From Trebouxia sp. TZW2008 (taxonomy: Eukaryota; Chlorophyta; Trebouxiophyceae; Trebouxiales; Trebouxiaceae), in contig BDIU01000205.1 in NCBI GenBank assembly GCA_002118135.1, positions 155,162-219,161 of the forward strand: a stretch of DNA of 64,000 bases, written 5' to 3'. Positions 1-64,000 of the stretch are shown one piece after another. Position numbers and translations under genes: made by a program. The notes beneath the pieces were generated by a model. It ran no database searches and had not been told where the DNA came from. It worked only from the letters and a program-made list of their open reading frames with translations. Each line of letters opens with the position of its first letter. Within the stretch, counting starts at the first letter, position 1.

Positions 1-94
1 AACTCGGTGAAACTGAGACAAGTTCTGGTGACAACCAAAATTTAGAATTAGCTGTGAAAAGGGTCAGACTCCATTAAGGTCACACCTGCCGTTC

Positions 95-735
95 TTGACA
101 GCTTGCTGCATGTTGTTTGCAGTCAGTGCGCTGCTGTGGATCTCCACATGGCATACATTTACACTGCCAGGCAGTGGGTCAACAGATGTGTCAAAACCAG
201 CAAAAGTCCCACCTGTGCTGGGTAGAACCAAGCATTCTCCACAGCCTGTTGGGTGTTGTTTGCAGTCAATGCAGTGCTCTGGATCTCCACATGGCTCACA
301 TTCACACTGCCAGGCAATGGATAGCTGGTGTTAGGGAAATAATCTGCAGCCTCTGAGAGCACTTCTCCGTCTGTGAAGTTCCAGCCTAAGCGCCAGCTCT
401 GCACAGTGATCTACAGAAGCCGCAACACCAATGATTAACTTCTGCATGGCGCACATTCACACCGCAAGGCAATGGGTAGCTAGTGTTGGTGAATTAATCT
501 GCAGCCTCTGAAAGCACTTCTCCATCTGTGAAGTTTCAATTCAAAACGCCAGCTCTGTACAGTGATCTGCAGAAGCAGAACAATAATCACAACAATAGTA
601 GGCATAGTGAATGGTCAATATCTACTAAGATCAATGCACAGCAATGTGCAGGAGCCACAATGGTGTCAATGAGACTAAAGGCAGGCATAAGAATAGTGAC
701 AGTTTGAGGTTCCCGCCCAGACCAGCTCTGCACAG
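95..735 (-). repeat. Echo copies of CBM-gene exon 2
   Basis: The acceptor and start of exon 2 (AGCT at 398) recur upstream in the transcript at 554 and 727. The 448-556 copy carries most of the exon in degraded form. The exon end recurs at about 100-190 (compare 258-330). All copies are on the same strand. Confidence 0.75.
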
Positions 736-1370
736 TGATCTGCAAGAACAAAAACAGTTATATGCAGAGGCCACAATACCCTGATGAAGATGAAAGCAAT
801 GTCCATGTTTGTCTCAATGTGAACGTGTCAAGCATACTGCCATGTCTCAACATACCAGGTGTGCAACCAGGAAATGCATGCAGCTCTCAGTGCCTGCTGC
901 AAACAGCATGTGGCCAACATGTGCTTATGTAATGCCCTTGTCACTGCAGCATGCAGAACAGGCACACACCAATGTGCATATGGCTACTGCAGAATCACTG
1001 CTGCAATGCAACAGCAGCAATGCAAAAGCAGCAATGCAACAGCTGGTGTGTGCGCAGACCAAGCACACGCCATAGTGCATACACTGAGTGCGGAAACACT
1101 GCTGCAGTGCAATAGCAGGTTTCTGTTAAGGGAGACTGTTTCGCTGCGGCTCACATTTGCATTGTTGGTGATGCCCAAGCTTGCCACAAAGATTGGGACA
1201 TTAGAGTTGTCACCGCCACCTTGACCCAGGGACACAGCATAATTGACGCTGACTGGACAAGTGCCTTGGGCCGCTGCCAGCTGTGGTGCTAGCAGACTCA
1301 GCATGACAGCCACTACCAGCCATTGAGACAAGAAACTCAGCTTGGACTGCCTAAGCCATGTTGTGGCCAT
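300..1370 (-). CDS. Secreted CBM2-like protein (partial model)
   Basis: Exon 1 runs 1370 to 1155 and starts with a clear signal peptide (hydrophobic core VVAVMLSLLAPQLAAA, cleavage near AAAQG). It ends at a GTGAGC donor in phase 0. Exon 2 starts at 398 after a TGCAG acceptor and reads SWRLGWNFTDGEVLS. The joined pattern of a beta-strand-like ITNNAN stretch followed by W-L-W-F resembles family 2 carbohydrate-binding modules, which bind cellulose or chitin outside the cell; this is inferred from pattern only. Where exon 2 ends (about 300) and what follows are unclear, so the 3' part is unresolved or off the window. An in-frame ATG at 1688 would add a glutamine-rich N-terminus; 1370 is preferred because the signal peptide then sits at the start. 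Two extra copies of the exon 2 acceptor lie in the intron. Confidence 0.5.
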
Positions 1371-1577
1371 GAATTCATGCTGGCGTGCTCTGCTTGGTGT
1401 GTGCTGTCTGACAGCAGGCTGTGAGGGAGAGACACCGGGAAAGTCTGTCTGATCTGGTAAACTGTGTGCTTGTGCTTGTCTCACACAGCTGTGCTGGTGA
1501 AGTCTGCTTGCTGGACCAGTTGATGTTGTGAAATGCTGATCTGTAGCAGTGTTGGAAGCGTTCTGCAGCTGACAATG

Positions 1578-1599
1578 CTGCTGCTGCTGCTGCTGCTGC

Positions 1600-1633
<34 letters not shown>

Positions 1634-1636
1634 GCC
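1578..1636. repeat. CTG/CAG trinucleotide repeat
   Basis: Interrupted (CTG)n on the plus strand. On the minus strand it reads as a poly-glutamine run in the same open frame as the CBM-like gene, upstream of its preferred ATG. It is either 5' UTR or a polyQ N-terminal extension. Confidence 0.9.
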
Positions 1637-2099
1637 GTGTGCTGGACACAGTTGCCTGTGTTGATGGACAGGATGGAAAGCATGGCATAATACTGCTTTT
1701 TCGCTTTTGCTACAGAGCGCAGGAGTCATAAACTGGAGGCAATGCACACGGCGCTGCTGGTGGGTCTGTGACAACGTCTGCTGCTTGATGGGCCCCCTTG
1801 TGTGCTTGCTTGCAAGCTTGTAATTGCAAAGTCAGCTTTTGTTCAACTGAAACGCTGTTGACAGACTCCCAACTTGTCAATGACAGCTCAGCTGGTGCTG
1901 TCTATGCAAATTGGGCTTGGCAGCTTGCAAGCTTGGTGAACCCAGGACAATCATCTAGACACTATGTCACTGATCAGCATTGCCCCAATTGCAACTGCAC
2001 TGTTGCGATAGCTGTCAATTTGACAGCTTTGCAGCTTCCGAGCAGCAGCTTCGAAGGCTGTAAGTCGGCAGCAGCTCGTTTGCAACCGCAGCTCGATCG

Positions 2100-2457
2100 G
2101 ATGCTCGATCGCGACTTGGTGACACGCAGTTCGATTGGAGAGGTGCGTAAAAGGCTGCTGCCCAAGGTCGTGTTGGTGGAGCTAGCAAACAGCGATACAG
2201 TCCAGAGCGGAAAAAGCTGGCTGCAGCCTCGGTCCGCCGGCTACTATCTGCTATGCGATTCACGGGGCGTCCGCGGCTGTCAAATCGAGCACGGCGGCTG
2301 TTTCCTGCGCAGTTGGGCCTCGTGGCTTCTGCCAGAAACGGTGGCCGTTCAGCAAGGCGAGGCCGCGATACCCACTTGCTGCAACGCTGAGGCGCCTCAG
2401 GGAGTTCAGCAGCGTTCTAGTGCCGGGGTAGAGCTAGCGTCGAACACCTCGCGTTAG
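2100..2457 (+). other. Unassigned GC-rich ORF / divergent promoter region
   Basis: Between the divergent CBM-like gene and ferredoxin, about 2030-2460 is richer in GC and CpG than its surroundings. It is open on the plus strand from ATG 2100 to a stop at 2457 (118 codons), within a longer open frame beginning near 1798. The translation shows no recognisable domain. It could be a small gene or exon, or a promoter/5' UTR that is open by chance. The rest of 1690-3026 shows nothing I can assign. Confidence 0.25.
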
Positions 2458-3026
2458 CTCTTGGCTGAGGCACAGACGAAGAACCAAGGTCTACCTTTCT
2501 TCACGATGTGCACTTTAGAATCCACATCCCCAAACTTTCTATTTGCATGCCTGTGCACTTCTTCATCGCAGCAGAGGCATGCAGGCTATTTGGGCAGAAG
2601 CCGACCTACATGCGCATGCTTCCTTTGGAGTTAGCTTGGAGAGCTTGGCAAGAGGCTACATGCTCCTGTAGCTACAGATATAGATACGATGTGCAGATCT
2701 AGATGCGTGCCACAGTAAGTTACTCAGCGTACTCTACTCTAGAGATCTCCGCTGCACAGTACAGAAATGCACACTGACTGCGCAACTGATTCCTGTGGGC
2801 GAGGTCAGCTTGCAAAGCACGCTAATGATTCTCGCTTATCTGTTGCGAAGAAGAGCATGATGCCTCGGCTCCGGAGCCAATTTGTAAGGAAGCGTTATTG
2901 GTTGGCGTTTGCAAAGGTTCAGAATGCAGAGGTTCACGAATCATTGCGAGAGGTCACGACCTGCTGAAAATGTCGCCGCAGTGGTAAGCATATCTGCAGC
3001 CGGCGAGCAGCGTCACACGCGCCGAG

Positions 3027-3523
3027 ATGGTGAGCACGATCACATGCAGCATGTCACGCGCTTCGACAAGTTTTGCACGGCGTTCAGTGTTGCGAGCGCG
3101 TCCCAGCCGCAGACAAGCTCCGCGCAGAACAAAGATCAGGCCTTCGGCTTTTACTGTGACCCTCGACACTCCCGAGGGGCAGAAAAAGATCGAGTGCGAT
3201 GAGAGCACCTACATACTAGATGCCGCAGATGACGCAGGCCTGGACCTGCCGTACTCCTGTCGGTCTGGCACTTGCGGCACTTGCGCGGCTAAGCTGGCGG
3301 ATGGCGATATGAGTCTAATAGAGCAGGTGCGAATGGCTTCCGATGCGCGTGCAATCGATAGGGCTGATCAATTACAAGCGTTCATGAAGTTTGACTGTTG
3401 CAGGACTCAAATTCTTTTCTGGAAGACTTCATGGCAGAAAATAAGGTTCTGCTGACCTGCACAGCGTATCCCAAAGGCGATGTCACTCTCAAAACACATC
3501 AAGAGGACAATGTCTATGACTGA
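3027..3523 (+). CDS. Plant-type [2Fe-2S] ferredoxin, plastid-targeted
   Basis: Two exons, 3027-3326 and 3404-3523, joined in phase 0, give 139 aa. Residues 1 to about 41 are Ser/Arg-rich with almost no acidic residues, typical of a plastid transit peptide. The mature part starts near [10 protein letters not shown]. Cluster ligands are visible: [11 protein letters not shown] gives three cysteines in C-x4-C-x2-C spacing, and the fourth is in LLTCTAYP, encoded by exon 2. Such ferredoxins carry electrons from photosystem I, or back from FNR, to FNR, nitrite reductase, thioredoxin reductase and other stromal enzymes. The loop CRSGTCGTC and the insert before the last cysteine differ from the main photosynthetic isoform as I know it, so this may be a minor isoform; which one is not assigned. 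A TGTAA signal lies at 3753-3757. Confidence 0.93.
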
Positions 3524-3752
3524 GCATCGCTGCAGGACATGGTTGCTGTCAGCCTAGAATTTTTGGACAGACAGGAAAGATGCAGGAGATTTGGATGCCT
3601 TGACTCAGGCGCTGATTGCTGCTAGCAGGATTTGCAGCGCAAATACGATCTGGGTTTTTGACTTGTGTTAGAAATAGTCAGGTGTAGACAATCTCAGCGT
3701 GGAACATATGCATGACCATCGACTGATGTTTCTACAGCAACTCCATGTCTAT

Positions 3753-3757
3753 GTGTA
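3753..3757 (+). terminator. TGTAA polyadenylation-type signal
   Basis: TGTAA is the usual chlorophyte polyadenylation signal. This one is 230 bases after the ferredoxin stop, in the sense orientation. Confidence 0.5.
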
Positions 3758-3849
3758 AATGCAGAAACAAGCACGTGTAGCTCAATACATCATTGTACAA
3801 GCAAAACACACGCGTATCAATACATGCTGGAAGTTTATCGGGCGCTGAT

Positions 3850-4741
3850 GATTGATCAATCTGTACAATCAGATTGTGATGTCATATGATGCACTTGCAT
3901 ATAGTGCACAGCAATGGCATCCGTCGCCTCTACTGCCATGCTTGCCTGATGACTTGCGGCAGTCAAACAGTACACGGTCACCACCCATTTGCTTGCGCCC
4001 ATTGGCAGACGTTCCCTGGGCAGCCGTTGCTGGCTGTTTACATCACGTGGCAGATCTGATTTATATCCTGCCGCTCCGGAACCAGCAACACCTAGCTGAA
4101 CAGCTACGACCCGATCACGATGCACCGTCGTGTTAGGCGCGACCGCTGCCATCGTTGCACATAGATCTGTTCTGATTGCACGAAGGCGCGAGCCTGACAA
4201 TGTTTACCAGCCACCTCCTCATTATGAGCGATCTGACACGAGGCCTTTACGGGCCTTGCTGGCCAGCGCAGAAGTGCCGACGCCATTGCTTGATCAACCT
4301 GCGATGCTTCACCAAGTACGTTGCCAATCAGATGTGCCAGGGAGTCGCTCAGCGACACCTGTCAAGCTGCAAGCAGCGATGTTTAAGGCTTCAACTTCAC
4401 TGCAGGCCTGAAGACGTGGCGGAGTTCACGGTCGTTAGGACAGTTCCAAAGCCAATACGACAGGTGCAGCATCTGTTCAATCTTCAGGATCATCCCAAGC
4501 AGGTGAATATCAGCATTTAAAAGAGTCCAGCAACTACATATATACATACTGCTAACAAGCTCCCACCCTGCAGAGTTTGCAGATGCCACAGAGAGCGAGC
4601 CAGCAGCCGCACCAGCACATGCTGCACCCTGATCAGCATACACAAATAGACAGACCTCAAACAGATAGGCCGCAGGCAGGTCTTCTGTCCATCATTCGAA
4701 GCGCAATGCACTAAAAGTCATGCGTATTTGCCTTAAAACAG
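3850..4741 (+). other. Possible 5' exons of the OPR/RAP gene
   Basis: No secure exon is found. Open stretches exist on the plus strand: one ends at a possible donor (CAAGCAG/GTGAAT near 4504), and another starts after TTTGCAG with a Gln/His-rich segment near 4570-4700. They could encode an organelle-targeting N-terminus for the OPR protein. Without transcripts they cannot be told from 5' UTR. Confidence 0.3.
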
Positions 4742-7700
4742 ATGGAAAGCACGACATGTTTGCAGGTTGTACAACCCACACCTGCATCAGGCAACATCAA
4801 CCCCAAGAAGATGAATGCATACATTCAGCAGCAGTCGCAAGCAGCAGCTAGAGCCGCCAAGACATCAGACCCAACTCCAATCCTGTTGCTCTACTTCCAG
4901 CGCATGGCGCAAGTGTGTCATGGCCTAGGCAGATGGCTTGACCACATACACATCAGCACCATTCTGTACGGCACAGCGACTGTCATAGTATCCATTGAAG
5001 CAGAGTGCAAAGACCGGCAGCTGCCTAATCTCGCCCAGCAAGAACTGAAACTGTTCCTGCGCTTCATGCTTGAACGCCTGCAACCTGTCCTGCCAGACAC
5101 CAGAGCAAGAGGAGCCAGCGGCATTCTGTGGTCTTTTGCCAAAATTGGTATCAACCCTGACACCTTGATCCCTGGTACTGTGGACAAAGTAGCACAGCAG
5201 TACACTCGCCATATCAGAACAGCCGTTGGGACATCCTATGCGTCCCTGCTTTGGGCTTGTGCAGAGCTGAATCTGGACCCCTGCAAAGGGCACCTGCTGC
5301 AGAAGGCTCTGGGGCAGTTGGAGCGCGCTGAGCTGTCACAGTACAAGGCCCACGAGCTGGCAAACATCGTCTACAGCTTAGCCAAGATGCCGACAATCCA
5401 GCCGTCAATCCCACTTCTCAATGGTCTGTGCCATTGCTTCCTCAAGCAGTTGCAGTCTAATGCGGAGAAGCACCAGCCCATTGCACAAGGGGTTGCCAAC
5501 TTTGCCTGGGCATTGGCAAAGCTCAAGTTTTTGCCGTCATGTGAGCTGACACGCGCCATGATGGACAGAATGCTCAGTCTCTGTCATGACACAGCGCAGC
5601 ATAGACCTAGTTCCCAGAACATCGCCAACTTCTTGCTCGGTTGTGCTGAGCTCAGAGTCACAATCCAGCCGGATGAAGCTCAAGCGCTCATGACTCAGCT
5701 CCTCGCATGCTCAAAGCTGCAAAACAAGCAGCTTCAGCAGCACCTGGTCAACTCAGCCTGGGCTCTAGCAGTCAGTGGGCAGCTGCACACACCCCTCTTC
5801 AGACAAATCCTGCAACGTGTGAGTGGCTTAGCCCGACCCTCCGTTCCTCTTCCTGAAGCCCACATGGACCAACTGCACCGCGCTCTACACAGATTACACG
5901 CCTCCTCAGATGCAAGCGTTGCAGACCAAACAGCGTGGCAAGAAGCTCAAGCAGAGCTGCAGCAGTTGGGTCCCATGCCTTTCACACCCGAGACGGTGTT
6001 GCTAGGCAAAGAGCAAGTGGCTGCTGCTCTAGAAGCCCTTGGCCTTGACTTCACCAGTGCAGAATCTGTGGAGGCCTATTGGGTGGATGCCATAGTCTGG
6101 CCGCAGACCCCTGAAGCGCCTCCATTGATTGCACTTGTTGAAGACCCAGATTGCTTCATGAATGAGCCAAGCAGGTAAGCCACCTTACGTGTTGACTGTA
6201 TCTGTGAAGGACCTTGATTGCTTTACAAATGAGTCAAGCAGGTATGCACCAGCCAGTACATTTGCCTAGCTGGCTGTTGATGAAGCGCTTCCACTGCTTG
6301 TGCTTGTCGAAGACACAGATTGCTTTGTGAATGAGCCAAGCAGGTAAAGCACAAAGAGAATGTCGACTGCAATTGTGGAAGACCGCAATTGCTTTGTGAT
6401 TGAGCTGAGCAAATAAAGTAAATAGTACATTTGCCTAACTGTCTGCTGATGAAGCACCTCCGCTGATTGTCTCCCTGGAGGATGCAGACTGCCGCATGAA
6501 TGAGCTCAGCAGGTAAATGGAGTGCATTGCCTAGCAGGCAGCCGATTGCCGCTTATACAGAAGCCGTCTTGAGCTGCTCTTGATGAGAGAAGACTCACAA
6601 CATGGCTCATGAGCATGTGCGTGTGTATTTTCTATCCTGTTCTGCCCAGCAGAGTTGTTTGTCAGGGCAGTGCAGATGTGCTTGCTGTTCAGTACTGCAG
6701 CTCATGCAATGTCGTCATGCAATGTCATAATGCTATGCTCACAGCATGCTCCTTGGTTTTTAGCATCAGTTCCATTTCCTCAACAGCTAACAGCAGCAGG
6801 ACAACAATGCAATGGCTTGCAGACAGAGGAACAGACACACAAGCATGTAGCCAATGCCTGGTGCTGCTTAATGCAGGCAAAACGTCTTTCATGCAATGAG
6901 CTGCATGATACTACAGCAGTACGCAGGCAATGACAGTTGATGAGCTGTAAGTCTGCAATGCCATTTTATCAGATGAGTCACATCTGGCTCCCTACCCCGG
7001 ACTGTAAATTCTATTGGTTGATTGATCGATTTTGTATCTGGCATCATCTCGAATGACTTTGGGCTTCCTCAATTATCAGCTTGCAGGTGTGTAGCTGCCA
7101 TGTTTGTGCCTCAAAGGCACAGAGCGTGCATTCACAATGACATGCACGCTGCTGTTTTGCCAATGGCCTGTTTTTCTGTCTGCAGGCTGGTCTCTGAGCT
7201 TCTGCTGTGTACAAGAGCTGTGGCAGCGATGCGCCATGCCACAATTTGTCTTACTGTAATCTTCTGTTCTGCGTTAGTGCAATTTCATTGCTTTTTGCTA
7301 ATGGCTTCTTCTTGCCTGCAGGCTGACGGGACGAGCAGTCTTTCGGCACCAACTACTTCAACAGCGCGGTCAGTTGGCTGTGGTCCCAGCCTTTGTGGCC
7401 AAAGGCACCCTGGAGCAGCTGACACACTACCTCAAGCCCAGGCTAGAAAGCGCTGCAGGAACCAGCCTGAATCCTTATAAATTGGTGCAAGCTGACAGCG
7501 GTGACAGCTTGCCTGGTGCAAATCACCCTGGAGCAGCTGACACAGTCAACGTACATGGTTCCAACATTTCTGATTTAAAGCACCATGGAGCAGTTGGTAC
7601 ACAGAGTGACAGTGGTCACAGCATTCCTGGTGCAAGTCACCCTGGAGCAGCTGACAAAGTGACTCATTGTGGTCACGGCATTCCTGGTGCAAGTCGACCT

Positions 7701-7955
7701 GAAGCAATTGGCACAGTGGATGATGGTGGCCACGGCATTTCTGGTTCAAAGTGCCCTGGAGCAGTTGCAACAGTGAATGATGGATGTCACGGCATTCTTG
7801 GCACAAATAATTTGGTAGCGGCTGATACAGTGCATCAAGCCCAGGCGGCAAAGCACTCCACTAGACACCCTGGAGCAATTGACACAGCTCTGCACACCTC
7901 AGCTGAAGGTTACCGTGGAAAATATTCCAAACGCCTCTCCGCATCTGCAATTTGA
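4742..7955 (+). CDS. OPR-repeat protein with RAP domain (organelle RNA factor)
   Basis: Exon 4742-6174 and exon 7322-7955 join in phase 2, giving 688 aa if ATG 4742 is the start. An acceptor TTTGCAG at 4766 leaves open that the true start lies further upstream. Helical repeats typical of octotricopeptide (OPR) proteins are visible: LLWACAELNLDP, NIVYSLAKMPTI, NFAWALAKLKFL, NFLLGCAELRV and NSAWALAVSGQL. The C-terminal RAP domain is split by the intron: YWVDAIVW... PPLIALVEDPDCF in exon 1, then LTGRAVFRHQLLQQRGQLAV in exon 2. OPR/RAP proteins bind specific organelle RNAs and control their stability, splicing or translation; the target here is unknown. After the RAP domain the frame stays open through seven 19-residue repeats to a stop at 7955. 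The intron carries four echo copies of the exon 1 end. Confidence 0.85.
6119..6520 (+). repeat. Donor-edge echo array of OPR exon 1 (dimeric, about 169 bp)
   Basis: The exon end coding for LVEDPDCFMNEPSR plus its GT donor occurs five times, with donor positions 6175, 6242, 6344, 6413 (mutated) and 6513. Spacings are 67, 102, 69 and 100, so the period is a dimer of about 169 bp. Only the first copy continues the upstream coding frame. Confidence 0.9.
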
Positions 7956-8275
7956 ATGGGGCTTCAACGCACCTGGGATGGATGACACAGAGGGGGGCGT
8001 CCTGATGCCCATCTGCTTTTGCAAGCTGATTGTGGCTTCAAGGCACCCTGGAGAAGTCAGCACAGAACACAAGTGAGGCTTGCTGCAGAAAGCACCCTGC
8101 AGGCGCTGGTCCCAGCTGCCAGAGTCAAGGCACCCTGGAGCATCTGACACAGTCCAGGTGATTGCTGCACAGCCTAGGGGGGCTGCTGCAGACAGCACAC
8201 CCTGGAGCAGCTAAAACACTTCCACAAGCCTCAGAAACTGCTGCAGAAAAAACCTTGGAGCAGCTGACACATCAC
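7405..8275 (+). repeat. RAP-tail tandem repeats, 57-bp core array
   Basis: About twelve copies derive from the sequence that encodes GTLEQLTH in the RAP exon (7405). Copies at 7524, 7581, 7638, 7695, 7752, about 7809 and 7866 are exactly 57 bp apart (19 codons) and lie in the open frame. More degraded and irregular copies at 8044, 8131, about 8199 and 8252 lie beyond the stop. In the array the unit is read in another frame than in the RAP domain, as HPGAADTV-like repeats. Confidence 0.88.
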
Positions 8276-8290
8276 CTTTAGTCTGGGCTA

Positions 8291-9892
8291 AACAGGGTGC
8301 TGCAAGATGCGTCCTTGGTGCTGACAGGATGGTGCTGTTTTCATCAATGGCAAGCATCAGCCTGGTAACGTGAGCCACAAAACTTTTCCGCCAAGTGTTC
8401 ACAGACGCGTGCTTATAGGTGCTGCCTTTGCCAGTCTGTCAAAGCTTGTGGCAACCCAGCTGGGCATGACAACTTGCAGGATGCAATGGTCAAACCTGAT
8501 GTACCACTGAATGGTTAGCACAGATGCTTTGCTGATTGTTCTTGTGTGGCTCCAAGGAATGGCATACGCAGGACATCAATGTGTTGTTGACGGCTGCCAG
8601 GGAGGCCTATTGGCATGCCCTGCGCTCCAGGCCACCTTGACTTGGAACATACCCACTAGCATGCTGCTGATGGCAATGCATATGCCATTTCTGGCACTCC
8701 AAAGCTCCGCGGTGTTAAGCACATGCAAATGCAAACAAGAGTTTGCTGCCTCGCAGGTACAAGCTTTGCCATAAAGCAGCTTCGAAAGGGCGTTCTTTGG
8801 GCACAGCAGATGCCATATGCCAAGTCCTAAGCAGAGCACAAGCATGTCCTGGGTGCGGTCTACATTGACATCTTGTCTTGGGCTGCCAGAGTCGCACCTT
8901 TGCTGCAGATGCCATTGCTTGTAGATTTGCGACGTAGGCATGTTGTCTTGCTGAACAGCTGCGTAACACTCATCTGTCACAGTACAGCGGAGCAGTGTTG
9001 CATCATATGCTGATACTTTGCTGCCAGTGTAACAAGACACATAATGTCAATAGTACAGAGATAGTACATTCAATACTGTATGGTCTGATGCAGGCAGAGC
9101 ATACAAGCATGAATGTGTCATTGTGCCACAAAGGTTTGACATTGGGAAGCAATCATTGCTTTTCATACAATGCTGGAATTCCCCAAGCAGCAGCAGAATC
9201 AGCAAGTGAACATACCTTGACTTGCTGTCAGACGACTTACTTAGTTCTGATCTGAAGGCAAACTCCTGACATTGCACTGACAAGCTTTGGACAAACCGAG
9301 ATCACATGCTGCCAGCTGATCTGGCCCTGCAAATGTGTCTAGCAGCTATGATGCATTGATTGCTGTGGAATGTTGACCCGACATGCTGCTATAGGCGTGC
9401 GCAAAGCCTATGTCTGTAATCAGCAAATATATCAGTGCTGAAGACTTGACTTATGTACTTGTTTAGCGAGCAATCAGCAGGTCGTATGGGAAGCTTTGCA
9501 AAGCATCAAGGACAAGGCTGACATAGGATGGCGTTCCCTGTTACAGTAGTAAAGAGTGCCCCCGCAGTGCTGTGCTGAGCTTGTCAATGAACAGAAGATG
9601 TAGCTGCTGCAAACTACCTTTCTATTACATCATCTCACATTGCACGACGTTGAGGCTTTGTGAAACAACGCCACCCCGCATGAACCTTATACGTTATTAT
9701 TATCCGGCACATACTGTGTAAGTTGCAGCAGGACAAGCCCAACTGTCACTTGCAATGCCATATGCAGCATAGATTGGCGAGATTCAAACTTTTGTACTCT
9801 TACAAGCCCGGAACATCAAGTTTTGCATTGAAGGAGCTTTCAGTGTACAACACTAACGGTTTCAGCTCCAGTTGAGACCATCAGTAAGCCTT
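8291..9892. other. Intergenic, convergent 3' regions
   Basis: This lies between the convergent OPR and AlkB genes. Short open frames occur on both strands (for example 8576-9040 minus) but none has a recognisable domain or clean splice context. A TTACA (TGTAA on the minus strand) at 9800-9804 fits polyadenylation of the AlkB gene, about 90 bases past its stop. Confidence 0.5.
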
Positions 9893-12837
9893 TCATTTCT
9901 TCAGCGGTGACTGTCTGAAGGTAATTGAGAGACGTCTTGGACCTGCCAGATCTGCCTTGCTGATGCCATGTGTATACATGTATCTAGCCTCCTTGGTGAT
10001 CACCTGCAACAGCATGGAAAAACTTGTAAAACACTACATTACTAATGCACTGTTACTGAGTAAGATCAAGTCTGAGGTCAAGGCATGCCCTGTCCTTGGA
10101 AAACGCCAATGCATGCACAAACTTTGACTGATCATGCGCAGCACATTCTGAGAGTGGGGTCAGAGCAAATACAGCACAGTTGGGTTCAGTCCTATACCCA
10201 CAGCGCATTTGATGCAACCACGTAGTCAACAATATGGCAGTGTAGTGGCACAAGAAGGTGCTGCACAAAACTGCGCAGTTCTGCAGCTATGCGTGTGAGC
10301 AACATGACGCTGCAATGGTCCCAAGATAGCTACCAAAGTCTGCAGAGTGCATGAGACACATTGAGGCAACAACAAGCGCCATTCTGCAAACAAGCACCTA
10401 TGTATGCCAGTAACATGTACATCAGCAACATGGGACAGCAGTAGCACCACAGCGCGCTATATGAACCTGCAGACATGCGGCTATGCATGGAAGCTATGTA
10501 TGTCAGCAACATGTAAGTTAGTAACATGGAACAGCAGTAGCACCAGGGCATGCTACATGGACCTGTGGCCAAGTGGCTATGAATGTAAGCAACATGATGC
10601 CGCATTAGCATAACAGGATGCTAGACCCACCTGCAGAGTGCAAGGCGGTAACTCAACTGCAACGCTGTGAGCCTTCTTGCTGCAGCTGAAGGTCATCACG
10701 GCCGGCCCTGCCAGACTCAACGTCACAATCTTGTCTGTGGATAGCTGCCTGTAGTCATTGAAGAGTAAGGTGAGGAAATGTGAGCAAGGCAAACCAGTTT
10801 CTTTTGGGTGAAAGATTCTAGCTTGGGATCTTGATGACTGCCAACCCTGCCAGACTCAGTGCCGCAAATATTGTCTATGGGAAGTTGCCTGTAGCCGTTG
10901 AGAGAACCTTACATAGACCACTACAGACTTTAGACAGAATGGCTCAACCAATGGTTTGTGCACCTGTATTTGCAGCTTCAACAAAAGCTGTGGCACATAC
11001 AATTGGACATGCATGAGGCTGCATCACAGCCGTCAAAATAAATTATGTATGCAACAGCGTAACCAATAGAAGAAGTTGCTGTGCACCTGTCATCCACATG
11101 GGGCTTCAGCCAGTGCCCTAGGGCTTTCTGATAGTCTATTGCATTGGCTTCATTGGGCTGGAAGGCTGCCAGCAAAGGGATGCTTTGCATGCGCTGGATG
11201 AGCATCAGCAGCTGGGTAGGGAAAGCTGTTGCGCCTGCTATCACTGTACGCTTGCCCAGGTCCATCTCAGCGCCCCACCGCTTTCCCCTGCAAGCAACAA
11301 AGCATGGTTCCATGAAAGCATTGGTCAGTCGCCACTCTGCTGCAGCTAATATTCAGGTGATGATGGTGATCGCAATGGCACTGGCTTTGATGCCAAATTG
11401 TGAGGATGATCATGTTCATGCCTGCCTTCAGTGGGGCTGGCCGGCAAAGTTCTGTTTGTTGCATTCGGTCTGTTGCATTCGGTCAGTTGCATTCGGTCTG
11501 TTGCCTGACCTAGTGCAAATGTGCTACATTCAGCGCTGCATTTGAAGCTTAGCAGCCACATCACACTAAGCTACTATCCCGCCGGGGGCATACACATGCA
11601 GCATGTGTGCAAGGTTCTCCCCAATATGGCAAAAGGTGACACTTACCTGTGCTTGCCATTGAAGATGCTGTCTTTCCAATGTGGAGCACATGTGTCCAGC
11701 ATGTCAATGAGGTCCTTCTCCTCTTCCTCAGTGACAAAACTTGGTATGCGATATTCCCCACTCAATGTTGCATGAGGTATGGGCTGCAATCTTGAAGATG
11801 CAACCGCATGCAGCTGTTGCGCATCTGTTTGTGCATGCTGCTGCAAGCTGCGTGCAGGACTGTCATGTAACTCTGGCTCGTCTTCAAGACGGTTTTGGTT
11901 GTTATCGTGCCGTGCAGGCTCTTCTTTGCTCTTTCTGGCTACGTTTGGTAAAGTGTCTGCATGCAATGGTATTTCTGCGGACAAGAACTTTTTTTCAGCT
12001 TGCCACAGACGGATCAACGAGCACTTCAACAGTCAGAGCCCATGCATACCTGGTTTTTCTGGAGACGGGCAATGCTGTTTTGTAGATTGTGCTTCGGCAG
12101 CTTGCTTTGCTTTAGGCTTTAGCAACGGGCGCTTCAAACTATCCCGCTGGCAAGTGGCACTCTCAACGTGTACACTGATGACCGCCAAAGGCACCTGGTC
12201 AGGCACCGGCCAAGGTCACTACTACGCCAGATGGTTCAAACTTCGCTCAGCTTCCAACATGCAGGAGGTTCTTCGCACCTGCTTGCCGCAAAGAGGACAC
12301 TCTGCAAAAGCGCTGCCTTCCGCTGTGCGTGCCGGACCAGACAAGGCAAAAGCCCGCTTTCGCTTTTTGCTCTGCGTCTTCAGTTCGTGAAAAGATCACA
12401 GACAAGGAGCACCGGTTGACCGGGGGAGGCGCTCCGACTGTTCAGCGACGCTGTGGCGCCAGCGTGATGTCAACAACGCACACTATGTCCCTGAATACAG
12501 GTCACCTGCGCTATCAAGGAAGTCAAGACGGAAGTTGGAGCTTTCTGCACGGGTCGAACTGCACCCACATGACACTTGACCCCCCAACCGCCCCGTGATC
12601 TTCAACTATTTCTTTGATGCTCGTGCCTGACGCCGGAGGCCTGCCGTTCATCGTCTTGCTCGCCAGGACTATTGGAATAACGGCCGCTCCAGACTGGCTT
12701 GAGCTCGCTTTGAGAGGCGGCTTTAGGTCAAGTGTGAGTATCTGCATCACCTCGCAGTCGTGTTCGTCCGTTGCGGAAGACTGCCTTGGAAAGCCTTGCA
12801 AGGCCGCAGCAACATTCTCAGCGGTGAACACCGACAT
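9893..12837 (-). CDS. AlkB-like 2OG-Fe(II) dioxygenase with UBZ4 zinc finger
   Basis: Minus-strand exons are 12837-12565 (donor uncertain), 12371-12226, 12174-12050, 11974-11647, 11287-11087, 10748-10631 and 10003-9893. Phases match from exon 2 on; the total is about 433 aa. Exons 2-3 encode a basic stretch SKKRKR, then CPLCGKQV followed by HVESATC, a UBZ4-like ubiquitin-binding zinc finger as in RAD18-type repair proteins. Exons 4-7 encode an AlkB fold: IPSFVTEEEEKDLI, GHWLKPHVDDR (iron ligands H-x-D), LSLAGPAVMTF, YMYTHGI (second histidine) and GPRRLSITFR (2-oxoglutarate arginines). AlkB enzymes oxidatively remove methyl groups from nucleic acids or proteins; the AlkB part resembles a plant ALKBH group by memory of motifs. 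The gene starts 335 bp from the divergent ARM-kinase gene. Confidence 0.85.
10395..10612. repeat. About 100-bp tandem repeat in AlkB intron 6
   Basis: A unit containing GTAACATG, ACAGCAGTAGCACC and GCTATG occurs at least twice (starting near 10409 and 10510) with a third degraded copy near 10280. It lies in the intron before the last AlkB exon. Confidence 0.65.
10825..10900 (-). repeat. Echo of AlkB exon 6 start
   Basis: The segment around 10833-10890 matches 10695-10755 (CTGCCAGACTCA ... TTGTCT ... TGCCTGTAG), that is, the acceptor and first part of AlkB exon 6. It is placed upstream in the transcript and is frame-broken. Confidence 0.75.
11452..11506. repeat. Short 15-bp tandem repeat
   Basis: GTTGCATTCGGTC is repeated three times in tandem inside AlkB intron 4. 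It is a simple minisatellite with no visible function. Confidence 0.8.
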
Positions 12838-13172
12838 AGCGACGCCGTTTGGCTAATTTCGTGTGTGTTCGTCACTCTCGCCAGCTAGATCAACTTGATA
12901 GCTTACTAAGGCTCTTTCGAGTCGTCGGCACTTACGGCCAGCAGGCGGCCAGATAAAGCCTGCGGGAAGCTTCAAACGAAGCAATCAGCCTGCAGCGCAG
13001 GCTTGCGTTGCTTGATGCGGCATATACGGCCAAGGGAGGGAAGCAGCAAAGCTGCTTGTCCCAGCTAGTGTGACTCGAAATTTACTTGCTGCGAACAGCG
13101 TCAGAGCCTCAGACTTCAGCCCATATCAGGCAACAGTCGAAGCACACAGCAAAGCAGTAGTTGTGGGTGGTG
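12838..13172. promoter_or_regulatory. Bidirectional promoter region
   Basis: 335 bp separate the start codons of the divergent AlkB gene (-) and the ARM-kinase gene (+). No other coding signal is seen, so both promoters and 5' UTRs must lie here. Specific elements cannot be assigned. Confidence 0.55.
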
Positions 13173-16100
13173 ATGGGCAAATTCAAAGACAAGCTCAATA
13201 AGTTCACACGCTCAGTTGTCGGTCCGACCACTGCGCTAAAACAAAGAGATAGCTCAGAATTTGGGCCCTCAGGAGTCAATTCCTCCAGACCATTGCAAGA
13301 CAGTGCTGAACAAGATGTCGCTGCCATCAGCAAAGCATACAGGTAAGACACGTGTGACTTGACTATCTAAGTTGACCTAGCTTTGGTAAGCTGTCAAGAC
13401 TCGGATAGTAAGGCAAAAGATGACCAACCCCAACTCTCATGCTGCATGTTCCCTGTCATGATGCACCATGCTGTCACATTAATTGTGTGAGATGCTGCTG
13501 ACGACCACCTTCTTATGTGTTTCCTGCTTTTGTCATGACCCTCATACTTGATGTCTTGGCTGTTTAGCATCCTGAGTTGTGAACATCTCCTGAATAGATG
13601 CTCCTCTTCCCCTGCAGGGAAGTCCCAGCTGCAGTGGCAAAGACTGATGGCATGCCACGTGTCATGGCAGTCAACGGCGGCGCACTGCACTCAGACGTTG
13701 TATCACCAGCAGTCAGACCAGCGTTTGGTCAAGTACAGGACACTGCACTGCAGCATGACACCTCAGCTGCTGTTGCACAGCCACGCTCTCGCCGCCTGCA
13801 CACCAACAGCTCCATAGAGCAAGCAGAAACTGTAAGCAGCACAGAGCAATCAACCTTCGCCTCTGGTCCTCACAACATGCAGCGCAGCTCTGCAGAGACT
13901 GCGTCAGAGTTCTCGCCTTTTGGGGCTTCCCTTTCTGATGGCATTCCGCCTGCTTTCCACACTGGCAGCAGTGCACAATCTGCCAATAGGCTGGCGCCCA
14001 CTCCTGGCATGCGCTACACTGTCAACCTGGCCACAGGCAAGTCTAGTCTCTGGAGTCCTTCAGTCTGCAGTGCATTGCACAAGTCTTGGCTTGCTGGTTA
14101 GCACTGCACAATCTGCCAATAGGCTGGCGTACACTACACTGTCAATCTGGCCACAAGCAAGTTCAGTCATTGAGTATTTTGACTTTGCAATGCGCTGCTA
14201 AGGTTTGAGCATGACGTGCGGTACAATGTCGATTTTGCCACTGGCAACCTCAGTCACCAAGTGGTCTCTACTGCAATGGACTTCAAGTCTGGCCTCATGC
14301 AAGTTCAATCCTCATCTATATGAGTCTGTCCAGCGCATTGCAAACGTCAGGGCATCCTGATTTGCAATGCCCAATCTGCCGGTAGGATCGCGCCCACTTC
14401 TGGCGCATGCTACATTGTCAATCTGGCCACAGGCAAGTGCAGTCATGAAGTGTCCGCAAGGTGCATTGCGCTGTCAGTCTGACCACACACAAGCTCCTCA
14501 GCTGCCACAAGTTTCAGAGGGTAAGGTGGGTGGCCAGATAGGTTCCTTGCAGCGGTGACAACACAATGGTTGGGTAGTTACATACTGTGCAGCCAAGTCT
14601 TGGTCAAAACAAAGGCTGCCTCAAGCCACAGAGGGCGAGATAGAGGGCTTTGCCATTGTCAAGCGACATTAATCTGTGCAACAAAGTCTGGTTTGAGTCT
14701 AAGCCCGACACAACATGCTGACCCTTGGCTCCATGCTGTGCAGCCAAGTCTGGGTCAAGTTTGAGGCTGCCGCAAGACACAGAGGGTGAGATAGAGGGCC
14801 TGGTGGAGCAGCTACAGCAGGGCAGTGCAGAAGATCGCGGGCTGGCGGCTGAGAAGCTGTTTAACAAGGCTGCAGAGGACGAGCAGGCCCGACAAAAAGC
14901 TGCTGCTATTGGCGTCATCCAACCCTTGGTAGGCTCAATGGCTGGTTGCCACAAACAGAAAGTTTTTTGTTGAGATGAATGGCAGTCAAGGCGCAGTCAG
15001 GAAGCATCAGAGCCCTCGAAAGTGTCACAGCGCTTCTTGACATCCCGTTTGACATGCCTGTCAAGGATGCAAGCAGGACGCTTATTCATCTCCTCACCTG
15101 TTTTGGTTGTGAAATCGTCTCCATCAGCATCAGCTTGACAGCTGATAGCAGAGCGCAGGTACTGGGTAGACCACAAGATTCAGGTCGTTTCTGATCGTCT
15201 GACATGGACTAGAATTGTAGCATGTCTTCCACCAGACATTCCCAGCTGTGGGGGTGGATCCATCGCAAACGAGGCTAAAAGCCCATGCAGTGCAACATGT
15301 GAGCACATGTAAACCATGCGTAGTGTTAATTATGGTCCCACATTCCGGCACATGTGCTAGGTGTGTGTGGTCAAGTCCTGTCTCGCCAGGCAGGCTTGTT
15401 CTGAGCATCTGGCATACTGTGCATAGTGCATAGTGTCTGAGCACTAAGCTTATGACATGAAATGTATGATTGCAGTTTCGAGTGCTGCATGATGGCAAGG
15501 AGAGGGGCCGCATGTACGCTGGCTATGCGCTGAGCATCATCAGTTTGCACACACAAGCCACGCGCAATTTGTTGTCGCGCAGCTTCTCAAGTAGATTACA
15601 TGAATGCAGGTCCGACTGCTGCATGATGGCATGGAGAGCGGCCGCATGTATGCTGGCTATGCGCTGAGCAGCATCATCAGTTGGTGCACACAAGCTACAC
15701 ACACTTTGTTGACGCACAGCTTCTGAAGCAGATTACATGAATGCAGGTTTGACTGCTGCATGATGGCAAGGAGAGCGGCCGCATGTATGCTGGCTATGCG
15801 CTGAGCAGCATCAACTCGCACACACAAGCTACGCACAGTGTGTTGACGCACAGCTTCTCAAGCAGATTACATGCATACAGGTTTGACTGCTGCATGATGG
15901 CAAGGAGAGCGGCGGGATGTATGCTGGCTATGCGCTGAGCAGCATCAATCTGCACACACAAGCTACGCACACTTTGTTGACGCACAGCTTCTGAAGCAGG
16001 TTACCTATGTGCAGGTCCGACTGCTGCATGATGGGAAGGAGAGGGGCCGCATGTATGCTGGCTATGCCCTCAGCAGCATCATCTCTCCCCACACTGGCAT

Positions 16101-19100
16101 GACTGAGATCAGAGCAGCTGGGGTCATTCCTGCTCTGGTGTCTGTCCTGAGCACGTCCAGGGTAAGCAACCATTTGCCCAGTCACATTCCATCTTGTCTT
16201 GCAAGGTTGCCTTCAGCTTATTGTCATGCTTGTTCATGCCACATTCTGCATTTCAATGGCTCAGTCCCATTTTGTACGAAACTGCCCCAAATGTGCCATC
16301 TCAACCCGATTGTCCCCATCATCATGCTTGGGGTGGGGCTTCGTAATCCTGCTAGGTGCATACAGACGCAGTGAACTGCCTCCAAGTCATTCTGCCTAAA
16401 GCCATGTTGTACTAGCAGACATATGACGTCACTTCGTGCAAATGGAAAGCTGCCATCTGACCACTTGAGTGGTTCCAGCCACTTGTGCATTTGACCAAAA
16501 CCATGTTTCACAGACAGCCCTTGGGCCACACACCCTTAGCACCTGTGCTAAGATGTGGAATGCACTTTTGTCATGGTTGCAGCTGTTGTCATAGTTGCTT
16601 CTGCTGCTGCTTCTGCTGCTGGCGCTCGCATGAGTGTTATCATCTTTCACATTTGCAGGCAATGGCAAGTAAGAAGGGTGCCATGCGGGCGCTGGGGCGA
16701 GTGGTGCGCAATGACGAAGCAGCCAATGAGGTGGTGGCCGCGGGTGGCCTGGTCCCTATCATTACCCTATTGGACTGCAATGACAACTCAGTGGTCAGGA
16801 GGTAAGCTCTGCCCTGACATTCCAAGGCTTGTTGAATAGTCTTGAACACTCAACACTGACTGTGAATGTGTCCGTGTTGACGCTCATTGACAATAGTGAA
16901 TGTTGGTGTCGACATGCATGATGCTGGACATAAACTGTTTTGGCAAAGCAAGACTCTGACTCCACGTATGCCCAGCATCTGTGGCGGACAGTTCAGTGCC
17001 TGTTGTACATGCCGCTGCTGTTGCTTGCAGCACCAGTCAGCTGTGTACTTCACACTACTCAACACGGGAGAGTGCTGCAAAGAGAGGAACAGGTTTTCAG
17101 TGCTGGTGTTGAGAAGCTTCTGTCTGGTCATTGTGGCGGTCTCTGCAGATGCTTGATTATCGTCATCATTTATATGCTTGTCAGTGAGGTCCATGAACTC
17201 CTCAAGAGCATCCAGGAAATGTGCAGTGCTTGTTCAAAGGCACCAACTGTCAATGCACAATAAATCTCATTTGTTTGGCCATCTGTGCAGGTGTCTGATG
17301 GCGCTGTTTTTCATGCATGCGGACAAAGGGGTGCTGCAAGGAGAGGTTGTGTCAGCGGGTGCAGTGCCTGGCGTTATCAAGCTGTGCAGCAGTGCTAACT
17401 CTGAAGTGCAAGCAGTATCAGTCATTGGCATCCAGAGTTTTCTGGTCTAACCACTGTACCATTTATGCAGGTGCTTGATGGCGCTGTATTTCATTGGAGC
17501 GGACAAGGAAGTGCTGCAAGGGGAGATTGTGTCAGCAGGTGCAGTGCCTGGTGCCATCAAGCTGTGCAGCAGTGCCAACTCTGAAGTGCAAGCAGAGGCG
17601 GCTGATCTGCTCAAGGTGGGCTTGTTCATTTCTATGAGCATTCACTTTGGGGAGTTGGCACAGTCAATACTGCTATTGAGCCAGGGCTGTAAGGTGGCTA
17701 AGTCATGTCCCCTGGAGTTGTGGCTGCTTGTCTTGAATGCCAACTATGCCTTACGGAGTCAAGCGTACCAGTGGGTTGAAGCCCAGCTGCCACTACTGAC
17801 AAGATGGCTGTGTTGTGTCGCCTCAGGCCGTGCTGCTTGCATTGACTGGCAGCCCTGCTCAACGGAATGCGCTGAAGCCAGGCAGCATTTGTTATTGTGT
17901 GGGCTTTTGCTTGCTGATGAGGACTTTTGCAGTGGCAGGGCCGATCGCGTGTTTCTTGTGTGATTAGGCATTGCTGTACCTGGTTGCAGGTGCTAGCACG
18001 CAATCCAAGAGCAGCTGTGACCATAGTCCAGGCAGATGCACTGCCAGCATTGGCCATGACTGCTGGAGAAGGCCTCACAGAGCGTGCCCAAACCAATGCT
18101 ATCAAGGTATACCCATTGACCTGCATGTCGCAGAGTGAGTACTGGACTTTGCTTTCAGAACCTGCCACGCAGTTGCAGCGTGCTGATCATGACATCATAT
18201 GACTCAACGGATGGAGGGCACCATTATGCTCTTGAGCATGGAAGCGTGACCTTTACCTTCCCTGAGCCTTGTGCCAGCATGCACACACGCTCATGGACAT
18301 GCCACCTGTCATGCTGTGCAATGGCTGTAGTATCAGCTTTGAAACAGTTGCAAGCTTAATTTATTGCCTTTCAATGCCCTTACGCCTGCTGCCTTTGGAT
18401 TTAACAATAGTCTGAGTACTGGCTTTTCTGAAGCTGACTTGCTTGTTATACTGCCATATGTCCAGAAGACGATCTCACCAAACTTCATTTTGTCACAGGC
18501 CATACAGAGGCTGGCAGGGACTCACAGCGTGGAGGCCATGGTCTGGAACAGCCCTGCTGGCCGCTTCCTGGACCCACAGGTATGCCAAAGTCTTGAGTAA
18601 TTTGACCTGCTTCTACTGACAGAAGCTCCTGTTATGATGTCAAAAGGCACAAACCCTTCAAACTTTTTACTCATACGCATAGCTGTAACCAAAGTCAGCC
18701 AGTTTTTACAGTAAGCCTGAGTCTGCTGATCTGTTACATGTGAGCGTATCATGCCATTGCCATGTCTCATGTGCAACAATACAATGTGCTGCGAGGCATT
18801 GGTAACTCACAACAATCTCCTACACCCTTTGCTTTTGGACCTTATGCACTGGATACTTCAAGCAGCATAAGGTATGGGCTGCTGTGCTTATCAACTACTG
18901 GGTAAAGTGGTTTTCGCAATTTTGCACGTGTACCGTAACAAACCAACGAAGTATTGTACGTGGTGCAGGTTGGAGCTGCCACCAGCACAGTCACAGGTGC
19001 TGGCGGTATTGAGCTGGCAAAGCAGTATTCTGACGGGCAAGCCCTGCTGCAGCATGAGAGGGACCCGCCTGGACATGAGGCTGCACCCAAGTAAGCACAC

Positions 19101-22100
19101 TATTTTCTTTGCAAACCCACAATGCTGTTGTTTTTGCAAAGATCGAGCCTACAGCAAAGCAAGCACAATGGTTTCTGCTGCAGGCCTTTGGGCTACGTTG
19201 CGTATGTGCCATGCTGTTGTCTACAAGCCCTTGTGTGCTGCGCCTGTCCTCTGCCTGCTGTTCAGCCTGATATTGCCCTACTAGTATAGCTTCTGCTTGG
19301 ACCATATGAAATTCAATCAAAGACATCACTTTGTTCACGCCACTGACATAATCTCTGACCCTTGGTTGCAGAACTGCACTGTTTGGGGATGACGTAACCA
19401 CCCTTGCTCTATTGCCATTTCAGAGAAGTTCCAACTGTTTTTCTTGGCCTTGTCCTGTTCTGCCTCAAACTGGGGATGTATGTATGCAGGGGTGTGCAAG
19501 GGAAGGGCCTGGTTGCCCCATTAGTCCACCTTTTAGTCAGCGGGGGCCCTTCTGATCAGGCCCGCGCTGCACGTGCCCTCAGCAACATGGCCACTGACTC
19601 CTCTGTCAAGGAGCAGATAGTTGCAGCAGGTATGGCATCGCCGACACACTGTGTTTTGCATGAGCCTTCTGCATTTGCACATTCTTGCTGCAAAGTAGCA
19701 TATAATTTCTGCAGGTTTGGCATCACCCTGCACCATGCTTTGCATGAGCCTTTTCTGCTTGAAGTGCATTTTGCGTGAGCGACACAGCTGACTCTTCTGT
19801 GAAGGAGCATAGTTGCTGCAGGTTCAACACTGTGCTGAGCAGGAGTCTTTCTTGTTCAGCCTACTTTTTGCCTGAACAGAGTTGCTCATGACCGCTTCTC
19901 ATGCCTTTGCTCAGATCTGCCACTGTGTAGCGCCTCGCTGTTCTGTCAGACTTGATCCAATGCAACAGCTGCGTTCATTTGTGCATTGTACATGTGTGCT
20001 GTGCACTCATCCTGCCCGCAGCAAGCACGTGTCATACCCTAGACATGCTGGTGCCCATCAATAGCCATAGCCACATGATTTTGAGCTGTTTGTATGCTGA
20101 CGGGTTTTGCATGATCTGCAGGTGCTGTGCCAATGCTGATTGAGATAGTGAAGGAGGGCAGCAGTGCAGTGCAGAGTGCTGTTGTAGCTCTGGAGAAGCT
20201 ATGCTCCCATGCGTCAGGTTGGCCATGCTCCTCTTGCCAAAATGCCCTTTCGGCTAGAGCTCTTTCCAACCAAGAATTTGATGTTGCTTATTGCTGTCAT
20301 TTGCCAAAGGCCCCAGAGCGCAGCTCCTGCATGGCATCAATCACCTCCTGTGCAAGGGTGTCAGCCAGCATCTGGAGCTCCTCTGCCTCACGCTAATGTT
20401 GCAATCCATCAGCACCTCAAGGAGAATCTATGACCCTGCCAAGCGCATGCAGAAGCAGATGCACTGTAGATTGTAGACCACCGGTCACAGTGCAATATTC
20501 ACAGGGAGTTCAGCAAGCCACCCTGGCAGATAATTCCCTGTTGCAGACTAAGTTTATGTAGCAGCTGCAAAACTGCTGAAAACACGCGTCAGCTGGGCTG
20601 CTGAGCAAGGCCAAATGTGTGCTTGCACGCAGCAAAGCCATGGTGAGTGGAGTAAGTGAAAGTGACATTCTTGCACTGCTGTTGACCACAGTTTCCTGGC
20701 TGTGTGCTTGCGGTTTGTGCAGTGTTGAAGCGTGGCGGCATTGCTGCGCTGCTGGGTTGAAGAGCAGCCCCTGCACGCTGACTCTACATGGCACAGCAGC
20801 TGCAACTCTGCTTGGCTGATGTCTTGGCTTTGCTGCTAAGTGATGCTGTTTGCATGCTTGCAGGTAGTGAAGCTATGATGAAGCATGGTGGCATTGCTGC
20901 ATTGCTGGAGCTGCTGAATGATGGTCACCTGGAGGCGTGGGCCAGCGCTACCCATACCCTTCACATGCTTTGTACCTCCACGCCCTCCGCCACCCTCATG
21001 ATCATGCAAGCAGGTATGATCCTTGACAAAGTCTTTGGGTGATGCATTTGCCTTGTGTCTTCAAAAGACTTGCTGAATAATGCTCATCTTGAGGCTTGGG
21101 CCAGCGCCACCCACACCCTACATATGCTGTGCACTTCCACACCCTCTGCAACCTCATGATCATGCAAGCAGATAATACGTCTCAGTCGATTTCTGAAGTG
21201 TATGTCCTGGCACACGCTGCCCTCCCCCCTCTGCTGAGCCCCTCGTGTCTCCGGCTGTTATAATTGTGCAAGCAGACATGACTGACGGTCATACATTGCA
21301 ATTGCAATGGTCATTAAGGTGAAGGGTTGTTTGCACCCATGATAAGTCAGCAAAAGAGATAGAGATAGGGAGAATGCATGCTGTGGTTAGCCAACAAGAC
21401 TGATTGCGTGTGTCAAACCCTGATCAAATATCGAGATGATGAAGGCAATCAAGAACAAACTTGAACACCTGCATACGATCCCTTTGCAAGGTGATTTGCT
21501 GACTGCAGGCGGAGTGACAGCACTGATGCATGCTTGTGCTGGCAGCCCAGCAGAGCTTCAGATTGCAACACTAACAGTCCTACGTCAACTGGTTGCTCAG
21601 CCAACAGGGCCTGACGCTTTCCTGGTGGCTCGAGCCATTCCTCTTCTTGCCACACTGCAGCACTCGCTTGTTGGGGAGATCAATGTTGCTGCTACCAAAA
21701 TTCTGGACAGAATCTCAGCAAGCAGTGGCTCTGCTGAAGAAGCTATTGCAGAGGAGCATTCAGTCCAGGTGCGTGGGCCTTTTTTACACGCTGTGCTGTT
21801 TTTCGTGCGAATGTGTCACAATGCAAAGCACTCATAGAGCTTGACATTCTGGACATACTTTCAGACAACAGTGGCTCTACTGATACAATCTTAGCCAGCT
21901 TTTTTCTGCTGAAGAAGCTGGTGAGCGTTCAGTTCAACTGTGTGAGATTTCTGCTGCATATGCCTTGCTTCTGCTTGTGCGACAGCTACAGCAAGCTTGA
22001 AACATGATTTCAGTTGCTGAATGCCACTTGCACAACAGCAACCGGCTGTAGGAAGCTCTCATTGCACTTTGCCAAAAGGTGTGAGGGGTAGAATTGAGAT

Positions 22101-25100
22101 GCGGGGGGTGGCAATGGGGGTGCTGCCCCCCCTGGAGGCTTTCAGCTCTTGCACTGGCCCTATCTTTACCCAACAAATGTCAGTTCCCAGAGGCAGGAAG
22201 CTGTAGGAAGCTCTGATTGTGCTTTGCAGGAAGGAGTAAATGACATGGTGGAGCAGCTACGGGTGGCTGTCGTGGTGCTGCCTACTCTGGAGGCTGCCTT
22301 CAGGCTTGTTCCCAGATCAGTCTTCCTTGTCTCTCATGCGGTAAGCATTCAATCAGAGTGTTGACTGCTTCCTGCAAAACATTGCATCATCTTTTGTACA
22401 GTGAGCAGCTGGTGCTCTTTCAAAGCAGCCTTCAAGCTTGTGCCCAGATTGGTCTTCCTCATCTCCCATGCAGTAAGCACCCAGTCCCTGCTTTGAGAGC
22501 CTTTTGGAACTTTGCAGCGGCTGCTTTCAGGCTTGTCTCCAGATCAGTCTACCTTGTCTTGCATGCAGTAAATTCCACATCCTGAAGTGCCTGGCACAAT
22601 AATAAGTGTTTCATATTTCTGTCTGCAATTTTGCTTAAAGCAGCCTTGTACGTACACCATGCAGTAAACACCCAGTCACGCCCTCTGATTGCTGCGAAAG
22701 TCTTTAATGTATTGCTTTTGGTGTGACTCGGCTGCTGTTTGCTCACATTAGCTTCATGCTGGCGTGAGATCCTTGCTGCCTGTGTTGCATCATCTTGCTA
22801 AATTCCTGCCTGCATTTGCTGCTGTCATGCCAGGCATGCGAAATTTGGAAGTCCTATGTGCTGACAGACTTTGGCTGGGTAATGCAGGCTGATCGTCTTG
22901 GTGCTGCTCCAGCTTTTGATGCTGCTGCTAAGATTGGCGAGTTACACACGGAGGCGCTTTCTCTACAGGTATCGTGCCGACTTTTTACAGCCTCGGATTT
23001 GGCAATGACTTTCATCCTGCATTACATGCCCTCAGTAAACACGACCTGTCTTGACTCGTCGTCTCAGAGCTAGCTTGAGCAGCATGTGATGCAGATCCAT
23101 GTTGCTTGCCACGTCAAGATTGCTGTGTCTGTGGTCAGTCTCCAATGCACTTGATGTTGGCAAGAGCAGTCTTTGGCATTGGCGCTTTTTACTTTGATCT
23201 GCAATGTTGTGTGTGAACTGTCCTGACTCTGGGTATGGATTGTGGCAGGCTCTAGGGCCTGAGGAGGGTCAAGCCTTCCTGGACATAGGGTCTGGCACAG
23301 GCTACCTCACAATGGTTGCAGCCAATTTGGTGGGCCATACTGGCAAGGCTGTGGGTCTTGAGGTAGGCAATGATAACTCCAGTCTGATGGTGACAAAGTT
23401 GTTTGCGCAGAGCCCTGACACCTACTCTGCTCGCTGACACATTGGTGACATGAATATTGCATCAGTCTCCAATCTCTAGGAAGACATGTACACAATGAGC
23501 TGTTGATGAACGTTCCTGTCTTCAATCATACTGTGCTGTCTTGGGCAAATGTCCCAAAATGGCATCATCGTCTTAGATTTGGGATCATGTTGATTGCTGA
23601 AATATCAGACCCACATAACCCTTTGCCCTCCTGCACAGGGATCCCAAGCACTTCAAGTTCTGCTGCTGCATTTGTGGCAAGGTGCATGCTTGGGTTGCCT
23701 TCACTTGTTGCCTTGCACAGATAAATGATGCTTTTCCGTACTGTACAGTTGGAGCAAGCAGCCGTAGAGTATGCCTGCAGCAAGCTGCACCAGGTGAAGA
23801 AAAGCCGCGGCCTGCCTGCACTGTCTGCCACGTTCCTCAGAGGCAACATTTTCAGTGAGCACTGGTGTGAGCAGCTGGGCGGACCCTTTGACTGCGTCCA
23901 TGTGGGTGGTAGCTGCTCTAAGGACAAGATCAACTACCTCATGCGCCTGGTCAAACAAGGTACACACCAATTCTGCTTTCTTGAAGCATTCCTGTCAACC
24001 TTCCTGTAGACATCGTGCTGGAAAGTGATCATGTTTGAGGATTGGTGCGAGCGGCTTGGAGGACCCTTTGACTGCGTTCATGTGCGCGGCACCTGCTCCA
24101 AGGACAAGATCGACTACCTCACGCGCCTGGTCAAGCAAGGTAGGCCAGCAAGCATCTGAGAATATGGCAGACGGCAGCATCAATGCTCGCATTATCTGTA
24201 TATGCAAGTCAGGCTGCTGATTGTTGTCCACCGTCAAGTCACTGACACTGTTGCTGTTGTGTTTATTTGAGACAGTACAGCAAGTCCTTTCACTGTACCA
24301 ACGCAAGCAGCAGCTACTGGAGAGGTCTCTGGAAGCTTCAAGCCATTTGTATAATGTGATATGCTGCGTCACATGTCAGCAGGTAGTCTTTGGTGTCAAG
24401 CATGGTTCAGTGTCAGCCCCACATCTGCTTATGTTATTGCTGCTATTGTCATCACGCATTTGTGCTGCTGCAGGCGGCAGGATGACAGTCCCGTGTGAAG
24501 GGCAGCTCCTGCTGATGACGCCTCCTTTTGATGGCCTGGTACCTGAGCCTATTGTGCTGGGCACAATGTCGGCTTGCCCTGGCCTGTTTGATGAACATGG
24601 CAAGCAGGTCAAAACTTCACTATGTTGTTGTTCAACTGTGTCGCTTGCCCACACATCAGTCGATGACGGCACAGGCAGCTTTGCATCCGTTGCACATCTG
24701 TGTATCAGCGAATTCTGAGTTATTGTCACAATGCTGTCAGTCAGTCAACTAATCCAACAAACAAGGTTGCTGTCTTTGGGTTTCAGCAGGAGCATGCACA
24801 ATTGACACATACCAGTTGAAACATGTTCTGCTCACAATTATGCCAGTATGCGAAATGCATTGTCTCAAGCCCACACAAAGTTGTGCCATTATGCGAAATG
24901 CATTGTCTGAAGCTCACATGAATTGGGCCCTGACAGTTTGGCAAACGCTACAGATGGCAGAGGAATGGTATGGCAACGTGACACAGCAGTCGTCACAGCA
25001 GTCCACCACCATGCCTTGGCAACCCCCCACCCCTATCAAGCACCCCTGGTCTGAGGGTAGCATCACCCCCCTCACAGACGCTGCAGGCGACCACCATGCC

Positions 25101-28100
25101 TCTGGCAGGTGAGCTTGCATGTCAATAATCAACCACAATGGTTGCATAATTGCAGCCTTCACAGTGCTTAGATGCATGCTATTGTTACTTGGTAGTGCTG
25201 CAAGCAACCCATACCAAGCACTACTGGTCTGGCGTGAGGGTAGCATCACCCCCCTGACAGATGCTGCAGGGGATCATCATGCCTCAGGCAGGTGAGCTGA
25301 CAGCATCTTGCATGCATACTTACAGCATTAGACCATCATTTGTGTGCTGAGGTGCATATTGATGCAATTTTGGTGCATCAACATCATGCCTGCACATGTG
25401 CACCCCTGCGTGCATCACTGCCTGCAGCCTGCTTCAGCATGGACACTTTGTCATGGGTCAGGAGATGTCATCTCAGGGACCAGTGGCAACTGTGACATCC
25501 TGTAGGACGGTGCTTTACGAGGGCATAATGTTGCAGGGCGCTTCAGCTGAGTGACCTGTCAGTTGTCACACCTGTGAACAAAGTCTCATGGGTCTTGCAG
25601 AACCGTGTTGCATGGGGGCAGATTGCCAGGAGGGCCCCCAGCTGAGCACCTGCCTTCTGACCAGCTGGGCCGAGAGGCGCGCTTTGCCCATGTGTATGAC
25701 CAGGGCAGTGCTCCAAGCGATGCGACTTCTGATGAAGCTGAAGGGGAGGCACATGGCTGGCTCATTGCCAGGTCAGTGAGAAACTTGTCATCTTCCCAGC
25801 GCACAAGGCTCTCAGACAATTTGACTGCTTTGCAATGGTTGTCTGTATAGCATTGTTCCAGATTCAGGGCCACTCAGGCTGCCTAAGGTATTCATTTGAG
25901 CATGTCGCAGGCAAGCCTGGTCTGTCTTGTGCAGAATGCAGTGCACTTGGCATCGCATTGCTGGGGGCACTGCCTTGATTATACATATGTATATGGCGCA
26001 GCAAGCGAGCCTGGCCCAACATGCAAGGGACCCTTGATGGAACTGAAAAGGGAGGCACACAGCAAAACCTGGTGTGATTTCATTGTCCATTCAATGGTGT
26101 GATTTCGTTGTCCATTCAATGATGTGCTATTGCAGGGAGGACATCAGCATTTGCCGTACCTCAGAGAACAAGAAGTGCCGCCTTGGAGAGGGTGGTTTTG
26201 GAGTGGTGTACAAAGCCCTTATGAATGGGGTGGATGAGGTTGCAGTCAAGCTGGTGAAAGCTGACAAACCCACCAACAAGGAGTTGCTCCTGTTCCACAA
26301 AGAGGTACAAAAGCAGCGCCAGGATGCTGTGGGCGGTTGTGAAACAAGCCTGTTGTTGTTTGTGAAACAATGCTGCTTGATTACTACACACGTACTTTGT
26401 TGGATCAAAAATTGGTCAAGGCTAACAAGCTCAGCAACAAGGAGCTGCCCCTTTTCCACAAAGGTGTGTTTGCAAAGCCAGCATGCAGCAAGCAGCTGGT
26501 TCAGTTCAAGCCCTTGGTAGGGGTCAAGGATGTTTCACAAGCGCTTCATTGTCTCCACACATAAAAACTCCCATGCTGGGTTGGCAAAGCAGTTGCACTT
26601 GAGCACCTCAGGCAGGTGCACACAATACATTTGTCCATAGAAAGTCGGCTCTGTGATGAAGGTCTGCGCAATCTCATGGCTATCTTCAGCCTTGTGATCA
26701 GCAAAGCAGGCTTTATTAGTCTTCAGTTTTGACTTTGCGCTCACAAACTGGTCAAAAAGCGAAACCTGGCTGTGCAAGCAAATTCGTGCAGTATTGATGG
26801 TCAATCTGAGACTCAGACCGCCTAACTAGTGACACCAAAGACCCCTAGTCTTGGTCAAAGTAGCTGAAGTGAACAGCTTGAGCAACTGAACCCACTTCGC
26901 TCCAAGGCTAGGAGGCTTTGATGTCGCTTCATTGACAAGTGGATGTCACAACCGCAATGAGGTGGCTGTAGAGAGTCTCAAGAAACCCTGCTGCGCAAGC
27001 ATATAGGTACAGTGGAAACCCATGTCACTGTAGGACCCAGACTGCCTATGTAGTGACATGAAAGGCTCCTGGCCTGCTGGCAAACTAGCCGACCTGAACA
27101 GCTTGAGCGACGGCAGCTTACTTGCGTTCAGGTCAGGAGCTCCCTGTGACACTTCATTGGCAATTTGGGTGTTGCACTGGCAATGAGGTGCCTGCAGCAG
27201 GCCTGTGAGCACAGCAGGGTCCAGGTCCAGACCAATTATTCAGTGTGCAATGATTTCAAAACTTGCCATAATCTCTTGTGTTCAAAAATGGCTTCGTGAG
27301 GTTACTGCATGCACCTGCTTGTGTTGCACTAATCACCTTGACTGCCAGCTCTCACATTCTTGGGGACAAATGCTGTCTGTGGCTGTGTATAGACCAACAG
27401 CTGATATATCAATTTTCCCAGCTGTGCAGATCAGACAAAAATTGCTTTGATCGAACAGAATTTGCTGAAGCCCAGATCTGCTGCCCCCAATTTTGCAATG
27501 AGTGGACGGGAAAGTGTGCCACTTGCAGGTCCGGGTGTTGCGCACACTGCACCACCGCAACATTGTGCAATTTTATGGAGCATGCCTGGAGCCCAGCAGC
27601 ATGTTCTTTGTCACAGAGCTCATGAAGGTAAACACATTGCTCATTCTCAAAGCCGTCTTACAATGGGATGTTGCATGATTATCCATATCACTCATCTATC
27701 CAGATTTGCATTGTTTTTTATAGAGCTCAGCAAGGCAGGCTGTAACATTGCAAAGCATGCTTCCTGTGGTCTTTTCATAGATTGCAAAAGGTCCTGGCGC
27801 CACTTGTCTGCATGGCCTTTGCAATGACTGCTATCATTGTGTTTGATGCTTGAATATCTCAACTGGTGTGTGTAGAGCTGTTCTCCTTTGTTATTGCTGT
27901 ATAAGCTGTGTCTGTTTCATCTGTTTTTGTGCGCTGCCTCATGCACACAGTTTTGTGATGATGCTGCCATGCAATTGTGTCTGCCTGCCAGTCAGTGATG
28001 GCAATCCTGCTTGTTTCTTGCTTCATCGTAAGCACTTGGGATGAATGCATCACGATTTCAGCATCCATGTTATCCAGATACCAGAATGACGCTATGACCT

Positions 28101-30299
28101 ATCTTGCGTTGATTCTGAATGTCATTGTTATGCCTGTGACAGGGGTGGGAGCCTTCCGCAGCCATCCTGACAGTAAGTGCTCGGAGCGCCTGATCAACAT
28201 GTCACATGAAGAGGGTGGTCAAGTCATATTAAAAATGTGATCAAAATGGACAAAACTGATTTACTGCAAATTCAATGTGAAGCTTAGTGTTGTGCCTATG
28301 GCAGGGAGGAGATCTGTACAGCGCCCTCCGGAACCACCCTGACACCATGCGCTGGGAACGCTTGGGCCGCAAGGTTGCGCTGGACGTCGCTCTTGGCATC
28401 AACTACCTCCACACCAGGCAAGCACCTCTTTGTCACAATGCCAGCAGAGCTGTAGCTCTGTCAAGACCTGTGTCAAGACCTGTCAAGACATCTGCTGAAG
28501 CCTTCTCACCCTGCAGCAGACTCTGGAGTATTTGTATTCACGTTGCTTCTGCTCATCTGCCTGACTTATGCTTGTTTGACTAAAAGTCTACTCAAACATT
28601 TCGCTTTTGATTGTCTCCTCATGAATTGACGCTTACATGCAGGCGGCCCCGAATGATGCACAGAGACCTGAAATCCCCCAATGTGCTACTGAGCGAGGAG
28701 GGCGTGGCCAAGATTGCAGACGTGGGCATGGTGCGGCCCCAGGTGCAGGAGCTCGTCACTGCCCAACCCATCATGACTCCCCTATGGGCTGCCCCTGAGG
28801 TGACAACACTGCTCTGAAACCATCAAACAGCGTTCATGATCATGACATGTTCAACTACGGTATCACTGCTCAGGCCCACCCATCACAACACCCCCTTAGG
28901 CCCCCTAGGAAGTGACAAGCCTGCTTTGAAAGCAGATGTGATCGCAAACTCAGTCATGCATGCAGTTGGGAATGCAGCTGATCCACCGTGACCCCGCTCT
29001 TGGCTGCCTTTGAGGTATCAAGTTTGCTGTCAAACCATATGTGATGGTGATGAGCATGCCTGGTCCATCATGACCATGCTGGGCTTTCCCTGACATGTCC
29101 AGCCTGTTGTGAACCATCTGTAATGTCATCAACTCTGGAACTGTTTTGTACATTTCAAAGCACCAATCTTGATAGAGTAGTGACGTGATTTTGCAGGTGG
29201 TGAGGCATGAGAAGGCCAGTGTGAAGGCTGACATGTGGAGCTACGGCATTCTGGTTTGGGAGCTCATCAGCGACCAGGACATCACCACACTGCAGCCTCT
29301 CGCCATTGCCCAAGCCATGCAGGTAAGAACAGTAACAACTATAAACAGTACCAACAATGATGTCAACCAAAGTGTAGTAATGACACTAATGTCACCTGGG
29401 GACAGCTTAACCTGTCCCCAGGTGAGCTCAACTTAGTATGTTCAGCGGCAGCCATGATGCAGCTTGCAAAAGTCAGCAACATATATCACGACTGTTTCTG
29501 TGATGTTAAATGTCGTCGTTTCATCAACTTGATAAAGTTGACCACCATTGTGCCATGTGTCAGCACAAGTGTCAGGTGTGCATGGCCTGTGTCCTGTCTT
29601 GCCAGGCCAGCTTGTTATTGGCGTCATGACAAAGATAAGGGACATCCAGGTCCAAGGCATTCTTTTACACAGCAAGCCAAGCTTTTGTTTGGTGCTGGCA
29701 GCAAAGCCTGTCGTTGAGCTGCTGCTTCGTAGATGCGCTTTGCAATTCCAATCAGCGCACTTCAAGTGGAACTGCAGAGCACACGTATTGAGCGGTTGCT
29801 CAATGACGGCCGAATGTCAGCAGGGTGTGAGGGTTTACCTGGTGCTGGGCAGAGAAATCGATGCTCGTGAATGTTGATCTAGCTCCATTTGATATTCTGC
29901 AGTACCGTACAGATGTTTGGCCTCAAACACCACCCATGCTCAAGATGGCAAGCGGCTGTGGGGTCCGCTGGTTGACACACTACACTAGTCTCACTGTGCA
30001 GCTGCATGCTTTTCACAAAACAGCACTCCCTGTGCAAATTGTCTGCAACTCACAGCTTTGTTAGTGCATAGGCAAACATTTGGGTCCTCAACACATGTCG
30101 CTTGCAACCCATTTGCTCAACTATTGCGAAGGCAGGCTTAGATATGCTGCCATGTGTGCAGGCTGGCACCACAAAATCACTCCAGCTGCCAGTGGACTGT
30201 CCCCCAGTGGCAGCGCGTATCTTCACTGAGTGCACACACACCGAGCCAAACTGCCGGCCTTCAGCACAGCAAGTTGTGGAATGGCTGCGGCAGTCATGA
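13173..30299 (+). CDS. ARM-repeat / PCMT-like methyltransferase / TKL-like protein kinase fusion
   Basis: 26 exons: 13173-13342, 13618-14036, 14744-14928, 16015-16161, 16659-16801, 17471-17615, 17990-18106, 18499-18579, 18969-19090, 19490-19629, 20122-20217, 20864-21013, 21509-21768, 22230-22340, 22888-22968, 23249-23362, 23749-23959, 24474-24607, 24954-25108, 25601-25771, 26136-26304, 27529-27627, 28305-28417, 28643-28799, 29197-29322 and 30162-30299. All phases agree; 3954 nt, 1317 aa. Residues 1-250 are low complexity. About 250-725 are ARM-type helices (e.g. LVPIITLLDCNDN, GIAALLELLNDG). About 726-942 match protein-L-isoaspartate methyltransferases, with SAM motif LDIGSGTGYLT, PFDCVHVGG and GGRMTVPCEG. 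From about 1051 there is a kinase: LGEGGFGVVYKA, VAVK, HRDLKSPN, DVG in place of DFG, DMWSYGILVWE. Introns 2 and 23 have GC donors. ARM parts usually scaffold proteins, so a repair- or damage-linked signalling role is only inferred. A split into several genes is unlikely, given the phases and the absence of internal stops or starts. Confidence 0.88.
14037..14743 (+). repeat. Double echo array in ARM-kinase intron 2 (GC-AG intron)
   Basis: The end of exon 2 (codes for SANRLAPTPG...NLATG with donor CACAG/GCAAGT) recurs at 14105-14165 and 14365-14440, with a weaker copy near 14215-14260; two copies keep GCAAGT. The acceptor and start of exon 3 (GTGCAG/CCAAGTCT) recur upstream near 14590-14655, with a degraded copy near 14672. 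So one intron has donor echoes on its left and acceptor echoes on its right. Confidence 0.88.
15357..15413 (-). mobile_element. LINE 3' fragment in ARM-kinase intron 3
   Basis: The minus strand encodes DAQNKPAWRDRT followed by a CACACACACC-type end, as in the LINE at 62330-62820. Confidence 0.7.
15476..16090 (+). repeat. Five-copy 134-bp acceptor-edge array before exon 4
   Basis: The acceptor TGCAG and about 60 coding bases for RLLHDGKERGRMYAGYALSS start at 15476, 15610, 15747, 15881 and 16015; spacings are 134, 137, 134 and 134. Only the last copy continues into a full exon with a donor. The intronic part of the unit (ACACAAGCTACGC ... TTCTGAAGCAG) is also repeated. Confidence 0.95.
17070..17615 (+). 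repeat. Duplicated exon 6 of the ARM-kinase gene
   Basis: The real exon 17471-17615 has a near-complete copy at 17291-17417, 180 bp upstream, with an intact acceptor and open frame (VLQGEVVSAGAVPG) but without the last seven codons and without a phase-compatible donor. A third, badly decayed copy is near 17077-17130. Confidence 0.88.
19755..19830 (+). repeat. Echo of exon 10 end
   Basis: GACTCTTCTGTGAAGGAGCATAG with GTTGCTGCAGG matches the end and donor of exon 10 (19590-19635). The frame is broken. Confidence 0.7.
20715..21175 (+). repeat. Echoes on both sides of exon 12
   Basis: Upstream, 20718-20768 copies the start of exon 12 (GTGGCGGCATTGCTGCGCTGCT). Downstream, 21066-21172 copies its second half (CTTGGGCCAGCGCCACCCACACC ... 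CATGATCATGCAAGCAG) with the donor lost. Confidence 0.85.
21835..22690 (+). repeat. Echo arrays around exon 14
   Basis: 21845-21920 copies the end of exon 13. 22050-22160 copies the start and middle of exon 14, upstream of the real exon (22230-22340). Three donor-edge copies follow it near 22410-22475, 22515-22575 and 22640-22670, the last two with GCAGTAAA-type remnants of the donor. Confidence 0.85.
24036..24145 (+). repeat. Echo of PCMT exon 17 second half
   Basis: This segment repeats the end of exon 17 (WCEQLGGPFDCVHV to LVKQG) about 181 bp downstream, still open in frame and with a GTAGGC donor. It lacks an acceptor, so it would not be spliced in. Confidence 0.88.
25200..26065 (+). repeat. 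Echoes of linker exons 19 and 20
   Basis: 25205-25295 copies the end of exon 19 (GAGGGTAGCATCACCCCCCT ... CAGGCAGGTGAGC) 183 bp downstream, donor kept. 25960-26060 is a decayed copy of exon 20 (GGGAGGCACA region). Confidence 0.75.
26400..26470 (+). repeat. Echo of kinase exon 21 end
   Basis: The segment encoding KLVKANKLSNKELPLFHKG copies the end of exon 21 (KLVKADKPTNKELLLFHKE) with the donor region altered. Confidence 0.85.
26810..27205. repeat. Intronic tandem pair, about 230 bp apart
   Basis: 26815-26965 and 27045-27200 share blocks such as GAACAGCTTGAGC, CTTCATTG and GCAATGAGGTG. They lie in kinase intron 21 and match no coding exon I can see. Confidence 0.6.
28138..28205 (+). repeat. 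Echo of kinase exon 23 start
   Basis: GGGAGCCTTCCGCAGCCATCCTGACA followed by GGAGCGCCTG resembles the exon 23 start (GGAGATCTGTACAGCGCC ... CACCCTGACACC ... TGGGAACGC), 165 bp upstream of it. Confidence 0.6.
29572..29630 (-). mobile_element. LINE 3' fragment in ARM-kinase intron 25
   Basis: The minus strand contains AACAAGCTGGCCTGGCAAGA and CATGCACACC, matching the LINE 3' end. Confidence 0.65.
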
Positions 30300-31568
30300 T
30301 ACTCAGCTCACGGCACTCCCAGCTGTTGTAGCACCGGGGCATCTTTACTGTGGGCAGTTGCTGTCCACTGGTGACTGTGCCGAGGAGCAGTCTTGCTCTC
30401 AGCTTTTCTGGGCAGATGAAGCAAATTGCAATACGCATTGTGCAGAAACTGCTTGCGTATTCAGACTGCCTTTGTGGTTAGCTTGTTTGGCATGGGGGCT
30501 TTGTGACAATAATGACTGGCATGCGCAACAGGTGCAGATTGTGTCCATTTTGATGCAGATTCCAGGCCCTCTCTGGTTAGCATAATGCAGCATTTGGGGT
30601 AGCTAAATATATGATGTGTGAGGTCGCAGTGTCACAGATGGTACGGCTGCATAAATGATTTAGCAGGTGACAGTTCCGTTGGTGCAATGCCGTTGTCAGC
30701 TCAATACGCAGTGCTTTACTCTGACTCAAAATGCCAAACTTTTTGTTCTGTCGTGACGTGCTGCAAATCCTGCTGCCTGAATGATTTAGCTCACATTTCT
30801 GAAGTGGTCTGTCTTCCTGTTTTTTCGGCATCAAGGTGTTTGACTGCTACTGCCATGGCAGAAGCAACTTTGTGCTGTACCTTAGATAACAGTTGTGACT
30901 GGTGATAAGGCACATCACATATGGGTAGCCTAGCTGGTGTATATATTCCATGCAGTGGGGGTTTGAATTTAGGTCTGGACTCTGACTCTCGTTGCTGAAG
31001 CGCCAGACCTGAACGTTGTGTTACACTTTCAACTCAAAGCTAATTTCGGCATTTGCATGCTCATGCAAGACCGGCGGTCATGGTTAATGGTGCTGTCGCT
31101 TGCCGTCAACTTTGTGCCATGAGTGATCATGCAGATTTAATGCAATGCTGCAAATTTTGCAGTGCAAAAGCCAAAACCAAATGCAGACATAAGATCTGAC
31201 CGACTTGCATGCAGTTGAGCTGCATAGTTGACCAGCAAACGCACGCACGTTCATTGCCAGGTCTACGACACGCCCGTCGGTGACACACACCTCTAGCGCT
31301 GAGATTGCACAACACGACTGCCCGGCCGACGCCTTCACCTGCTTTCTTGGCAGGTATGCCTGCATGGCGACTGCACATGCACAGACTGCTGTATCAACGC
31401 AGTCGGCACTTTACAGCTGGATGCACACCAGATGCAGTTTGTTCCTGTTGAGGTCACACAGGGCACGCATAATACCAGTGACCTTGCAGGGTCAACAGGA
31501 CTAACCTCGCGTGTGATCCGCTTCTGACGCTACGACATCTTACGGAGCGGCTTTCCCAGGTCGGCGCC
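30300..31568. other. Intergenic between ARM-kinase and CNX1E
   Basis: The 3' flank of the ARM-kinase gene and the 5' flank of CNX1E lie here. No convincing coding exon is found. The last 300 bp before ATG 31569 are somewhat richer in CpG and probably include the CNX1E promoter and 5' UTR. Confidence 0.5.
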
Positions 31569-34500
31569 ATGCCTCAGTCAGGGCCGGCAACGCCCTCCGC
31601 CCTGTACAAGATGATCAGTATCCCAGAAGCACAGGATGCAGTTCTAGCAGAGACCCAAAGCCTGCCAAGCACATCAGTAGGTATCGCTGATGCTGATGGA
31701 CATATTCTGGCAGAAGATGTCAAGGCACCAGAGGACGTCCCTCCATTTCCAGCTTCAATCAAGGTCTGTGCATACTCACTGCGTGCGTCAATGTGCTACA
31801 TCATTTCAATGCTGCTGACATGCCAGTCCTCTGCAATTGCATTTTCTGATTGCAACGTCCACATGCAGGAACGACTTTTGCCACATACACCTCGCACATG
31901 CGCTACTTATGCATCATCAAGAACATGAGCTAGAAAGTGACAACACCAAACATTACCGTTACACTAATGTTGTTATTACATGCAGGACGGATATGCAGTT
32001 GTTGCATCAGATGGTCCAGGAGAGTATGTTGTGGCATTTGCAGCACATGCTGGCCATCAACAGCCAAGGCTACAATCTGGCAGTGTTGCCTACATCACCA
32101 CAGGTTTGAAATACGCATATCTCATATCCTTCATCCTGCTGACCAATGCTAGCACCTGGCAGTGTTGCTTACGTCACCACAGGTTTGTGCTACATGTCTC
32201 ATATCTCGTATGCATTTTCATGCTGGCCGGGGCTGGCACCTGGCAGGGTGTTGCTTGCATCGCCACAGGTCTGTGAAACATGTCTCAGATCTCATGCATT
32301 TTCATGTCTAGCCAAGGCTTGAACCTAGCAGTATTGCATATATCACCACAGGCATGCATTGCTGCTGTCTAATGCCTGCACTTGTTGAGTCATTGTGTCT
32401 TGCACCTGTTGAGTCATTGTGTCTTGCACCGGTCACTCATGCATGTCTGCTGTTTGACTTTTCAAGATGCTTCATGGTTTAGGTGCACCTGTGCCCGATG
32501 GTGCAGATGCAGTGGTCCAAATAGAGAACTCAGAACAGCTGCCTGACTTGCAGGACGGCAGCAAAGCATTTGAGGCATCCTGCATGCAAGGCACAAACAT
32601 GTTTGCGATCCCAAGCGACACTTTGATGCAGACTGCACGACAGTCATTGCACCGGAACTGCTCACCTTTGCCAAGAATTGTCTGGGTAGTGAATGTGGCA
32701 ATTGAAGCAATGCCGCAACACACTGGCTGCCGCTATGCTGCAATCTCAAATGCATGCTGCATTTGTAGGTGCACCTGTGCCAGCTGGCGCTGATGCAGTG
32801 GTCCAGATAGAGAACACAGAACAGCTGCCTGACCGGCAAGATGGAGAGAAGCGCGTCAAGATTGTTCAGGTCCGCTGCTGAGCCTTATGTTGCCAGACGA
32901 CCATTACCATAACAAGGAGTCATTCACAAAAGTTATGTAAACACTGCTATATAAGCAAGCGCATTAAGATTGCCAAAGCATGCTGCTGAGGCTCATGTCT
33001 GTTGAGGTCATGCTGTCTGTTGGACATGTATGCAGTTTGCCTTGATGCATCTGCCTGATCGGCTGGTTGGAGGGAAGCGCATCAAAATTGTCAGAATACG
33101 TTTGCTGAGGCGCATCTCCTTATGTGGCAACCATAAAAACGATTGCTGCACTTTCTGGCACAATTGCTAGGTATGGGGCGCAAGCTGTGTCTTGCCAGCC
33201 AGCGTGTTGTGATTGTCATGTCAATACTCAAGAGGGAAGTATATGACTTGTTGGCACGTGGTGTCCCATCACACTCTGGCTACCATAGTCGTTGACAGCA
33301 GAAGCAATGCGTGATGCATGCTCTTGTTTGGCAGACAGCACCAATAGGGCTTTCCAAATCACCAGTGCCACTGCGCCAGATGGAAACCGCACCAGGCAGG
33401 CAGATAACCCCGCTGCTGCAGTGCTGCTTTAGGCACCTCATGACAGATTGGCTGGCAGGGAAAGGTTTGCTGACAAATCCTGCGGCTTGCAGACGGACCT
33501 GGGGCAGGGCAGGTTATCGGGGCTATTGTGACTGCCGTCAGGGCAGAGCAGGCAATGAGCCCGTGTTGCGATGCCAGAACAAACAAATGCTGCTGGAATG
33601 TTCATGGTCAGGGTTTGTAGACGTTTTGTCTTGCAGGCTGCGTCAGGGACAGGGCAGGACATCAGGGCTGTTGGGTCTGATATCAAGGCAGAGCAGACAG
33701 TCAGCCCTGTTACGATGCTGAAGCAAAAGTCATTGGCTGTACATGATGAATGCTTGCTGAAAGCCCGTCTTATATGTACGTGACAGGACAGGACGTTAGC
33801 ATAACTGGGTCTGACATCAGGGCATGGCAGGCAATTAGTCCCTATGGCAATGCTGAAGAGAAAATGCTGTTTTTGACTATGTCTGTGGCTTGACTGTGGC
33901 TGTAGAGGATTTTTGGACACTGCCTGTGGCTTGCAGGCAGCGTCAGGGGCAGGGCAGGACATCAGAGCTGATGGGTCTGACATCAGGGCAGAGCAGGCAA
34001 TCAGCTCCTGTTGCAATGTTGATTTGGGCAGATGCTTCTTTTGACTGCAGAGGTGGGTGTGTGTGGCTGGTCAGGGTTTTCTGACTAACCCCATGGCTTG
34101 CAGGCGGCGTCAGGGGCAGGGCAGGATATCCGGGCTGTTGGGTCTGATATCAAGGCAGGGCAGGCCGTGCTGCAGACGGGAGCCCTGCTGGGCGCTGCTG
34201 AGATTGGCATCTTAGCTACTGTTGGTGCTGCTGCTGTCAAGGTAGGTACAAGACTTGTCGGTCAATTGTTACATATGCTGGTGATAGTGCTTGTGCGTGC
34301 GTGTGTTGATGCATGCTGAACATTTGGTCAAGGTTTGCAAACAGCCAGCTCAACAGCATTTTCAGTTGACAGCGCTCCAACAGAAACAGTGCCGCAAAAT
34401 GCTGAAATTCTGTGTTGCAACTTTGGCCGTCAAGGTGCGTCATCAATAGAATAGCTCAACAGGAGAGACAGCAATTGGTGGTGCTGCTACCATCAAGGTG

Positions 34501-37500
34501 TGTATGCACTTCAACAGCTCAACAGCATGCCCAGTCTGAAAGCTCACTTGACATGTGCAATTGACATGCGACTGCTGAGATTGACATCTTAGTGACTGCT
34601 GGCGCCGCCACTGCCAGGATTTGTAGCGAGTCACTCAACAGTATTTTCACTGGCGTCGGGCATGCCATCCTCTATCCATCAAGTTGCCAGCTCGTCAATG
34701 GGAGGAGCTTCAAGAAATGCCCAGGTCGCTCATCCTGACTTTGATTGATGATTTTACACCAGCAAATGTGCACATCAGTTTCCATGTTGCCTGTACCACT
34801 GCGTCTTTTGCCAACATCATCATTCTTGTGGTGTCTCAGCATGCAAAACTTCAACATGAAGCTGACCTTCAAAAGGTTATGCTTGCTACTGTGATGAGGC
34901 ACCGTCTAGGGCTGCTTCTGAGGGCAGGGCCACCCGTGGCGGCCCCTACCAAGCACTGCATGATAGTGTCAACTTGATCAATTGCACATTCTGACACTAG
35001 TGCTGGATGTGTGCGGCTCAAGTCCTGTCTTGCCAGGCCAGCTTGCTTTGGGCATCACATGTAGTACATATGATGTCTGGCTGTTGACAATAATAACAAA
35101 ACATCACTTGCCAGCATGCATTGCGAGGTGTGTATGGCACGAGTCTTGTCTTGCCAGGCAGGCTTGTCTTGAGTGTCAAGGCTGTTGACAGTTTGGTAAC
35201 GCACATTTAGGCTGACTCCGGCCCGGCGTTGACGATTTTTAACAGCACTCCCAAGGGTGCTCATTTTAAATCCGAAACGGTGTAAAAGCTGATGCAACAC
35301 CACAAATCAGGCTTGAGGGAGTGTCAAGATGTGTTCCATGCTGACGTACAAGAATGGTCCCAATTGGCACAAAGCCTGCCAATGTTGCATTGCTGATCTG
35401 CATGTACAGGTTCACGATGGTGCTGATGTTCTGCAGGTCCATAGGACGCCAGTTGTAGCAGTGCTGTCAACAGGAGATGAGGTCGTGGAACCAGACACAC
35501 AGCACCTGCAGCCTGGCCAGATCAGAGATGCCAACAGGTGAGATTGAGCTGCAGCTTTGTGTGCATCAACTGCATATTGCAGGAGGCAAATTCGAAATGT
35601 CATGCCAGCAATTGCATGCAGTCCGGCCAGATCTGAGATGCCAACAGGTAGAGATGCGTCGCAAGCTTCATTGCAAAAGATTTTAGCTGGAAGAAGCTTT
35701 ATCAGCTGTACAGTGTCAATTGCATGCAGCTGCTTTCTCCATCACACTCTACCTTGCAAGCGGGAGCTGAAGTCAGAGACCTGGCAGCAGCGAAGCAGAC
35801 AGGAGCTGAAGTCAGAGACCTTGAGATCGCCACAGATTGCACCAACATCTCATACAAAGGAAATATTATATTTGAAGGTTTATGCAGGGCTATGCTGGTG
35901 GCAGCAGCCAAGCGTGCAAAGTACTTACAAGACATCATATTTTGCACACGATGATGTACGAGAAACATTCCACACTAACAAGTCATGACCTCTGATGTTA
36001 TGTGCAGGCTATGTTGATCGCAGCAGCGAAGCAAACGGGAGCTGAAGTCAGAGATCTGGGGGCTGCCAGAGATTGCACAAGCATCTGCTAGCAAGAAATG
36101 CTTACATCTGATTGTGTGTGCAGGGCTATGCTGGTAGCAGCAGCTACACACACAGGGTACCTTTCTGCTTCACCCTCCAAACATTAGCAACATACCTGGC
36201 TGCATGACACACAACAAATATTTGATGGTGATTGCAGGGCTATGCTGGTGGCAGCAGCTAAGCAGGCAGGGGCTGAAGTTAGAGACCTTGGGATTGCTAG
36301 AGACTGCATAAACGTCTGATAGCAATACACCTGTTTGTGTGTGCAGGGCTATGCTGGTGACAGCAGCCAAGGGTGCAGAATCCTTGCAAGACCTGTTCTT
36401 TTTCACTCGTTGATACATCTTATAAACATTTCAAATCTGAGACAGCTGACCTCTCATTATGTGTCCAGGGCTATGCTGGTAGCAGCAGCCAAGCAAGCGG
36501 GAGCTGAAGTCAGAGACCTTGGTATTGCCAAAGACACTGAAGGGCATACGCAAGCATGCCTAGAGAAAGCTATCAGCCAGCAAGTAGACATCCTTGTCAC
36601 CACAGGTGATGTTTCATGCTGTATGCTTGCTGCCCTACTGCATCATTGCCATCACTTGGCCTTTTTGGATTGCTAGAGACTATGCAACTCTCTCGCTACT
36701 GACTCTCTTACTACTGCACGACTTCAATAGCAAGAGCAATTTGCGTTGCTGGAGAAGTACCCAAGCCGACCTAGAGAAAGCTATCAGCCAGCAAGTGGAC
36801 ACCATTGTCACCACAGGTTATATGCTTTGGTCGCTGGTCTCCTGCATCAGCTTTATTAAACAAGGGCACATGCAAGCCTGCCTAGAGAAACGTATCAGCC
36901 TGGACAAGTGGAGATCCTTGTCACCTCGGGTTGAGGCTGCAATCGTCTGTCTAGTGGTTGGTGCCATGAGACTCACCGAACAAGAACATTATGTATTGCT
37001 GAAGACACTGAAGTATGCCGTGGCCTGCCTTTTGAAGTCTGCACATAAGGCCACAAGCGGCCTTTTGCAACGTCTGTCATGCTGATACCTTCGTTGCTGG
37101 TTGACAAGACGTGAGACGACACGTTTATGCAGTTGCACAATTGTTGCGAATTGATTCTTGATGCAGTAACGTTGATTGTCTAGCACAGCCATCTGAGCCC
37201 CACGAAAGATGTTTCTCTCTCGCTCACTCACTCGCTCGCTTGTTTGCTCACTCACTCGTTCTTGAGCATCTTGCCTACTCGAGCATTCTTGTCTTCACTG
37301 CAGGTGGCGTGTCAATGGGAGATAAGGACTTCATCAAGCCGTTGTTGGAGCGGCATGGCAAAATGCACTTTGTTCAGGTCAAGATGAAGCATTATACATA
37401 ACACTGATAAAAGAGTCCCAAACACCCTACCTACTCAGCAGAAGACAAAACCGCGTGAACTCCTGACACTCCAAGTGCAGCATATGGCTCTCGAGCAGTG

Positions 37501-39455
37501 TGCTTCTTCATGATTGCAGGTGGTGTGTCTATGGGGGACAAGGATTTCATCAAGCCTCTGTTGGAGCGGCATGGCAAAGTGCACTTTGGCAAAGTAAAGA
37601 TGAAGCCTGGCAAGCCCCTTACCTTTGCCACCATTGACCTCCCGTCATCAAGGTATCTTGCCAGTGAACATGTCATAAAAGCCTGATACAGGTCTAGACT
37701 AGGGCATAAGCATGCAAATGCCAGATGCTGTCTCTGCTCCTGGAAAATTAGTTTGTGATGCTGCAGCTCACAGCACATGCTGGTGTTTGGCTCTCCCAGC
37801 GACCGCGTCAGCTGTTGTGCATGCCTTGCTGCTTGGATCATGTGCAAAGCCTGATGAATGTTTTGGCTTTGGAGTCAGCGCTTAGCATCCATGACGGTGG
37901 TTTTTGCTCAAAGCATGACTTTGTCTTGCTGCTGCTCGAAGCGCTTGTCCTGTCACTGTACTTATATGCAAACTCTAGTACAGCTTCTGGAATCAGCACT
38001 CAGTATAAAAATGGTCATTGTTGTCTTGAAGGACTACTTTGTGGTGCTGCAGTTCACAGCGCATGCTGGCCTTTGGTCCTCCTGGCATCCTGTCAGCTGT
38101 TGGTTTGCATATCTTGTTGCTTAACCGGAATGCAAAGCCTGGTACCGTCTGTGCCATGGAAGTCATGCGCGCGCAACAAATGGCCACTGCTATCTTGAAG
38201 GACTACGTTGTGTTGCTGCAGTTCAAAGCGCATGCTGGTATTTGGTCTTCCTGGCAATCCTGTTAGCAGCATTGTCACCTTCAACTTGGTGGTGCTACCA
38301 GCTTTGCGTAAGCTGGCAGGCTGGCAGGTATGCCCTCACTGCTCTCAGTGTGTCTTTACATGTGTGTGTGTCTGGTTCTCACAATCTGTGATGCAGCTAT
38401 GCATATGATCTGGGCATTGAATATCTGTGGGCTTGCGCTGCCTCCCATTGTGCATGTGCATGTCTCTGACACATTGTAGTCCAGCGATGCACAAACTGAC
38501 AGCAGTTCATGACTCGAGGTCACCTGAACATGAGAGTATCTGCGACTCCATTCACACCTAAGCTCGATGCATATGCCGCACAATTCCGCACAGACTGTAG
38601 CCAATGAGAGCAATTTGAAAATGCATATGCCTAGATGCCTCCCCGTATGTGTACCAGGAATGGTGTGTTTCTTACTGTATGCTATTGAGCCATGTACATG
38701 AGAGCTGAGAAGTGAGCACCTGTGTTGATCTGACCCATGGTCTTCTTATATGCGTTTACGTACATAGTGCATGCAAAACAACCCATAGCTAGCATGCAGC
38801 ACAGCTATGCAGCAAGCCAGCAAGCTATGTGACAGTCGTAGTTGCATGCAGCACCCAAAACCAAGAAGAGTGCATGTCAGGACTACCCAGGACTTGAAGT
38901 TAGATCCAGAGCGACCAGAGTACCACAGAGCAACTGTTCATTGGACAAGGTGAAGCATGCTTGTGAAATATGACTTCTCAACACAATAGCCCAAGCACAG
39001 CCATGATGTGAGCGTGACATGCGTGACACCCATCCAAAATGGTGCAATGTTCAGCAATCAAGCATGCACGTTTGCTTTTGTGCTCAATGCACAATGCTGA
39101 TTTTGCATAACGTGCCAGTGTGGCTTTGATCAGATGCCAATAATGCTTGTCATCTGTCTCACCTTCAAGGCAATTGTGCTGCAGGCCGCCGAAGGCTTCA
39201 GACAACCACATTGGTGGTGAGTTTTCCGCTGTCAGCACAGGCGGACAGATCAGCAGTAGGTTGCTCAGCATGCGCTCTGCAAATGCTCTGCTTGAATTAC
39301 CAGCAGCCAAAGGGACAATTCCAAAAGGCAGCATGGTATCTGCACTGCTCATACAAGACTTAGGAATGATGCCGACTTCAGAACATCTGACACTGACAGC
39401 CTCTCCTGCTCATTATGAATATGAAGCTAAGTTTGAAGGGTTTTCCCAGGACTGA
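31569..39455 (+). CDS. CNX1E: Molybdopterin molybdenumtransferase (Mo insertase, MoeA/Cnx1 E domain)
   Basis: Ten exons: 31569-31763, 31986-32103, 32769-32869, 34104-34241, 35437-35537, 36469-36605, 37520-37652, 38222-38327, 38852-38949 and 39185-39455. Phases agree throughout; 465 aa. It matches the E domain of plant Cnx1 and gephyrin, which inserts molybdate into adenylated molybdopterin to finish the Mo cofactor. Diagnostic stretches in order: [112 protein letters not shown] and [18 protein letters not shown]. No G domain follows, so it is a stand-alone E protein as in other green algae. Nearly all introns contain echo copies of adjacent exons. Cytosolic, by family knowledge. Confidence 0.95.
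32104..32360 (+). repeat. Donor-edge echo array of CNX1E exon 2
   Basis: The end of exon 2 (SVAYITTG plus donor) recurs: splice positions are 32104 (real), 32183, 32269 and 32352, spacings 79, 86 and 83. The last has ACAGGC instead of ACAGGT. Confidence 0.9.
32483..33115 (+). repeat. Duplicated CNX1E exon 3 and its tail echoes
   Basis: A copy of exon 3 starts at 32483, 286 bp before the real one (32769-32869), and reads [20 protein letters not shown] before degenerating. Copies of the exon end (AAGCGCATTAAGATTG and similar) follow at about 32957 and 33077. Confidence 0.9.
33168..33222 (-). mobile_element. LINE 3' fragment in CNX1E intron 3
   Basis: The minus strand contains GCTGGCTGGCAAGACAC and CATACCTAGC, matching the LINE 3' end. 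Confidence 0.55.
33493..34104 (+). repeat. Acceptor-edge echo array of CNX1E exon 4
   Basis: Copies start at 33493, 33637, about 33787 and 33937, and the real exon at 34104 (spacings about 144-167). They copy [19 protein letters not shown]; three of the four upstream copies keep a TTGCAG or TGCAG acceptor. Confidence 0.92.
34370..34630 (+). repeat. Donor-edge echoes of CNX1E exon 4
   Basis: Three decayed copies of the exon 4 end (GCTGAGATTGGCATCTTAGC ... GTCAAG/GT) lie near 34395-34440, 34465-34502 and 34573-34622. Confidence 0.8.
35003..35062 (-). mobile_element. LINE 3' fragment
   Basis: A shorter second fragment next to the 35070-35190 one; the minus strand encodes [12 protein letters not shown], the end of the same LINE protein. 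Confidence 0.75.
35070..35190 (-). mobile_element. LINE 3' fragment in CNX1E intron 4
   Basis: On the minus strand it matches the last about 75 bases of the LINE at 62695-62780 (encoding [14 protein letters not shown], then ATGCTGGCAAGTG) and ends in a TTATTATTG tail. It is in antisense orientation to CNX1E. Confidence 0.85.
35625..36605 (+). repeat. Higher-order echo array before CNX1E exon 6
   Basis: An echo of the exon 5 end and donor (GCCAACAGGTAG) lies at 35632-35650. Copies of the exon 6 start ([19 protein letters not shown]) then begin at 35888, 36008, 36124, 36238 and 36347, and the real exon at 36469. Copies alternate between short (about 40 exon bases: 35888, 36124, 36347) and long (about 90 bases: 36008, 36238, 36469), so the true period is a dimer of about 230 bp. 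An extra decayed long-type segment is at 35755-35870. Confidence 0.92.
36735..36935 (+). repeat. Donor-edge echoes of CNX1E exon 6
   Basis: Two copies of the exon 6 end (CTAGAGAAAGCTATCAGCCA ... GTCACCACAGG) lie at 36757-36820 and 36870-36932. Confidence 0.88.
37304..37520 (+). repeat. Duplicated start of CNX1E exon 7
   Basis: A copy at 37304-37394 with a CTGCAG acceptor reads [19 protein letters not shown] and then breaks. The real exon starts 216 bp downstream at 37520. Confidence 0.92.
37761..38222 (+). repeat. Acceptor-edge echoes of CNX1E exon 8
   Basis: Copies of the exon 8 start (GCTGCAG/TTCAAAGCGCATGCTGG) lie at about 37760-37830 and 38046-38115, before the real exon at 38222. The copies are frame-broken. 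Confidence 0.85.
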
Positions 39456-39582
39456 CGTGGCATGCTGCGCTTTGTTACAAGATTTGGGAATGATGCCAAC
39501 TTCAGAACATCTGACACTGACAGCCTCTCTTGCACATTTTGAATATGAAGCTAAGTTCAAGGGGTTCTCACCGGACTGATGC
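39456..39582 (+). repeat. Duplicated CNX1E C-terminal tail after the stop
   Basis: 39466-39580 repeats 39348-39455 (CATTT/CATTA-type differences), including a second in-register TGA. It lies wholly after the functional stop codon, so it is 3' UTR. Confidence 0.9.
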
Positions 39583-40924
39583 AGCATGATGCGCTTTGCC
39601 CTCAGTGCTGCTGTAGCGTACAGTCTACGTGTCCAACATGCTGAGAGCCTCTGCTTGAGACTGAGTGATGTAATGCGGTGACAGGTGATAGTTGAGGGGG
39701 CATGTCCTCGTCTGACCAAGGCAACAAGGTACTGCTGAACACTGTTGCAGAGACAGCGTACTGACGATAATAGGTATTTGTGTCAGCATTCAGCTGTCAT
39801 ATGATGCATGCATGCAGTCGATGCTGCAGGAAACGCACCGCTACAGGAGCTGGTGTGCAGAACACATCATAGATGCATTGTGACTGACATCGTTTACCAT
39901 AGAGCTGAGGCACTTCACAAAAATAAACATGCTATATTTCAGTCAGTGTTTACTAAGAAAGACAACGACACTCAAGATGACATGGCTGACCCAAATGGCA
40001 AGTGGCATGACCAGCATGCTCTTACTGCGACGTTCGATTGCCACAATCTTTCACTGCAAAGCTGGCAACCCAGCAGATCAGCTTCAACAGGATTCTCACT
40101 AGAAAGTGGCCTGTGAAATCTGCAGCAAGTAGCAGGCAAAGCCCATGCATAGCATTCATAGCTTCTACGCCAACGTAAGGACCAGTGTCAGAAGAAAAGG
40201 GTGTCATAAAGTAAAAGGCCAGCAAAAATTGCTGTTCCATCGGATTAACCCCTATCACTTCTTGTCTGTACTAGTGGTGTGCACCTAGTGGTGCTAGCCA
40301 TTTGTATGTCAAGCTTGGGTGAAGCAAGCAGATACAAACAGCTCGCAGGCAGGAGGCAGGTGCAATACAGTTCTAAGACATTCAGACTTGCCCCAATCAT
40401 TCAACTCAAAACTCCCTTTGACCAAGACCAGCATGTTCTGACCCAAACTCCCAGAGTTGTGTTACCGCCGTTTTGAAAAGCAGGTTTCAGTCGTCAAGTC
40501 CCTCAAAAATGTGTCATGCAAAACACCCACAAACAAGCATCGTATACTCGGCATCCCTGCCAAGTTCACGCAAAAACAAACTCCCATAGCAGCAAACCCA
40601 TTTTGCCGTAAAGATTAATCGGAGACATGCAGACAGCCCAAAATGCCTTGTCCAAATACAGTATGTTGGTTCTGATGGCCTGACACCTTGAGCTGCAAAG
40701 AATGGAAGGAATCAAGCACTGCTCAGCCTGCCAGCAGTCAGCAACCTGACTGCGTATCTGCCAGTGATTGATGTCCTGCTTCCCTGCAATACTTTGATTG
40801 CTGAAGTCTAAGCAGGTCGTCATTGTCTGTCAGGTGCTCCTTTGTATGTCCATGTTCAGCACTGTGTTGAAAGAAAAGAAAAGAATGGCTATTTTACTGA
40901 CAGCATGCCGCTTGTGTGAATCTG
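39583..40924. other. Intergenic, convergent CNX1E and AP2 genes
   Basis: No exon is supported. The longest open stretch, 39808-40116 (+), has no recognised domain or splice context. Confidence 0.5.
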
Positions 40925-43337
40925 TTATTGCAGTTGCTGCGGCTGAACCTGCTGGTGGGGGAGGTGGTGGTGGTTCTGCTGTTGCTGCTGCTCTTGGCAT
41001 CGCTGTAACAGCTGCTGCACATATTTGTCCTGACAGACACATAGCACAATAGCTTAGTCCGTGTCAGACACATGCCATGCAACTGCTACATGTATGCTCA
41101 CATGCTTCGTTCACCAGACAGCTCAATAGGGCTGATACAGACAGTGCATAACGTCACAAACCCTACAGCCACTGAGAGTTTGACCCCACAATTGATGTTG
41201 ATACCGTCAGCATGACCTTGACAGCATTGCAAGCGAAGCAAATGGAGAACGAACGCTAAGCTTGACTGCTTGGACAGATGGCTGATGCAATGTATGCGCC
41301 GCTGCACCACTCACGCCGTGCTGAGATTGAATCAAGCATTGCAAATTCCTGGAAAGGTGTACAGTGAATGTGTCAGACAGGAGCAGCTTACTTCCAGTTG
41401 GTAGAAGGCGTTAGTGTTCTTTGGGCCCTTCTTGCCGGCTGTGACCACTACATCCTCATTACCACCTAGCACCTGCTGCAGCAAGCCCTGCACATACATA
41501 TACACAGCATGATCGTATGCCTCACTTTAATTAAGGGGATAGGCAAACCCTCTGCACACACATAGCAAAAGCATCAGCGACATGGGTCAGTGCATCCTGG
41601 GGCAGACCATAGCAGGAAAGTGCAATGTCGTCTGACTGAAGTGCAGGAATGCTGCTCCTGTAAAGATCAGTGCATAGACAGAACAACTTTGAAGCCTCAT
41701 GCTACCTGCTTGGCTCAACTTCCAGCAGAGATTAAGCAATGTATGCAACGCATGATCACAGAGCGGCAAACACTGTCTGGCAAGCAAAACCTCACAAGCA
41801 TATGAACAACCTGTCCGTCGGCCGTCTCATGCAATAGTCCATACCTGGTAGTACTCTGGTGGAAAGTTGGTGACAAGGGGCTGAGGGTTATCTGTGTCTC
41901 GGCAGTAGACGTGGCGCAACATGACGGCCTGGTCAAAGGCCTGAGCTGCTGCGACCTCGCTGTCATGGCACCCAAGGTGCAGGTGCTTGCCTGCAACTCG
42001 GATGTAGCTTTCCCACTTCTCAGATCGCTTGTTCTGCCGTACGCCATGGTAGCGGGAAGTCTGAGCCTGCAAGCGCTCCTCTTCACCCCTGCAGATGCGC
42101 ATTGAATTGCTTGCTTTTGTAGTGGCTTGCATGCGGATCGAGACCCCTCAGATGCATAGTTGGGCACTGCTGTATGCAATGTGTCGCAAGCACTCTGGAC
42201 AGGCAGGCTGGCTAGTATGGTTTTGATCAGCCTTGTGCAATGTCTCACATGCGCTGTAGACAGGCAGTCTGGTTGATGCAGTCTTGACCAGCATAGTCTT
42301 AGCATTGGCTTGCATGCACTCTAGACAGGCGGGCTAGCTGCTGCAGTTATGACCAGCATGGTCTTTGTGATGGCTTGCCAGCACTGCAAAGTGACAGACA
42401 GGCGGGTGCAGAAGTGATCAACCTAGCTGCCTGCCTCCAGTACCACACACTATCAATCTTGTTACTTGGCTTGCGATGGTGCAGGCAAGCTTGATTGTCA
42501 GCATGCAACCATGTCTCATGTGTGTGTGTGACTTTCAGATAGAGCATGCACAAGCATGTGCATTGCTTATGCCTGTTCTGCAGCATTGCTGTGTGAATAG
42601 CATGCACGTAGGACTTATGCAACAAGCAGTGCAAAGCTTGCCCGCTGATCTTGCCAGCAGATTTGCCAAGCCAGATTGGCACAGCATGACTTGTGATGCA
42701 AAGCAGTCAGCTGGAATTGTGGTCTGCTGTAAGGTGCGCTGTGAGCATGCCTGAGGACTGGTGCAAGCTCTGCAACAGTGATGATCTCCAGCCTCTCCAG
42801 TTCATTTGTATAGTCATCAAGAGCAAAGTTTAGCTTGGCAGCATACTTCCCACGGGCACATATGGCCGCTTTGTCATAGGCTCTTGCTGCTGCATCTTCA
42901 GAGACATGCCTGCCCAGGTTCACATCCTTCCCAAGCACCTGTGATTTCAGGATAAACAGTGAGGGGTAAGGTAGTCTGTCAAAGAAGACTTCAGAGCAGG
43001 CTTGTGCAGACACCGTATGTAGTTCCTGGCGCCGAAACAGACCTTGATCTGAGCTTTCCACTTCCCTGTCTGACTGTGCCAGCTGACGCCACGGTACTTC
43101 GAACTGAATGACCTTGGAGGAGGGCCTACGAGTTAAGCGCCAAATACGTAACCCGTGTGAGATGCAAGCAAGAACAGAAGCGGTTTCAAGCCGTCGACAG
43201 TGCTGTGTCCTACTTGCGTCAGGCTGGTCCAGTCGGCGCCGCTTACTACCCACTGAAGGATCGGACTGCTCTGTCTCTGACAGCAAGCCGGGCCTGACTT
43301 GTTCGACAGCCACAACGACACCGCCGTCACGTTGCAT
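40925..43337 (-). CDS. Double-AP2-domain transcription factor
   Basis: Minus-strand exons are 43337-43214, 43125-43043, 42938-42751, 42088-41845, 41487-41392 and 41014-40925; 274 aa, phases agree. A basic SKRRRLDQ near residue 32 may be a nuclear signal. The first AP2 domain reads SSKYRGVSWHSQTGKWKAQI, then GKDVNLGRHVSEDAAARAYD and AAKLNF. A short linker (TVAELAPVL ... EEERLQAQT) leads to the second AP2 domain: SRYHGVRQNKRSEKWESYI, GKHLHLGCHDSEVAAAQAFD and TNFPPEYY. Two AP2 domains with a short linker are the layout of the plant AP2/ANT class, which binds DNA and controls development or metabolism; targets are unknown. The C-terminus is Gln/His-rich (QEQQQQQNHHH). Intron 3 has a GC donor (CAG/GCATGC), chosen because it is the only site that keeps the phase. 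Confidence 0.88.
42150..42420. repeat. Tandem repeat in AP2-gene intron 3
   Basis: A unit of roughly 60-70 bp with CACTCTGGACAGGCAGGCTGGC, GTATGGTTTTGATCAG and GGCTTGCATGC recurs about four times with divergence. Confidence 0.75.
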
Positions 43338-44884
43338 CTGCTTGGAAACCTTTTGTGATGTTGATGTTGTGATGCCAGAAGCAGCAGCGAAATTCGTCAG
43401 CAGGCTGCCTAAAATCTAAGGACGCTTGAGTAATAGACAGATTTGCGGCACGAGAGTTGGCCTAACGCAGGCACTGGAACACACTACACAACGCTCTTGA
43501 ATGAGCCTAGTAAACAAGCAGGAGAGGTAGGCATGGCGCACAAGCTACGCCATGCCGGTAGCACGTCAGGTGTCTGCTTGCAAGAAGGACCATCCCATAC
43601 GAGCATTTTCAACTGAATGGCTTCGGAGCGAATCAGCGGGACAGAACCATACGTTGGGTCAATTGCAGGATAATCATACTCGCGTGACCACCTGAACAGG
43701 AGAATCTGCTCACGACGCAGCCTTACCAATGCGTACAGCACTCCAACGCCATCTGTGGTTCTGGCTCCATGCATGGCTCATGCTGGGTCGTCAGGCCGCA
43801 GCATGCGGATCATCCGCAGCAGCCGTGCGGCTGGAATAGCATGAGCATGACTGAGATTGATCAAGCCATGCTGTATGCTGCCAGGGACCCTTGCAATCTT
43901 AGCTTTCACTGAGCTGCCTGCTTGAAACGAAGCACAAGTAGTCTCACTGAATTTTGCCCCGAAGTTTATGATCAGTGTGTCACTATCATAATCATTGTGA
44001 CTGACCAGTCAATTTGAAACATGCAGCCCATTTTGGCCACAAACATTGTATGCAATCTTGTATCAGGCTGACCTGGACTAGTGCGTGGATACAACATGGA
44101 TACATGTCGGTGCAAGGGCAGCGCTGGCTGTCTTGCGCAGTGGCCTAACAGTATTATATGGTAGTAATAACTACATGCTGGCTGTCTTACGCAGTGGCAT
44201 AACAGTATTATAGGGTAGTAATAACTACATGCTGGCTGTCTTGCGCAGTGGCATAACAGTATTATATGGTAGTAATAACTACATGCAATCTTCTGAATCT
44301 TTACAGAACAGGATCACTAGGAGTGTCCTCCATAAAATGGAACCAGACATATTGCCTGTCTTGAAGCAACCATATGAAACCATCAAGGATCCCCTGGAAG
44401 GTCTGTCCAGTAATCATGCAAGACCTAATGTAGCAAACTAAATGAATGATCCATACATAGCAACATCATGCAGTAAGTGTTCAAGCAAAAACCTGCACTG
44501 CGACAAGGCACAAATAGAGGGCTGAGCAAAAACTGAAAATGGAGAACACCTGGTAACGGCTAACAATGCCCAGCACATTGGTGAAGGTCACGTGTGCTGT
44601 GCAGAATGCATGCAATGAACATGCCCTGATCTTCATGGGGCAAGCAAAAGGGACCTTCTTGCAAGGATGGGCAGGCATAGAGCGCAAACAGCCCTCAGTA
44701 GGCATGTTCAAAAGGTGCCAGCAGCTTCTGTCAAATTCAATCCACCAGCCAGCTGTGTGTGAGACTCCACCCACAGCAACAACACCCAACTGGGCATGAG
44801 CGCATCTAAAACGAAACTCACACGCAGAAGCTGAGGTGCATGCCGCACAAGCCAGCTGGGTTCGCATGCACAGTTGTCCAGTCA
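43338..44884. other. Intergenic between AP2 and FTR1 genes
   Basis: Holds the AP2 promoter side and the FTR1 3' flank. An unassigned minus-strand open frame with an ATG runs 43774-43484 (96 codons) with no recognised domain. TTACA at 44301-44305 (TGTAA on the minus strand) could be the FTR1 polyadenylation signal. Confidence 0.4.
44123..44284. repeat. 54-bp tandem repeat, three copies
   Basis: GCTGGCTGTCTTGCGCAGTG starts at 44123, 44177 and 44231, exactly 54 bp apart, with only a few substitutions, so this array is young. Confidence 0.95.
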
Positions 44885-47543
44885 CTAATGCATGTTGGCC
44901 ATCTGCACATGTTGTGGCTGCTGGTATTGATGAGGGCTGCTAGAGCCTGATGATCCGGAAGCTTCAGCCTCGTTTTCATATCCTGCCTTGCCCTTGTGCT
45001 GCACATTGTCGGGGTGCACAAGGAAGTCACCAGGCTGAACCTCCTTGCCCTTCGGCACATCACCAGCCTTGATTGTGGACTCATCTGATGCAGTTGAGGC
45101 GGTGTCGTGCGCTACTTTCTTGCCCTTGGCAGGTGTCTTGAGCTGCTTTCTTCTGACTCCAGCCACCAATAGAGAACCTGTGATGGCCTTGGCAGCAATG
45201 ACAACCCAGATCTGGATCCAGTAGCCAAAGTAGGCAAACAGCCAGATGGCTGTGCCTTGGTCCTGAACCACACAATATCTCTTATGAGGACTGCACCTTG
45301 GGAGACAGACAGTGCAATGCTGTGATTGCGCTGGTGAGTGGCATGCATGGACTTGCAAGAGTTGGCTTCATGCATGCAAAAATGTGCACAATGTATAAGT
45401 CTGCTGTAAGCGCATGCATGCACGCACATGTGTAATGCAACACGGGCAACAGACAGCATGCTGCTGTCAACACGAGGTACAACAGCTTTTGTTCAAGGCA
45501 AAACCACCCAAATGGCAAGAAGCATTGCTGCACTGCAGAGAACAACTGAAGACAGGGAACAAATGCACGAGCTCTGGACATATATGCAGCGGTTTGCATG
45601 AGCAAAGAAGGGGGCAAACTCACCTGGTAACCAAAGATGGCATACAGGATACCACAGTACCAGTCAATCTGGATGTTGCTGTTACACCGGTTGGTCCAGT
45701 TCCACAGGATCTGGTTTTGCCATGGGCGGGAGGTTGTTGGGAAGCCAAAGTATCCAAACCAGCCCACACTCTCAAACCCAACAAATGATCTGCCCACCAG
45801 ACCTACACAGCCCATGAAGTCTGAAGTGTTGGAAAGCCAACTGCTGTAGTGCATCAGGCAGCATTTGTAAAAGGTACAGAGGGACTCCGCATTGCAATAA
45901 CAGCAGAAAGCAGCATTCCAAGTTCAAAGAAATCCTACAACTCTTGTGTACTGGCATTTGTGCAGACGGCCTGACGCAGCAATGCAAATCCGTGCGCTAG
46001 ACAGATTCAGCAGTATGCAAGGGCTGCACACAGACATAAGCGGATACATTAGGCATGCATGCTGCTGCCTACAGAAGCATGGCGCAAAGCGCACAGAACG
46101 CCTACCAGCAGCAATGAAGAAGAGGAAGACAGTCATGCCAATCATGAACCAGGCAATGTCGGAAATCTTCTTTCCACTGCAGGATATCAGAAGTCATGTC
46201 AGACAGCCGATGACGGACAATCAATGACAGAGCTGCAGACTCAGCGTTGGTTGTATTGAGGTGTCAGCAAAGTATGCGCCTGACACTTGAGATGCCAACA
46301 ACTCAACAGACACGTCTTACAGTCACAGTGAAGACAGTTGCTGCAAGCATACATGATCATGCAAGCATTCACTCTTCTGAATGCAAATTTGGCATCTCTG
46401 GGCGGTCATAGGAGGCAATGAGCAGCATGGCACTGAATGCAGGCAAAAGCGATGCCCTTGTGTGCTAGTCAAACAAAGTCATCAACAGCGTCAGTAAGCA
46501 CAAGTCAAACTTGCCAGTGGCAGCACTGCTTATAGAAGGAACTGCAACAGAGTACAGCACTCACGTGAAGTACAGAATGAAACCCACAGCCAGGCCCATG
46601 ATAATACCAACAACAGCTGGAATGGGGATGGAGCTGACATCCAGACCAGCACTGACACCAGCAATGAAGATGACAGCCTCAAGACCCTCACGCAGTGTGG
46701 TGGTGAAAGCCAGGATGAAGATACCCCAGTGACCAGCCTTAGCATTCACCTGTAATGCAACAAACCCAAGTCAAACCCTTACATGCTTCCGTGCTGGACA
46801 TCAGGGCACCTTGTAGGCATACATCTCGCTGTACTGCAAGCTGATGCCAATTGCATGACGAGACCGCAAAATCACAACCATAATGAGCTGTTGAGGGGTG
46901 GACCCCTTGATGCATGTGCACATGTTATTGAGTTTCAACTTGCATTCAAATGCATGCATCTTACAGCTTGTGGGCAGACAAGCAACACCTCTGTGACCAG
47001 TGGCATCATTTGACAGGAGAAAAAAAAGCTGACAGCCCATACAAGACAGGACATCATGCAGCGTGAGAAGTTGCGCAGGGCTTACTGTTGGGTCAGTTCT
47101 GGCTGCTGCTTGTGCTGCTGCTGTGCGCTGAAGCTTGTTCTCCCACTTCTTCTCATACCCCTCGATCTTGAGCATAGCAAAGCCGAGGAGCGTGATAAGC
47201 CATGAGGCCAGCAATGTAAGGGCACTTTCGAATATGACCTTGCCATCACCGCTGAACACGGAGTTTCTAGCGACGTAGAAGACTATAATGAATACGACTC
47301 CTATTATCAAGGCTATGCCACAACCCAACAAGGCTCCGATCCACACTGCAATTGGAGAAGTTGACGTCAGCGTTGATACTTTCAGGAAAACACAGTAAAA
47401 AGCTACGATTTCGCACCTATTTTCTTGAGATGCTGCAGCTTCAGCCGGTCACAAAGCTGCAACATGACCGAGATAATGATCGAGGCTTCAAGAGCCTCAC
47501 GGAACATGATAAGCATGGCGACGACACTGAAAACGTTCGCCAT
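44885..47543 (-). CDS. FTR1: FTR1-type iron permease
   Basis: Minus-strand exons are 47543-47417, 47345-47086, 46749-46565, 46176-46106, 45820-45624 and 45262-44885; 405 aa, phases agree. FTR1 imports ferric iron across the plasma membrane together with a multicopper oxidase. Two REXXE iron-binding motifs are visible: MFREALEASII in TM1 (47501-47487) and TLREGLEAVIF in the middle (about 46695). About seven membrane segments can be read (e.g. ALLGCGIALIIGVVFIIVFY, ALTLLASWLITLLGFAML, AVVGIIMGLAVGFILYF, WFMIGMTVFLFFIAA, IWLFAYFGYWIQIWVVIAA). The C-terminal tail of about 85 residues is charged and ends Gln/His-rich, likely cytosolic. The gene is head-to-head with the secreted protein at 48065, 521 bp apart. 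Confidence 0.94.
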
Positions 47544-48064
47544 GCTGCCTGCTGCGGGTTAGCTAAGGCTTGTTCAGCCGACACCTGACGAAAAGCTCCC
47601 CTGCCGCAACAGTAAATCCCAAAACACGACACCTTTCAAGGCAGCCTGTCGGCAACTGGCAGTGCAAGCGTTATCGCCTCGCGGCAAGGCTCAGCGCGAC
47701 GCCAGGTCTGCTACGATCCTAAGCATGCAGCACGCGCTTCTCACACTCTATAGACTCGTCAAATACAAATCTTGGGGCCATGTGGATCCCATTTGGGCCC
47801 CATGTGGTCACGCTCTATCCAATCGATGTGCAAAGCACGCGATTTACACACGCCTTGCAAGGCAGTTTACACAGTGGCAAAAGATTTTCGTGGTAGCGAC
47901 CAGCATCGTCACGCAGCGAGGGTTCCGTCATCTGAGGTTCGCATTGCAAGTCCATATTGCCGCCAGCAGCATCTGGGCATTGCGCGCGAGCGTTGCTCTT
48001 GACGTAGCCGATCGTTATTAAGTAGCCGACAGACCTCGACAGCTGCGTCGGGTTGATCGTAGCT
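47544..48064. promoter_or_regulatory. Divergent promoter of FTR1 and secreted-protein genes
   Basis: 521 bp lie between the two start codons. Visible elements are a CCAAT at 47818 and an imperfect repeat GGGCCATGTGG / GGGCCCCATGTGG around 47776-47807. Iron regulation through this region would fit FTR1 but is inferred. Confidence 0.5.
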
Positions 48065-49756
48065 ATGGCCGGCAGGAGCGCGGTGCTGCTGGCCGTTGTC
48101 TGCGCTCTAGTCAGCATGCAGTGCGTGCATGGTTACGTGCACGCACAAGTCAGCTCCATGAGCGACAACTGCCAGTCAGACTTCAACAACTTGCTAGCCA
48201 ACATTCCGGCCCCCACTATCGACGGGGAGTGGAATTGCTCAGACGCGATCGTGAACGCCACAGACAACACCGACGGCGTGTACTGTCCATCTGCCTCAGT
48301 GCTCATTGCGTGCTTTCAGGTCAGTCAAACGACGCAAGCTGCCTGTGTCTGATCACAAGTCTCTGTAGTCATATTGCAGTCATGCTGCAGCCAGACCGCA
48401 AGCCATTAGCTATAGCATTCAAACTGACAGCCCAAATGCTGCAGGTCAATCAAAGCATGTGGACAGACTTGGTTGCCAATTGTGACCTGTTCACATCAGC
48501 TCCCAACTGTTTGAATGGCGGTGTGGCAGATGCCAAAACTGGCAATGACTGCCAGAGGCCCTACCAGTCCACTAGCTGGTGGCTGTTCTCAGCAACACAG
48601 GGCAAGTTTGGTATCGCCCCACAGTACGACTATGGAACTGGGATTGTTCCAAATGCTGGATCTGACTGGACCACAGTGCAAGGAGAAGGGGTAAGCACAG
48701 CCCAATTCAGCAATATGCTACCCTGTGTGCATCATCAGCATGGCTGCAGCACCATGCATGTCATCTTTTGTGTGTTGCATCATGTTGAGTTTGCCTCATG
48801 CAAACAACCATGCAAGCATGGTCAGAAGCAGGCAATTGAAGAGAGCAAGCATGTCTGAAAATTCTGACTGTGCTCTTTGTCACTGCCGATAGTAAGGCTG
48901 CTAGCGAATGCACATCAGCGTCACCCCATTGTTGGACATGTTGCAGCTGATCAGCTCAAGCTTGCTAGCCTCAAGTATGTGTGTGCAAGCACGGCAGGCA
49001 ATTCTGACTGTACTCTTTTTCACTGCAGTCAAGAAGGTTGCCAGCATACCCATACCAGCTTAGTGCAATGTCAAACATGTCACAGCACAGTCATGGTAGC
49101 TGCTAGCCTTACTTACTTACTCCAGCAAGAGGTTGCTCAATGATACTGACTGGGTTTTTTGTTGCTTGCAGTCAAGAAGGCTGCTAGCCTACCCATACCA
49201 GCGAGGCTTTGCTCAGCGAAGGAGGGAGCTCCTGCAGAGCGGTGAGTCTGAAGGAGGCGGCTCAGGCCAGGCGGCTGGATGCTTCCCAGACATCTACACT
49301 CGCCAGGACTTTGAGGACTGGCTAGATGGCTCCTACCTAGGTGTGTAACATAGCACCACAGTGCATGTTTGCTGCAGTTTATCTGCATTCACCTATGGAA
49401 TTGTGCACTCTACATGATTGCAAGATGAGATGCTCTGCTTGACAGTGCATTTAGACAGTGCGGTGTCACCAGTCCTATCAGAGCGCATTGTTCCTGGAAA
49501 GCCTGGCATGTGCATCCCTCAACAGTGTTATTGACAGCCAGCCTTACTACACAATGCGCTTCACAGTGTCAGGACATACTGTTGTGCTTGCTGCTACTGG
49601 CAGTCGTGCGAGATGTTGAGTCCGGTCTGTTGTGGACTTCTAACATCTTATTTTTGCTGTGCAGAACCTACTTACGGCGGAAATGTCATCAACCCCATTG
49701 GCGTCATTTTATGGCTGGTACATGGCTTTGGCATCCTGTCCATGGCTTTCTTCTGA
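48065..49756 (+). CDS. Small secreted or membrane-anchored Cys-containing protein, unknown function
   Basis: Exons are 48065-48319, 48445-48690, 49172-49340 and 49665-49756; 253 aa, phases agree. The N-terminus is a signal peptide (SAVLLAVVCALVSMQCVHG). The mature part has about eight cysteines and several N-glycosylation motifs (NCSD, NATD, NQSM). An Arg-rich stretch (QRGFAQRRREL) precedes a Gly/Ser spacer, and a hydrophobic C-terminus (PIGVILWLVHGFGILSMAFF) ends the protein, either a single membrane anchor or a GPI-anchor signal. I recognise no family. Its head-to-head position with FTR1 suggests it might be co-regulated with iron uptake, but it does not look like a multicopper ferroxidase. 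Confidence 0.8.
48880..49172 (+). repeat. Acceptor-edge echoes of exon 3 of the secreted-protein gene
   Basis: CACTGCAG/TCAAGAAGGTTGCCAGCAT at about 49021-49062 and a more decayed copy at 48880-48925 precede the real exon start at 49172. Confidence 0.85.
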
Positions 49757-50425
49757 TCAGTCCAATGTGACATGCCCATGAATGCCAAAGGCATCACATG
49801 ATTTTGCTTTTGGCACGTCTGCCCCTCCGGCACAGAGGCAACCACTCCATCATTGACAGCAAATTTTGTTCGATCTGCCTTCAGACTCTGCAGCATGGTT
49901 TTGCTTGCAGTCATTGCTTTGCTTCATGCATGCAGAAGCAAAGGCGTCTAACTTTGCTAGCGTGCACTCTATTGCACGTCGGCAATTATTTTATGCAGCA
50001 GATAGACGTTAATGCCGTGTGTTCCATGTTTTGTCAAGGTCGACCTTTTGGATTTGCTATTGCACTATCAGTCATGCTTCACAGCAGCAGCAGCAGAGTT
50101 GAGACTGCACAATTGAGCGCTAGCTTGTCGTGTTTGTACACTGTCAGCATATTATCAAACATTCAGGGACTGGGCTTACACTGAATTCAACTTGTAAGCG
50201 ACTCAATGTGAAAGTCAACATGTCTTGCGATTGCATCTTTTGTGCGTGATACATGATAGCACCTGTCCGTGAGCACACATGGGCCCTTACGGTGGATGAC
50301 AGGTTCATGCGGTAGCAAGCTTCTCGATGCAATGACTTGCACCACAGACATGCACGAAGCAGGCAGGATTGATTCTGCCCAACGATCTTGCAAAACGACG
50401 TTCAATAAGCTTTTCATTACAGCAT
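49757..50425. other. Intergenic, convergent 3' regions
   Basis: Sits between the secreted-protein gene and the Ca2+-ATPase. It has TGTAA at 50193-50197 (+) and TTACA at 50176-50180 (TGTAA on -), candidate polyadenylation signals for the two genes. No exon is supported. Confidence 0.5.
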
Positions 50426-63896
<13,471 letters not shown>

Positions 63897-64000
63897 CTGC
63901 ACTCACACCTCCCTCAGCATCAACGAGAGAGAGAGAGTAATTTTACATGCTTTAGCCAGCCAACAAGGCTGATCACATGTGCCACACTGTGGCAATGACT

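What the first reader, a model, noticed from the sequence alone, without database searches (positions are those of the whole stretch)
6119..63500. Pervasive tandem 'exon-edge echoes' inside introns
More than 25 introns or gene flanks hold one to five decaying copies of the neighbouring exon's border with its splice site, always next to the parent exon and, with one exception, on the same strand. Affected genes include OPR, AlkB, ARM-kinase, CNX1E, the secreted protein, Ca2+-ATPase and probably the CBM-like gene. Units are about 70-230 bp and include intron sequence, so they arose as DNA tandem duplications, not by retroposition. This looks like a genome-wide mode of intron growth that I do not know as described.
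Basis: partly seen in the sequence, partly recalled or inferred. Interest (0 to 1): 0.92.

Follow-up and report, generated by a model that had tools for sequence, protein, structure and literature searches.

The report
Tandem duplications filling algal introns
In this lichen-alga genome many introns are padded with old, decaying copies of neighbouring DNA, about 100-200 letters apart, which often include an exon's end; they look like leftovers of many small local DNA duplications rather than a system aimed at exons.

Summary
The window lies in a 68.5 Mb genome that I place in the green alga Trebouxia. In three genes mapped with Trebouxia proteins, 37 of 98 exon borders (36 usable) have a copy in their own adjoining intron (27 of 49 introns), against 0 of 1960 shuffles, 0 of 98 reverse complements and 0 of 1104 comparisons with other introns.

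It is not specific to exon edges. Intron interiors are duplicated as often (82 of 220 tiles against 38 of 98 edges; in 189 kb elsewhere 124 of 631 against 94 of 492), intergenic DNA less (24 of 191; window 2 of 50). The four loci searched are private. Offsets cluster at 100-200 bp (99 of 177, median 141). In a separate scan 35 of 36 copies run through the splice site and none holds a whole exon. They show no coding constraint. Young copies are scarce (4 of 145), suggesting a past wave.

Single cases and the likely process are known (PMC4974935, PMC2671141); I did not find this density in print. RNA use, breakpoints and relatives' introns were not testable.

The parts
6112..6516 (+). OPR exon 3' border (6112-6178) and two intronic copies at 6281-6347 and 6450-6516, step 169
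   Evidence: pairs; 58/67 and 49/67 identical
13968..14469 (+). ARM-kinase exon 13618-14045 donor border and copy 14364-14469
   Evidence: exon part 63/78, GT kept; 2 copies
14581..14799 (+). acceptor border of exon 14744-14928 and upstream copy 14581-14648
   Evidence: offset 151, exon part 47/56, AG kept, intron part only 12 nt
15428..16094 (+). 134-bp tandem array (4.6 copies at 15466-16085) ending at the acceptor border of exon 16044-16154; one place in the genome
17279..17595 (+). acceptor border of exon 17471-17615 and upstream copy 17279-17415
   Evidence: offset 180, exon part 108/125, AG kept
19568..19774 (+). donor border of exon 19490-19629 and copy
   Evidence: offset 89, exon part 42/57
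20696..21174 (+). exon 20864-21013 with copies of its acceptor side (20696-20755) and donor side (21071-21174)
21706..21982 (+). donor border of exon 21509-21768 and copy
   Evidence: offset 176, exon part 43/56
22020..22575 (+). exon 22230-22340 with copies of both borders on either side
23856..24142 (+). last 104 nt of exon 23749-23959 with donor, and copy 24036-24142; one place in the genome
   Evidence: offset 180, 89/104, GT kept, intron unrelated beyond GTA
25029..25298 (+). donor border of exon 24954-25108 and copy with an equally strong donor
26252..26486 (+). donor border of exon 26136-26304 and copy
   Evidence: offset 161, exon part 42/51
28768..29067 (+). donor border of exon 28664-28831 and weak copy (parent border uncertain)
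   Evidence: exon part 42/63
32064..32408 (+). CNX1E donor border of exon 31986-32103 and a short array of copies
   Evidence: 84-bp unit at 32077-32352; 3 copies
32467..32852 (+). CNX1E acceptor border of exon 32769-32869 and upstream copy 32467-32567
   Evidence: exon part 72/84
32822..33222 (+). CNX1E donor border of exon 32769-32869 and copy 33048-33222
   Evidence: offset 226, exon part 39/47
33422..34168 (+). CNX1E acceptor border of exon 34120-34241 with upstream decaying copies
   Evidence: 3 copies
34192..34625 (+). CNX1E donor border of exon 34120-34241 and copy 34568-34625
   Evidence: offset 376, exon part 40/50
35507..35729 (+). CNX1E donor border of exon 35437-35537 and copy 35617-35729
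   Evidence: offset 110, exon part 28/31
35782..36849 (+). CNX1E exon 36469-36605 with seven acceptor-side copies upstream and two donor-side copies downstream
37265..37606 (+). CNX1E acceptor border of exon 37520-37652 and copy
   Evidence: exon part 74/87, AG kept
37943..38267 (+). CNX1E acceptor border of exon 38222-38327 and copy
   Evidence: offset 164, exon part 40/45, intron part 83/108
52240..52736 (-). Ca2+-ATPase exon 52677-52871 donor border with intronic copies
   Evidence: 3 copies
53256..53557 (-). Ca2+-ATPase exon 53202-53378 acceptor border and copy 53433-53557, overlapping the palindrome 53509-53593
54131..54379 (-). Ca2+-ATPase exon 54274-54453 donor side and copy 54131-54225
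   Evidence: offset 154, exon part 85/95
55216..56044 (-). Ca2+-ATPase exon 55380-55544 with copies on both sides (parent borders uncertain)
56346..56930 (-). Ca2+-ATPase exon 56636-56758 with copies of both borders
   Evidence: exon parts 56/62 and 48/53
57363..58188 (-). Ca2+-ATPase exon 57736-57927 with copies on both sides; one place in the genome
   Evidence: 57363-58183 searched
58572..58902 (-). Ca2+-ATPase acceptor border of exon 58531-58668 and copy
   Evidence: offset 145, exon 77/96, intron 60/87
58956..59451 (-). Ca2+-ATPase donor side of exon 59324-59606 and copy 58956-59220; one place in the genome
   Evidence: (59081-59451 searched)
59574..59742 (-). Ca2+-ATPase acceptor border of exon 59324-59606 and weak copy 59669-59742
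   Evidence: exon part 22/33

Best explanation
The introns, and to a lesser extent the intergenic DNA, of this Trebouxia genome carry the remains of many short local direct duplications. A stretch of mostly 100-200 bp was copied next to itself, probably when a repair or replication polymerase switched back a short way on the same strand and re-copied it. Where the stretch lay was random with respect to genes. Copies inside an exon or holding a whole exon changed the protein and were lost. Copies crossing one exon border left the original splice site and exon intact, so the extra piece became intron and persisted. Most copies are old; the process seems to have slowed. Since then the copies have drifted without coding constraint. 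Exon borders stand out because their parent is held still by selection, so their copies stay recognisable longest. Shown: the duplications, their locality, direction and length range in the sample, privacy of four loci, lack of coding constraint, and absence of whole-exon copies in the mapped genes. Inferred: template switching or repair as the maker, random placement, loss by selection, splicing around the copies, and the past wave.
For: Direct over inverted 195 to 18 within 3 kb, shuffles 0. Private: four duplicated stretches each hit one place in the genome (that search skips very common words). Edges not special: edge 38/98, intron interior 82/220, exon interior 1/9; elsewhere 94/492, 124/631, 13/142, intergenic 24/191, window intergenic 2/50. 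Offsets: 99 of 177 primary duplications at 100-200 bp, median 141, 14 of 177 at 260 or more; medians 133, 145 and 144 in the three identity classes. In ten of the 13 copies that stop at the border (the other three have offsets 225, 287, 376) exon length and spacer vary inversely, r about -0.8 by hand, because the offset stays within 148-180, as a duplicated unit of set length predicts. 35 of 36 copies pass the splice site, 0 of 36 contain the whole exon, against about 6 expected from random placement (0.049/0.258 x 32). Mismatches by codon position 96/737, 98/734, 189/741: the pattern of a free copy beside a parent constrained at positions 1 and 2; 17 of 21 indels break frame; 5 of 304 changed codons are stops. 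Splice dinucleotide intact in 24 of 35, as exon-part identity squared (0.683) predicts.
Against: 139 of 304 changed codons are synonymous, against 27% if the copy alone drifted; I ascribe the excess to the parent's own synonymous changes, which I did not measure separately. The exon-derived part of the copies decays more slowly than the intron-derived part: a simulation needs an intron rate about 2.3 times the exon-part rate to reproduce the 10 of 16 copies (offset 140-185) that stop within 18 nt of the border, while equal rates give 0-6% at exon identities of 0.80-0.84. I cannot say why; conversion by the parent exon or lower mutability are possible. Counted as events, edges exceed random placement (32 of 46), explained only by a detectability model with chosen rates. 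Duplication is uneven, absent from 3 of 21 pieces. Breakpoint microhomology could not be read because ends are eroded. No RNA was available; 10 of 24 copies with intact dinucleotides score as high as or higher than the parent site, so some may be used.
Confidence: 0.75

Rival explanations
1. Exon-edge-directed copying: a mechanism linked to transcription or splicing preferentially duplicates exon borders into the adjoining intron.
For: 32 of 46 primary duplications in the three genes involve an edge, against 26% by random placement; one of the 12 classed intron-only (20696-21174) also flanks an exon on both sides. 13 of 36 copies end within 18 nt beyond the border.
Against: Tiles of intron interior are duplicated as often as edges, and intergenic DNA is duplicated too; noncoding-only pairs (37) show similar offsets to exon-touching ones (109) (median 141 against 154) and the same share of incomplete units (0.46 against 0.44) (ab initio exons in the sample); detectability alone gives an edge share of 0.38-0.88.
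Confidence: 0.08
2. The copies are functional alternative or decoy exons (mutually exclusive exons, poison exons, splice-site decoys) kept by selection.
For: 24 of 35 keep the splice dinucleotide, 10 of those 24 score at or above the parent; the exon part decays slower than the intron part; one copy (donor side of 20864-21013) has 12 of 15 differences at third positions.
Against: No copy in the mapped genes holds a whole exon (0 of 36); 17 of 21 indels break frame and stops are 5 of 304 changed codons; splice dinucleotides are retained no more than drift predicts; by eye, the homologues P0241, P0121 and P0001 contain the copied segments once.
Confidence: 0.1
3. Unequal exchange or slippage between repeats already present keeps making and homogenising local arrays (satellite-like concerted evolution).
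For: Some loci are multi-copy arrays, e.g. the 134-bp array at 15466-16085 and seven copies before exon 36469; homogenisation would explain slow decay of the exon part.
Against: 21 of 37 edges have a single copy; nearly identical pairs are rare (4 of 145 below distance 0.10), whereas ongoing homogenisation should give many; it does not explain the first duplication.
Confidence: 0.07
4. Transposons, Introner-like elements or retroposed RNA put the copies there.
For: A dispersed family does exist in the window (34960-35180, 40 places scored of 439 candidates).
Against: The four duplicated stretches searched occur at one place only; copies lie beside their own parent (0 of 1104 in other introns) and 23 of 36 include more than 18 nt of intron.
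Confidence: 0.02

Closest known systems
Repair-mediated duplication by capture of proximal DNA (PMC2671141; abstract, passages, sections 7 and 8 seen)
   Different: 824 probable cases in the human genome, found by interrupted transposons; here 177 primary duplications in 253 kb, mostly adjacent and same-strand. Their length is the copied sequence, mine is the offset. Breakpoint signatures not testable here.
[quoted passage not shown]
   Same: A tandem duplication crosses an intron-exon border and its splice signals are copied.
   Different: There one event makes a new intron; here many events lie within existing introns and no new intron was shown.
Introners (PMC9860276, passages seen)
   Same: DNA added within genes becomes intron.
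   Different: Introners are families of highly similar introns scattered over many genes; the loci searched here are private.
Tandem exon duplication / mutually exclusive exons (PMC9013439, PMC9741552; search listing only)
   Same: Neighbouring exon copies with splice sites.
   Different: Copies here are partial, carry the one border, and break frame.

Membership tests
Repair-mediated (proximal) duplication | donor and copy on one chromosome within 5 kb | tested here: met
   195 of 204 direct self-BLAST pairs lie within 3 kb; but 20 of the 21 pieces searched are at most 10 kb long
Repair-mediated (proximal) duplication | short length, median about 147 bp, max about 620 bp | tested here: met
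   offset median 141, 99 of 177 at 100-200 bp, 3 of 177 at 600 or more; offset rather than copied length
Repair-mediated (proximal) duplication | microhomology, filler or deletion at breakpoints | not testable with these tools
   ends eroded; no empty site from a close relative available
Intron gain by tandem duplication | duplicated unit crosses a border and copies splice sites | tested here: met
   35 of 36 copies run through the border in mapped genes, 48 of 57 in ab initio models
Intron gain by tandem duplication | a new intron appears at the duplication | not tested
   no intron positions of relatives were available
Introner / transposable element | dispersed multi-copy family | tested here: not met
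   one genomic place for four of four loci searched
Mutually exclusive / duplicated exons | complete exon copy with both splice sites | tested here: not met
   0 of 36 in mapped genes; 3-4 of 57 in ab initio models of the sample
Mutually exclusive / duplicated exons | reading frame kept | tested here: not met
   17 of 21 indels in the exon part not a multiple of 3
Retroposed (RNA-derived) copies | introns absent from the copy | tested here: not met
   23 of 36 copies align over more than 18 nt of intron

The most novel reading that the evidence does not exclude
A lineage-wide wave of duplications about one nucleosome (or one Okazaki fragment) long, produced by a particular failure of lagging-strand replication or repair in an ancestor of this Trebouxia, was a main engine of intron lengthening in the genus, and left thousands of exon-border copies whose intact splice sites still act as decoys that tune splicing. 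The slow decay of their exon-derived part would then be the trace of that use or of repair by the parent exon.
Probability: 0.2. Interest if true: 0.8.

Novelty: new variant of a known kind. Interest (0 to 1): 0.58.

Why it matters
How introns get longer without transposons is an open question. Here 34% of intron bases (and 35% of exon bases, as parents) in three genes lie in detectable local duplications, and introns with copies are longer. Because the parent exon is nearly fixed, each copy is a datable, orientated record that drifts freely: it gives the duplication length spectrum, the age profile and relative decay rates from one genome. It also warns annotators: my own gene finder put several copies into proteins as exons.

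Tried and rejected
Exon-edge specificity: not supported, on tile frequencies and detectability. Transposons and Introners: rejected for four loci. Coding function of copies: not supported. A separate mechanism for copies that stop at the border: I first could not explain them, then found that faster intron decay reproduces them; 3 of the 13 also show displaced intron homology. mRNA-templated copying: no support, since copies include intron sequence. Breakpoint microhomology: looked at in 15 high-identity pairs, not readable. One search was flawed (it aligned sequences to themselves) and was discarded; one search crashed after printing and was repeated as with a higher intron penalty and a code guard. 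Ten literature searches (two searches returned no paper): no listed title or abstract start described this in Trebouxia or as a general mode of intron growth; subscription journals are largely outside that library. The Trebouxia A48 genome paper has no occurrence of 'tandem' in its main text.

Full report
Where it is. The window is part of a 68.5 Mb genome in 527 contigs. The Ca2+-ATPase, CNX1E and ARM-kinase queries find as best named relatives Trebouxia sp. C0004 and C0010, C0005, and C0009, at 71-84% identity; size and G+C fit a published Trebouxia genome (69.1 Mb, 49.7%; PMC12712428, passages; sample 0.49-0.53). I read it as a species of Trebouxia, a lichen photobiont; the species is not identified. 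Two of the best relatives (P0001, P0241) come from contigs of 3,654 and 5,359 bases that encode 1,012 and 1,314 residues, which suggests spliced RNA (inference).

Method. I fetched 20 further stretches (189 kb) of the same genome and trained a splice-aware gene finder on all 253 kb. In the window I replaced its models for three genes by spliced alignment to P0241, P0121 and P0001, giving 52 parent exons and 49 introns after dropping pieces under 40 nt. The joined alignments still hold 2, 1 and 1 in-frame stops, which I put down to imprecise borders. Gene models in the sample stretches are ab initio only and may include copied exons.

Observation. 37 of 98 borders have a copy in their own adjoining intron; 0 of 1960 shuffles, 0 of 98 reverse complements, 0 of 1104 comparisons with other introns. 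27 of 49 introns are affected: 13 of 25, 6 of 9 and 8 of 15 in the three genes. Affected introns are longer (median 669 against 390.5 nt), partly because longer introns offer more room. One of the 37 is weak (7 aligned nt), leaving 36.

Not only edges. With 100-nt tiles and 500 nt of search on either side, direct copies are found for 38 of 98 edges, 82 of 220 intron interiors and 1 of 9 exon interiors in the three genes; for 94 of 492, 124 of 631 and 13 of 142 in the sample, and for 24 of 191 intergenic tiles there and 2 of 50 in the window. Over all tiles: 481 of 2513 direct, 22 inverted, 1 shuffled. So the process acts on noncoding DNA generally, more visibly in introns than between genes. 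It is uneven: direct pairs cover 15.5% of the sample, 20.9% of the window, up to 40% of one stretch and 0 in three of 21 pieces.

Size and locality. Reducing alignments (offset 20 or more, low complexity removed) to the smallest offset per locus gives 177 primary duplications in 253 kb, median offset 141, 99 at 100-200 bp. Simulated detection falls for short units (at distance 0.25: 0.22 for 50 bp, 0.82 for 150 bp, 1.0 for 300 bp), so the low count below 100 bp is partly bias, but the drop above 200 bp is not. The resemblance to nucleosome (about 147 bp) and Okazaki-fragment scale is recalled knowledge and a lead only. Human repair-mediated duplications have median 147 bp (PMC2671141). Four loci searched through the whole genome each gave one place.

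Geometry. In a separate scan with whole exons (36 copies in the window, a partly different set), 35 of 36 pass the splice site and 0 of 36 reach the exon's far border; in the sample 48 of 57 pass it and 3-4 of 57 contain the whole exon, with less reliable models. A tandem unit must include everything between its source and its end point, so passing the border is expected. Random placement puts a whole exon in about 5% of units and one edge in 26%; with 32 edge events about 6 whole-exon copies would be expected, and their absence fits removal by selection.

Decay. In 30 copies with an unambiguous parent frame (of 37; 6 ambiguous, 1 too short), mismatches at codon positions 1, 2, 3 are 96 of 737, 98 of 734, 189 of 741; 21 indels, 4 of them multiples of three; 139 synonymous and 165 other codon changes, 5 of these to stop; a copy drifting alone would give 27% synonymous and 3% stop changes. 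Positions 1 and 2 then show the copy alone drifting, position 3 both copies; this accounts for the synonymous excess but is an interpretation. Splice dinucleotides are intact in 24 of 35 where aligned; exon-part identity 0.827 squared is 0.683. Nothing here requires selection on the copies. Against a fully simple picture, the exon-derived part drifts slower than the intron-derived part. Thirteen of 36 copies stop within 18 nt beyond the border although their exon parts are 85% identical. Equal rates predict 0-6% of such copies at exon identities of 0.80-0.84; an intron rate about 2.3 times higher predicts 53%, aligned fraction 0.33 and intron identity 0.688, against 10 of 16, 0.31 and 0.688 observed for offsets 140-185. 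The rates were chosen to fit; the cause is open.

Edge excess. As distinct events, 32 of 46 are edges, 12 intron-only (one of these flanks an exon on both sides), 1 starts inside an exon, 1 is a short edge. Simulated detectability gives expected edge shares of 0.38, 0.46, 0.47, 0.63, 0.60 and 0.88 for different rates and age profiles; observed 32 of 45 without the exon-internal one. The excess therefore does not require edge targeting, but the simulation does not exclude a mild preference.

Age. Of 145 primary duplications with offset of at least 60 and alignment of at least 50, distances between copies in steps of 0.05 number 1, 3, 8, 21, 22, 23, 30, 23, 9, 5, while detection falls steeply beyond 0.3. 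In a steady state the youngest classes should not be the emptiest. I infer a past wave or a slowdown; collapse of near-identical copies in assembly could remove the very youngest class.

Verdict. A real and striking genome trait, correctly seen as DNA tandem duplication, but not shown to be exon-edge-specific. Its parts are known singly; the density in one genome, the length range and the record it leaves are what is new, as far as ten literature searches (listings) show.

Noticed in passing
window 34960-35180 (also 15339-15409, 29547-29625, 33147-33211, 50927-51023, 62711-62804): A short dispersed repeat (pieces of about 60-145 bp) on both strands, with 40 scored places genome-wide out of 439 candidates; the window has no tRNA or Rfam match.
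   Followed up: partly
L007:8889-9081, L007:4101-4274, L015:5825-6176, L016:2278-2444, L020:647-1309, window 53509-53593 and others: 17 of 18 local inverted pairs are centred palindromes (34-663 bp, 55-95% identical) with little or no spacer, i.e. probable local inverted duplications; the one searched (L007:8889-9081) occurs at one place.
   Followed up: partly
window 13173-30299: One gene model encodes ARM repeats, a PF01135 domain (methyltransferase, name recalled) and a protein kinase together; relatives named Trebouxia, Myrmecia and Symbiochloris list the same three kinds of domain in one protein.
   Followed up: no
window 17291-17383, 24062-24139, 35888-36372, 55733-56083: My ab initio gene finder included exon-border copies as exons, giving proteins with repeated segments; published annotations could hold the same kind of error (not checked).
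   Followed up: no
window 44123-44286: A young 54-bp triplication (95% matches), about 600 bp beyond the predicted end of the iron-permease (FTR1) gene at 44885-47175.
   Followed up: no
window 25207-25298, 24036-24142, 26413-26486 and similar: 10 of 24 copies with intact splice dinucleotides score at or above their parent site, so they are strong decoy sites on paper.
   Followed up: partly
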